Source: Sipunculus nudus
Lineage: Eukaryota > Annelida > Sipuncula > Golfingiida > Sipunculidae
Assembly (NCBI GenBank): GCA_026874595.1
Contig: CM049311.1
Location: 76,396,453-76,460,452 of the forward strand
Length of the DNA: 64,000 bases
Reading direction: 5' to 3'
A program made the position numbers and the translations under genes. Of this stretch, positions 1 to 64,000 are shown piece by piece. The stretch's first letter is position 1; each line of letters opens with the position of its first letter. Below the pieces are notes generated by a model that was given only the letters and a program-made list of their open reading frames with translations, searched no databases and was not told the DNA's origin.

Positions 1-382
1 GTTCTTAAAAAAATCTTTGTTGGGGCTAACCCGGCCGGTCGAGTATTTGGATTTCAGCTGGAATTTTTTTTGGACTAGTCTACAATTTTTTTTTTTGGTA
101 TGATCTGCTGCAAGCGCACCTCGGCCCGTAAAATCTGCCTTCATGTGCTAGAAAAACAGCCCCTAGATATAGGCCTAACATTCTTAGACGCTCTTAATTT
201 AAAAATTGAAAGATATTACCCTCGTTAAATTTTATCCTTAAATTAGTCTGATTGTCTTTATACGTGGAAGGATCGTTACACTTGTGCGCGTGAGGAGAAT
301 ACTTGCCGGGGAAACACAGGTACAGTTTCACAGATAATTGCATATTTCTTTGATAATTGCATATATTTGTCTGAACCGAATA

Positions 383-426
383 ATAATCGATCATCAGTCG
401 GTTTGCTCAAACCGATGATCGATTAT
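383..426. repeat. Near-perfect stem-loop, 19-bp arms
   Basis: Left arm ATAATCGATCATC + GGTTTG (with a 4-base bulge AGTC) pairs with CAAACCGATGATCGATTAT across a 2-base loop. No gene or repeat family was seen around it. Confidence 0.75.
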
Positions 427-661
427 GAAAAAGGAACCAACTCCCACCACTACTGGATGCTGTCCTCCAAACACTTTTATGTCACAACCCAGCACCCTTA
501 TTGATTCCTGACATCTTTATTTCTCCCAGTTTCTTGAAACTGCTCTTAGGGCACCACTTTGAGTTAACACTAAAACATGTATGTCACAGGTCATTTGAAT
601 AAATTACAGGTATACAATGGGTAATAATAATCATAATGATAATAGGATTAATACTTATTAT

Positions 662-2425
662 AACTAGAATACGGGTAGTCGACAAGCTACTACGTGTATC
701 CGCCTAAATCAGAGTGGAATGGGTGAAGTGAGGCATGGATTGAGTTGCAAGGGAAAATTGAGTGTTGCATATTAGCATGGATGTCTGCAGCCAAATTGTC
801 TATGTAGGTTGCCCCCCATACCACAAAATCCAGAAAGCTGTCCAAGTTGTATACATATGCAAAATTTAAGGCAGATAAGTCAAACCACTACATGTATATG
901 AGTGATTTTAGCCCGTGGCAGACAAACAGATGGACGCTGAGCAAAAATGGTTGCAGGTGACGCCACCAGTTTTGCGTATGATAAAGAGCTATGTGAGAAC
1001 TATACACATGCAAAACTTTGGCCCAATCAGTGAAACAGTTCCCAAGATATGAGCTTGGATGTCTGCTGCATAAACTAGAATGCAGGTGGCACCACCTGTC
1101 ATAAAATCAAGAGAGCTGTCGGGGATGTATAAACCTGCAAAATTTTAGGCAGATATGTCAAAACACTGCCCAGATATGAGTGATTTTATCCCATGGCAGA
1201 CAAACAGACAGGAGCTGTGCAAAAATAGCTGCAGGTGGCGCCACCAGTTTTTGTGTACGTTATAAAGCTCTCCAAGGGCTACATTTGTGCAAAAAAAATT
1301 TTCCTGATCGATCAAACGGTTCCCGAGATATGAGCTTGGATGTCTGCAGCGTAAACGTGAATGTAGGTGGCGCCACTTGTCATAAAATCAGAAAAGCTAT
1401 CCAGGATGTGTACGCATGCCAAATTTCAGGTGAATTAGTCAAGTCACTGCAGAGATATGAGTGATTTTAACCCAAGGCAGACGAACAGATTGACACTGTG
1501 CAAACATGGTTGCAGGTGGTGCCACCATTTTTTGTGTATGTTATAAAGCTCTCCAAGGGCTACATTTGTCGAAAAAATTTTCCTGATCGGTCAAATGGTT
1601 CCCGAGATATGAGCTTGGATGTCTGCAGCGTAAACGTGAATGTAGGTGGCGCCACCTGTCATAAAATCAGAAAAGCTATCCAGGATGTGTATGCATGCCG
1701 AATTTCAGGTGAATTAGTCAAGTCACTGCAGAGATATGAGTGATTTTAACCCAAGGCAGATGAACAGATGGACACTGTGCAAACATGGTTGCAGGTGGCG
1801 CCACCATTTTTTGTGTATGTTATAAAGCTCTCCAAGGGCTACATTTGTGCAAAAAAAATTTCCTGATCGGTCAAAAGGTTCCCGAGATATGAGCTTGGAT
1901 GTCTGCAGCGTAAACGTGAATGTAGGTGGCGCCACCTGTCATAAAATCAGAAAAGCTATCCAGGATGTTTATGCATGCCGAATTTCAGGTGAATTAGTCT
2001 AGTCATTGCAGAGATATGAGTGATTTTAACCCAAGGCAGACGAACAGATGGACACTGTGCAAACATGGTTGCAGGTGGGGCCACCATTTTTTGTGTATGT
2101 TATAAAGCTCTCCAAGGGCTACATTTGTGTAAAAAAATTTTCCTGATTGGTCAAACGGTTCCCGAGATATGTGGGTTTATGTGTGGAAACAGACGCACAA
2201 ACGGACGCAGAGCGCAGAGGAAAGGTCAGAGGTCAAAACAAAATTGGGGCGCAGCAGTTCACATGTGACCCGAACATAATCCCGGGTTTCGTAAAATTCC
2301 GCCCAGCGGTTACGGAGGAGTTCTCCGGACACCTACGCCGCGGCCGCGGCGGCGGGGGCGGTGGCGGCGGCGGCGTGCAGCTGATAACATAGTATCCGCA
2401 AAACTCTGTTTTGGCGGATACAATT
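662..2425 (+). mobile_element. Family A element, full length, copy 1 (HINE/pearl-like)
   Basis: The 5' end AACTAGAATACGGGTAGTCG is followed by a hairpin (GTAGTCG...CTAC) and GTATCCGCC. The 3' end is a hairpin (ATCCGCAAAAC-TCT-GTTTTGGCGGAT) followed by ACAATT. The 3' arm GGCGGATAC is the inverse of the 5' GTATCCGCC. The core is a tandem array: GGTGGCGCCACC-bearing units of about 140 bases, paired into near-identical 282-base dimers from about 1350 to 2150. A GC-rich CGG tract (2336-2376) precedes the 3' hairpin. There are no coding domains. It is similar in plan to Helentron-derived non-autonomous elements. Confidence 0.75.
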
Positions 2426-2919
2426 AAATACTATAGGATGAACATGGGGACAGCATAGAGGCAACATCGTGCTAAAACTCAGGTGTTTTTTATATTAGGC
2501 TTATACATAATATAAATCAACAGGCCATTAACAACAAAATATACTGTGACTGCTCAATAGCGCCATATAGTATGGGTGACTGGTACCATTCTCTGTAATA
2601 TTTCTCTTACTTTTCAAAATGGATTGCCATGCATGACATGACATTTGTGATCTACATCTGGAATTTAATAAGTAAAACATACATAACATATTTATAGAAT
2701 AAACATTTCCTTCAGCTCTTTTTCTGCTTATAAATAGAACATGATGACCCAGATATTTGATGGTACATTGTGGTACCATACCTTTTTTTCTCTCTCTTAC
2801 ACAAAAATATAAACTTCTATTAGGTAACATCCTGCAGGAAGTACAAATAAAGTATAGGACAAAACCCCCTCATATATTTCCATTAAATCCTGCAACACAC
2901 CAATACAATAAACAAATAG

Positions 2920-3120
2920 AGTGAAACCTGTGTTATCAGGCCACTTGTGGGACTGGCCAAAAGTGGTGGTCTTAATAGAAGGGTCAGTAATAATCAATAT
3001 TACAGCATTAGGTTCACTGAAGGGTACTCTTTATAGACTGGTGGTCCCAATAGACAGGTGGTTTAATAGTATTTATATCAATGTTCTGATCTTGATCTGG
3101 TCAGATTCTTGGTATAGGAC
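2920..3120 (+). repeat. Family I dispersed repeat, copy 1
   Basis: Starts GTGAAACCTGTGTTATCAGG and alternates AAAAGTGGTGGTCTTAATAG-like and AGACTGGTGGTCCCAATAGA-like words. The same pattern follows the DIRS right ITR at 45963. From memory, repeats of this kind are widespread in marine invertebrates; origin unknown. Confidence 0.5.
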
Positions 3121-3514
3121 CAAATCCCAAACAACCACATCCCTGATCATTATTCAGTCAGCCAAAATCAAACTTTAAAACTTTAAATCCCTCTTTGTAC
3201 CTCACTTTTGTAATAAAGAAGATGACTTAAGGTTGAGTCAATTAAAATTTAGGACTATGAGGATAATGACTGAATAAACTCCTGATTCAACTTAGAACTG
3301 TACAAAGTAAAGACAATAATTTTATGTCATAGGATCAATGTTAAAATGTTTTTTAAATATATCTTCCTGTATCAGATGCTGAGAAACAGCAAAACAAGAG
3401 CTTCATACCCGGACCAGATGATTGTACATGTTAATAGGATAAGTTTGATAAGTGATTTAGTTGAATCCAAAAGTGACAAAGGGTGAGAGCAATACTGAAT
3501 ATGAATGAAATGTG

Positions 3515-3519
3515 AGTAT

Positions 3520-3570
<51 letters not shown>

Positions 3571-3576
3571 TATATG
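3515..3576. repeat. TA microsatellite
   Basis: (TA)n with two AAATA interruptions, directly before family G copy 1. Confidence 0.95.
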
Positions 3577-4790
3577 TCAAGGCCCAAATCTCAATTGGTC
3601 CAGTCCGGCCTAAACTCTGATCAGGATTTGGGCTGGGCAAGGGTTGGACCAGATCCTGATCAGGATTTAGGCCAGACTGAATCCCTATCAGAATTTGGTC
3701 TGGGCCAATCATTGATTGGTCTTGACCAATTCCTCCACTGGTCAAGACCAAATCACAATCAGGATTCTGGCCAGTCCAAACCCTGATCAGGATCTGGTCC
3801 AGCGCAAATCCTGATTCAGTCTGTGAATTGACATAATACTAAACAATGCCTTCAGCACATATTTCTTATCAAATTAAGGAAAATTTATCTTATTTCAGCC
3901 TATTCATAAACTTAAACCTAATTTCATCATGACCAAATTTTATAAATGCCATGCCAAACACCAAATGCATAGAGCTAGTTGAACAAGTTACTGAAACCTA
4001 ACATAAATTAATAATTGGAATAAAGAAAACAACTGAATTTTGTGGCAGATCTTATACTTTATAAACATTCTAAATATGTTAAACTTGATGAATTACACTT
4101 TTCTGGCTTGTATTTCCTGTAGACATGCATCATGTATGTATGAATCAAAATAATTTAATACTGTATCTAAAACTAGAATAGAGGTATTCGACAAGCTACT
4201 AAGTGTATCCTGCGAAATCAGAGTAGGATGGGTGAAGTGAAGCATGGATTGAGTGGCATGGGGAAATAGAGTGAGATGTGTTACATTTTGCATGGATGTC
4301 TGCCACATCAGCAGCATGAATGTGAATTTAGGTGGTGCCACCTGTCATAAAATCAAGAAAGCTATCCAGAATGTATACACATGCCAAATTTCAGGTGAAT
4401 CAGTCAAATCAATGCAGAGATAAGAGTGATTTTAACCAATGGCAAATGAACAGATGGACACTGCCAAAAAAATGTTTAGTTAATTGTAGTTAATGTCTAG
4501 TTAATTGTATGATAAAATGCTACCAAAAAGCAGTTTTAATTTGGTTTAATGTGTATACACAGATGCACAGATGGCCTCACTGCATAGAGGAAAGGTCAGA
4601 GGTCATTATAACCTGGTGGATACAATAAACAAATGGGTAGCCATAATTAACCTTCAACTAATTAGGCAGGAAATCATTCTCTTTGTTATTAACTGAAGAT
4701 CGAGATTTAGGCCCGACTGAATCCCAATTGGTATCAGGTCTGAACCAATAAGAGATTGGGATCTGGGCTGTGAGGCCTGTGACATATAAA
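3571..4790 (+). mobile_element. Family G element, copy 1, interrupted by A copy 2
   Basis: The left end TATGTCAAGGCCCAAATCTC and the right end (GATCTGGGCTGTGAGGCCTG then TGACATATA) are mutually inverted. Both arms consist of degenerate alternations of GATCAGGATTTGG and TCCAGACCAAATCC-like words. The middle part (3815-4170 and 4627-4680) is AT-rich and shared with 60400-60590. A TA microsatellite abuts each end. A foldback or MITE-like element is the inference. Confidence 0.55.
4171..4626 (+). mobile_element. Family A element, copy 2, internally deleted
   Basis: Starts AACTAGAATAGAGGTATTCG with the same hairpin region as copy 1, keeps one GGTGGTGCCACC unit and about 100 bases after it, then jumps to the GAAAGGTCAGAGGTCA block and ends GGTGGATACAATA. 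It is inserted inside a family G element whose halves lie at 3571-4170 and 4627-4790. Confidence 0.7.
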
Positions 4791-4799
4791 TATATACTG

Positions 4800-6360
4800 G
4801 TATATATTCAATCATGCATTTAAATACAGCTCTTTCATGTTATAGTGTCTGTGAATACATGATAATACTTCCAGCTGTGACACCAGTCATATGAAAAACT
4901 GTCCTGCAATGGCCATCAATTTTTTTTTTTGCAACAATATGACTGTGTAAAACATAGTTATCTTGTCATCAGGCTGTACATATCACTATCAGTTTTTTTT
5001 TTTTCTACTGTGTATGCACATTTAATGGCTGGTTAAGTAATTTCCCATTATAAAATGTACTTACATGCCCTGAGCCATTGTAGAAAATGATTAAAATATT
5101 TGTGTTTCTTCATCAAAATTTCACTGCAATTTTTTATATTAAAATTTCTTCCACTACATATCCATGCAGTCCTCTGGCAAGCAGGTTTTCAGTGGTGCTT
5201 TAAAATATCAAGTAAGGTCAGAATCACAATATTTGAATTAATAATTACCCTGAATTAGTTATATACAGTATTTAAAAAAAGAGTTTGTTGTTATTTCTTC
5301 ATATTTCAGGGGTGGGGTATTTTACCCTTCAGCATTAAGCATTAACAGAGGGGGTTAGGGTTGGCCATGGATTATGCAAGGGCCTATTATACTGAAAAGA
5401 GCATAAGAGCTATTTTGTCTGGCATCACTATAACACTGTGGTACTATAATGAAAGTATCTTATCTTTGCATCAGTTGTGGTGGTTAAATGAAGTCCTGGA
5501 AACAATAGTGAGATTGTAGTATCTAAAACCGACAAAATCAACTTGTTCCTAAATACACATGTACTGCAGTTTCACTGCCAAGCTATATTGGGAAACAGTC
5601 AGATTGTGCATACTGATAAACTGCCATTAAAGAGACGGTATGATTTTTTATGCAATAATGAGAGTACATAACATCCTCCTGTAATTTATTCACAGCAATA
5701 GTCCATTATTTATGCATATGTGAAAGCAATATCTGCTTTGATGCATAATCTGGGGCAGGCTTTGGTTTAAATATATATGAATTTGAAAATATCCCATTTG
5801 CACTTAAATTCAGATGTACAATAACTGCATTTGAGCATTAAACCATAAGTTTTTTTCAAATGCACATACACTACTAAAAGCCCAAGAAATATTATACCTT
5901 GAATAATATCATAATTTGGGTAAACTCTCCTGATTAAAATAACCTATCCACCACCTCCCCTGTTACATTCCCTTTGGCTGAACCACCAAACCCTGACCCT
6001 TAAAGCTACCACATAAACTGTAGCCTCACACAAGGCTCACACATCACTTGTGATTTTCAGGAAGTTTCCCGATCTACAATTGGCTTGACATCAGAGTAAC
6101 ATTAAGATGACAATGAGGACACATCAGGGTGGCATCAGGAAGTGTAGAAGGTCAGGGATACATAGGAATATTTTTAACATGTTCAAAGTTTTTAGAATTA
6201 GGGTGACACCAAAACACTTTAGGGTGACATTGGCATGTTTCAGCCATGTGTCAGCCAGCCTTTATTTGCAAAAGCTCAGAAAACTGATCGTTGGAGCTTA
6301 AAAGATATAATGATATGATTCTCTCACTAAGAAAATTAAGATAAGTTTAAAATAATTTTC
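4800..6360. other. AT-rich intronic stretch, no gene seen
   Basis: No splice-bounded coding stretch, RNA gene or copy of a lettered family was recognised. It includes several T runs and short direct repeats. It lies in FBXO3 intron 3. Confidence 0.5.
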
Positions 6361-6363
6361 TAT

Positions 6364-6433
6364 GTGAAATGCCACGTGAATTCTCAGTTCTATGTGAATT
6401 CACACAGAACTGAGAATTCACATGGCATTTCAC
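6364..6433. repeat. 70-base palindrome, 28-bp arms with one mismatch
   Basis: Left arm 6364-6391 (GTGAAATGCCACGTGAATTC...) pairs with right arm 6406-6433 (...GAATTCACATGGCATTTCAC); the only mismatch is C/T opposite at one position. The 14-base loop is itself mostly palindromic (GTGAATTCAC). It can be a cruciform, a hairpin RNA precursor or a collapsed inverted duplication. Confidence 0.9.
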
Positions 6434-6879
6434 AAGATATTTTATTCACAAAAACCAAAATGTTTTATATCTTGTACTCAAATGTAGTTTTTAGATGATC
6501 CGTGTATTAAGTCCTCACAAATTATTTTTGTGTTGACACCTGTAGTTGAATTAGCCTATGCTAATGCATTAAACCTTTTTTAGTTTACTTGTAATACCAG
6601 TACATTCAAAAACCAATTGAATGTATCAGATCATGCAATAAAAATATATACTGTTGTTGGTTTCATATTCACGAGGTCAAATATTCTCAATTTTCACTTC
6701 ATCAGTAATTCAAAAGGGTTTCATTTTCACAATTTACCATACAATAACTTACACAATGTAAGTAGCTATTATTCAATCAATTTCCATATATAACCTAACA
6801 ATTACGGGAGGGCCTAAGTGAGCATCAAACAGCTGGAAAAGGTCTTCCTGCACAGTGGTGGATGTGCAAATGACTTGAT

Positions 6880-8420
6880 TTTTTTAAGAGACCCGATCAC
6901 CTGAAAAGCATGTTAAATTAACATGTAAAATAGCTTCTTCCCCTTAAAATAAATCTGTACATTCCAAAATATTGCCTTGAAGCCATTTGCTTACTCCTGT
7001 AAACAAGTGTTAAAAAACAATGGACATGGCACGATCACAGGTGTCAACAAAAACACAGCGCATGGGACTCTGTGCATTGCCCAGCCACAACACGTGTCAT
7101 TCAGCAGATGCCCTGACCGACTTGGCCCAAACAATGTAATATATGTCCCCCCTGTGTCATGTGGCCTTGTTATGGTAAACAGACATACGTGGACTGTGTT
7201 TGCCAACATGCAGAGCCATAACAAGGTGATAACTAGAATATCAGCAGAAGCTGACAAAAGCCCTCAGCCAAAAGAACAGTGTTTAGAGGTGGTAACAGTA
7301 ACAAGTACTAAATATCTGTTCTCACATGGATGTATATCTGTACATGTCTCAGTTATAAATTTAAAATGGAGAGGTATGTACCATGATTTATAAAAATCCA
7401 CCAAGTGCTTCCTGGAAAATAAGCTTCTAAGTTTTATTCTATTATCAGCTCTGTGACCTTGAAAAGTAGGTCAAGGTCACCCATCTTCGAACTTGACAGA
7501 GATTTTGTCGATATACATCTTCACCAAAGAAATAAAATTCCTATTGTGAATCCTTTTAGAGATATCCCGCTCACAAGGCCAAAGTTGAAAAATCCAAGAA
7601 AAATTCATTAAAAATCAGAAATTGCAGGTGGCGCCCCCAAACTTGTGCAGCAGTTACAGACCATCAGTCCCTATGACCATAGTAAGTATTATGAAAATCC
7701 AGCCAATGGTTCCTGAGAAATAAGCTTCTAAATGTTTTTTCTATAATCAGCTCTAAAACGTAGAAAAATAGGTCAAGGTCACCCATCTTCGAACTTGACC
7801 GAGATTTTGTCAATATACATCTTCACCGAAAAAATAAAATTCCTATGGTGAATCCTTTTAGAGATATCCCGCTCACAAGCCCAAAGTTGAAAAATCCGAT
7901 AAAAATTCATTAAAAATCAGATATTGTAGGTGGCGCCACCAAACTTGTGTAGCAGGTACAGATAATCAGTCCCAATAATCATAGTAAGTTTTGTTAAAAT
8001 CCACCGAATGGTTCCTGAGTAATAAGCATCTAAGTGTTTTTCTATAATCAGCTCTAAAATGTAGAAAAATAGGTCAAGGTCACCCATCTTCGAACCTGAC
8101 AGAGATTTTGTCGATATACATCTTTACCGAGGAAATAAAATTCTGACGGTGAATCCTTTTCAAGATATCCCACTCACAAGGTAAAAGTTAACGGACGCCG
8201 GACGGACGGACGGACAGCTTGGGTGACGACAATAGCCCATCAGCCTAAGGGCTGAGGGCTAAAAAGCCGTATGTGAGGTACTGAGACAGTGCGTGCTCAG
8301 ATGTTTTCGGGGAAACTTTTGTAAAGCAAAACTGAAGTGACAGAGTGAAAGAATAGGCCTTATAATAATGTTCCTGATCATATCCCTTTTAATTATCAAC
8401 TCTGAATCAAAGGTAAAATA
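6880..8420 (+). mobile_element. Family J repeat, copy 1, interrupted by C copy 1
   Basis: The left part (6880-7230) shares TTGCTTACTCCTGTA, TGGCACGATCACAGGTGTCA and AAACAGACA...GTGGACTGTGTTTGC with 46180-46745. The right part (8265-8420) shares GGGGAAACTTTTGTAAAGCA and AAAACTGA with 46825-46850. The longest open stretch on the plus strand, 6977-7393, falls across this junction and is not a gene. Edges are approximate. Confidence 0.5.
7231..8264 (+). mobile_element. Family C element, copy 1
   Basis: Starts AACTAGAATATCAGCAGAAG with the hairpin TCAGC-AGAA-GCTGA, then AGCCCTCAGCC. Ends with the hairpin AGCCCATCAGCC-TAA-GGGCTGAGGGCT then AAAA; the arm is the inverse of AGCCCTCAGCC. The core has three units of about 300 bases with AGGTCAAGGTCACCCATCTT, TTTTAGAGATATCCCGCTCA and a GGTGGCGCCMCC box. 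A GGACGGACGGACGG tail lies before the end. It is inserted into family J. Confidence 0.75.
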
Positions 8421-8632
8421 ACACTTATACTAATATGGACACTAACAGCAGACTATAAGTGAGAGGCTATTGAGGCTTTAGAATAAATTACTGTTCATCT
8501 GTGCAGATGTGGTGTCCTCGAGGTGGAGGTTTTATTTTCTGCAGTTATGTCCCCTTAATGAATATATTGAGCTGAAACCTTTGTTAACAAGATATAAACC
8601 ACAGTATACCACTGCTGCTCTACAGTGCTGAC

Positions 8633-8787
8633 CTTGTATACTGTGGAACAATTCAGGGCAGTGCTTCTGCATAAAATCCTCTATCTGGTTCCAGGCTCTC
8701 TTGATATGTCTGTATACTTGAACGTACCGCCCCCAGTCCTTGTACCATTCTATGAAATACTCCTGCCACGTGAAGGCTTCAGGGCAC
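8633..8787 (-). CDS. FBXO3: FBXO3 coding exon 3 (post-F-box linker)
   Basis: A 155-base exon with acceptor TTTATTTTTCCAG|G and donor ACAAG|GTCAGC. The first base completes a Glu codon with exon 2, 51 codons follow, and one base remains. The peptide reads CPEAFTWQ, then EYFIEWYKDWGRYVQVYRHI, then KRAWNQIEDFMQKHCPELF. It matches the FBXO3 segment between the F-box and the SMI1/KNR4 domain (pattern F(I)..Y.D.GRY...Y..IK.AW...). This was the first exon recognised; exons 1 and 2 were then found from the expected F-box. Confidence 0.9.
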
Positions 8788-9711
8788 CTGGAAAAATAAA
8801 CATCACCACAGAGTTATAAAATGATAAATCTTCATCACCAATAAAAAGTATGCTATGAGAATGTTATAATGTTATTTTCATCACCAGGAAATGTATGTTA
8901 TGAGAAGGTTACAATATGTTTTAGACATCACCGTATATTATGAAAGATTGAGCAGTAAATGAAAATGCAGCTAATTTGAAAAAAGTTCAGATATCCTTAG
9001 ATCTATATATGGCATCTGTGTCTTGATAATTAATTTTTCACATATTCTATAATTCATTACTGCTTCTGACTGATTAAAAATACAATATGCAACTACTTCC
9101 ACACTGTGACAAATATACCAACGGTTCCCCATACCACTGGATTTTAACTGCATCACAAAAGTAAGCACAGTAGTGTGTGGGGATGGCAGTAGGTCTGGAA
9201 ATATTTCAGTTGTCAACTGCAGCTGCACAGTAACAGAATATCCTTCCCATGAACAGGATTTATTATTTGTGTTTGCTGTAGCTCACTGTAGCCTGTCTTT
9301 GACTGGCTAATTGGTTTACCAGTACTCAAATAATATTATAAGAAGGTTGGTGAGTAGAGGGAGCAAAAATGCAGGGAACAGACCAAAGAGCGTGAGAGTG
9401 AGGGAACACCATCTGTTAATTGAGCCATTGGTCAGTGAGAAACAGTTCAACCGATAGTCACATAATAAAGGCTAATTGATCAACAGACATATTAAGTATC
9501 ACATGAGTGAATTAAAGGACCATACAGTTAATCAAAAGGATAACACAGCTGATCAAAAGGATGACACAATGGAACGAAGGGACCACATAACTCATTGAAA
9601 GGACCACAAGTTGATTAGAAGGGCCACACAATAGATCAAAAGGACTACACAACTGACTGAAAGAACCAGAGTAGATCATGATGATGTTAAGGTTAGGACC
9701 AGGTTGCACTT

Positions 9712-9895
9712 TTGTATCCCAGTCAAACCTTCCTCAGAGCTAACACCCTGGCCAAGGTGATTACCACAAGAGTGGGCTCTCTTCACCCAGCTGTATATAG
9801 GTACCAGTCATGGATGGCAGACAAATACAAAGCAAATAACCATCTAGCAACAATAAAGACTGCTGGTGTTGTATGCTTCCCAGGGAGCTAAAAAA
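9712..9895 (+). mobile_element. SINE-like fragment, copy 1
   Basis: Contains the CTGGCCAAGGTGATTACCAC and CACCCAGCTGTATATAGGTACC words and GCTGGTGTTGTATGCTTCCC. This kind of core occurs in SINEs of several marine invertebrates (recalled, not searched). No tRNA head is visible here. Confidence 0.4.
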
Positions 9896-10683
9896 ACTAC
9901 AAATGAAAAAGCTTTAAGTGGTGAAAACAATGACAATGATTAGAAATGAATCCTTTCTCATAGTAAACAACACCTTGGTGTCCATCATAGACAGCAATTA
10001 TTAAACCATACTAAATGTACACCAAAATTATTTCATTGCAGCTGACACTATGATGCTAGAATATATACAAACACATTAATTCCTAAAGCTAACAGAATCT
10101 GACTGACACACATTTCTTAAACTATCTGTGCATGCATGTCTTTGTCCTCATGTGTAATATACAACTATTTTCAGCTCTGCTGTTTCTGTTTGACAGAAAA
10201 AGTATGACTCAAATGATTTACTGTCAGATAAGCTGAAAATTTTTGAAAAAAAATATCAATATGTAATATAAATGTATGATCTGATAGTGTATCCTCATAT
10301 GAAAATTTACCATTAAATAGGAAATGTGTGTATCTGTGTGTAATACCTGTTTGGATGATGCCTTACAGTAGACCTAATAGTATAAAGGCAAGTTGTAACT
10401 GTATAATATATTTATAAGACATAGTTCAATGTGGTTGTCTAATGTGGAAGTATTAGATATTATATATACCAGCAAATATTACATGTAAGTGTAACAGTGA
10501 AGGTCTGAGATAATGATTGAAAATAAATAATAAAAAGAAATATCAAAACCAATACTGAAGAGGGACCGTATTCTCACATGATGGCCTAATGTTGATAATA
10601 TGATTGATAAATACTATTTTGAGTGACCATATATAATATCATGGTACAGTCCAATGTGGAAGGCCTGATGAGGAAAAGTTCTA

Positions 10684-11207
10684 TTTCATCCCCTACTGTC
10701 CACCTGTTTTTTGCTGTGAAAATTTTTATTAGTTACATTTCAAGGGAAAAAATATTAATTTATGGTAGAATATCAAAGACCCTAGTTTTCAACAAAATAA
10801 TCACCTACCTCACACCTTATTTAAGAAACAGAATTTTTTAAAAGTATGAGAAATCAGTCAACATTTTACAACATATCAGCCCACTTATGACAGTCAAGTT
10901 CATTGGTTACATGCTAAAACAGCCTCAACTGACAGCTGCCCTCTGGATGATGTCATGGAAACCCCCTAAAAATATAACCAGCTAAAACAATTTTAGATGG
11001 CTGTTCATGCAGGCAGACATCTGACCCGTTAGAATATTGCAAAGGGTCCAAAAAATTGTGAAACGCAAACTGGAGATTTATTGTAAACGTCTTAATTGCC
11101 ATATGTACTGCAGTCAAGGCCATAAGCAGATTTCTAAAAATTAAATGAATATATAAACTTTTAAGAAAATTATCTCCAAAAAACAGGTGGACACAGGTTG
11201 GTGGAAC
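10684..11207. mobile_element. Family L MITE-like element, copy 1
   Basis: Inverted ends: TTTCATCCCCTACTGTCCAC then CTGTTTTTTG on the left, and CCAAAAAACAGGTGGACACA on the right. The interior (TTTTTATTAGTTACATTTCA, CACCTTATTTAAGAAACAGA, CAGCTGCC) is colinear with 57433-57965. No coding capacity, so it is non-autonomous. Confidence 0.65.
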
Positions 11208-11378
11208 AGAGTATGGTAGTACCTAACACACCTGCACCTGTAAAATAAACTTGGTCCCACCATGTAGACCGAATCTTTTAAACATAATGTAAGTGAGACT
11301 GTTTAGTTAAAAATCATGTTCTCAAGTAAAATTAGGGTTTCAAGTTTGTGATATTCCTAGAAGGATAATTTTTGCAAA

Positions 11379-11685
11379 AACTAGAAAGCTGCATTCTAAT
11401 GATTGCAATTAAGCCTCTGCCATTCACTTATTTGGCCCATATTCCCAGGTTAATTCATGCATAAGTAACTGTACATTTGTGAATATATTCCTTGACAATG
11501 TTCCAGGATCCAGATTATGTGACTGATCCAAACCAAAATGTAATTTATTCTTCAATAGCCCATTCCTAATATGTCCTGAAAATTTTATGAGATATCGTTT
11601 GTGAGTCAAATTGTGAAGGAAGAAACACACATACACAAACAAATGAATAGGAATGAATGCATACCCTCCAGGCCAGAGGCAATAA
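11379..11685 (+). mobile_element. Family N short element, copy 1
   Basis: Starts AACTAGAAAGCTGCATTCTA with a hairpin (TGCATTC...ATTGCA), then AAGCCTCTGCC. Ends GCATACCCTCCAGGCCAGAGGCAATAA with its last segment inverse to the 5' motif. It has the same plan as A, B and C but no tandem core; about 307 bases. Coordinates of the last base are approximate. Confidence 0.6.
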
Positions 11686-12149
11686 AACCTTCATGAATTA
11701 CATGCCTCATTGTCATTAATAAATATAGCCTTATTTGCATCTCATATAATTTATGTATGGTTGTTGCGTACAAATACTGATATACTGAATAATATATAGT
11801 TTATGATACCCTTAAGTTAAAGACTGATCACATGAATAATTATTTCGACTCCAGTGTTCAATGTCCCCTTACTTCCTTGTTTAGACTTTGCAGGCATACT
11901 GAATAATTAATATGCTAATGGATATGCTCTGAGTCAAGTTATCCCTGGTCAGCTCGCAAAATGGAATCCTTATGAAACACTGGAAAGATGAAAATTGTAA
12001 ACATTTAACATCATGAATATTAAGGCAACAAAAGTACCATTTAATAATACTCAGGGCTTTCAATAGAAAGAAAATTTGTAGAGTCAGGGACTCTCAGCCA
12101 AAAATTCCATCTGAATTTGGAGTGTCCCATGGGGAAGTGATGTGATATA

Positions 12150-14957
12150 TATATATGTTAAGGCCCAGATCTGGATCTGGTGGTCCAGACCAGATTCTGA
12201 TTGGGATTCAGTCCATCCTTAATTCTGATCTTCAATTAATAACAAAGAAAATGACTTCCTGTCTAATCAGTTGAAGGATATGGCTACCGTAACCCCTGTT
12301 TTAGATCACAACTGTATCTACTTGCTAACCGCATGTTCACAGGACTCTTTTTAATGATCAAATCAATGTAAAAATTTTTGATATATATAAAAAAATGTTT
12401 TTTTTTAATTTTAGATGTAAGGGAGTGGGAGGTTCTTAGCTCTCAAAGCAGCGGAAATCTTGCGCTTCTAAAGAAGCTACTGATTTTCCCCCTGCCTGCT
12501 TTGACCGTTTATGATGCACTTAAACACCAGGTGGCCTCACTGCTGAAAAAAATTGCCTGCAGCCGAAATGTATATGTAGGTTGTGCTAGCTACCACTAAA
12601 TCCAGAAAGCTGTCCAAGTTGTATACATATGCAAATTTTTAGGTCAATAAGTCAAACCACTACATGTATATGAGTGATTTTATCCCACAGCAGACAAACA
12701 GAAGGACTTGTGCAAAAATCGTGGCAGGGGGTGCCACCAATTTTGTGTATGATTAAGAGCTATGTTAGATCTATACACATGCAAAATTTCAAGGGGGGGG
12801 TTTGTCCAACCAGTCCTGAGATATAAGCCTGAATGTCTGCAGCGTTAACATAAAAGTAGGCGGTGCCACTTGCCAAAAAAATCAAGAAAGCTATCGAAGA
12901 TGTATACAGTTTTAGGCAGATAAGTCAAACCACTACTGAGATATGAGTGATTTTAGCCCACGGCAGACAAACAGACGGACGCTATGCAAAAATGGTTGCA
13001 GATAGTCCCTCCAATTTGTGAGATCTGAACACATGCAAAATTTTGGCCCAATCGGTCAAACAGATTCCCAAGATATGAGCTTGGATGTCTGTAGCGTTAA
13101 CTAGAATGTAGGTGGCGCCACCTGTCACAAAATCAAGAAAGCTGTCCAGGATGTATAAACCTGCAAAATTTTAGGCAGATATGTCAAACCACTGCCCAGA
13201 TATGAGTGATTTTATCCCAAGGCAGACAAACAGACAGACACTGTGCAAAAATGGTTGCAGGTGGCGCCACCAGTTTTGCATATAATAAAGAGCTATGTGA
13301 GATCTATACATATGCAAAACTTTGGCCCAATCTGTCAAACAGTTCCCGAGATATGAGCTTAGATGTCTGCAGCATAAACTAAAATGTAGGTGGTGCCACC
13401 TGTCATAAAATCAAGAAAGATGTCCAGGATGTATAAACCTGCAAAATTTAGGCAGATAAGTCAAACCACTGCCAAGATATGAGTGATTTTGTCCCACGGC
13501 AGACAAACAGACCGACGCTGTGCAAAAATGATAGCAGGTGGCACTGTCAGTTTTGTGTATGATAAAGAGCTATGTGAGATCTATACACATGCAAATAGGA
13601 AGATCCGTCAAACCAGTCTGGAGATATAAGTATGGGTGTCTGCAGTCTGAACCTGAATGTAGGTGGCGCCACCTGTCATAAAATCAAGAAAGCCATCCAG
13701 GATGTATACGCATGCTGAATTTTAGGTGAATTAGTCAAACCACTGCAGAGATAAGAGTGATTTTAACCCAAGGCTGATGAACAGATGGACACTGTGCAAA
13801 CATGGTTGCAGGGGGCGCCACCATTTTTTGTGTATGTTATAAAGCTATCCAAGGGCTACATTTGTACAAAATATTTTTCCTGATCGGTCAAACGGTTCCT
13901 GAGATATGTGGGTTTATGTGTCGAAACAGATGCACAAATGGACACTTGGCAGAGAGGAAAGGTCAGAGGTCAACGCAAATTGGTTAGGCACCAGTTCACA
14001 TGTGACCTGATAATTGGTGTAAGTTTCGGAAAAATCAGTCAAATAGTCTCAGAGGAGTTCTCCTGAAAGGAATATGGCGGCGGCGGAACCCAGTCAAAAA
14101 CATAGTACAACTAAGTTGATACATTGGTCACATAGTTACAGAATTTAATTATTTTTATTCATACATAAATAATGCATGTAAGTAAATAAAGGCTATTAGA
14201 TGTGCAACACAAGTGAGTAATATTTTTTATTACATTAATTATTTCTGAACTAGTAGGCTGAAATAAGGTGAACTTTCCTATATAAACCAGAAGTATGTGA
14301 TGAAGGTGTTTTTAGTATTATGTCAACTCACAGTCTGAATCAGGATATAAGATGTGCCACAAAAGTAAGTAATATTTTTGTATTACATTAATTAATTCCT
14401 GTCAGATATTATCAGTCCTACTAATATTCATTGGTTCAACTATGTTTTTTAAGTTTGGCATGGGACAAAAATAAATGTTAAATAAATAAAAGTAAGTAAT
14501 ATTTTTATTACATTAATTAATTCATGTCAGATATTATCAGTCCTACTTATATTCATTGGTTCAACTAATTCTATGTTTTTAAAGTTTGGCATGGGATAAA
14601 AATAAATGTTTGTCATGACAAAATAAGATTTAAGTTTATGAGTAGGCTGAACTAAGGTGAATTTTCCTATATAAATCAGAAGTATGTGATGAAGGCTTTT
14701 TTTTGTATTATGTCAACTCACAGTCTGTATCAGGATTTGGGCTGGACCAGATCCTGATCAGGGATTGGACTGGTCAGAATCCTGATCAGAATTTGGTCCA
14801 GACCAAATCCTGATTAGGATTCAGTAAAGCCAAAACCCTGATTGGGATCTGGTCCACCTCTAGTCCAGCCCACATCCCAATCAGGGTTTAGGCTGGATCA
14901 GGATGTGGATTGGACTAATCGGTGATTGGTCCAGATCATGATTTAGGCCTTGACTTA
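12150..14957 (-). mobile_element. Family G element, copy 2 (inverted), interrupted by A copy 3
   Basis: Starts TATGTTAAGGCCCAGATCTG at 12150, includes CAATTAATAACAAAGAAAATG (inverse of 4685-4705), and after A copy 3 resumes with AT-rich sequence, ending GATTTAGGCCTTGACTTATA at 14957. Inside, about 126 bases are tandemly duplicated (14365-14490 and 14491-14615). The arm 14730-14945 is the degenerate GATCAGG/GGTCC word array. Confidence 0.5.
12555..14110 (+). mobile_element. Family A element, copy 3, both ends eroded
   Basis: At least ten tandem units with the GGTGGCGCCACC box (exact at 13111, 13260 and 13662; variants elsewhere), each followed by TGTCATAAAATCAAGAAAGC-like or GTTTTGTGTATGATAAAGAG-like half units. 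It ends with the GAAAGGTCAGAGGTCA block, GGCGGCGG and AAAACATAGTA, but the terminal hairpin is lost. It lies inside an inverted family G copy (12150-14957). Confidence 0.7.
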
Positions 14958-15124
14958 TAAATGTAAAATTTGAATGGTTATGAAAAATTGAATTTTTTTT
15001 TTTAATTTAATAATTGTATCTTTATATGGTAAGAAATTGTGTCATTTTATTTGATTATTGTGAAATGTAAGTATCAGGTTCAGTTGTCTGCACAGTGTTT
15101 ATACAACTGACTGGTTTGTTTCAG

Positions 15125-15334
15125 ACAACCGGTGATGAGCAAACATTGATCCTCTCTATCCCAGATCCTACAGTTAGAAATTTGTATGTCCCACTGACCC
15201 TAAGAACTGAGCATCCTAAAAAGATTTTGAGCACCACAGATGCTTATCCCTGTGCAGCAGCAGCAGAAAAGTGGAGACGGGATGGACCCGCACCAGCTCC
15301 CTCACCAATGACAAAAGCAGAGAGTAGACTTTGA
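15125..15334 (+). CDS. Candidate terminal coding exon, product unknown
   Basis: A splice acceptor (GGTTTGTTTCAG) is followed by 69 open codons and TGA. The peptide starts TTGDEQTLILSIPDPTVRNL and ends PSPMTKAESRL. Its composition is protein-like, with an Ala-rich stretch (CAAAAEKW) near residue 45 and a Pro/Ala-rich tail, and it is less AT-rich than its surroundings. I saw no second copy in the window. A further open stretch (15396-15587) follows and could be 3' UTR. It lies inside FBXO3 intron 2 on the opposite strand. I do not recognise the family; a retained gene fragment is equally possible. Confidence 0.33.
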   Translation, partial: TTGDEQTLILSIPDPTVRNLYVPLTLRTEHPKKILSTTDAYPCAAAAEKWRRDGPAPAPSPMTKAESRL

Positions 15335-15599
15335 TTCCAGTATTTTGGCTTCGAGTTTATTGTAAGGAGAAGAATAGAAGCGAAGTGTTTGTAGATTGTT
15401 GAGAATGCCACACCAATCAGAGTGCAAAACGGTCCAAGACACCTTCCCAGGTCAGCTACAGAACGCCACATACCAGGTCCAAGAAACGAAAATGGATGAG
15501 ATAGCAGGGCAGCAGCAACCACATCCTCTCTGGGTAAAACACCTGTATACCACCTTCACTGCATGCAGACAGCGCAGCCTTGCCTAGAACTCTTTTTGC

Positions 15600-18500
15600 A
15601 AATGTTATGCAAGCGATCATTAGCTCGTGAATACTATATTATATGAAAATGCTTTTTATTTAATCTTTGGTCATGAGGCCAGGATATTACAAAGGGTACC
15701 TGTCGACTGCTGTGACATCAATTGATCTCAAGGGCTTCAGAGGTTATGAACTGTTTTTTTCTGATGCTTGTGCATGAAAACAAACATGTTGCAAGCACCT
15801 GCTTGAGTTGAATGATTGACAGCCAAGTGCAGGGATTGTTGGATGATTTGCTCCAGTGTTTGTTTTTACCTGTGTTTGTTAAATGAGGTGTCCTAACTCA
15901 GGACAGAACATAATAAATCTACAACTGAGGCATGAAATATCCATGCAAGGCTGTATAGAACTATAAGTTGTTCACAGTTGTGGTTGTTCTCTGTCTGAAT
16001 GGGTATAAGGGGGCCACAGAGATCCACAGGAGAATAAACCAAAATGAGGAACCAGCTTATGTTTTATTAAACTAACATACAGTAAAATGACATAATCATA
16101 TAATAATCATATAAGAAGTTTTCAGTACATATTAATGTAGGTATTTTCTAAGATTTTGGAAAAAGAGGGTTCTCTAACCAAAACTACAAAACCAAAAAAA
16201 TATCAAAGTTGATCATAATATAAAGTCCAAGCCCATTTTAAAAGCTTCTCAGTCCTTTTTGTAGAGTCTTTGCCCATTTTTGGGAAGCAGTAGCTTTCAT
16301 AAGGGTTACAAAAAAAATATTTCATAACTGTCATTAAAATGCTTTCATGAATTTAAACGATTACCAAAATGTACCCTTTAAACTTTTTAAAAACATGTTT
16401 TAGTTCAGCCATAATGGGAAAATGTAAACTGTGCGATGGCCTTTGCAAATTTGAACAATTTTAAAAGTACATTTATTTAACTTACTGTGAAATCTTGGTA
16501 TATAAATAAATATATATAATATGTATACTTCCTTGTGTTGCAACACTGGTATTCCCTTGCACTTCATTTCTGTATGCTAGTAACTGAGGATATTAAAATG
16601 CGTCTATGGTACATAAGAAAAAGCTTTTAAAAATCTCCTTTCCCCCGAGAAAAAACAATTATTTCAGTAAAGAAGAAAATTTGCTGTGAGAATATTTCAT
16701 TTATGAAGTAAAATTGTAATATATATTGAGTCGGACACAATTAACAACAAGATGCATCTTTTATTGTTAGAGACAATTAATTAATCTTCATGCAGAATAA
16801 ATCACAGAGACCACTGTAACTTTAACAGAGAGAATAAAGTGGAACATTGCCAGTTTAGTATCTGTTGGGAACCTATCAGATATGCTTTGGCTGGTCAGAC
16901 GAGCTTCTGCCAGAAAACTATAAAGTGAGGCGTTCAGCAGTGTCTAGGGCAGATCATCTTGAGGGCTCAGCAAGTGCATGTTGAGCTTAAACTATGTCTG
17001 ACCTTCCCCCTAAATGCAGTGTAACTGTGTGATCTCATGACCAGTCAGCTAAATATTGTATAAACTTTCTTCATTTAATTCTAGGAACTCTGTGTTAAGC
17101 TCTACAAGACTTCTGGTATTAGAGAAATTCTGTGATAATTCTGACCAGCTGGTTTATGGGCAGTATCATTTAACTGTAATTCAAGGAGTCATCTTTAGCA
17201 GTTTCTTTAACTAATCTGGTTTGTCTGTAAATAATTTATTACTGAATAGTCCTATATTATATGTAAATGTTATCATTCTAATAAATAGTATTTAAGTACC
17301 TGAATCTTTTATTACCTCTGCCAACCTAGCAGCTGGGGTTATGTTTTTGTGAGCATATGTTTGTCTGTTTGTCTGTTAGCCATTAACACAAAAAGTCCTC
17401 ATAGAAGTTTGATAACATTTTCAGGAAAGCTTGGCAATGATACCAGGAACAATTGATTAAATTTTGGGGGCAATCCATGCGTAAATAACCCCAAAATTAA
17501 TTCTAGTTAATAGTATGGTATATGAGCAAGTTTTGAGTAATCAGCATTTACTTTGACTTTGGTATAATCTCTGACCTTTATGATCACGGCTACATTACAA
17601 TACAGTGTATAGCATCTGACAAAGGCTGATCATTGGGCCAAAACCTGAATGAAAAGGTGGTGAATATTATTGGTGCTACAATCAGCAGTCAGAGATGAAA
17701 CCCCATAATGATGACCAGGCTAAATGCTTTGCATGCATGGTCACATACAAGATTTTTCATTCTATATTACTTTTATCATATACATGGTTTTAATAATTAT
17801 GTGGTCAGAGACCATATGGATACCTTGGCCAGTACTCTAAAAAAAAGCTGGTTTGTAATACAAAGAAATGTCACAGTCCAACAACTCCATGGTTTTATTA
17901 CAAGTTAGCTCAGCCTGCTAGAGGAAACTGATTCCAAACACCAGTGAAGAATGACAGTGACAAACAAATTGCCCTATTACACAATTAAATCATTTGAACA
18001 AAAACATTATGGTGAACCAGATAACCTCCAAAATTTAAAGGAATGCACCATGAGTGTCAACCTTACCCTACACCAGATAACAAACCAAGTGAACAACCAC
18101 AACCAAAAAAAGTGTAACCAGCTGACAGATAAAATTATTACCAAGTTTTTTTCAGCCATTTATTGAAAGTCAACCAGTGCAAACCAGGCATAAGGACTGC
18201 AAGTGTCGGCAATGACAAGTCATTCGCGTCTCGTCGCCTCGAAATATGCCAACTGGTTTACCTGCTGACTATACTGGTACGGTGCCAGCTGTTAAGATGC
18301 GGTAATTGGGGCGACGGCTTTGTCTGTACACACTGAAATCAGCATTTTGTCAAAGCAACATCAAACTGTTTTGATGGGGTTTTTTTGTCCCCTGAACACC
18401 TGGATGCCCAACACACATGAATAAATACCAGATTAATGGGTTATTTCATAGTAAAAAGTGAACATTCAGCATACTGGAATTTGGCAATATGGACTCAGCA

Positions 18501-18880
18501 TTTTGGGATTCGACAAAGTGGGATTTGGCAAACTGGCATGTTACCTTTCTCACTGAGCAGAAGTGGACAAACTGATTGACTATGAGGGATCTCTTCTAGA
18601 AATTGCTTACTTGATCAGCTGTCCTGATCTGGCTATTGTTAATATTTGCAATTCATATAAAACAAGGCCTAATGGCCTAATGCAAACCTGTGCAAAGTTT
18701 GGGAGTATGAAAGGAGGTTTATTTTTTAAATTTAATATTGATCCTCTTATGTCCTGCATATCTAACTTAGTAATTATGATTTCAACAAAATGGAGGTTTA
18801 GGACCTGCAAGTCTTTGACTAGGACATTTTAAAACTAGGATGTATCAGTCAGGATATTTCAGATATGTTCTTTTTGCCAG
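15600..18880. other. Mostly low-copy AT-rich intron sequence
   Basis: Apart from the dispersed repeat at 17310-17525 I see nothing I can name. A CpG-containing patch at 18205-18330 (CAAGTCATTCGCGTCTCGTC) stands out from the AT-rich background without a recognisable frame. Confidence 0.45.
17310..17525 (+). repeat. Dispersed repeat of the CTCTGCCAA...GGTTATG type
   Basis: TTACCTCTGCCAACCTAGCA then GGGGTTATGTTTTTGTGAGC, TTTGTCTGTTTGTCTGTTAG and ACACAAAAAGTCCTCATAGA. Repeats with these words are common in marine invertebrate genomes (recalled). Only one copy is seen in the window. Confidence 0.35.
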
Positions 18881-18884
18881 GGAG

Positions 18885-19165
18885 GATTACTGGGACAGAT
18901 TAACGGACAATATGGCAGCATGGTTTTGGAGAAGAACATTTTTTTATGTTTTTTAGCTTCTTCCCTAAAAAATCTAAGAAAATGCAGTAAGCCAAGAAAT
19001 AACAAAATTTGATAGAATTTTTAAGATGACAATTTTTTTGAAAAAAATTGGTGATACTAGCTCCTGCCATTTTTGAGATAGCTATGACGCATGACGGAAG
19101 ACAGAAGACGGACAACACCACACCATTGCATAAGTTCACAGATTTGCTAAAAATGCAAACCAAAT
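18885..19165 (+). mobile_element. Family D element fragment, 3' part
   Basis: Matches 55130-55395: a GGAGAAGAA...TTTTTAGCTT block, ATCTAAGAAAATGCAGTAAG, GCTCCTGCC(A/G)TTTTTGAGATA, and a tail with ACGGAAGACAGAAGACGGAC ending GATTTGCTAAAAA. The 3' end GCTAAAAA is shared with families C and E. Confidence 0.55.
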
Positions 19166-19548
19166 TTTTTCAAACAGTTGAAAGACATATTTCCAATAAT
19201 CTGGGAAATCTTGTGTCTAAACATCGAGATGCTGTGTCTAGACGTCTAGACACATTGTCTAGACACCAGACAGAGCCAGGTCAGTTGCCATGGTGATGTC
19301 TGGACCCCACCTGGTTGTACTGAGTGACCTCTTGACTTGGCTGCTGAAACTCAGCATGTTGTCAAATCTGTTTTCAAAAAGAGAAAGCCTTTTTCCATTG
19401 GCTACACTGCTTTTTTAAAGCTGCATTTACCCAATATATTCTTATAAAACTGGGAAAACCCTAACAAAAAAATAATTCTTGTAAAGTTTAAACCAATCAG
19501 CTTAACAGTTTCATCATAAAACAGTCTATAAGCTAACAGAGTCTTAAA

Positions 19549-19906
19549 TTACATTTTCTCTTGTAAAAAACAGATCAATGTAGGTGGCGCCACCAATACC
19601 GCAATTTCAGATATGACATATGTGACCAACATTGGCATAAAATTTGGTGATGATAGCTGTTGCCGTTTCTGAGATTTTAATTTAAAGGGTGCTTTTTTGA
19701 ACAGATGACTAAGTTCAACCTCCTGTAATTCGACCAAAAATCTCCAAACTGGAACCATTCAAATAAACTTGAGAAAGATTGTTCCAGGGATCATTTCTGT
19801 GAAATACTGGACAATTTGGCTGGACAGTTTCGGAGAAGAAGATTTTTAAAGCTTTTTCAGCTTTTTCCCTATAAATTCTAAGAAAATGCAGTTAGAAAAA
19901 AAATAA
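19549..19906 (+). mobile_element. Family D element fragment, core, cut by E copy 1
   Basis: Carries an exact GGTGGCGCCACC (19583) followed by AATACCGCAATTTCAGA, then GTTCAACCTCCTGTAA and GGAGAAGAAGATTTTTAAAG, colinear with 54955-55228. It stops at AAAAAAAATAA where E copy 1 begins. Confidence 0.6.
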
Positions 19907-21108
19907 ACAAGTGACCCAGGGGTTATGACGCTCAGCTGACCAGGAAGACATTGACAAAAGTAATTTTATCATCTGAATGTCAAATTTGAATGAAATACTT
20001 TTTCCAAACTTGACCTTTTGTATAAAATCATCCAATATTCATTGGGGTACTATGGAGCTCTGTAGCATGAAGGATATGGGTAACAGACACCTATTTTCAA
20101 GGTTTACAAGATGACTTTTCAGGGGTCTCCCAGCATGTCAAAAAATAAAATTCTAGGTCCAGTTATTATGATTTGTGCCCTGTTAACAAATCCAAATGTT
20201 TATTCTGGGGGGTATTTCAAAGCCACATAGGATGAAGGATATGGGTAACAGAGATGCAATTTCAGGTGCACAAGGAGACTATTTTTTAGGGGCCTCCCAG
20301 CATATTAAGAAAGGAGATTCTAGGTCAAGTCATTATAATTTGTGCTCTGTTAACAGATGACCAAATCTTTATTCTGGGGAGTACTTCGGAGCCCCAGAGC
20401 ATGAAGGATATGGGTAACAGGGACCTTATTTCCGGTTTACATGTAGACCTTTTATGGGCTTCCCTCGAGGTGAGGACAGAAGATTCTAGGTCCAGTCATT
20501 ATGATTTGTGCCCTGTTAATATATGACCAAATCTTTATTCTGGGGGGTACTTCAGGGCCCCATAGCTCACAGAATATGGGTAACAGGGACCTTATTTCGG
20601 GTTTCCATGTAGACCTTTTATGGGCTTCCCTGGAGGTGAGGACAGACGATTCTAGGTCCAGTCATTATGATTTGTGCCCTGTTTACAGATGACCAAATGT
20701 TTAAAGATCACAAAAGTAGAGAAAAAAAAATCGTAAAAAATAAAAAAATATAGGTGGCGCCACCAATCTCCAGAAATTGATGAAACACTCCATGATCAAT
20801 ATCCATGCAAAGAATCATGGTGATTAATGCATAAGTTGTTCAGATACTTGAGCTTTTGTATTAAATTTTGCATTATTCTGGGGGGTACTTCAGAACCCCA
20901 TAGCTCGAAGAATATAGGTCACAGTGACCAAATTTAAGGTTTACATGGAGAATTTCCATAGACCTCCCAGGATTTCAAGTAAGAAGATTCCCGGTCTAGC
21001 GGTTACGATTTGTGCCCTGTTAACAGACAGACGCCTGGATGGCCGGACGGACGACGGACAAAAGGTGATCCCTACAGCCCAGATGACTTTCAGTCAGCTG
21101 GGCTAAAA
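19907..21108 (+). mobile_element. Family E element, copy 1, inserted in family D
   Basis: Starts ACAAGTGACCCAGGGGTTAT then GCTCAGCTGAC. Ends AGCCCAGATGACTTTCAGTC then AGCTGGGCTAAAA; GTCAGCTGGGC is the inverse of the 5' motif and forms the 3' hairpin. The core consists of units of about 170 bases with GGGGTACTTCGGAGCCC, ATGGGTAACAG and TTCTAGGTCCAGTCATTATG. A GACGGACGACGGAC tail precedes the end. It interrupts family D sequence that runs on unbroken at 55228. Confidence 0.65.
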
Positions 21109-23345
21109 ATTGAAAAAATACAGGTGGCGCCACCAGAATGCAGAAACTGATGAAACATTTCATGATCAATATCCATGCAAAGAATCATGGTGATCAATAT
21201 AATAATTGTTCAGATACTTGAGCTTTTGTATCAAATTTTCCATTATTCTGGGGGGTACTTCGGAGCCCCATAGCTCAGAGGTTATGGGTAACAGAGACCT
21301 AATTTCAAGTTTTTAAGGAAACTTTTCATGGGCCTCTCAGGATGTCAAATGAGAAGATTCTAGGTCCAGTTGTTACAATTTGTGCCATGTTAACAGATGA
21401 CCGCATCTTATGAGGTCTCAAAAATAGAGAAAAAAATTCGTAAAAATAAAAAAAATACAGGTGGCGCCACCATACTGCAGAAACTGATGACACATTCCAT
21501 GATCAATATCCATGCAAAGAATCATGGTGATCACTGCAATAGTTGTTTAGATAATTGAGGTTTTGTATCAAATTGTCCATTATTCTGAGGGATACTTCAG
21601 ATGACTTACAGTCAGCTGAGCTAAAAACACTTAATGGTCAATATCCATGCAAAGAATCATGATGATCTCCGTATTAGTTGTTCAGATACTTCAGCTTTTG
21701 TATCAAATTGTCCATTATTCTGAGGGATACTTCAGAGTCCTATAGCTTGAAGGATATGGGTAACAGAGACCTAATCTCAAGTTTCCACAGGCACTCTTCA
21801 TGGGCCTCCTTGCATGACAAGAATGAAGTTTCTAGGTCCAGTTGTTGCAATTTGTACCCTCTTGATAGATAACATAGGTGGCTCCACCAGTCTGCAGGAA
21901 CTGATGGAACATTTCATAATCAATATGTATGCCAAAAATCATGACCATCAGTGATGTAGTTATTGAGATATTGAAGTTTTTGTATGAAATTTTTGACTAC
22001 TCGGGGGGGAGGGGGGTACTTTGGGGCCCCATAGCTCGAAGGATATGGTTAACAGAGACCTAATTTCTGGTTTCCAATGATATTTTTCATGGACCTCTCA
22101 GTGTGTCAAGAATGAAGATTCTAGGTCCAGTCGTTACGATTTGTGCCATGCTAACAGATGACAACTCCTTAAAGGTCTCATAAATAGAGGAAAAAATCGT
22201 AAAAAAATCAAACAATAAAGGTGGCACCACCAGTCTGCAGGAAGTGATGACACATCTCATGATCAATAGTTATGCTACAAATCATGACCATCATTCAAGT
22301 AGTTAATGAGATATTGAAGTTTTTGTATGAAATTTTTTACTTTTCTTGGGGGTACTTTGGGGCTCCATAGCTCGAAGAATATGGGTAACAGAGACCTAAT
22401 TTTGGTTTCCATGGAGACTTTTCATAGGTCTCTCAGTGTGTCGAGAATGAAGATTCTAGGTCCAGTCCTTATGATTTGTGCCACGTTAACAGATGACAGC
22501 ATCCTTAAAGGTCTCAAAAATAGAGGAAAAAATCGTAAAAAATCAAACAATACAGGTGGCGCCAAAAGTCTGCAGGAACTGATGGAACATTTCATAATCA
22601 ATATGTATGCCAAAAATCATGACCATCAGTGATGTAGTTATTGAGATATTGAAGTTTTTGTATGAAATTTTTGACTACTCGGGGGGGAGGGGGGTACTTT
22701 GGGGCCCCATAGCTCGAAGGATATGGTTAACAGAGACCTAATTTCTGGTTTCCAATGATATTTTTCATGGACCTCTCAGTGTGTCAAGAATGAAGATTCT
22801 AGGTCCAGTCGTTACGATTTGTGCCATGCTAACAGATGACAGCATCCTTAAAGGTCTCATAAATAGAGGAAAAAATCGTAAAAAAATCAAACAATAAAGG
22901 TGGCACCACCAGTCTGCAGGAAGTGATGACACATCTCATGATCAATAGTTATGCTACAAATCATGACCATCATTCAAGTAGTTAATGAGATATTGAAGTT
23001 TTTGTATGAAATTTTTTACTTTTCTTGGGGGTACTTTGGGGCTCCATAGCTCGAAGAATATGGGTAACAGAGACCTAATTTCTGGTTTCCATGGAGACTT
23101 TTCATAGGTCTCTCAGTGTGTCATGAATGAAGATTCTAGGTCCAGTCTTTATGATTTGTGCCTTGTTAACAGATGTTTACATTTTGAAAGGTCTCAAAAA
23201 TAGAGAAAAAATTTCGTAAAAAATTGAACGATACAGGTGGCGCCACCAGTCTGCAGGAAGTGATGGAACATCTCATGATCAATATATATGACAAAAATCA
23301 TGACCATCAGTCAAGTATTTAATGAGATATTGAAGTTTTTGCATA
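21109..23345 (+). repeat. Family E-core tandem array with 340-base units and a 679-base higher-order repeat
   Basis: Units of about 340 bases carry GGTGGCGCCACC (exact at 21123, 21460 and 23236), CTGCAGGAACTGATG and GGGGTACTTTGGGG. From 21891 to about 23240 two adjacent 679-base blocks are almost identical, indicating a recent unequal exchange. An internal 3'-end remnant (GTCAGCTGAGCTAAAAA) occurs at 21613. No coding sequence. Confidence 0.75.
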
Positions 23346-23629
23346 ATGACTGTAATTGCTTAGCCTTGATTACATGGCAACTCTATTCAGTCTAATTGCA
23401 CTTTCATTCAGCTCCTATGCACACCTTTCTTTAATTGTATCTGTTGTGACACATCAGGGAAATCTCTGATTGGTTTACTAATGGTTTACAATGGTTTATG
23501 AATCTTGCCTAAAGTAATGCTGTTGGGGTAGAGGCAGCTACAAACTGGGGGCCAAGCCCTAAACAGGGGCTCGGCATACCCTCTCCTTTATAGCTAAAAT
23601 AAAGAATCTTTTACATCAACTCAGAGACT

Positions 23630-23740
23630 TGTAAGTTTGTCACCAATGCATCCTGGACCAGGTTATAATCACTACAGCACGACACACACCACACAAAGGA
23701 CGACGCTGCACCATCGCATAAGCTCGCATGTTTGCTAAAA
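23630..23740 (+). mobile_element. Family D 3'-end remnant
   Basis: GGACGACGCTGCACCATCGC followed by ATAAGCTCGCATGTTTGCTAAAAA matches the last 70 bases of the family D copy at 55330-55398. Confidence 0.5.
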
Positions 23741-23744
23741 AGTC

Positions 23745-25790
23745 TTGGGCAAAATGTGAATGATGTACATGGTTTAATAAATGAAGTTACACTAAAATGA
23801 GAAAAATACAAATTTGAGGAAATACCAGATACCCATTTACATATATGTGATGTACTTGCAAATGTACTAATTACTGAGCTGTTTTAAAACTATGTGGAAA
23901 ATTTGGATTACAACATCCTTAGTGTACAAATAGGCCTACACCAGTGCCAGAGTGAAGATATGGACATGCAGACTGAACCTTACACAATCTTAATTGAGAG
24001 ATCAGACATTAGAGATATTAGAGTCTTGACCAGCATAATGTCTGTCAGAGTGCCACTACATCCTTCAGTGAGGAGCGCACTTAAGGCTCTATGATGATGC
24101 AAATATTTTCTTCAGTCCTCATGGCCTACAAGTACACTGGCACTTCATATAAACCAGACCAATTGTAAGCTTTTTCAGTGTACTTTCTAACAACACCTAA
24201 AATGAGCGAGATAAATTCGATTTGAACTCAGCATATTGGTAAATCCCTCTCCATAATTGACCTATCCACCACAGCCCAAATACTCCGCCCTTTTAACCTA
24301 ATTCTTAAAAAGAGCCCCCAAAACGCTCCTGTACAGAAGGTCTTCCATGCCCTTGGTAGTGACAGCTGCTTACAACATAAAAATGACGTCATAAAGGTAA
24401 ATGATTCATGATGTCATATTGACTGACGTCATTAACTGGTATCGCTGTCCTCCATTTTTTAATATTTCAAAGTCATTATATATATTTGCAATATTTTGGA
24501 TTATTTGTCTCATACGCATTACGTGCCAGGTAAGACATCATTAATTACTCGTTAGTTGGAGGAATCTCTCCTGCAACCTATAGCCTAGCACTTTATATAC
24601 TGCCTCTTTTGTATAAACAAAAATATCCGGAAAACATGCTGACATGGGTACTGGTACAGACTACACCTGTTCTGTTTGACAGAGCTCTGTCAAATTATGC
24701 AAATTTATTTTTGTTGGATGATTGACGCTGCAAAATGTCTATGATCACCTGACTGGTTGTTCAGTAGTCCAATGCTTATGATTATTAATTGAATAGATGT
24801 GCGATTAAGGTCACATAGAGTTCATGGATGGGTCAATTGCTGAATTTTTGACCGTATGAATACAAGCATGGCTTGCATGGGTTACTGGATGCAGCCAACT
24901 TGTATGCGAAAGAGGAAATGACTTGTTACAAAAGAGACAGAATTTCAGTTTGGGTTGTGTGTTTATATATATTCTTTTGTGTTAGTTCATCATTAGTACC
25001 CCAATATTAAGAGTATTGGCTGTTTACCATGATATGAATGCAACATGATAGAAGACCACTACGATGCATTCCTCAATCCAGCTTGGATCACAACACAAGT
25101 TAGGCTTACCAATATAAATGCCTACTGAGTCTTTTTGTCACGGCTAGCTGTTTTGCTGTTAATAGACTTCTTTGTAGGATGATTTCTTCTTCACAAACGT
25201 GGCCGGTGAATACATTACCTCCTGAAATTTTGTCAGTAAAGTTAATTACAACCTCTAACATATAAGGCAAAAAAAATTTAATCTGGAGACAGGAAATAGC
25301 AGCAGACAGGAGATATATATATATATTTATCACAGGCTTCACTGTACAAGAAAGAAACCATATACTAGGCCCAGCAGTTTCCTTTTATTATTACAAATTA
25401 TGTTATCTGTCATTTTATATATTTTCAATGATAAAGCAGTAAAACTCCCCCTTTGTTTCATGTTTATTCTGCCTGCTGCATCTGGATAATCAGATAGGCT
25501 AATCTCTCTTAATGAGCTTCCCATTGCTGGTAAAGTAATATTACTTTGAGTTAATTATTATGATTTTCCTATCGCCTGTGATTTTTCTCAGCTTCCTGGC
25601 TGGCTAGGCTATAATACAACCAGCTATTATCATGTCATATACCAGTTTCATGTTTCCTTGGCTGTGATGAGATTCACACTTAGTCTGGAATGTTCACACA
25701 AAAATAAGTGCAAAATTAATAAAAAATATGCTTTAAGGATGAAACAAATGTCTAATTATTTAACAATGTACTGCACTTGTGGGTTTGTGG
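23745..25790. other. Low-copy intron sequence with CRE cluster
   Basis: No repeat family with a second copy in the window was noticed. Besides the paired TGACGTCA sites it contains a short open frame (23894-24094) without recognisable domain. Confidence 0.4.
24375..24540. promoter_or_regulatory. Cluster of CRE/ATF-type sites, possible promoter
   Basis: Two perfect TGACGTCA palindromes lie at 24384-24391 and 24424-24431, 40 bases apart, with a related ATGATGTCAT between them. A plus-strand donor-like CCAG|GTAAGA follows near 24532. No coding sequence could be linked to it. A CREB/ATF-responsive promoter or enhancer inside FBXO3 intron 2 is the inference; transposable-element origin is the alternative. 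Confidence 0.35.
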
Positions 25791-25794
25791 CCTA

Positions 25795-26075
25795 ATCTGA
25801 CCACCTTCCCTGCCCAGAATCTCCTTGCCAAAGTCTTTACCTCACAGGGTTGCCCTCTCCACCAAAGAATGAATGGTTATGCAGCAGGCAAAATGTAGGG
25901 TGAAAAGTGTTTAGCACCTATAAAGGCTGCTTGGGTTGTACCTGTATGCTTACTCGAGGGCTCAGAAAAGCTAAAAGAATGAATGGGCCCAAAGGATCAG
26001 GGGGAAAGGGGAAAAGTTGTAGGGAGTGATATCTGATTCAAACCCCCGACCTTTACCTTTCACATGGTTCCACCT
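25795..26075. mobile_element. SINE-like fragment, copy 2
   Basis: Shares CTTGCCAAAGTCTTTACC, TTGCCCTCTCCACC and GGCTGCTTGGGTTGTACCTG style words with 9712-9895. On the minus strand GGTTTGAATCA (near 26035-26050) resembles an RNA polymerase III B box. Element N copy 2 abuts it at 26080. Confidence 0.38.
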
Positions 26076-26079
26076 ATGC

Positions 26080-26422
26080 AACTAGAAATCTGCATTCTAA
26101 GGAATGCAAGCCTCTGCCATGTGGGGCCCCTATCATGGGATGCATCCAAAACCATGTTTGCATTGACTTATTAGACCCATATTCCAAGGTAAATTTGTGT
26201 ACAAGTGACTGTACATTTGTGAATATTCCCTGATGATGTTCCCAAATCCATATCATGTACTGGATCCACAGCAAAATCTAACAGAGGAGGCCCATTACCT
26301 AACTACACTGAAAATTTTATGAGATACAGTTTATGATTTGGTGAGTTACATTGTGAACAAACACACACACAAACACACACTTGAATGAGGATGAATGCAT
26401 ACCTTCCTGACAGAGGCAATAA
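26080..26422 (+). mobile_element. Family N short element, copy 2
   Basis: Starts AACTAGAAATCTGCATTCTA with the perfect hairpin TGCATTC-TAAG-GAATGCA followed by AGCCTCTGCC, and ends CTGACAGAGGCAATAA. It is colinear with copy 1 except for about 40 extra bases near 26120-26160, and carries a short ACACACACAAACACACAC tract. It lies immediately after a SINE-like fragment. Confidence 0.6.
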
Positions 26423-26813
26423 GCCTGTGCTTGGCAGTTGCTATAAAGCCATATTTTATGATAAACTTACCACTGCCAGGAATATCTGGAAAAGGAATGG
26501 TGATGGACGAATGGGAACTACAGATGTATATTATGACACAAAAACAGCTTACAACTTGACTAATAGCAACCAGTAAATAAATAAGTCTGGCTGTGGCTGC
26601 CTGGGCAATAATGTGACTCCTGTTACCAGCTAGGCCACATGTAACAGTCACACTTCCCAAGCCTCATTAGAGTTAACACCTCGTCTTTCATCTTCCTGTG
26701 TATTTGAGTGCAGGCAAGCATTATTTGTTTCATGATGTTATCACTGATCATGGGACAGGGACGCCATTTCAGGTTATCACATCTGTTATCTTGTTATCTA
26801 CATATGTAAATAT

Positions 26814-28155
26814 AACTAGAATATCAGCAAAAGCTGACAAAAGCCCTCAGCCAAAAGAACAGTGTTTAGAGGTGGTAACAGTAACAAGTACTAAATATCT
26901 GTTCTCACATGGTTGATATCTGTACATATCTCAGTTATAAATTTAAAATGGAGAGGTATGTACCATGATTCATAACAATCCACCAAATGCTTCCTGAAAA
27001 ATAAGCTTCTAAGTTTTATTCTATTATAAGCTCTGTGACCTTGAAAAGTAGGTCAAGGTCACCCATGTTCGAACATGAACGAGATTTTTGTCGATATACA
27101 TCTTCACCAAAGAAATAAAATTCCTGTTGTGAATCCTTTTAGAGATATCCCACTCACAAGGCCAAAGTTGAAAAATCCAAGAAAAATCCAATAAAAAATC
27201 AGAAATTGCAGGTGGCACCCCCAAACTTGTGCAGCAGTTACAGACCATCAGTCCCTATGATCATAGTAAGTATTGTGCAAAAACCATCCAATGGTTCCTG
27301 AGAAATAAGCTTCTAAATGTTTTTTCTATAATCAGATATAAAACGTAGAAAAATAGGTCAAGGTCACCCATCTTCGAACTTGACCGAGATTTTGTCAATA
27401 TACATCTTCTCCGAAAAAATAAAATTCTTACGGTGAATCCTTTTCGAGATATCCCGCTCACAAGCCCAAAGTTGAAAAAACCAATAAAAATTCATTAAAA
27501 ATCAGAAATTGTAGGTGGTGCCACCAAACTTGTATAGCAGGTACAGACTATCAGTCCCAATAACCATAGTAAGTTTTGTGAAAATCCACCAAATGGTTTC
27601 TGAGTAATAAGCATCTAAGTGATTTTTCTATAATCAGCTCTAAAACGTAGAAAAATAGGTCAAGGTCACCCATCTTCGAACTTGACCGAGATTTTGTCAA
27701 TATACATCTTCTCCGAAAAAATAAAATTCTTACGGTGAATCCTTTTCGAGATATCCCGCTCACAATCCCAAAGTTGAAAAATCCGACAAAAATTCATTAA
27801 AAATCAGAAATTGTAGGTGGCGCCACCAAACTTGTAAAGCAGGTACAGACCATCAGTCCCTATGATCATAGTACGTTTTGTGAAAATCCACCAAATGGTT
27901 CCTGAGTGATAAGCATCTAAGTGTTTTTCTATAATCAGCTCTAAAATGTAGAAAAATAGGTCAAGGTCACCCATCTTCGAACTTGACCGAGATTTTGTCG
28001 ATGTACATCTTTACCGAGGAAATAAAATTCTGACGGTGAATCCTTTTCAAGATATCCCGCTCACAAGGTAAAAGTTAACGGACGCCGGACGGACGGACGG
28101 ACGGACAGCTTGGGTGACGACAATAGCCCATCAGCCTAAGGGCTGAGGGCTAAAA
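26814..28155 (+). mobile_element. Family C element, copy 2
   Basis: Same ends and core as copy 1, with one more unit of about 300 bases; boxes at 27210, 27515 and 27816 (the last exact). Several units are almost identical to each other, for example around 27350-27470 and 27650-27770, so the array has homogenised or expanded recently. It ends GGGCTGAGGGCTAAAAA at 28155. Confidence 0.75.
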
Positions 28156-28329
28156 AGACATGTTGTCAGTGTTCATCATCACTAGTTTAACTAGTCCTTC
28201 CTCTCACTAACAACAAGGAAAGATGTACACGGGCTTCTTGATATAGGTACTGACATATATGTAAAGTACAAAAGCTTGCCAGAAACAAAATTAATGTGCA
28301 ACTGTTGCTTCCCCAAAGCTTGGTCATAG

Positions 28330-28490
28330 GACCGATGACCCCCCCCCCTGATACATACTCATTTGTGAGTGATGCACAGCTGTGGGGTACAGGCTTCCCA
28401 TTAAGCCTGCAGAGCACTCACCCTGGGTTAGGGGCTGGCCATGACCTGCTGACTTTGAGTCTTGTGCTCTACCCCTAAACCACAGAAGGC
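28330..28490 (-). mobile_element. tRNA-derived SINE-like element
   Basis: The minus strand begins GGCCTTCTG then TGGTTTAGGGGTAGAGC (A box, 28482-28464) and CACAAGACTCAAAGTCAGC, like the D- and anticodon-arm half of a tRNA. The B-box region (GGTCATGGCCAGCCCC) is degenerate. A C run of about 10 (28341-28350) lies near its far end. Confidence 0.5.
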
Positions 28491-28499
28491 CATTCTAAA

Positions 28500-30580
28500 G
28501 CTCTATAAATATTTCAACATTTTGCCTTGGAGGCTCTAGCATGGCTCTGAGGACCTTCCATTTAATGGTCAAACAAGATTAAATCTGCAAAAATACCACA
28601 ACTTTTCAAGAAATGGCAAAATCTTTCAACCTGGTAATCAACCATAGCTTTAGCCTTTGAAATTCCCTGATTCCTCTAATTAACATAGAATTTCCTGACT
28701 TTTTATGAAATTCCCTGACTTTTCCCTGACTGCAGTACAATACAGTCATAAAACTTAGCATACCTAGCTTAAAACTTTCATCAACTCTGTACAACATTTG
28801 GCAGGTGGCCCTACTGCCATTGTATACAATGCTTGTAGTTTCTGAATTAAAACCTGTAGACAATTCAGATCGTTTCAGACCGTGACTGCATTAATATGAA
28901 AAGGGTACAAAGGGATATTTTGGGTTTATTTTCAGCATAGATTGTGTAGTCAAATCTTACAAAACTGTGACATAATTTTCTAATCAGACTTTTATGTGAC
29001 AGTACACAGTGTCGCACTTCACTAACATGTGTTCACCTTGTTAGTGACAGGACAAATCCGTCCCTAATACATATGAATGGGTGGCTTCTATTTGGGACAA
29101 TGTATGAGCGTATGTACACGTGTTTGCATATGCATAAGTGACATTTAGGTGTAGTATGTGTGTGCATGGGTGGTGTATGTATTATGTACACAGATACACA
29201 TATGTGCACAGTTGTATGCATATATATGCACAGGTATATGTATGTGCAGAGGTATATGTGCATGACCATAATTACATGAATATGCAGGAGTATGTACATA
29301 GGTACCAGTATATGTATGTGCACAGTATGTGCACAGGTTTATGCATGGGAACAGGTGTAAATATATGCACAGGTGTATGTATATGCACAGATCTATGTAC
29401 ATGTGTTGAAATGGGTAAGGAGGTGATGATTGTGAAGCAATGGGATATTAACTGGTGGAGTGGTGATCTGGGATTGGGGAGGGTAGAGTGGTAGGGGTAG
29501 CTTTGCACAAGTGTATCAATAAGTTCAGTGAATTGAGTGAAGTATCAAATTTTCCATGATATTCTAGTTATATTTAAATTAAAGTGATTGAGTGAGGTTG
29601 CATCAGAAGGTATCATCTACAGTCCAGACTAAAACAGGAAATCAATTTTAATAGTTATTTTACAGCCAGTTGAGGAGAAAAACAACTGACTGATTTTACA
29701 GTTAAGAGTCTGGTAGCTCCATTCCTATGGTTCCTGTGTTCCACTTATCATAGATGTCTGGATGATCACTCCAGCAGATGACTGATGCAGTTACTGTCTG
29801 GATTATATATAGCACTGCCTTGACAGGGAAAAAATGGGAATATTTTCCTGTCACTAATCCTGTGCAGAAACTGTCCCTTTGACCTAAGATTCCCACTTTT
29901 TGAGACTTGAGCTGGATCTTATCTTCTCCACCTATCAGGATGAATGAGGATATGTATGTCTGTCTCTCTTTATGTATGTTTGACTGTAGAGTACTGTGTA
30001 ATCAGAAAATTTGGTGGGTCTTAAATTTTGTGGTTTTGTCCTGAATAATTTTTTTTTTTGGTTAAAACTTTCATGGATGAATCATACCTGAGTAGTATGG
30101 TGTTTTTTACTGACTTTACTGATGATGATTACTCTGATGTATACATCAAGACAAGCAGTGCAAAATGACCTTTTCCAGCATAATAATATGAGAGAGAGCC
30201 ATTGCTAACCTGGACAGTAATGAAGGCAAACACAGTGTCATTACTCAATGCATAGCAATGAATGGCTAGCTCTTTTAAACTTCTATAATAAAATAAATGA
30301 TCATATATTTTAATTTTGTGGGATAAAGTTACTCACAAAAACCATGGAATAAAACCTCCATGAATAATTCAGATTCTCCAGTATTTACATATACTGTACA
30401 GATTTACAGCAAGACCTGAATTATCCATAGCTGGTTTATTTGATAATTTGCTTATCTAAAAATTAAAAGAAGGTACAATAATATTATACCATTTTATAAG
30501 GCCTGTAATGTGTGAGGGCCCTTAGAATCAATTCAATTATGGATTCTTTACCTTCAAGTCAATTCTCAATTCAATCCTTA
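28500..30580. other. Low-copy intron sequence around the GT-rich minisatellite
   Basis: No supported exon or element other than the minisatellite. A repeated word AATTCCCTGA/TTTCCTGACTTTT occurs near 28660-28730. Confidence 0.4.
29100..29405. repeat. Complex GT/TATG-rich minisatellite
   Basis: Loose repeats of words such as ATATGTGCACAGGTATATGT and ATGTATGTGCACAG. Because units lack stop codons, long open frames appear on both strands (about 85-118 codons); these encode His/Tyr/Ile/Val-rich low-complexity peptides and are not genes. Confidence 0.85.
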
Positions 30581-30588
30581 CTTACATC

Positions 30589-30616
30589 AAGGAGTTTATA
30601 GTCCTATAAACTCCTT
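30589..30616. repeat. Perfect 13-bp stem, 2-base loop
   Basis: AAGGAGTTTATAG-TC-CTATAAACTCCTT. It lies about 30 bases upstream of the start of a family E copy and may be a small target-site or snap-back inversion. Confidence 0.8.
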
Positions 30617-30646
30617 GCTTACATATAGTTGATTTCAGACTTTAAA

Positions 30647-32549
30647 ACAAGGGACCCATGGGTCACAATGTTGGAAAGTTTTAGCAAATGCACAATATAC
30701 TTATTTCTTTGGGTTTTTCATTTATATTAGCATTTGATAGGCATAGAGGAAAAGGCCCTGATAAAATGAACCCGGTTTATTATAAAACTAGACATTTCTT
30801 GGCACCGCTGGTGCCATAGTATCGCCAGACAAATGAGGTTTTGTGGTATTTTGTTGATATAATGTGATGTATTTGTATTTTAGCAATGAATGTGAGAAAC
30901 ATTTGTACAAAATATAGGAATATTTTGGATTGGGAAGGACAATTGATCAAAGGGTTTTTGACTTATAATGCTCACAGTGCTGTCAAGTGGCCCTTTTTAA
31001 GATATTCATGATTTTATGTTTTTCACAAAATATGGGAATATTCAAGGTCAAGGTCACTCTCATAGTCACGGTCATGACCCCAAATCAATAAACTGCATTC
31101 CAAAATATCCAACATTTGAAAAAAAAATTAAATTTAAAAAAAAATAATTTAAATTAAATTAAATTTTAAAATTAAATTTAAAATTAAATATACCTCATTC
31201 CACAAACCATATCTATATACATGCATAAAATGAAAGAAATCTGTCCATTACTGTTTGACTTATAATGCTCACAGTATATACTGTCAAGTGGCAATGATGG
31301 GGTATTCAAAGGCGCAAAAAACAAGAAAAGGACAACAGGTGGCGCCACCTATCTTCTGCAAAAGACAAAACTATCCAAGATCTTCTGTCAACTTGATTTT
31401 TGGACCAATCCATGCATCCCTTTTTAAGATATTCATGATTTTATGTGATTTTCACCATATATGGTAATATTCAAGGTCAAAGCCACTCTCAAAGGAAAGG
31501 TCATGACCCCAATTTTATTATATATCATCCCATAACCCATACCTATGTACATGCATAATATTGAAGAAATCTGTCAATCAGTTTTTGACTTGTGATGCTA
31601 AAAGTACTGTCAAGTGGCAATGATGGGGGTATAAAACGGCACAAAAACAAGAAAAGGATACTAGGTGGCACCACCAGTTTCCGGTACAAGACATCACTAT
31701 CCAAGATCTTTGTCCAACTTGATTTTTGGATAAATCCATGAAAGATTTCTTGAGATATTTAAGAATTTGTGTGATTTTCCCCAAAAATGGATCTATTCAA
31801 GGTCAAGGTCACTCTCCTAGTTGAGGTCATGACCCCATTTTAAATAGGCTTCGTCCTCTCACCTATATCTATAAATGTGTCAAGTTTGAAAAAGATCCTT
31901 GAAATATTTTTTTAGTTATTGTGTCCAAAAGAAATCTCTGCGGCGGCGGCGGCGCAACCGTGCCTAAACCATAGTATCTCCAGACTATGTCTGGCGATAC
32001 AATAATGGACATGAGCCCAAGTATTATAATAAACATTAATTTATATACTGAAATAAAATGCTGTAAAAAGTCAAAAGAGCTTAAACAAAATCTAAACAGC
32101 ATGTTAAAACAAGCCAATTTAGGTATAAATTGCATTAATATTGTGTAATAAATGAAACTTGTGGCCTGAAACCATTTAATGATGCAATAAGGAAAAAAAT
32201 GGACCTAAGTGTTATATGAAAGGATACATTTCATAAACAAAAAATGTGTGAATGTAATTAAGTTTCCAATAGTCCAATATATGGCTATATGGACTAAAAA
32301 TTAATCCCACAAAAGTTTGCCCAATATTCCTGTTTAACTAAGTTTAACAGTGTTATTCATATCAAGGCCAAGCCAACTTCCAAAACAGATATGAATGAAA
32401 TGCTACAAAGTATTTATACTTTATTAAATCTTAAAAAATGCAATGAGCACTTACATTAGATCCTAATATTTGATCAATTTTGAATATTATGATTCAAATC
32501 CTGAAATTTTTTTGTTAAAAAAAAATTAAATTGTTCTAGCTTTAACATA
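30647..32549 (+). mobile_element. Family E element, copy 3, interrupted by B copy 1
   Basis: The 5' end ACAAGGGACCCATGGGTCAC is at 30647. The sequence continues as far as 30785, where B copy 1 begins, and E sequence resumes at 32005 (GGACATGAGCCCAAG), colinear with 50100-50340 of E copy 5. The 3' end is missing; another E copy starts at 32550. Confidence 0.6.
30786..32004 (+). mobile_element. Family B element, copy 1, full length
   Basis: Starts AACTAGACATTTCTTGG, then the hairpin GGCACCGCTGGTGCC, then GTATCGCCAGAC. Ends with the hairpin CCAGAC-TAT-GTCTGG and CGATACAATA, whose arm GTCTGGCGATAC is the exact inverse of the 5' GTATCGCCAGAC. The core carries an exact GGTGGCGCCACC (31338) and a repeated GACTTATAATGCTCACAGT motif. 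A (GGC)n tract (31940-31955) precedes the 3' hairpin, as in family A. It is inserted into a family E copy (E sequence at 30647-30785 and from 32005). Confidence 0.75.
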
Positions 32550-35500
32550 ACAAGGGACTCATAAGTCATGTTGCTTAGCTGAATTTTGGAAAAAATAAGC
32601 AACTGCAAAATATTTTTATTTCTTTTGGTTTTTCATGTATATTAGCATTTGAAAAGCTAAGAGAAAATGGCCCTGCTAGAATGAATCTCTGTAAATTATA
32701 GAATAATCAACATGAGCTAAAGCATATGCACTGTATAATAAATGAAACCAGTGGCCTGAAACCATTTAATGATGCACCAAGGGAAAAAATGGGTCTACGG
32801 TAAGTGTTATATAAAAATTACATTTCATAAACAAATAATGTGTGAAGGTAATTAAGTTTTCAAAAGTTAGATGAATGGCCATACGGTATTGAAGGGGTGG
32901 GTGGGGGAGGAGTCCCTGTTGTTACTGCTTGTTACTGAAAAAAATTTGAAATTATAAGATTAATCTTGTTTATAGTTAAGGTCTATCAACAGAATAGGGG
33001 GGGGGGGGGCTCCCTGTGGTATTGACTGCAGACAGCCTGATCAAGCTTAAGAAGAAAGAGGGCTTGCCTAGTGATGGGATTACACAACAACAGCCTGGGG
33101 AGCATAGAGAGCTGCACTGAATGACCTACAGTGACCAAAGTGGGCTGCTTGACAATGTAAGGAAATATAACAAGAGCCTCCAAAAAAAATCAATAACAAG
33201 CCTAATTTTGCAGCTTTTATTTTAAAATTTCAGATTTTAACAGATTAAATCCTTATCTGTACATGCTGTAAAAATAAATCCACAGTACTAACAGGAAAAA
33301 AAGTGCCATGGGAAAAGTTGGGCAAAATTTAAGGTACTGATTTTATATTTATGCTAATAATTTTAACAAAATTGCAAAATTCAGATCTGATTTTTGGTAT
33401 ACATTTGAACCTTGATAAAATGAAGTTATATCCATGAAAAAAAGTCTCTAGCTTCAGCAATTCTTATGTAAAGTAAGTAAATATATTTCCTGAGAGAGGG
33501 AGAGAGAGAGGGGTAGAGGCTCTCTGTGGTAGTAACTGCAGACAGCCTGACCCAGCTCATCTAAACAGAGCAAGCTGACCAGGAGTGACATGATTACATA
33601 AGATTCTGGGGAGCTGAGGGCTAGCTGCATACCACTATTCTTGGCTGGTCTGATGTAAACTATACTTGACATGGTGCTTGAAAATCTACAGTTTTGGATC
33701 AATTGGCTTTAAATTTCAGATGTTTACAGATGGAATGCTTATATCTGCATGCTGAGAAAATCAAATGTACATCAGTTACAGGAAAAAAAATGTGCCAGTT
33801 TCAAATTTGGAAAAAATTTGTATTATGCTAATTTGTATTTATGCTAATAACATGGCAAGTTCCAGATCTAAATTTGGGTATACACTTGAATCTTGATAAA
33901 ATAAAGTTATATCCCTGAAAAAAGTCTCTAACTTCAGCAATGCTCATGTTAAATGAGTAAATATATTTCCTAAATTTTTGACAAAGTGCATTATGTTTGG
34001 GCCAAAAACTAGAATATGGGTAGTCTACAAGCGACTACTTGTGTCCGCCTAAATCAGAGAGGTGCGGGTAAAATGGTGATAGGTTATAGAGGTAATGGGA
34101 AAACCTTGTGTGGTAGATGACATATTACATGATAGATATAGATTAGTTGGTATGGTATTGTTATGATGAAGCCTGATCAGTCGAAAATTCAAAAACCTAT
34201 CCAAGATGTATAAACGTGCAAAATTTCAGCCCAATCGGTCAAACGAGTCCTAAGATATCAGCATGGATGTCTGCAGTGCAAACGCATAGGTAGGTGGTGC
34301 CAATCAACAAAAAAATCTATCCAAGATGTATACAAGTGCAAAATTTCATGTGAATAAGTCTAACCACTGCAGAGATATGCATGATTTCATCCCAAGGCAG
34401 ACAAACAGATGGACGCTGTGCAAAAACAGTTGCAGGTGCGGCCACCAGTTTTGGGTATAATAAAGGGCTATGTTAGACCAATAAACATGCAAAATTTCAG
34501 GCTGATATGTCAAACCAGCCCTGAGATATTAGCATGGTTATCTAGAGCATAAACAGGGAGGTAGATGGCGCTACCTGTCAAAAAAATGGAAAAACTATCA
34601 AAGATGAATAAACATGTAAAATTTCAGCCCAATCAGTCAAACGAGTCCTAAGATATCAGCAAGAATGTCTGCACTGCAAACACATAGGTAGGTGGCACCA
34701 CCTGTCATATCAACGAAAAATCTATCCAAGATGTATAAACATGCAAAATTTCAGGAGAATAAGTCCAACCACTGCAGAGATATACATAATTTTATCCAAA
34801 GGCAGACAAACAGATGGCAGCTGTGCAAAAACAGTTGCAGGTGGCACCACCAGTTTTTGGTATGATAAAGGGCTATGTTGGACCTATAAATATGCAAAAT
34901 TTTAGGCTGATCCGTCAAACCAGTCCTGAGATATTAGCATGAATGTCTGGAGTGTAAAAGAGGAGGTAGGTAGCACCACCTGTCACAAAAATCGAAAACC
35001 TATTCAAGATGTATAAACAAGCAAAATTTCAGCCCGATCAGTCAAACTTTTCCAGAGATATGGGGGTTTATGTGTGCACACAGATGCACAGATGGACGCA
35101 GAGTGCAGAGGAAAGGTCAGAGGTCAAAACAAATCTTGGCGCAGCAGTTCACATGTGGCTCAACATAATCCCTCGTTTAATAAAATTCCGCCCAGCAGTT
35201 AGGGAGGAGTTCTATGGACACCTACGCCACTGCGGCGATGTACGGCTGAAAACATAGTATCCCCAAAACTCTGTTTTAGCGGATACAATTATACAATACG
35301 GAATGATTTTCTGGTAAGTACATTGGAAATATATGGGGAATATACATATAAAATATGATCAAAGTCAGATCAGTAATTTTGATATTAGGCAGTCTTGAAG
35401 CATAACAATGCATTTCAATGAAACATTGAGATATTACCTTAAGTTCTAGTGACCCAATTTTCTGCAGGGTAGGAGATTTCGGGGATATCTAACAGTACGC

Positions 35501-35628
35501 AGAATTTGTATTTGTAGGTTCAAAGGTTTCAAAATGTGCCCTGTTAAGGTACAGATGGCCGGACGGACAAATGACGGACAAAGGACCATGACTAAAGCTC
35601 AGATGACTTATACGCAGCTGAGCTAAAA
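32550..35628 (+). mobile_element. Family E element, copy 2, interrupted by A copy 4
   Basis: Starts ACAAGGGACTCATAAGTCAT and ends CAGCTGAGCTAAAA. The left part (32550-34006) has two units of about 490 bases that share CTGCAGACAGCCTGA (near 33029 and 33539) and AATAAAGTTATATCC-like blocks; G runs lie at 32997-33009. The right part (35291-35628) matches 40650-40998. Family A copy 4 sits between them. Confidence 0.65.
34007..35290 (+). mobile_element. Family A element, copy 4, full length
   Basis: Starts AACTAGAATATGGGTAGTCT with the hairpin GTAGTCTACAAGCGACTAC and ends with the hairpin CCCCAAAACTCTGTTTTAGCG plus GATACAATT. The core of about 140-base units is more diverged than in copy 1. It interrupts family E copy 2; E sequence resumes at 35291. 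Confidence 0.75.
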
Positions 35629-35839
35629 TCGAAATCAGTTTTACCAAAATAGTTGTTTGTTAATTTCATTAGATAAAAGAAAACCTCTGTAGCCGCCATT
35701 TATGTTTCTCTCTGTGAGTGGTCCACCAGCGAATGTTTTAAATATATTTAGGGCACATATGAAATAAAGATCTCTGACACTGCAAACTGTTCTGTCAAAT
35801 TTGAGAACTGACAGAAGACTTCAGGATGGTACAGACCAA

Positions 35840-36395
35840 AAAAATTATACCGTAAATCCACTTTTTATGGCCACATGTCTATTTATAGCCAAGCCCTGTG
35901 TTTGCAAGGTCCTTTCAAGTTGCTCCCACCAAGGTCCAAGCACACATTTTAGAACTCCCTTAAAGGTGCCCATTTACCTACATTTTGAAAAAGAAATTTA
36001 TATGATTTCTGGCTTCCACTCTGAATATATTAATCATCTAAGAGTAATCTTGGTTATGAAAAGTTCTTATAAGGCCTATGTGAAGGAAGTATGAACTTGT
36101 TTATCAACAGCATGTTTGTAAACACAGCAATGTTGACAAAACAGGAAAACCATGTAATCCAAGGTGGAAGGTTGCATATATGTGGAGTTAGAAAAGTCAC
36201 TTGTTGCAAAATGCCATTTGTTTATCTGACTTGCTGCCAGATACCCTTGTTGAATTTGTTTTGATTATATTTGCGGGCCCCCGCACATTATAATCATGTT
36301 GATAATAACAAAACAAGCAGCCTGTATGCAATGTTATCCATGTTTTCTGGCCTATTTTTATAAAAGTGCCAAGGGATAACCTTTAGTTTAAAAAG
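35840..36395 (+). mobile_element. Family K repeat, copy 1
   Basis: Contains AAGAAATTTATATGATTTCTGG, AGTTCTTATAAGG, GAACTTGTTTATCAACAGCA, TTGCAAAATGCCATTTG, GACTTGCTGCCAGAT and CCATGTTTTCTGGCCTATTT in the same order as 59260-59910. Function unknown; no terminal repeats recognised. Confidence 0.5.
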
Positions 36396-36404
36396 GTCAG
36401 ATAG

Positions 36405-37130
36405 TTCCCCAACTTTGGCCTGAGGTGCATTAATGCTGCAAGCTTAGTGACTTTTTGAGTTATTACATTGACATCATTTTAGTATAATCACCACTGTGAC
36501 CTTGACAAATGTGTCAAGGTCATCCATGTTTGAACTTGACATAGCCCTTCATAATTTGCATCAATGCTGCCAGTTTGGTAACTGTACCTCAAATTCTTTT
36601 TGAGTTATTGCATAAATATCATTTTAGCATTATCACTGGTCACCTTGAAAAATATGTCAAGGTTATCCATTTTTGAACTTTACCTAGCCATTGATGAGGT
36701 GCATCAATGCAGAAAGTTTGGTGACTGTACCATCATTTAGCATTTTTTCTGCTGTGACCAAAAAAATTGCACCAAGGTCATCCATGTTGGAACTTGACCT
36801 AGCCCTTGATAAGGTGCATCAATGCTGCAAGTTTGGTGACTATACCTCAAATTCTTTTTGAGTTATTGCATTAACATTATTTTAGCATTATCAACATTGT
36901 GACCTTGAAAATAAGTCAATGTCATCCATGTTAAAACCTCACCTAGCCCTTGATGAGGTGCATCAATGCTGCAAGTTTGGTGACAATATACCTCACATTC
37001 TTTTCAAGTTATTGCTTTAACAATATATCTGAGATTGATGGATGGACAAATGGACAGGGAGACAGACGCTCACCATTTCTATGTCCCCTGCCGACAGCGC
37101 CTTTTGCGACAGCTGGAGACAAGAAAGAGA
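36405..37130 (+). repeat. Family F tandem repeat, units of about 130-150 bases
   Basis: About five units each contain GGTGCATCAATGCTGCAAG, TTTGGTGACTATACCTCA, TTTTGAGTTATTGCATTAAC and GACCTTGA...AAGGTCATCCATGTT. The array ends with GATGGACAAATGGACAGGGA and CAGCGCCTTTTGCGACAGC. The AAGGTCA and GGACA-tail features resemble family C, but no AACTAGA start is seen. Confidence 0.6.
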
Positions 37131-37278
37131 TGATTATAACCTCAGAGAACAGAATATCCTTCTAAAATCTTACAGCAATGTTTGAGCTAATTTGTCAGAT
37201 GTAAAAATGATGAATTGACTGGGGCTCCACACAAAGAATTTGTGGTAATATATAACAGGAGTAAACTATGTTATGGTA

Positions 37279-37281
37279 TAG

Positions 37282-37312
<31 letters not shown>
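37279..37312. repeat. TC microsatellite
   Basis: About 13 TC units followed by ACTCTCTGTCTC, just before family B copy 2. Confidence 0.9.
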
Positions 37313-37325
37313 TGTCTCACCGAAC

Positions 37326-40300
37326 AAATAGACATTTCTTGGCACCGTAGGTGCCATAGTATCCCCAGATAATTAATCCCCATCCTTTAAGAATAGGCCC
37401 CCCATCTTCAGCAGCATATACTGACACTTGGCTATTGACCATGGTTTCTTCCATCTATCAACTTGAGAAACAAAATTTTTTCACCAAATATGGGGGCCAA
37501 TGTGGTGAATCACTCTTAAGAAAAGGGGATTGATTTATACTATTAAAAAGGTAGGTATGTGGTGCCACCTGTCCAGTTGATTAGAAAACTCTTCAAGAAG
37601 GATGTACATGCCAAAATGGCAGACCAACACATTGAATGATTCCTCAGATATGAGCAATTTTCACCCAAAGCAAACGTATGAATGGACGCCACAAAAAAAA
37701 ACTATTGCGTATGGCACCACCAGTCTTCAATATGAGATGAAGAAATCCAAGATCTAAAGAAAAGCACAATTTTAGGCCGATAAGGCAAATCATTCCTGAG
37801 AAAAGGGCATTTATTAATACTATGAAAACGGTAAGATAGGTGCCCCACCTGTCTGCTTGATGAGAAAACTCTCCAAGCTGGATGTACATGCCAAATTTCA
37901 GACCAACACATTGAATGACTCCTGAGATATATGCAATTTTCACCTAAAGCAAATGTACAGATGGAGGCCACACAAAAACTATTGCAGATGGCACCACCAG
38001 TCTTGAATATGAGATAGAGGTATCCAAGATCTATGGACAACACCTTTTCAGGCCAATCTGTCCATTAACTTTTGACATATTATGCTCACAGTACTGTCAA
38101 GTGGCAATGATGGAGTATTAGAAGGCGTGAAAACAAGAAAAGGACAGAATGTGGAGCCACCTGTCTTCCACAGAAGACAAAGCTATCAAAGATCTTCAGT
38201 CATTTTGATTTTTGGACCAATCCATGCATCCCTTATTGAGATATTTATGATTTTGGGTGATTTTCACCAAATAAAGCAATATTCAAGGTCAAGGTCACTC
38301 TCATGGAAATGGTCATGACCCAAATTTAAATATAAATTATCCAATAACTCATACCAATATATATATGCATAATATGAAAGAAATCTATCCTCTTGTTTTT
38401 TATTTATAATGCTCATAGTACAGTCAAGTGGCATTGATGGGGTATAAAACGGCACAAAAACAAGACAAGGGATCCATGGGTCACAGCGCTCAGCTGTTAT
38501 ATATGATAAAAAAATATGATTTTGAAATGAGGCACATGCTGGTTTTGTGTGGAAATAAATATAAGCTGTATTATGAGTTGTTGGTGTTTAGCTTATGTAT
38601 GATTTTGATAGTTTTGTGTGGAAATAAATATAAGCTGTATTATGAGTTGTTGGTGTTTAGCTTATGTATGATTTTGATAGTTTCTTTGGAGACAGGGAAG
38701 AGATTGATTTCATTTATTTTATTAAAATAATGGAGTGCTATTGTCATATAGATTTGACTTGGCCATATAACTGATATGCAGCACATATAAGATACGAGTT
38801 TAACTATTTATTAAAATTTCATAACAAATATTGTGCCAAATAGAATTTTTATTAAAAATTATAAGAGAATCAAATGATTTTTTTAATAAAATATATATTT
38901 GAAATGATAAGTAAAATAATATTATAGAATATATTCATGAATGCATTCATGAATACATTTTTGAAGTATTTGCACTGGTATTGAAATACTTTCATTTTTA
39001 CCTGAATTCCCATTCTTATGCAAGAAATTTTATAATGGAGTACATTTTCATATTCGTATTCAAATACATTTGTAAAGTATTCGCACCATGTCTGGTATTT
39101 ATTCAGTTTTAGCCAAACAATGATGTTGAGAATCCAGAATATAAACAAAGGACCATGGGTCACAGGGCCTAGCTTAAGTTTGAAATTTTTGCAAATGCAA
39201 AATATGAAAAATATTCTATTGTAATGTTTTTCATTTATATAAGCATATGAGAAGCTAAGAGAAAGAGGCCCTCTACTTGGTTAAAGTAAAGTTCTAAATA
39301 TATGATTGCAAACTAATACTCTGACAAGACTGTCATGAAGAAAAACAGTAAAAGTTTTGAGATACTGTGATGCATATGAAAAATTTACAGATGGACAGAA
39401 TGGACAAATACCTTTATTTCACTTTCAAGGGAATAATGCATTTAAGTTTATAAATAAGCCTATTTTTTTAGCATACCCACTTTTTCCATTAATAGTTTTT
39501 ATCCGATTCATTTTTTTTTATTTACAAGTGTTATAAATTTGTAATAAAAAAACTGAAAATATTAGTTAAAATATTAGAATTCTGAGTTGCAATCATTCTA
39601 TCCAGATTGTAGCTCATATTGGGTCATATTATGCATACACATATATTTATTATTTTTAAATCAAATGATTAAACTGAATTTAAAAGAAAATAATGCCACA
39701 ACATGGCATCTATAAAATTATTCCTTGAATCCCTATTAAAAAGTTTTGCACATTGGAGTTTTCAGTACATGCTTAATTTTATTCACCAAAATAAAATAAA
39801 AGATTCAGTTAATTTGATAAAATAAAAGCATCTTTTCAATAAAATATACACACTGTTGGTTGAATGAGGGACAAACACATTATGCTAATTACAATCTCAG
39901 CTATAATTAATTACTGGAACAAATAGTCAATTTCACACCTGGAGAAGTTTTACTCTTCTGAAGTAAAGCATTACTCATCTGATGAACATCCACACTTTCA
40001 TAGCAATACATCACTTTGTGGACACAATTAATTAAGCACTTAAATCATGTAACCCTGATGGTACAATACAAAATCTAAAATGTAGCATAGCCAAGAATAA
40101 AATAAAATACAGAAACATTCATCTAGTTTATGCACCAGCTTGGGGGGGGGGGGGGAGGGTGAGTGCAGGGCAGAGGGGAAGCCTGCTAGTAGTGGCCAAG
40201 CTGAGCCAAGGCAAGCTGCCTGGGGTGGGTTAAATAATGCAAGTGAAGGCTGTACTACTAGGTGGGCTGGATGTAAACAACACTTGACATGGTGTATGAA

Positions 40301-41339
40301 AACTTGAATAAAAGCTACTCTTTTCAAATAATTCCTTTGAAATTTCAGATTTTAAAAGATTAAATCCTTATGTATATATGCTGTGAAAATTAAATCAACA
40401 GTGCTTGCAAGGAAAAAACGTGCCACTGCCAAAGTTGGACAAAATTTAAGGTATTGATTTTTTATTTAGGCTAATAACTTGAAAATTTGCAAAATTTAGA
40501 TCTAATTTTGGGTAAACAATTGAATCTTGATTAAATAAAGTTATATTCCTGAAAAAAGCAATTCTCATGTAAAGTGAGCAAATATATTTCCTGATTTTAA
40601 AAAAATTGCATTATATTTGGGCCCATAACTTTAAAATAATACCCAATGCTGACCTAATTTTTTGTATGTGCACAGAAAATGTATGGAAGAATATAAATAC
40701 TAAATATGATCAAAAACAGATCAGTGGTTTTGATTTTAGGCAGCCTTGAAGTGTAACAATGGCTTTTTTATGGAAAACAGAGGTTTTTCCTTAATATCTC
40801 AAAGGAACAAAGTCCTAATGACCCAATTTTCGGTATGTTAGGAGATTTTGGGGACATCTAATGGTATGCAGAATTTTGGATTCGTAGGTCCAACGGTTTT
40901 GAAACGTGCCCTGTTAACAGACAGACAGCCAGACAGACAGATGATGGACAAAGGACCACGACTATAGCTCAGATGACTTATAGTCAGCTGAGCTAAAATG
41001 GATAATAGTTGGTGCCACCATTTTCCAGTACATGACAACACTATCCAAGTCTTCAGTCAACTTGATTTTTGAATCAATTCATGCAATATTTCTCAAGATA
41101 TTTAAGACTTTGTGTGATTTTCTCCAAAAATGGACCAATCCAGGTCAAGGTCAGTCTCCTTGTAAAGGTAATGACCCCGTTTTAAATAGGCTTTGTCCTC
41201 TCACCCATATTTATGACATATCAAGTTAGGTAAAGATCCGTGAAATATATTTTTAGTTATCTTGCCTGAAAGAAATCTCTGTGGTGGCGGTGCAATTGTG
41301 CCTAAACCATGGTATCCCAACTAGTCTGGGGATGCAATT
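37326..41339 (+). mobile_element. Family B element, copy 2, split by a family E insertion
   Basis: The 5' end ATAGACATTTCTTGGCACCG with its hairpin lies at 37326; the 3' end (ACCATGGTATCCC...GTCTGGGGATGCAATTA) finishes at 41339. B sequence stops at GGCACAAAAACAAG (about 38464) and resumes at about 40999 with ATAGTTGGTGCCACCA, the same join that is continuous in B copy 1 near 31650. The inserted piece is family E. The right end lies 130 bases from FBXO3 exon 2. Confidence 0.7.
38465..40998 (+). mobile_element. Family E insertion in B copy 2, composite
   Basis: The first 5' end (ACAAGGGATCCATGGGTCAC, then GCTCAGCTG) is at 38465; a second 5' end (ACAAAGGACCATGGGTCAC) is at 39145; a single 3' end (GTCAGCTGAGCTAAAA) closes at 40998. 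This is best read as one E copy inside another. A perfect 70-base tandem duplication lies at 38541-38681, and a run of about 16 G lies near 40142-40157. Confidence 0.6.
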
Positions 41340-41469
41340 AAGACAAAGAGAAAGAGAAGCAGGAAGAAAGAGAGGTCTCAGAGGTAGAGAATGAGGGAAA
41401 AGAAGGGGGTCTCAGAGAGACAGACAGACACAAGGAGAAAGATATGGAGCTGGGGAGAGAAATACTTAC

Positions 41470-41559
41470 TCCTTAACTAACCAGCACACCTGGCACTGCC
41501 TTTTCCACAGGAAATCACACTGTGCTAGCTCTGCCAGTCGATGACAAACTTGGCCACAC
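41470..41559 (-). CDS. FBXO3: FBXO3 coding exon 2 (second half of F-box)
   Basis: A 90-base exon with acceptor TTTGTAG|G and canonical donor GGA|GTAAGT. One base completes the Arg codon from exon 1, 29 codons follow, and GA is left for the next junction. The peptide contains CGQVCHRLAELAQCDFLWKR, the second helix part of an F-box (C..V...L..L...D.LW). Only this frame is open throughout. It lies about 100 bases from the DIRS element on one side and 130 bases from a B element on the other, with a GA-rich tract (41341-41460) between it and the B element. Confidence 0.9.
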
Positions 41560-41660
41560 CTACAAACAGTCAAATCAAACAATCTGATGGACAAGGAAAT
41601 GTACGGTTAACATTATATAGTACAATGAACTTACCAATTCTCCATGAATTGTAATTTTGG

Positions 41661-41825
41661 TAGTGGATGGAGTAGGTCACCACTGACCGTGCTGTAACAT
41701 TTCATCTCGTTGATTCCTCAACACCGATTAAATTTGGAACAGCCCCTCTCTGTTACCAAGTTACCTGGGGTTCCTCCCCTAGCAACCACTGTGTGTTTGT
41801 GCTTACCTGTCACACTTCCCTCTCC
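41661..41825 (+). repeat. DIRS left inverted terminal repeat
   Basis: Begins TAGTGGATGGAGTAGGTCAC and aligns over about 160 bases, at roughly three quarters identity by eye, with the reverse complement of 45797-45959. Shared blocks include GTAGGTCACCACTGACC, TTGGAACAGCCCC, GTTACCTGGGGTTCC and CTAGCAACCACT. Inverted rather than direct termini separate DIRS elements from LTR retrotransposons. Confidence 0.85.
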
Positions 41826-41850
41826 AAAAGAGAGGGGGGAACACTTATTG

Positions 41851-41879
41851 GTCAGTGCTGACCTACTCCGTCCACTAAC
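41851..41879. repeat. DIRS internal complementary region
   Basis: GGTCAGTGCTGACCTACTCC followed by GTCCACTA is the inverse complement of the extreme outer ITR sequence at 41661-41688 with few mismatches. In DIRS elements such a block next to the 3' ITR templates the circular DNA intermediate. Only the part matching the element ends is clear here. Confidence 0.65.
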
Positions 41880-41989
41880 AAAACTACAACCAGACAAGAC
41901 CAAGGGTGGGAAATTATCATTAAGAACACCGCACCACACTTCCTTGCAGGTAACAACCCACCAGGAAGCTGCAAGGATAGGACCTGTGG

Positions 41990-43050
41990 AGCTAAATCCA
42001 TAAGGTAACAGGAAGCAAAGGGGTCAGATGATTTCCAATGACCCTGCTTCACTAAATCAGATAATGATCCCCAAACCATGACCATGAGAGACACAGTAAC
42101 AGCCCTGACATAATGGGCCTTCACTTGAAGGAACAACAGGGTAGAGGGGGCCACTGTATCATGAGCTACAATGATAGTCTCTTTCATCCAAAGAGAGATA
42201 GGCACAGAGCTAATCTCAAAGGATGTCGACTGATCCCAAGTTCAGGTCATCTGAATTAACAGAGATTTCCAAGAGCCTTGCAGAGTGGCCGTCGCACGAA
42301 GAGAGTAACAATGGCCCAAACAGGGCAATTAATCGCATTGTAGTTTTGTTTACCATGGAGCAAGGCAGGGATATGCCAGTAAGATATGGCTTCCGAAGAT
42401 AGTTGGCTCTTATGTCAGAATTCCGGAGCCAGATGGAACGATGTGGACGAGCCATCCAAGGCCATAAGGGTATTAGCAGGGTCTGCGAGAAGAGCATGTA
42501 GTTCGCTGGGGAGAACGTTGGTGCCATGGCAAGTATAAAGGCCATCTTGCGGTATTAATGCAAGAGGGACATCTTCTTAAGTGGCTCATATGGAGCAGCC
42601 TGAAGGTAAGCAAGAACCTGCAAAGAGGATGTGCTGGGCTTCTAGGTACCTGCCTGTAATTCTACTGACTTTGGAAATTAGAGGACAGCAATTTTTGAAG
42701 CAGCAAATGAGAGCCAAGGGGTCTCAACAGTGAAAAAAAGCACCACGCAATATCCCTCTCTAGAAAGAAAGAAACAGAAAGAACTCCACAAGTTCTTGAG
42801 CTGATGGATGTACGACATCAACGTCATAGTCTTTGGTCCATTTTATGAAAACAAGCCAGCAAGAGTCGTAGGCACAGTAAGCAGAAACTCTACACAGAGT
42901 GGCGATGACGCGAGCTCCCTCTTGCAAAGAGCCTGCCTGGTACAGGTGGTCAATGATAACAGACAAGCTTGCAGACAGGCCACATTCTGCAACCAGCGGA
43001 TTCAACCCTGATGTAAGACATTGGGCCACAATGGTAGATTCCAGGGACAA
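41990..43050 (-). pseudogene. DIRS tyrosine recombinase remnant
   Basis: The N-terminal part reads AYDSCWLVFIKWTKDYDVD then VHPSAQELVEFFLFLS, the SAM-like core-binding domain. The middle part is KMAFILAMA, then after a frameshift SELHALLADP, where the first catalytic Arg is expected but not evident. The C-terminal part reads VKAHYVRAV (the HxxR box) and GHWKSSDPFASCYLMDL (His/Trp and nucleophile Tyr). A tyrosine recombinase replaces the DDE integrase of LTR elements, so this confirms the DIRS class. Confidence 0.8.
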
Positions 43051-43490
43051 TCAATCAGGAGGTCCAGGAGAGGCCACCACAGTGTTCTCCTAGGAATCCT
43101 GAGTATCAGCGTTAACCGCGTCTCCCTGGAGGTGAGTACATGATCCAGAACCTGCTGAACCAGGCCCACAGGTGGGATTGCATATAAGAATTGACAATCC
43201 CACTTCAGATTGAATGCATTCTTCCCTATTGCTCTGCTGGCGGTGCCAGGAATATAAACCAAGGAAATTGTTGATTGCTCTCGGAACAAGTCTATCATTG
43301 GAGGACCCCAGATAAAAAAATAACTCCCAAGCTAACCACAGATGAAGATGCCACTCCACTGTAGCTGCATGATATAGCACTCTCGATTGTATTCCGGGCA
43401 TCTCAAATATGACAGGGCTTCATCTGCATGTTGAGAGATTGGCACATTTGAAATACCAGCTGTGCCCCTCTTAAGAGCAATCAGGAGCGG
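43000..43490 (-). pseudogene. DIRS methyltransferase-like segment remnant
   Basis: Minus-strand pieces MIDLFREQSTISLVYIPGT, NAFNLKWDCQFLYAIPPVGL and LLDLLIDCPWNLPLWPNVL match the region between RNase H and recombinase in DIRS elements (pattern P.(I/M)DLF......, DAF.L.W....Y.FPP..L, L..PW..LL.L....P..LP). This segment is annotated in the family as Dam-like methyltransferase, with unproven function. Confidence 0.7.
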
Positions 43491-43499
43491 GTGCCTCCC

Positions 43500-43990
43500 T
43501 GATGATCAATATATGTGACCGAGGTCATGTTGTCGCAATGGATAAGGATCGACATACCACATGGGGACCTGCAAGGTCAGGAAAATAGCTCTGGTCTCCA
43601 GGTTGTTGATGTGAAGTAATCTCTCGGTACAAGCCCAAAGGCCTGGGGGATGGTAATCTCCCAAGTGAGCACCCCAGCTGATGGGCAAAGCGTCCCTGTA
43701 AAATTTGACTGGATGGACATAGACAAGCGAGATGCCCTACATCAGAAACCAGGGTGATTTCCATGGAGTTAGTATCCTCTGCAATTCTTTGCAAGGAATT
43801 TGAACTGATCCTTCTTGTGTAGACTTTTGAAGATGATATTGGTGAAGCAGTTTTTGACTAAGCTGCATACCCTTCCTCCTGAAAGGTATGAAGTTGGCAG
43901 TCCAGTTCAGGTTGCCCATAAGCTCTGCTGCATTGCATGTGGACACATAGTGTTTGCTTATTATGCGGGACACTATAATCTCCTGATTTT
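43500..43990 (-). pseudogene. DIRS RNase H remnant
   Basis: The peptide ISWGAHLGDYHPPGLWACTE followed by HINNLETRAIFLTLQ matches the WGAHL...G.W...E...HIN.LE..A..L.L block of DIRS-type RNase H. An upstream frame contains LVSDVGHLA, equivalent to the first catalytic Asp block. Several frame changes separate the pieces. It follows the RT and precedes the methyltransferase-like segment. Confidence 0.8.
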
Positions 43991-44800
43991 CTCCGCTCAG
44001 GAGTCAGGAAGAGCAGCATATTCCAGAACTAGGTCTATCTGCATCCCGAGAAACTGTACTTGTCTGGACAGTTCCACACAGGATTTCTCCAAACTGAGCA
44101 GGCACCGGAGAAACTGAACTGTGCGGAGAACAAGCTTTCTTTGATGAAGTAGGACTGACCAGTCCTGATGATGGATGAGCCAGTCAGTGAGATACTGGAT
44201 CACTGAAATGCCCTGGGATATGAGGAGAAGAGCTACCATACCGACTTATTGTGAAAATATGCAAGGTGCCAGACACAGGCCGAACAGTAGGGCCTGGAAC
44301 TGGAATACACTGTCTCTTTATGCAAAACAAAGGAACGGTTGAGCTTTATGCAAAACAAAGGAACGGTTGAGACACTGGGTGAATGGGTACGTAAAAGTAA
44401 GTGTCTTTCAAAACTAGGGTGAAGGCCCAGTCTCCTTGTGTCACAATGAGTAGTACCAAGTTGACATCGGGAATACAAAACCGAGGGCTTCTACGCAGCA
44501 GTTTAGGACCTTTAGATTGATAATCGGCCGCCATTTGTTGTTTTCCTTCTTCACTAGAAAGTGGTGTGAGTAGAACCCTGGGGATTTGGAATCTGCTGAG
44601 CTCATTGCAAGTTTTTTGTGCATAACTGAAATTTCTTGATCTAATGCTGCCTGTCTCTCTGGGTCTGTAGGGCCGGGGATAAAGCAAGGCTCTGTTGTTA
44701 GAGGAGCTGTGGAGTAAAACTTATAAAAAGGCCAAGCCAAATAGTGTGCAAGAGCAACCTGTTGCAAGTTATATTTTGCAACCCCTCCAAAAACTACTGG
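43990..44800 (-). pseudogene. DIRS reverse transcriptase remnant
   Basis: Frames must be switched to follow the domain. In order: FLVKKENNKWRPIINLKVLN (motif with K.WRPI..LK.LN, near 44530), DWAFTLVLKDTYFYVPIHP (LDLKDAY equivalent, near 44400), FQALLFGLCLAPCIFSQ (near 44270), QYLTDWLIHHQ (YxDD equivalent with the first Asp replaced by Thr, near 44185), and RQVQFLGMQID (near 44060). This block order and the QYLDDWLI-type motif are typical of DIRS/PAT elements. It is inactive by substitution and frameshift. Confidence 0.85.
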
Positions 44801-44859
44801 AGCTATGCTCCTACCGGTCTGGCCTAAATCCTTACCCCCCCCCCCCCCCCCCCGGCAAA

Positions 44860-45660
44860 CTGTGAACTAGGGTTTCCGCCTGAAAAAAAAACTGCAGTTG
44901 GCGACCTTGAGAAGCCGATCTTGGAGCACGTGATTGAGTCGGATGCAGAGAGATAGTAAGCGACCTCTTAATGGCTTAGCGATCTAGAAGCTGTCCAGGA
45001 ACGACTGAGCTGAAGGGGTCAATCTAACTGCTTGAGCATCCCATTCAGCTTTGGTCACTGCCTGGGTGTACACATCTTTTATGTGGACCTCAAAGAGTGT
45101 ATTGCCATTTAATGGTAACTCCTGGACCTGGACGTGTAGTCTTGGTGTCTGACACTATAGCTGTCTGAGAGCCACCTGTCACCTGAGAAGGATTATACTC
45201 TCAATCAGGTGCCAGATTGTCAAGTTCAGCTCCTGAAAATTTGGGAGTAGGCACTTGATCAACATGGTCATGGTACTTTTGGTGGGCCTAAGTTCTGCAA
45301 CCCAAACAAGGGTAGGGGGAGCTAACATGAGTTTACCTGAATCTCTGGTCTTCTCTCTTTCTCTGTCTGGGACCCTTAAGATGTAGGAGACTTCTCAGCA
45401 GACCTGAACTTGTTAACCCCTCCCTGCTGACAAGAACTTGAAGCACTATCTTTCCTAGTGGTTGTAATAGGGGAAGAACTGTTCAAAAAGAAGGTCTCAT
45501 ATATGCGCCAGGTCTTTCCCAGGAGGGGCAGACCTGGCACAGGTATTTGCCATCCCCCCCCCCCCCCGATCCCCCCCCCCCTGCCTCCAGTGCCCTTAGG
45601 CATGGAGGACATCTGGTAGTCCAAGCTATGCAGTGGACAGGAACTACAAGACAAGGAGGG
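44860..45660 (-). pseudogene. DIRS gag-like remnant with poly-C tracts
   Basis: The region upstream of the RT should hold gag. Open pieces exist, for example NGNTLFEVHIKDVYTQAVTK near 45080, but no nucleocapsid zinc knuckle is visible, so this is positional inference. Long C runs at 44836-44853 and around 45557-45590 interrupt it and were probably added or expanded after insertion. Confidence 0.4.
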
Positions 45661-45796
45661 GGAATTTACTACTCGGGCTTAAGACATTTCAAGTTCCAGC
45701 TGTGTATCTACTAATTCTAACCCATGTCAAGGCCTGTAGCTTGGCTGGAGGCTGAAGTGTGCTCAGTATAAACCAATGTCAAGTGTGTAGCATGAC

Positions 45797-45959
45797 ACGG
45801 AAGGAAGTTAGACAGGGAGCACAAACAAAAAGTGGTTGCTAGGGATGGAACCCCAGGTAACCGGGTAACAGGGTGGGGCTGTTCCAATTTCAATCCATGT
45901 CAAGGAATCACCATGGTGAAAGTTTATAGCATGGTCAGTGGTGACCTACCTCAGTCCAC
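45797..45959 (-). repeat. DIRS right inverted terminal repeat
   Basis: Partner of 41661-41825. Read on the minus strand it starts CGTGGACTGAGGTAGGTCAC at the outer edge. Immediately outside lies an unrelated dispersed repeat (family I, starting GAAACCTGTG), which fixes the element edge near 45959. Confidence 0.85.
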
Positions 45960-45962
45960 GTA

Positions 45963-46130
45963 TTGAAACCTGTGTAATAAGACCACCTGTGGTACTGTCC
46001 AAAAGTGGTCTTTATTCACAGCTGGTCTTATTTGACAGGTGGTCCCTGTGCTCATGTTCACAGGAGGTCCACCATCACTTAAATTATAACTGATAAAAAT
46101 AATATGACTCAGTCAACTACATGTATCTTA
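45963..46130 (+). repeat. Family I dispersed repeat, copy 2
   Basis: GAAACCTGTGTAATAAGACC, AAAAGTGGTCTTTATTCACA and GACAGGTGGTCCCTG match copy 1. It directly abuts the outer edge of the DIRS element. Confidence 0.5.
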
Positions 46131-46149
46131 ATCTAAAACTGATAATTTT

Positions 46150-46920
46150 TAAAGGGGCCCAATCAACTATAAGGATGTTCACTTAACTTGAAAAATAGCA
46201 TCTTCTCTTTGAAATAAATTGGTACCTGCCAAAATATTGCCCTGAAACTGTAGGCTTACTCCTGTAGACTAGTTTTAAGTACAGTTGACCAGGCACAATC
46301 ACAGGTATCAACATAAAAAAGGAGGTGGGACTGTGTTTATGACCCAGGCAAAACACCAGCCACAGCACCTGTCAATGAGGAGATGCTGTGACTGTCTTGG
46401 CCGATAAAAATGTTATACATATTCTCAGCTCCTCGCTGGCCAACATCGCGCCTTGCAGTTTCTCTGGGACCAGATACACGGACTCACACTACGAATTTCA
46501 TTTCAGCAGAAGCCCCTGGACCTATTGTACCTATTGATTTGTTGCGAGAGGTTCAACAATGAATTTACATTGGGCCCATGGACCATAATGAAAATTGAGC
46601 AGGGATATATCAGAAGACATGAAGATCCATGTATATGATTGGACTAGTTTGAAATAGTTGTATGGGATCAGGTCAGGCATGCGCAAAATTAGACCTCTGG
46701 TCATTCTGCCTTGTTATGGTAAACAGAGACACCTGGACTGTGTTTACTCACATTACAGGACTATAAATTGGTGTTAAACAGCTTAATGGAAGGTACCTAG
46801 TCTGTGTGCTGGAGTGGTTTTACTGGGAAACTTTTATATAAAGCAAAACTGAACAGATAGTGTGAACAAATAATCATAATACTGTTCCTAATTAGTATGT
46901 CCCTTTAATAATTTCATTCT
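46150..46920 (+). mobile_element. Family J repeat, copy 2
   Basis: Same blocks as 6880-8420 but without the C insertion and with about 300 extra bases (46390-46680). It contains GTTATGGTAAACAGAGACAC and GGGAAACTTTTATATAAAGC. No protein domain was recognised in the open stretch 46453-46638. Confidence 0.5.
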
Positions 46921-47140
46921 ACCATATTCAGACAAAATATATCAAACAATATTGGAATATTCAAATTTTTAAAATACAGACCATGACTTGTGCTTCTATT
47001 TAAAAAGAAAGTAAAGATGCATCTTTTTGTCAATTTCACCTAACCCTCACTACCCAACCACCCACCCACCAGCTTCCAGCAGACTCACAACAACACATGC
47101 TGATGAAAAGTTATGCATCACAGCACTGAAACTAAATTTG

Positions 47141-47141
<1 letters not shown>

Positions 47142-47190
<49 letters not shown>
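47142..47190. repeat. TA microsatellite before the duplicated exon copy
   Basis: About 24 TA units ending at the start of the duplicated segment 47188-47346. Confidence 0.95.
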
Positions 47191-47191
<1 letters not shown>

Positions 47192-47336
47192 TTACTTTTA
47201 ATCACTAACTATCATTCAGCCATATGTGCTTACTGAAAAAGGTGATCCTTATCAATGGCGACCTTATTTAAATGTTGTGCATGCATACTTGCAGCAGACA
47301 ACCTTTAATGATAAATGTACTCTATATGCTGATGCT

Positions 47337-47346
<10 letters not shown>
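47188..47346 (+). pseudogene. Partial duplicate of the 48981 exon, bounded by TA microsatellites
   Basis: This copy carries the same acceptor and first ~42 codons as 48981-49190, then runs directly into a TA repeat at 47339. It is also preceded by a TA repeat (47142-47189). About three differences over 155 bases separate the copies, two of them changing residues (Gly to Arg after the Trp, Ser to Asn). It lacks the second half of the exon and the stop, so it is scored as a pseudo-exon. Confidence 0.6.

Positions 47347-47371
<25 letters not shown>
47339..47371. repeat. TA microsatellite after the duplicated exon copy
   Basis: About 16 TA units that replace the second half of the exon; the intact copy reads ATATATCTTTTACC here. 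Confidence 0.95.
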
Positions 47372-47414
47372 CTAAAATACATGTTAATTCTTGGAAGATG
47401 TTGACACTGTATTA

Positions 47415-48403
47415 TCTACTACTTATAAAATGAATTCGGTTCACATCTGTTTGCAGTGTTCTCTAAAACCGCGTTGTGTACAATACTGTGCCATACATCA
47501 TTTTGAAGGTTATTATCCCCGCAGTGACATAGGCGATATGAGAATAAATAATTTTTAATGTACATATAATTTTGAGTGATTCTTCCGTTTTTTTACGGAC
47601 TTGCACAGAGGTCAGACCGAGCACAGCCGAACTGCCTCAGGCAATGGCCGGAATGCGTGCATCGTGGTCACTCAACCGCAAACACTACTTTTGTTCATAT
47701 GAATAACGCTTGCTTTCAGTGAGGGATTTGAGCCTGTCTGACCTCATATTTGAACGAGGCCCTCACCCACGTGTGTGGTCAGTAAAAGAGAAAAACACAT
47801 GTTTCTCGCTTTATGAAATGGAGAGTTCAACCCAGGAGGATTAATGACAAAACCTTATTCAAGGTCCCAATTTCAGGAACAGGGGTGGGGTGGGGTGGGG
47901 TTGGATGGGGTGGAGTAGTGTCGGGATTTTAGGCCTCAAATTTGTCTGACACGATGAAAAAAGGTTAATTGCGGTGGCTGAAAATGGGATACAGACACTT
48001 ATATTTCTGTTTCTTTCTTCAGGATCAGTTTCCTTGCAACGAATTTAATAAATCTTTCATGTGTTCCTCACATCAACCTAATCTTTATACGTCCAACGAT
48101 ACAATACAGTCAAATATCATCGAAAACCTGAATGCCCCCACGTCTCATTCCGGTTCGCAATGTAAACATCATCACTGACCAGGTTTTCAAGGTGAACATA
48201 CCGGGGTATGAATTTCTTGTCACAAGGACAGCCCCACAAAATAAATGTAAAAATTATTTATACATATCTTATTGAGAGAGTTTCCCACTGAAAACCTATA
48301 TTTTCTGTTAACTTTAATAAAAAAATAGCCAACATTCTACATCTCAGTTAATATATCTCCCCAACCCCGGCAATTAGCCCGGTATACCGGGTTTATCAGC
48401 TAG
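47415..48403 (+). mobile_element. Probable small non-autonomous Helitron
   Basis: The 5' end is A|TCTACTACTTATAAAATG, close to the Helitron TC(T)...TACTA start. The 3' end is CAGCTAG|T, a CTRR terminus, preceded 8 bases earlier by the GC-rich palindrome CCCGGTATACCGGG (48378-48391). The flanks are A and T as expected for insertion into AT, and no target duplication is expected. The interior (989 bases) is less AT-rich than the flanks. It includes a G-tract repeat near 47883-47913 and a spliceable open stretch (47969-48178) ending in stop that could be captured exon sequence. No Rep/helicase is present. Confidence 0.55.
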
Positions 48404-48980
48404 TATATTATATGGATACTTAAGCAAGTGTGAACAGACCTTGACATTATAATAAGGATATTTCCACTGTGGTATTGACCCAATAATATGGTCTTTATGT
48501 TCATTCAGGAAGCTATTATGAAGAGATAAGCCACTTGTGTTGTCCAGCTGTGGTTGATTACAGATAAGCTCAGTGGGAAGTTAATACCTCTGTGCCATAC
48601 TATAATATACCATTGATTTCACATTTAACTGACAGTTGATAATCTGTTGATTTACTGAATATTATGAGGAACACTAATTTTTTTAGAAATTTGGTAATAA
48701 TAAAGTATAATCATGCACTTTTGTAATGTGGTAACCTAAGCAAAATTAATCACATTCATTATGTGTTTCAAGCACAGTTAACCCAAGTAAGAAAAAGTAT
48801 TTTTACTATGTCTCAGGTACATTATATAGTACTTACCCAAAATTTTACTGTCTTAAGAATTTAATTTTACCTGACAATATAATACTTTATTTATCTATGG
48901 AAAAATAAAGTAATTAGTGAACTTGCACTGGTTCATTAGCCAAAATATTTAATTACTTTTAATCACTATCTATCATTCAG

Positions 48981-49190
48981 CCATATGTGCTTACTGAAAA
49001 AGGTGATCCTTATCAATGGGGACCTTATTTAAATGTTGTGCATGCATACTTGCAGCAGACAACCTTTAGTGATAAATGTACTCTATATGCTGATGCTGTG
49101 ATATATCTTTTACCATCTCCAGTTTTTATTCACCTCAAATATCCTTCACCTGAATCATATGGAAAATACTGGCCCAAGTGTAGCACTTAA
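48981..49190 (+). CDS. Candidate C-terminal coding exon, product unknown
   Basis: A good acceptor (ACTATCTATCATTCAG) precedes 69 open codons and a TAA stop. The peptide begins PYVLTEKGDPYQWGPYLNVV and ends ESYGKYWPKCST. It is rich in Tyr, Pro and Trp and looks coding rather than random. About 125 bases of the exon and 29 bases of the intron before it are duplicated at 47188-47346 with only about three differences. Product not recognised; no upstream exon of the same gene was identified. Confidence 0.4.
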   Translation, partial: PYVLTEKGDPYQWGPYLNVVHAYLQQTTFSDKCTLYADAVIYLLPSPVFIHLKYPSPESYGKYWPKCST

Positions 49191-49784
49191 AACTATAAGT
49201 GTAGATGAAGTGAGTACAAGTTTTTTGGCTTAATCAAGACAATTTGTCTCTTCTTCTATTGTTACTTGTTTTATAGTATAGCACTGCCACCACTTTTTCA
49301 CCGCCGCAAGCTGAGTTAAGAGAAAGTTGAGCCAGCCGAGTTTATCAGGAGGTGTCATCGATATTTCATTAAGCTAAATCTTTTACACTAAATATGCCTG
49401 AAAAAAATTTTCAGGATTGTATTTTCCTTTGTTTGTTGTCGCTAAAGGAAACGGTGTGAAAATGTTGGCTTATGGAACAACCAGAATAAAGATACTTGAT
49501 ATTTAATCACACACCAGTTAAATGTAAAATGGATGCGATATGTCACATGCAATATAGATAACTTGTTTAAATAAAACAGATTCTTTGTAACATAATATGT
49601 TACTTTGAAACATAAATAGGCTTTCAGGTGAGTTTAAGCCAGCTAACATTTTGCAAGCCTAGTAGAGCCACAAAACTCAGCTTACTAGTAAAGTCAGCCG
49701 TCTTTTTGTCCAAGCCAGTTGCATTAGTGTGGAGCCACAGGGCTCTGAGCTCTATTTCATGGTCAGCTATTCACCTAGCTTTTA

Positions 49785-51115
49785 GATGGATTTAAGTAAT
49801 TTCTGGCCTACTCTTTGAACATATTAATGAACTCTAGGTAATTCCTGTTAACAAAAATTCTGACAATGTCTCTGTGACAGAGGTATGAGCTTGTTTATCT
49901 ACAAGTTGTAAGTCATTATTTAAAAAAGAACACAAGGGACCCATGGGTCACGTCAATCAGCTGTATTTTGGAAAATTTTAGCTAATGCAAAATACATATA
50001 TACTTATTTCTTTTGGTTTTTATATTTAAATTTATTAGCATTTGATAAGCTATAAGGAAAAGGCCAAGCTAAAATGAAACCCTGTAAATTACAGAATAAT
50101 TGACATGAGCCAAAGTATAATATTTAATAATCATTAATTTATCAACTGAAATAAAACACTGTAAAAAATTCAAATGAACATAAACAAAATTTAATAAGCA
50201 TGTTAAAACAAGCCAATTAGATATAAATCGCATTTGCACTGTGTAATTAATGAAACTTATGGCCTGAAACTATTTAATGATGCAATAAGGAAAAATGGGC
50301 CTAAGTGTTATAAATATGAAAGGATGTCATTTATATTATTTACATTTGGAAATGGAGTGCTATTATCACACAGGTTTTGACTTGGCCTGATGCCTGGAGT
50401 TTGCACCATTTTTGTCAGTTTTATCATATAAATTTTATCTGAGTATTAATTCAGTTTCAGTCAAACAAAATTGCTGAGAATCCAGGATATACAAATTTCA
50501 CAAATTTGAATAATGATTATAAGTACCTGGTTTAATGGCTTTAATTTATATTCACAAAAATAATACTATTATATTTACTCTGAATACCTTCATGTCAATC
50601 TACACACTAAACAAAGCAAGAGTCTTATGACAATATTAACATTATTTACATCATAATGAGAACTTATCTAAGATCTTATTTTTATCACATTTGAATATTT
50701 TTATTTTTTTTAAAGTATCAGAGAAAAATGAAAAGTAATCTCAACTATGAAACAAATACATGTGTAAAGTACCGTCCAGATGGATGACGGACAAAGGACC
50801 ATGACTATAGCTCAGATGACTTATATTCAGCTGAGCTAAAAATGTGTAACATTGCAGAGGTGGTTGGTTGCATATGTGCAGAAGTTGACAGGAAACCAGA
50901 TGCAAAATGCCCTTTGTAAAACTCTGATTTGTCTTACTTTCCACCAGATTTCATTGTTGAATATTTTTGGATTATTTTTGTGGTTAACCCACCTGTTATC
51001 AACAAGTAGATATGCCATGCGTAAACAAAATGAACAGTCTGAATGTGGCAGGCTCAGCATTTTCTGGCCTATTTTATAAAAGGTTCCAGAGATTATCTTT
51101 AGTTGAGACACAACA
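49785..51115 (+). mobile_element. Family K repeat, copy 2, interrupted by E copy 5
   Basis: The left part (49785-49931) has TTTCTGGCCTACTCTTTGAAC and GAGCTTGTTTATCTACAAG; the right part (50842-51115) has GGTTGCATATGTGCAGAAGT, GATGCAAAATGCCCTTTG and CAGCATTTTCTGGCCTATTT. Together they are colinear with the other K copies. Confidence 0.55.
49932..50841 (+). mobile_element. Family E element, copy 5, inserted in family K
   Basis: About 910 bases from ACAAGGGACCCATGGGTCAC (with the palindrome GACCCATGGGTC) and ATCAGCTG to GCTCAGATGACTTATATTC then AGCTGAGCTAAAAA. Family K sequence is interrupted exactly at its ends (TTTAAAAAAGAAC before, TGTGTAACATTGCAGAGGTGG after). It gives the cleanest view of the E termini. 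Confidence 0.72.
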
Positions 51116-51119
51116 AACT

Positions 51120-52260
51120 TAAGGTATCAGAATAGGCCCCTTAAGGATAGATCCATGGCCTGTTAGTTTCACTAGCTACTGAATGAAGGCCCCCATACAT
51201 TAAGAATGATATATCAGTAATAAGCTTTCTCTATTGCAGGTTTTACAAGCTGAGAATAACCTAAAAGTCAAAACCTGTCATTCAGACATCAGAGTGTAAC
51301 TCTAAGGTTCTATCAGGATTCAGTTTTGTAACTGAGGCAGTGGTGGGGTTTTGAACTAGGGACCTTACAGTCTCTTATAATCCAACACCTAAACCACTAT
51401 GATGCATCTTATCCCTTTTATCTTCTGATTCATGGCAGCTGCCAGATGAGCTTATTAAGCCTTATTTAAATAATCTTTACATGCCCCATCATGGCAAATA
51501 TCATTATTTTATCAATAACCCCTTTGCTACATTCTGCCTTAACCCAGACCAATATTCAACATTAACGTTTCACAAAAAAAAATCTGCCCTAGTACATGAA
51601 GCATGAATTCCAGGATACAATGACGTCATGCCATGCAAGGTTTCCTAGAAAGATGGCACTAACTGAACATTTAGGATGGTCATGAAAGTTGATCACTGTG
51701 TGAGTAATCATGGAGATACAATAATATTATAAGAGCTTATTGAATCTCAATGGATAATCTAGGGCAGCATTATCACAATGAAAATGGCTGTTTTTCCAAG
51801 ACACATTGCCACTGAAAACAAAAACTCCCAGGAACAATATTGGTTATGTATCCAACATTTCAGGTAACCATCTTGAAATGTTTTCTTTCAGCACTATCTT
51901 CTATGCAAGGTTTACTTCCCCACTTTTTACTTCTTTTTAAATTCTATTATATAACTGTAGTAAAATCTGTGACACATTAAAGATACAAAATGAACCACTG
52001 GGAGTCTGCTCTACATATCAATCTGTGGTAAAATTCTGTCAAAAAGAAAAGCTCCTGCATCATAATTCTTAAACATGAGCAGACTGGAGGTCACACTTAT
52101 ATAGATGTAAAAGCTAAAAGAATCTATATATTGGAAATCAATTCCCTATATGGTCAGGGGCATTGCATGTTGAGTCTAATGTTAACCTGATTAAACAAGA
52201 CTTCCTCCAGAGGGTTTCTTGTCTTCCATAGGGGGATATACAGGGGAATCTCTTTCCACA
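51120..52260. other. Low-copy intron sequence with one SINE head
   Basis: Besides the tRNA-like head there is a single TGACGTCA at 51621. No exon recognised. Confidence 0.4.
51335..51412 (-). mobile_element. tRNA-like SINE head with A and B boxes
   Basis: The minus strand reads TAGTGGTTTAGGTGTTGGA (A box, plus positions 51381-51399) and CTAGTTCAAAACCCC (B box, 51345-51357), with spacing as in a tRNA gene. It lacks a consistent acceptor stem, so it is scored as a tRNA-derived SINE and not a tRNA gene. Confidence 0.5.
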
Positions 52261-52265
52261 GAGTA

Positions 52266-53165
52266 AATTAGAATATGGGTAGTCGACAAGCGACTACGTG
52301 TATCCGTTGAAATCAGAGTGGGACGTGTGAAGTGATGCATAGATTGAGTGGCAAGGGGAAAAAGAGTGAGGTCTGTTGCATATTAGCATGGTTGTCTGCA
52401 GCCGAAATGTGTATGTAGGTTGCGCCACTTACCACAAAATCCAGAAAGCTGTCAAAGTTGTATACATATGCAAAAAGTCAAACCACTGCCGAGATATGAG
52501 TGATTTTATCCCACAGCAGACAAACAGATGGACACTGTGCAAAAATGATTGCAGGTGGTGCCACCAGTTTTGTGTATAATGAAGAGCTATTTGAGATCTA
52601 TACATATGTAAAATTTTGGCCCAATAGTTCCCAAGGTATGAGCTTGGATGTCTGCAGCGTAAACGTGAATGTAGGAGGCGCCACCTGTCATAAAATCAAG
52701 AAAGCTGTCCAGGATGTATACACATGCAAAATTTCAGGTGGATAAGTCCAACCAATGCTGAGATATGAGTGATTTTATCCCAAGACAGATGAACAGATGG
52801 ACCCTGTACAAAAATGGTTGCAGGTGGCACCACCGTTTTATATGTATGTTATAAAGCTATCCAAGTGGTACATTTGTACAAAATTTTTAGCCTGATCGGT
52901 CAAACGGTTCCCGAGATATGTGGGTTTATGTTTGGAAACAGACGCACAAATGGACGCTGGGCAGAGAGGAAAGGTCAGAGGTCAACCAAAAATGAGGGTG
53001 CAGCAGTTCACATGTGACTGGATCATAATTCGGAATTAAAAAAAATTCTGCCCAGTGGTTACGGAGGACTTCTCGTGAAACCTATGCGGCAGTGGCGGTC
53101 GCAGCGGCAGTGGCGTCTGACTGAAAACATAGTATCCACAAAACTCTGTTTTGGCGGGTACAATG
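52266..53165 (+). mobile_element. Family A element, copy 5
   Basis: Starts AATTAGAATATGGGTAGTCG with the perfect hairpin GTAGTCGACAAGCGACTAC and ends CAAAACTCTGTTTTGGCGGG then TACAAT. It has four to five core units with GGTGGYGCCACC variants. Related units without the A termini continue to 53510. Confidence 0.72.
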
Positions 53166-53510
53166 ATTGTAGCTGGCACCACCAGTCTTGTATACAACAA
53201 AGAGATATATATACATATGCCCAATATCAGACTGACATGTCAAACCCCTCCTGTGAAATAAGCAGGGCCATTCACTGTGCAAAAATTACTGTAGGTGGGG
53301 CCACCAGTCTTGTACACTATAAAGCTACCCGATATGAATAAACATGCCCAATATAACGCTGATGTATCAAATTCCTCGGTAGAAATAAGCAAGCACATAC
53401 ACTGCAAAAGTCAATGTAGGTGGCACCACCTGTCTTGTATTTTAGAATACCATCAAAGATGCATAGACAAGTCAAAATATCAGGCCAATACATCAACCTT
53501 CCCCAGAGTT
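53166..53510 (+). repeat. GGTGGNGCCACC-type short tandem units next to A copy 5
   Basis: Three units of about 120-125 bases each contain GGYGGGGCCACCAGTCTTGT-like sequence and a TATCAAA/ATATCAGGC-like segment. The box is shared with family A but the unit body differs, so this is a separate array or the remains of another element. Confidence 0.5.
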
Positions 53511-53519
53511 TGATGCACT

Positions 53520-53960
53520 GGGCTGACGAGGCTTAGGTAAGTAAGGCAGTTGCCCCCAAGTGAACTGTGACAAATTGCTGCCTCAAGCTACTGCACTAAG
53601 TGAACTCTTGACCTGCACCTGGCTAGACTAAGTGTACTTTTGATCTGTACTTGGCTGCACTGAGAAAACTCTTGACCTGTTGCTAATCTGACACAGTTGG
53701 CAGTCTGCGAAAGCTATAAATAGATCCAGGCTGAACTTTGGTGCCAAATCTGATGCAGTGAGCAGTCTGCCAAAGCTATAAATAGAATGCAGCTACTGCA
53801 CTGAGTGATCTCTTGACCTATACCTGGCTGCACTTCTTCAAATCCAGGCACTGTGCCAAAACTATTTAAAGAGCTGACATCATCTTGGCTAATGGCCAAC
53901 ATCAAGGCACTGGCAATCTGCCAATGGTAAACCAAGTGCTGCCATCTGTACACAAAAGTG
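53520..53960. repeat. Degenerate short tandem repeats (CTGCACTGA/CTCTTGACCTG)
   Basis: About three units of ~45 bases (GAACTCTTGACCTGCACCTG) are followed by two units of ~75 bases (GGCAGTCTGCGAAAGCTATA, AATAGA). The longest minus-strand open frame in the window's right half (53714-54118) lies over this and is treated as spurious. Confidence 0.6.
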
Positions 53961-54419
53961 GTCCCTACTTGAAATAACTTTGAAATTAATTTTCCCAATA
54001 CAAAATGCTTTACAGCTGACTTTTTATAAAAAAAAAAGAAATCAGGAATACATGTAAAAGTATAACAGATGCATACTGAATGCAATATTAAAATACAGAT
54101 ATATCTCATTAATGGCAAATTCTTGAATTAAGTTAAGTAGGGATACTAATAATTTATAATCCATGTACAGATGTATTTATATAGCTACAGAGAGCTGAAT
54201 ATCCATGAATATCCTATTGCCTGGTATGATGAATAACTTAAATCATAAATCTAATTATTTTAAAAGCTTTTAAAAAAACTTTCTTGTCAATATTAACCAA
54301 AGATAACCTGAAATCTAAATGTCTAGTGGCATGATGTAAAAGATGCTGATAAACTGCTGCAAGGCTAGATGTAACAGCATCACACAGCCAACATATATGG
54401 TAAAATGACTCAATTCAAT

Positions 54420-55398
54420 CTCCATAATTCAGCCAAAAATCATTCATGTGGGTCCATTAATGACAATTATTATAAGAATTATTGTAGGGATTATTCTTGT
54501 AAAATATTTAACAAACTGGCTTCAGTGGCAACAGTTGAAAAACGTTTTGCAGATTTATAACTCATATAGGAAGATAAAGCAAACTGGCAGAGTTCAGCTT
54601 CCCGTAACTCAGCCAAAAAGCACTGAACCAAAACCACTTGAACAAACTTGAATTATCAACATCTGAGGATAATTAATGAGTGAGATTTAAGAAATTGGCC
54701 CAGTGGTTTTTGAGAAGAAGATCTTTGTAGCCACTGAACTAAAATGGGCTGTTATGGCATATGACTAAATTCAGCTTCCAATAACTTAGCCAAAAGTCAC
54801 TGAACAGAGACCACTTGAACAAACTTCAGAAAGCACGACTCTAGGATCATTTCTGTGTGATATTAAACATTTTGGCCATATGGTTTCACAGAAGAAGTTT
54901 TTTGTAGCCCTCAGTGTGATACAGGCACTGATGACCCCATACAAAAAAGGCCAATGCAGGTGGCGCCACCAATACCTCAATTTCAGAGCTGTTTCTCAGA
55001 TTTAAATTTTAATATGCTTTTTGGACAGATGACAAAGTTCAACCTCCTGTAACTTCGCCAAAAATCTCTGAACTTGAACCATTCGAACAAACTTGAGAGA
55101 GATTGTCCCAGGGATCATATGTGAAATATAGGACAATTTGGCTGGACACTTTCGGAGAAGAAGATTTTTAAAGCTTTTTTAGCTTTATCCCTATAAAATC
55201 TAAGAAAATGCAGTAAGAAAAAAAATAAACAAAACCCATTATAGTTTTTTGGATGACTGATTATTTGCAAAAACTTTGGTGATGCTAGCTCCTGCCGTTT
55301 TTGAGATAGCTATGGTTAACATACAGACGACGCACAACGTATGACGAACGACGGACGCCGCCGCACCATCGCATGAGCTCACAGGTTCGCTAAAAACA
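54420..55398 (+). mobile_element. Family D element, most complete copy
   Basis: The core has three to four units of about 170 bases (CAGCCAAAAATCAYT, ACTTGAACAAACTTGA, GGAGAAGAAG). An exact GGTGGCGCCACC lies at 54959. The tail ACGACGGACGCCGCCGCACC leads to CGCATGAGCTCACAGGTTCG and CTAAAAA at about 55397. The 5' end was not resolved. Confidence 0.6.
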
Positions 55399-55399
55399 C

Positions 55400-56400
55400 A
55401 AATCCCACTGCACACAGGTTGTTCAATTTGTTTATATCCACGTTTTACAACTAGTGCCCTTTCAACTTCCACACGTAGGCAACCAATGACTTTAGGTTGC
55501 ATGGTTTTTCTGTCAGTCAATATTGGTGCATGCACTGTGTTTACCAACAACTTGTACTTAGTTATAAATAAACAGGCTCATACATCTGTCACACACCCAT
55601 TATAAGTACTTTTCAAAACAGATATTACATACAGATCATTTAAATGTGCCCAAGGTAATTTAGTTAAGCCAGAAATCACATACATACTCAAGTGAAGGTA
55701 GGTGAACAGCTGGCTTTACAGTTTGAGAAAAAAAAAAGTGCAAATTCCTGAAGTCACATCCTGCTTTACGGATTATTTTAGGAAAAACTGTTCTCATTCA
55801 TCTGAAATATTAATTATGTGATAATGAGGGACATTTGGGATTTCAAGAATCCTATAATCATATGTGCAGCTCCATCAATTTAAACAAAACTGCAAGCTTA
55901 TGATGCCCAAAATAAAGACACATCCCTATGCACTCCTGATTTTTAGCCTCGATTCTTCAAGCCCCTATGTATTACCAGTATAAATAGGATCATGAGAGAA
56001 ATTATGCAGATAAGTATAAGGCAAGATAATGCTCTTTTATTTAATTATACTTGTGTTCAAGTATGAGCAAGTTTATGGCTATAACAATTCTTCTCTTATT
56101 AAAAAAATTATGCTCTTTACACAGCGCTTTACCTATAGGGCTACGTCCTATATCGTAAGGCGCTGTTTGTTATGACCTCGTATCCTGAATTGCAACACCA
56201 GAGGGGAGCACTGTATTTTTGTCCAATCAGATGAGACCTTGTGCTGGAAGACAACGCCAAGCAAGGAATACACAGAGCCAATCATATTCATTTCTTTTTG
56301 AGTGACAACTCATCCCCCGGCTTAACTGTCTGAACAGGCCACAGGCTCAGAAAGAATTTCCCCTGATGTGGTTTGCTTAGGGCCTTTTGCACATAGGATG
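55400..56400. other. Intron sequence, no gene seen
   Basis: It includes a small inverted pair CAGCGCTTTAC...GTAAGGCGCTG at 56122-56166; a related word (TATAGGGCGCTTTGCG) recurs near 59180, so it may be a small dispersed repeat. Confidence 0.4.
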
Positions 56401-56760
56401 CTCGGCCGGTGGGCTGTAATTCAAACGAAACGTAACAACAAAGGCTGCGTGCACACCTCGCTGGCTGGTTTCAGTTCTGCAGACGACAGATACATGGCTA
56501 CGCTAACACAGTCATAATGTCATAATTGAATCGGTAGATGATGCGAGAATGCAGAGGGAGCAATTTAAATTCGACCGGAAACTCATCAAGCGGCGCTTGA
56601 AGCGCGGAAATGGGCGGAGCCAGGATGCCAGGTGTCAAGTGTTTGTTTATTGGCATCTGATTGGCTGCTTGTCACATCGTACGCACGTTTATTTCAGTGG
56701 ACAACAAACCGCATTCTGGTGTTTAAATATATCATAAACGGTAAAAGCTGGCAGCGTGAA
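56400..56760. promoter_or_regulatory. CpG-richer island-like stretch, function unknown
   Basis: This stretch is richer in G+C and CpG than its neighbours. It contains GGGCGGAGC (GC-box-like, near 56610), CCGGAAA (ETS-like, 56574-56580) and GATTGGCT (inverted CCAAT, near 56659). It lies in FBXO3 intron 1, about 1.6 kb from coding exon 1. An open stretch on the plus strand here does not resemble a known protein. It may be a regulatory region or a captured gene fragment. Confidence 0.3.
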
Positions 56761-56934
56761 AATCAGTTGATTCTTTAGAAGCGCAAGATTTTCGCTGCCT
56801 CGGGAGCGTATAAAAAAATAATTTGCATGTTATAATGCTCCCACTTTGAACCTATGAACCTATTTATGATATTAAGACCATTTAATGACGAGCCATGTTC
56901 CTGTCACCAGCAAAATAAAAACCAGCCTAGAGGA

Positions 56935-57425
56935 TGTCATCCCAAATGGATGGGTTTCAGATAGATGGGTCTAATTTTTTTCGATCCCATCTGGACAGGT
57001 CCCAGTCCAACGGGTCCCAATGGGATAGGTCCCAGCTAGACGCTCCATCATTAATGTATTGGTTACAGATATAACAAAGGTTAATAAAGGCATTTTATAT
57101 TATAGGAAGTATTTTTAATGTATATATGAAAATATCAGTCCAGAAGGGTGAAAGCCTCATTCGCAAATGACCACCAGGCTGATTGGCAACACCGACATAA
57201 TGTGCAAGAATTACATTGTTTTATTTTAATATCAATTGCCTTGCAATATCAAGGGTATTTTTGTCTTAAAATATATATATAAATATAACATAGTGTCTAA
57301 ATTGTACCTGTCGTACTTGGACCCCTCTAACTGGGACCCGTCCAAATGCGACCGTCTGAGACATGTCCAACTGGCGCCAGTCCAACTGACACGTAATTGC
57401 CCAGAGAGGACAGTTCTAGCGGCTA
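56935..57425. repeat. Degenerate GGGTCC/GGACCC word arrays flanking an AT-rich spacer
   Basis: 56940-57050 and 57310-57415 are made of loosely repeated words such as GGTCCCAGTCCAACGGG and GGACCCGTCCAAATGCGACC, in opposite orientation, around an AT-rich spacer of about 250 bases. The style resembles the arms of family G but the words differ. It may be one element; its edges are not defined. Confidence 0.35.
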
Positions 57426-57432
57426 TAGTCCG

Positions 57433-57965
57433 TTTCATCCCCTCATGTCCACCTGTTTTTTGCTAGGAAAATTTTTATTAGTTACATTTCAAGGAAAACA
57501 ATTATAATGGAGAGTAGAGGATTAAAGGACCTAATTTTAAACAAGGTAAATAAATACCTACCTTACACCTTATTTAAGAAACAGAATTATATGAAAATAT
57601 GAGAAATCAGTCTACATTTTACTACATATCAATTAAACCCACTTATGGCGGTCAAGGTCATTGGTCATATGCAAAAACAGCCTCACCTGACAGCTGCTGA
57701 CTGGATGATCTCTGAATGTAAACATTCTAAAAAATATAACCAGCTAAAACAAAGATGGATACTTATGGAGGAACACATCATAATCTACCAGATCATGGTG
57801 AAGAGACAATAATGTTATAAAACATAAACAGGGGATTTATTGTAAAATTCGTAATTGCAATATAAGGGTGTCACTTCCATAAGTTTTTTCTTGGAAATTA
57901 TTGAAAAATATGAACTTTTAAGAAAATTAGCTACAAAAAACAGGTGGACAGCAGGTGGTGAAATG
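57433..57965. mobile_element. Family L MITE-like element, copy 2
   Basis: Ends TTTCATCCCCTCATGTCCAC and GTGGACAGCAGGTGGTGAAA are inverse over about 28 bases with a few mismatches; 533 bases. It ends about 320 bases from FBXO3 exon 1 in intron 1. Confidence 0.68.
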
Positions 57966-58288
57966 GACTTTATAAGCAGAAAGAAAGTGGAGCCATAATA
58001 CAACTTATCGTTTAATTTGAGCAGAAGAGTAATATAAACTCCTCCTGAAAGTGGTACACTTTATCTTAATCAACTGATTAGTTAGATAAGATCAGAGTCA
58101 AATGCCTTAAAGTTATAACATATTAATGGGGCAGGAAAAAAGTTTGGGTGGACTGTGACATTATGATAAATTAAACTGATAAATTAAAATACAGAAATTA
58201 TATGCAATTCACTTATTGTAACTGAATTTAACTTATCATTATTTCTTGAATATACAACAGAAAAAGTTCGTTTACTGATGGTGTGTAC

Positions 58289-58377
58289 CTGACTAAGTCC
58301 TTGTAACTGACGTATGACAGTATCTGTAGAAGGGGATCAGCTGGCAGTTGATGTAAACAGAAGGTGGGATGGGCCAT
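58289..58377 (-). CDS. FBXO3: FBXO3 coding exon 1 (start codon, first half of F-box)
   Basis: Minus-strand ATG at 58377-58375 opens 29 codons plus two bases (AG) and ends at a donor CAG|GTACAC. The peptide begins MAHPTFCLHQ and continues with the F-box signature LPADPLLQILSYVSYKDLV, the LP..(P)LL.IL.(F/Y)(L/V).Y.DL pattern that binds SKP1. An in-frame TAG lies upstream with no other ATG between, so this start is well supported. The last two bases join exon 2 to form an Arg codon. Confidence 0.9.
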
Positions 58378-58700
58378 TTTCACGTTAAATTCCTTCTGCC
58401 CATTCTTGCTGACCGTCTATATGATGGAGAATTTCAAGCTATTTTGTTTAGACTAAAATCAAGGCGAAAATTTGTCGTTGAAGTTCAAAACTTTAATAGA
58501 GATATGTATTTATATGTTTTCTGACGGTCACTTCAGAAAGTCCCCATGGGCGCAGCCATCTTGATGCCGATTATGGCCGAAGTCAGTACCCGACACATTA
58601 CGAACGAGAAAGCCTCTGAGCATTCACGGTCCTCGGGCGGTATTTTGTTTTTAGAACCAACTATAAACAAATAAAATATGTGCGGTCGCATAAATTGCCT
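58378..58700 (-). promoter_or_regulatory. Putative FBXO3 5' UTR and core promoter
   Basis: The sequence just upstream of the FBXO3 start is less AT-rich than its surroundings and has more CpG. On the minus strand 58563-58549 reads CAAGATGGCTGCGCC, a match to the YY1-type AAGATGG(C)(G/T)GC element that in animal promoters usually lies just downstream of the start of transcription. A nine-codon upstream ORF (M-A-A-P-M-G-T-F-stop) starts inside that motif at 58559 and ends at 58533. No TATA box is evident. The transcription start is inferred to be near 58570-58650. Confidence 0.5.
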
Positions 58701-58847
58701 GTAGACTGTCTTTGAAATTAACAATAACATTATTAACAATAATAATCATCACCATCATCATCACAACAACAACAATACTACTACTACTAATAATAATAAT
58801 TATACATTTGCTGTTGATTGTTGTGCAATTTATTTTCGATATAAAGT

Positions 58848-58878
58848 ATTATTATTATCATTATTATTATTATTATTA

Positions 58879-58935
<57 letters not shown>

Positions 58936-58945
58936 CAATATTATC
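58848..58945. repeat. ATT/TTA trinucleotide microsatellite
   Basis: About 28 ATT units with few interruptions, upstream of the FBXO3 promoter. An apparent 95-codon Ile-rich open frame on the plus strand is produced by it. Confidence 0.95.
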
Positions 58946-59229
58946 ATATTTTTATATTGTCACGTGTATCGTTTGCGTTTAATTCACATAGAACTGTAAC
59001 AAAATATTTAATGGGATTTATTACAAAGGATTTTTTATTTCTTACCCCAAAAAAATCAAGCTAAATAACATTTCCATCACCCTATAAATGTTTCAAAAGT
59101 TCATGCAATAAAATATAAAATTATAGTTACATGGATATTTGTAAATATATGTATGTCTTGCATAAAGGCACTCTATGTATAGGGCGCTTTGCGTTGGCCT
59201 AAAATTAGAGTTTTTTTTTTAAATCCCAG

Positions 59230-59910
59230 TTTAAGTAAGGCTAGGGTTGTAACGTAAAGATGCCCATTCACCTATACTTTTTTTAAAAGAAATTATATGA
59301 TTTCCGGCTTCTATTGTGCATATATTAATGATCTAAGGGTAATTTTGGTTGTGAATAGTTCTTACAACGACTTCGTGAAGGATGTATGAACTTGTTTATC
59401 AACAACATTTTTTTAATCCCATTTTAATTAGGAAAGGGTTAATTGTAACGTAAATGTCTATTTCTTAAAAGGTGCCCTTTCACCTACTTTTTTAAAAAGA
59501 ATTTATATCATTTCTGGCTTCCTTTGTGTATTTATTTATGATCTAAGAGTAATTTTGGTTTTGATAAGTTCTTATAACGACTTCATGAAGGATGCATGAA
59601 CTTTTTTTTTTTCATGAACATGTTTGTAAACACAGCAATGTTGACAAACGGGAAAATCATGACGTAACCTATAAGGTGGAAGGTCGCATATATGCGATGG
59701 TAGAAAGGTCACTTGTTGCAAAATGCCATTTGCAAAGCTCTGGCTTATCTGACTTGCTGCCAGATGCCCTTGTTGAATTTGTTTGGATTATATAAACAGG
59801 TTTAACACGTTTAACGTAAAACAAGCAACCTGTGTGCGGTGATATCCACGTTTTCTGACCTATTCTTATAAAAGCTCCAATGGATAACCTTAAGTTAATG
59901 AAGGCCATAA
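59230..59910 (+). mobile_element. Family K repeat, copy 3, with internal duplication
   Basis: The first ~150 bases (59260-59405: CACCTATACTTT, TGATTTCCGGCTTCTATTG, TTATCAACAACATT) are repeated at 59465-59600 with more divergence, then the K 3' half follows (GGAAGGTCGCATATATGCG to CCTATTCTTATAAAAGC). It lies upstream of FBXO3 exon 1. Confidence 0.5.
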
Positions 59911-60334
59911 CAGGTGATTGGACCTCTTTGAGTAACCCTGTGCACTTTTCTATATGCGGATAAAAGGATAAAGATATACATTGTATCCCTGGATACTAAT
60001 ATGTGCAGTAACCCAAAACATTGTTGTTTATTTAGTAATCGGTCGTTATTCAGTATTCCATTATGCAATTACTTATCTGAGACCTGTTCAAGCGATTGTT
60101 CAAGTTAATTGACATGAAATCGTTCTGTATAAATGGTGCGGTTTTCGCTTATGTCATAGTTACACATGCACTGCATGGAGCGTGTTATCATTTGGGTATC
60201 TGTTTATTAGTATTAACTGATAAACATTGTTCATTTTTACGATGAACATTTTGCGCTATATATACGAGAAATATACTTGTGTTTATATATGTATGTGTAT
60301 CTAAAATGTTTAGCGTGAAAGTGATTGGTTTTCA

Positions 60335-60421
60335 TGGACCAATGCAGACCAAATCCCGATCGTGATTCTCGCCAGTCCAAACCAGTTCAGACTATATATA
60401 TGAGTTAAAATAATACTAAAT

Positions 60422-60456
<35 letters not shown>

Positions 60457-60669
60457 TTCTGATTAAATTAAGGAAAATGCACGTACAGATTTATACAGTT
60501 ATGAGCTGGATCAGAGGTATTGGTATAGCCATTAGCCCAAAACTTTCAATTGATTAGACAGGAAGTCATTCTCTTTGTTATTAATTAAAAATCAGGATTA
60601 AGGCCGAACTGAATCCCGATGGGGATCTTGTCTGGAAATATTGGCGATTGGTCCAGATCGGGATCTGTG

Positions 60670-60670
<1 letters not shown>
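60335..60670 (+). mobile_element. Family G element, copy 3, with embedded TA tract
   Basis: The left arm has CAGACCAAATCCCGATC, the middle AAATAATACTAAATAACATA, and the right part GTCATTCTCTTTGTTATTAA, then GGCCGAACTGAATCCCGATG and GGTCCAGATCGGGATCTGTG, in the same order as copy 1. A TA microsatellite lies inside (60425-60455) and another follows (60671-60733). Confidence 0.5.
60425..60455. repeat. TA microsatellite inside G copy 3
   Basis: About 15 TA units. Confidence 0.95.

Positions 60671-60733
<63 letters not shown>
60671..60733. repeat. TA microsatellite
   Basis: About 30 TA units at the right edge of family G copy 3. Confidence 0.95.
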
Positions 60734-60736
<3 letters not shown>

Positions 60737-61381
60737 CTGGACGGTGATCCATGATTGATAACCTTTAAGTTTCATGGATGAAATGAAGAGTATAATATGC
60801 AAAATCACGTGAAAGTGTCACGCATGTAATTCATCCTGGTTTAAGTTCCTTAAAGTCAGCATCAGAACACACCCAGCAACTTAATTAAATTCCACCATGC
60901 AGCAAATGTCTGGTTATTTGCGACGAATCATTTTCTCTCTCTCCAGATATAAACCAATCTTACCGTTGTCTGCACTTAAATGCACCTAAAATACTTTAAA
61001 ATGTATGCATTTAGGCCTAAACAAGCATTATACTAACATAAAGGAATCGTTTAATTCGAGTGTATTTTTGGCATTTTTGCTAATGACCTCTAAACGTGAT
61101 TATGAATTTATAATGTACAAAGACCCTTTTTATCAATTTATATTTTCTCAGGATACACCGGTGATATATAGACGATTTTAATCAGACGATTTTGTACCAT
61201 TCGGCCATATATCTTGACTCTTTGCTTTGACTAAAATCAGAACCATATGATTGTCAACCTGCATTATCAATCCACGCAAAAATGATATAAACGTGTTACG
61301 TGTATACATGTACATATGTTCGCGAGCATATACACGTGTTTACGCGCCGTTTTAACATATATGCAAATGTATGCATGACAG

Positions 61382-61383
<2 letters not shown>

Positions 61384-61429
<46 letters not shown>
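61384..61429. repeat. TA microsatellite
   Basis: About 22 TA units in a region rich in TGTATACATG-like words. Confidence 0.95.
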
Positions 61430-61432
<3 letters not shown>

Positions 61433-61939
61433 ATTTCTTGAATATGCATACTCGCATGTATATATGGTATGTGATAGACATATTTAAAAAGATGAAGCTT
61501 CCTTGCTAGAATCCATTGAAGCATGCAAGCGTGCATGCGTGAATGCGCGGACATGCATGCATGTATACATATGTCCTGGAACAAACGCAAAGGAAAGTTT
61601 GAAGAGATCGCGGCATGCTGGTATACATGGAAATATTTTAAAAAGGTGAATTAGACACTAGGTTAATGATAAATATAGTTTGCTATTTATACAAATGGTA
61701 CTTTGTCTAAAAGGTATAGGCTACGTGAATGAATGGATATATAAAAATAGGGACGAAAGGATACTAAATAACTTTAAGAGACCAAAAGGAGAGTTTCGAA
61801 TACCAGTTTTTAAAAGCGAATTTCTTAGCAAGACAAAACGCATATATATATCTGCATATGTCCTTTAGCATTTAACACCTGGAACAAATTTATTTATGTA
61901 GTTTTTTAGCTGTTTTGCTGTTTATTAGACCTACCATGT

Positions 61940-62056
61940 TTCCCTGATAGTATGACATTTTTTATTGAAACATACAAAAAAGTAAATTAAAAAAATCGCC
62001 ATGGCACACTGATTTCTGAAAAATAGTGCCTGCCTACCCAACCTTTTTTTGGCCTA
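61940..62056. mobile_element. Family O MITE fragment
   Basis: GAAACATACAAAAAAGTAAA, GATTTCTGAAAAATAGTGCC and CCTTTTTTTGGCCTAA match the right third of the element at 63532-63864. The left part is missing. Confidence 0.55.
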
Positions 62057-62639
62057 ATTAATCGATAATTTTTTAATGAATATAACGTGTCTATGCGACA
62101 TATCCTATGCCCCTTTATTTAAAAAAAAACGAATTATATGCAACAAACAATTTAATAAAATAAAGGACTGACAATAAAGGAACAATTTGTTGATGATACA
62201 GTATGAATCTAATAATACCTAATTTATGTATTCATTAATTTTGAAGTTGAATTACTATACTAGTACACCTTAAACGTTACAGATATAGAGACATTATAAT
62301 TCCTACATTTCTTATCACCGATAATGACTAGACCTTAAAATTAACTATTCATATTACAATAATAATAATAATTATTTTTTATTCTTATGCTTTAACGCCA
62401 ACGTTCGTCGGTGCGTCAGCGTTATAATAATTTATAAATACATATGTCAGAAATACAAATATGGTTATATGAGTATTTCCTTGTTTATCACTGTTCTATG
62501 CAAAATAAAGTCCTTTGGTAGCATTTTTCACTAAGCTTTGTGTATATTTATTGCACCAACCTTCTACGTATGGGAAGTAAATGACAAAAATGTTTAAGAA
62601 ACAGGCCAATCGGTATTTCATCTGGGAAGGTGAGCGCGC

Positions 62640-62720
62640 ACCTGCATCAAGCTGCAAAATATCGTCTGCTGTTCGCGAGGCATGCTGGGAATGATTCGTA
62701 CGCCATCTTGTTTGTGTGTT
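62640..62720. promoter_or_regulatory. Candidate promoter with ZNF143-like and YY1-like motifs
   Basis: GCATGCTGGGAATG (62680-62693) resembles half of the ZNF143/Staf motif, and GCCATCTTG (62702-62710) is the reverse of a YY1 CAAGATGGC element. Several CpGs are clustered here in otherwise AT-rich DNA. YY1 orientation would favour minus-strand transcription, and on that strand a possible donor (ATGCAG|GTGCGC near 62640) follows, so this could also be a distal FBXO3 promoter. A plus-strand exon candidate starts in the same place. Confidence 0.38.
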
Positions 62721-62757
62721 GTGGTGTCCTGTGTCTGTGTGTCCAAGAAAATTATAG
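62682..62757 (+). CDS. Candidate first coding exon, unknown gene
   Basis: Twenty-five codons from an ATG (MLGMIRTPSCLCVVVSCVCV then SKKII) plus one base end at the donor TATAG|GTAACG. The frame continues in phase into the candidate exon at 62925. A hydrophobic Cys/Val-rich stretch could be a signal peptide or just GT-repeat-like sequence (TGTGTGTTGTGG). It overlaps promoter-like motifs. Weak on its own; support comes from the phase agreement. Confidence 0.3.
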
Positions 62758-62924
62758 GTAACGTTATTTATTCATTCTCATATTTCTTTTTTGATAATGC
62801 AGATTGTTTAAAAAACTTGTATACAATGTATGGATGCACCTTATATTTAATTTTGTTAAGCATTTGATTTTAATAAGCCCATTTTACCGCACTGGGGTTT
62901 CCATCTGTGAATTGGTTTTGCCAG

Positions 62925-63041
62925 CATTGGAGTGTCAGAAATGTTGGCAATGTCAGCCAGGTAGGCCGTCTAGGTACACCAACAAGGCTTATGTTGAGCA
63001 ATCTTTAAAGTCCCATAAACCTCGACCCTATAAGCGCTGCG
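62925..63041 (+). CDS. Candidate second coding exon, unknown gene
   Basis: Acceptor GGTTTTGCCAG and strong donor GCG|GTAAGTTTC bound 117 bases. Two bases complete the codon left by 62682-62757, then 38 codons follow: LECQKCWQCQPGRPSRYTNK then AYVEQSLKSHKPRPYKRC, with one base over. The peptide is basic with a CxxC.xC cluster. Family not recognised. An exon of a gene running off the right edge is possible; a non-coding transcript is the alternative. Confidence 0.33.
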
Positions 63042-63079
63042 GTAAGTTTCATTGTGAAAATCTCAATCGATTTTAAGGT

Positions 63080-63530
63080 CTTGGGTCGGCAGACGTTCTT
63101 GCAATATTTTCTGGTTCGCATTGGATCATGGATCTTCGGCATTCATTGCTAGGCACAGCAGCTAGAACGCTCCAGTCCGTGTACACCATGGGACGAGGAG
63201 CCGAACCTTATCAGACCAAAAGATGATACTCTTACACGGCCACGGTATTCAGGTGTAAAACCGTGGCACTGATCTGTATCAAAATGCCACAAAATGCTAT
63301 GTGTTTAATTGTATGATCCACTATAACTATAGACATACAGTTATTATTACACTAATAATAGTTGTAATCTTGTAATGGGATTCTAACACTCGGGAGCCTG
63401 TGCAGACTAATATTGGGTGTATGTGATTGGTGATTGTAGATCTGACTTTAGAGTCCGGTATAAAAGGGGCTTGTTTATTTTTTATTCCAATGGTTCATCT
63501 GGCCAAGAATATTGTTTTCATTGAGCTATT
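63080..63530. other. Right-edge stretch after the candidate exons
   Basis: Less AT-rich at 63090-63280, with the hairpin GCCACGGT...ACCGTGGC (63237-63270). No continuing exon could be fixed. A canonical donor at 63042 suggests that if the gene is real it continues to the right. Confidence 0.35.
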
Positions 63531-63531
63531 A

Positions 63532-63864
63532 AGGCCAAAAAAAATTAAAGGCATGGTTCTCAGGCACTGCCCGCATCAATTTTAACCCCCGCATCAAAAA
63601 TTTTTATTTTGATTTTCAACCGAAACTTACCGATTTTGAGCTGCAGCCGCTCGGATATTTCTTTCAAGTAGATAAAATCATGCAGTTTCCTTTGTTATGT
63701 AGTGCTTTAGCTTGTTTAGCAATATAAATCTGTTATTATCATGTCTTTCCCTTATCATTTGGCAATTTTATCGAAACATACAAAAAAATAAAAAAAACGC
63801 CTGCCCGCATTGATTTCTGAAAAAAAAGTGCCTGAGAACCATACCTTTTTTTTTATTTTGGCCT
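63532..63864. mobile_element. Family O MITE with long inverted ends and TA flanks
   Basis: The left end AGGCCAAAAAAAATTAAAGG then CATGGTTCTCAGGCACT, and the right end AGTGCCTGAGAACCAT then ACC(T)n...TTTTGGCCT, are inverse over about 40 bases. A TA dinucleotide flanks both sides (63530-63531, 63865-63866), as expected for Tc1/mariner-type insertion. 333 bases, no ORF. Confidence 0.72.
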
Positions 63865-64000
63865 TACATGATTTATAAATATGGAGTCTTAAAGTATACT
63901 GACTATACTCTATTGATTGTGTATGAATAATGGTAGCATGAGATAGAGTGACAGTAGATTGTCGGTGACAACTAGCTCACATAGGGTTGCATACATTCAT

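Follow-up and report, generated by a model that had tools for sequence, protein, structure and literature searches.

A window of 64,000 nucleotides from Sipunculus nudus (the whole stretch analysed; contig CM049311.1, positions 76,396,453 to 76,460,452) holds several families of small elements whose ends differ from family to family, which raises the question of what these elements are and how their two ends came to agree. They are very likely non-autonomous Helitron-like elements of the HINE/DINE-1 kind, lying on the minus strand. Reverse-complemented, the plan opens with TT and a subterminal inverted repeat on the 5' side (S5), which forms a short hairpin with another inverted repeat (IR). 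Repeats follow, then an inverse copy of S5 on the 3' side (S3), a small hairpin and finally CTAG or CTTG. The tandem-repeat monomers, detected with Tandem Repeats Finder, range from 166 to 405 bases. The copies are as follows.

664..2423, minus strand: A1, full element, 5' end TTGTATCCGCC at 2423 and 3' CTAG at 664
769-2171, minus strand: 280-base tandem repeats of A1
4173..4625, minus strand: A2, short and two-ended, first 50 bases without a visible 5' hairpin
34009..35288, minus strand: A3, nested in E2
52268..53163, minus strand: A4
12554..14110 (approximate limits), minus strand: A5, A-type tandem repeats matching A1 over 12554-14066, without clear ends
30788..32002, minus strand: B1, full element nested in E1, S5 GTATCGCCAGAC and S3 GTCTGGCGATAC
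38055..41337, minus strand: B2, split by E3 into 38055-38465 and 40997-41337, 5' end at 41337, 3' end not found
7233..8262, minus strand: C1, full element with 302-base repeats, S5 AGCCCTCAGCC
26816..28153, minus strand: C2, full element, S5, IR and S3 identical to C1, flanks different, 92-94% similar to C1 over the longest matches
11381..11682, minus strand: N1, full element without 5' hairpin
26082..26419, minus strand: N2, full element without 5' hairpin, 3' stem of 7 bases
30648..32548, minus strand: E1, 3' part of an E copy with B1 inside, own 5' end not found
32551..35626, minus strand: E2, two-ended E copy holding A3
38466..40996, minus strand: E3, unit within B2 with a second E-type 3' end inside, at about 39146
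49933..50839, minus strand: E4, short two-ended E copy, empty site for B1
19908..21106, minus strand: D1, E-like, 166-base repeats, S5 AGCCCAGCTGAC
21107..23344, minus strand: more D-type repeats, with an additional E/D 5' end at 21624 (D2)

Ends were tabulated for 17 copies or ends. All 15 readable 5' ends are TT, and the TC of canonical Helitrons is absent. The 3' end is CTAG in families A, B, C and N (8 of 9 readable ends, the exception being A4 with CTAA) and CTTG in D and E, while the internal E-type 3' end near 39146 reads TTTG. HINEs are described as inserting within TT, and canonical Helitrons, whose 3' end is CTRR behind a hairpin, between a host A and T. In the window, the base preceding the 5' TT was A in A, B and N (8/8) and T in C, D and E (7/7). 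It follows the 5' end and not the 3' end, as C has CTAG like A, B and N and T like D and E. All 15 copies have a host T directly behind their 3' end. In 11 of them this T belonged to the word used to find the copy; the remaining four (A4, E3, the 3' end near 39146 and D1) have it as well. S5 sits 2 bases from the 5' terminus, and S3 lies 22-32 bases from the 3' terminus in the seven copies measured (A1, B1, C1, C2, N1, N2 and D1), somewhat shorter than the 38-60 bases reported for mite elements.

Since the published plan places the elements on the minus strand, the 5' and 3' ends of a preliminary description of this DNA have to be exchanged: its 5' end is the 3' end of the HINE/DINE-1 plan. 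According to the DINE-1 authors, such naming is a convention when an element has no open reading frame (PMC2374699), a limit that applies to the protein-less window elements too. The terminal motifs quoted there (ACAAT, CAATAA and CTAAAA) extend beyond the likely element boundary. The quoted arms were all located, for A at 696/2413, for B at 30819/31989, for C at 7259/8250 and 26842/28141, for N at 11413/11672 and 26110/26409 (right arms with one difference), and for E at 40984 and 50827 exactly and at 38489 with one difference. AACTAGA was rejected as a significant signal by itself, with 14 matches against a mean of 9.4 and 8 of 100 shuffles reaching 14; 8 of the 14 matches are element ends. 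ACAAGGGAC occurred above chance (3 matches against 0.30 expected; 0 of 100 shuffles).

Empty sites within the window come from nested insertions, of E into B, of B into E and of A into E. The joined flanks match at 54 of 60 bases for E3 in B and at 51 of 60 for B1 in E, both with a junction without gap and with neither duplication nor loss. With the far flank ends fixed, boundaries of zero net change were the best of 289 tried for both E3 and B1. This does not fix the termini to the base, as equal shifts of both boundaries tie (0 to -6 for B1; -1, 0 and +3 to +5 for E3), as do two net-1 solutions for E3. A moving-flank scan preferred shifted boundaries for B1 (75 vs 66) and A3 (59 vs 43). The empty site of A3 favours a net difference of 6-8 bases, with the assigned boundary ranking 138 of 289, and is ambiguous to that extent. 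The check on empty sites that had been proposed thus came out without target duplication for E3 and B1, and the filing as Helentron-associated (HINE, pearl-like) holds on the end anatomy and these two sites. Cut-and-paste MITEs with imperfect terminal inverted repeats would also have inverted motifs close to both ends, be small and yield no proteins, as found here in the frames scanned. Against them stand the missing target duplication at the two sites, on which the cut-and-paste reading was discarded, the asymmetric position of the inverted motif (in the seven copies, at a distance of 2 bases on one side and of 22-32 on the opposite side) and the CTAG or CTTG ends, which together make them highly improbable.

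No Rep-helicase was found, and no Pfam match reached the cut-off, among 40 of the 96 window frames scanned, and Rfam returned nothing at gathering scores. The DNA end patterns had no exact match in prokaryote and viral contig collections, an absence that says little given what these collections contain. A literature search with the palindrome letters gave no transposon paper by title.

The agreement between S5 and S3 was scored within and between families. The true pairing ranked first of 120 permutations, with 50 against 44 for the runner-up, using one copy per family picked as the least decayed (A1, B1, C1, N2 and E3). Individual scores were 10, 6, 6 and 4 for A1 to A4, 13 for B1, 11 for both C1 and C2, 7 for both N1 and N2, 6, 9 and 7 for E2 to E4, and 8 for D1. 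Set against 2000 shuffles (99th percentile 7, maximum 10), six of the 13 two-ended copies lay above the 99th percentile, three equalled it and four fell below, and 128 between-family comparisons had a mean of 4.8 and a maximum of 8. S5 and S3 hence match better within than between families; decayed copies do not. The compensatory evolution proposed earlier draws slight support from this, in that S5 and S3 differ together across families; within families, however, copies decay independently. Only one pair was seen in which both partners had changed, at hairpin position 4, which is T-A in E and C-G in D1, and the S3 of D1 lacks a change matching this pair. It is conceivable, if rather unlikely, that descent or conversion of whole element ends produced the matching arms, and not selection for their agreement. 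The independent decay, the identical S5, IR and S3 of C1 and C2 and the small number of families fit such an origin; five families with different end sequences that kept the agreement in their least decayed copies argue against it, as does the IR, which deviates from S5 at a common place within each IR-bearing family.

The claim that the arm forms a hairpin stood for A1, B1, C1, D1 and E3, where the 5' hairpin at the arm-matching end had z-scores of -5.15 to -7.45, and failed for the N family, where none was found at that end (z 0.35 for N1 and -0.05 for N2). In each of the 11 copies tabulated, pairing between the 5' hairpin arms is imperfect. The small hairpin described beside AACTAGA or ACAAGGGAC, here the 3' hairpin, was modest in B1, C1 and N2 (z -2.05 to -2.83), reached -1.39 in E3 and was no better than shuffles in A1, N1, E4 and D1. 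Two E loci each have two 3' ends and one 5' end. End bypass may have given rise to them, but the extra part at the E3 locus (38466-39143) looks like the remains of an older E element, and nesting plus deletion fits equally.

Every one of the 17 copies or fragments counted is on the minus strand. When the window was searched by structure for additional families, 37 plus and 61 minus clusters emerged (20 shuffles gave 5 to 27 on each strand), with A1, B1, C1 and C2 recovered on the minus strand; because tandem arrays raise the counts on either strand, this search speaks neither for nor against more families on the plus strand. A hairpin followed by CTAGT occurred at 2 of 29 plus sites and 8 of 35 minus sites, six of the latter eight being element ends. 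Shuffled sequences averaged about 3, with maxima of 8 and 10, which leaves the minus-strand count within their range. With CT[AT]GT the counts were 12 of 106 and 15 of 120, with no clear strand asymmetry. A literature search yielded no report of shared Helitron orientation by title. Selection that maintains a single orientation, in a unistrand piRNA cluster or within a long intron, is a possible but doubtful cause. The 17 copies on one strand suit it, and accounts of Aedes and Drosophila describe piRNA clusters with all or nearly all transposons in one orientation; the other repeats of the window are mixed (15 pairs in the same orientation, 6 opposite), and no gene was recognised among 40 of the 96 frames scanned, which weigh against it.

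IS200/IS605 elements of bacteria are reported to insert their single-stranded intermediate into the lagging-strand template. By analogy, it could be speculated, with low confidence, that HINEs too enter the lagging-strand template and thereby favour one strand along extended parts of a chromosome. All families of one replicon would then point the same way, and orientation would record fork direction in a eukaryotic genome. If genome-wide, the shared orientation would mean either eukaryotic rolling-circle insertion tied to replication or selection as in piRNA clusters.

For the elements themselves, taken as HINE/DINE-1-like, we propose that a putative Rep-helicase encoded elsewhere would recognise the same site twice, in S5 and in S3, and use the imperfect hairpin as a guide for nicking the 5' end. 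One strand would then be peeled off and copied up to a stop at the 3' hairpin plus CTAG or CTTG, and the single strand might insert into an AT or a TT dinucleotide, the tandem repeats being presumed passengers. Each family would follow a partner with its own site, for which reason families would differ and S5 and S3 would have to agree.

Co-resident families with different subterminal inverted repeats (subTIRs), singled out earlier as deserving study, have already been published from C. gigas, a mite, Fusarium and D. willistoni. Co-resident subTIR families, different yet matching, are known, as are Helitron/Helentron mixtures in C. gigas, so the window families belong to a known kind and add examples. 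Among the closest known systems are the Cg_HINEs of Crassostrea gigas, 11 elements in one genome, each with its own subTIR, IR and stem. Much as in the window, they are reported with a 5' subTIR, complementary IR, microsatellite, satellite-like repeats, 3' subTIR and 3' palindrome, and with T-rich targets without duplication; their monomers are predominantly 140-180 bases, against 166 to 405 here, they occur in both orientations genome-wide, whereas the window copies lie on one strand, and unlike them A, B and N carry A before the 5' TT (PMC7492417). Helitron-like sequences of C. gigas with mixed features have subTIRs in 257 of 751 cases and a 5' IR in 33% of those, and their authors suggest Helitron-Helentron intermediates; they share the CTAG 3' end, the hairpin and an A/T target (86%) with some of the window families, and begin with TC where the window elements have TT (PMC7992393).

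DINE-1 of Drosophila resembles the window elements in 13-base subTIRs and central repeats and, for some of the families, in a partly complementary 5' IR, a 3' stem-loop and TT insertion, and a compensatory 3' stem change between species was proposed for it earlier (PMC2374699, PMC4067079). Its subTIR letters differ, and CTAG goes unmentioned in the portions of PMC2374699 drawn on here. Hel-2 of Lepidoptera has subterminal inverted repeats and a tetranucleotide microsatellite in common with the window elements, and with some of their families also the 5' IR, the 3' stem-loop, CTAG and A/T flanks; it differs in its 5' TC and in being a single family (PMC4344730). Proto-Helentron-Pi has 5' TT, 3' CTAG and A/T insertion without duplication like some of the window families, but is autonomous, measures about 14 kb and is called more similar to Helitrons in structure (PMC4067079). 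FoHeli1/2 of Fusarium oxysporum likewise hold S5 in a hairpin with arms varying by subgroup, with S3 at 38-51 bases from the 3' end, but are about 5-6 kb long, start with TCAG or T[c/a]AG and end in ATTTT (PMC5148889). Beside these systems, the window families are more rolling-circle elements with one site at both ends and with Helitron- and Helentron-like features mixed, and they show a preference for the base ahead of the 5' TT that tracks this end, not the 3' end.

The masked element pieces cover 20,857 of the 64,000 bases, about one third of the window. Read on the minus strand, every element of the six short protein-less families (A, B, C, D, E, and N) starts with TT followed by a 5' subterminal inverted repeat of 9–14 bases (S5). 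An imperfect inverse of S5 (IR) lies 3–5 bases after it in every family except N. At the far end, a second inverse of S5 (S3) is followed by a small hairpin and a terminal tetranucleotide, which is CTAG in A, B, C, and N and CTTG in D and E. Since this layout matches the published plan of HINEs (non-autonomous Helitron-like elements), the 5' end of the preliminary description is the 3' end, and its polarity is reversed. Naming 5' and 3' without an open reading frame is a convention, as the DINE-1 authors state (PMC2374699), and the polarity chosen here is supported by the CTAG end with its preceding hairpin. A 3'-end-like hairpin and CTAG also occur inside two A monomers (1073–1079 and 13099–13105). 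GTCC microsatellites follow the IR in copies C1 and C2, a likeness to several Cg_HINE elements described in PMC7492417.

The arm motifs quoted in the preliminary description were found in the window. Its start word, AACTAGA, stands at element ends in 8 of 14 matches, but its frequency alone is not above expectation (shuffle mean 9.4, with at least 14 matches in 8 of 100 shuffles). ACAAGGGAC exceeds chance with 3 matches vs 0.30. The palindrome GGTGGCGCCACC occurs at 50 places (956–54959, up to 2 mismatches), mostly in the tandem arrays of families A–D, which have otherwise dissimilar monomers. Control palindromes (n=300) averaged 2.9, with a maximum of 50 that is probably the same word redrawn.

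In the least decayed copies, S5 and S3 agree within families. With one copy per family, picked as the least decayed (A1, B1, C1, N2, and E3), the true pairing scores 50 and ranks top of 120 permutations, followed by 44. Agreement is exact in A1, B1, and C1/C2.

Own S5/S3 scores of the two-ended copies
Family A: A1 10, A2 6, A3 6, A4 4
Family B: B1 13
Family C: C1 11, C2 11
Family N: N1 7, N2 7
Family E: E2 6, E3 9, E4 7
Family D: D1 8

The own score exceeds the 99th percentile of 2000 shuffles (7; maximum 10) in 6 of the 13 copies, and the 128 between-family comparisons have a mean of 4.8 and a maximum of 8.

When 35 bases were folded, the 5' hairpin reached z scores of -7.45 in A1, -6.03 in B1, -5.15 in C1, -5.30 in D1, and -5.37 in E3, and was absent in N1 (0.35) and N2 (-0.05). 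The 3' hairpin, with 45 bases folded, ranged from -2.83 to 1.73 across 8 ends. The S5/IR stem is imperfect in all 11 tabulated hairpins, a table that leaves out B2 (hairpin decayed) and A2 (without hairpin). Stems of family A (3/3) and of the identical C copies (2/2) carry a one-base length difference, with additional mismatches in A3 and A4; B1 has a mismatch at position 6, and all five D/E stems have one at position 8, three with additional differences. S5 and S3 may thus be recognized as sequence, with the imperfect hairpin as a separate feature.

The compensatory evolution of the ends proposed earlier is weakly supported. The sole both-sided change identified is at hairpin position 4, C-G in D1 vs T-A in E, but the S3 of D1 retains the E letter. 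A and B have the outer letters GTATC in common and differ in the inner letters at both ends, as drift with maintained agreement would give.

Three nestings served as empty sites. For E3 in a B element, 54 of 60 joined flank bases match an intact B copy; the joined flanks of B1, nested in an E element, match at 51 of 60. Both junctions are free of gaps. As each of the two families has inserted into the other, B and E were active in overlapping periods. Among 289 boundary pairs compared while the outer flank ends were kept in place, boundaries of zero net gain or loss score best for both, the assigned one among them. Equal shifts tie from 0 to -6 for B1 and at -1, 0, and +3 to +5 for E3, alongside two net-1 solutions, so the termini are known to within a few bases and their placing rests on copy comparison; an earlier moving-flank scan favored shifted boundaries for B1 (75 vs 66). 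A3 in an E element (48/60, 8 bases missing beside the junction) scores best at net 6–8, the assigned boundary being 138th of 289, and fixes no terminus. Two E loci (30648–35626 and 38466–40996) each have two 3' ends and one 5' end, which may reflect bypass of an end or else nesting with a later deletion.

A T follows the 3' end in all 15 copies; in 11 of these it belongs to the word used to find the copy, and the remaining four (A4, E3, the end at 39146, and D1) are likewise T-flanked. The base preceding the 5' TT is A in 8/8 A/B/N ends and T in 7/7 C/D/E ends (p=0.00016, assuming independent copies and arbitrary classes). Of the results, this split and the shared orientation of the elements most deserve follow-up.

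All 17 counted copies or fragments (A1–A5, B1, B2, C1, C2, N1, N2, E1–E4, the internal E end at 39146, and D1), from six families across 662–53165, lie on the minus strand, a pattern spotted post hoc in which neighboring E fragments are possibly non-independent. Searching with 19 pieces in nhmmer gave a single, weak opposite-strand match at E<=0.01, at 17474–17350 to the inside of N1 (13.7 bits, E 0.0012); plus-strand families without a recognizable relative among these elements could be missed. Matching pairs of elements number 130 in the same and 0 in opposite orientation, vs 15 and 6 for other repeats. A separate dispersed repeat outside these families (35961–36399, 50858–51104, and 59255–59907) also keeps one orientation throughout.

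AAAA is more frequent than TTTT (0.575), but this bias falls short of accounting for the common orientation (p=2.5e-5 for 17 copies, 3.3e-4 for the 13 two-ended). Selection, through a unistrand piRNA cluster or an intron, is a tentative explanation that we consider doubtful. Insertion into the lagging strand, as known for IS200/IS605, appears improbable. A single window cannot tell lagging-strand insertion, a unistrand piRNA cluster, and intron selection apart.

The window holds 96 stop-to-stop frames of at least 75 aa; among the 40 scanned against Pfam for an autonomous partner, none matched at the curated cut-off. The best matches below it were DUF5498 (E 0.00068, 29705–30001), zf-C2H2_6 (0.0055), and RVT_1 (0.011, 44000–44245). 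The RVT_1 match falls in a run of overlapping minus-strand frames (~42219–44866), perhaps a broken retroelement.

The elements are genuine and well formed, yet of a known kind, and co-resident families with their own subterminal inverted repeats (subTIRs) are already described in other species. Published work reports 11 such elements in one C. gigas genome (PMC7492417), seven families in a mite, several elements or families in Fusarium (PMC5148889), and three DINE-1 subtypes with differing subTIRs in D. willistoni. For DINE-1, compensatory change of the 3' stem had been put forward in 2008 (PMC2374699). For Helitrons, Helraiser work supports circular intermediates and termination by the hairpin. 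Proto-Helentron-Pi has a 5' TT and a 3' CTAG (PMC4067079), and CTAG, an A/T target, subTIR, and IR are combined in Hel-2 of Lepidoptera (PMC4344730) and in C. gigas elements termed possible intermediates (PMC7992393). Cg_HINE elements occur in both orientations genome-wide according to PMC7492417, whereas those of this window keep to one strand.
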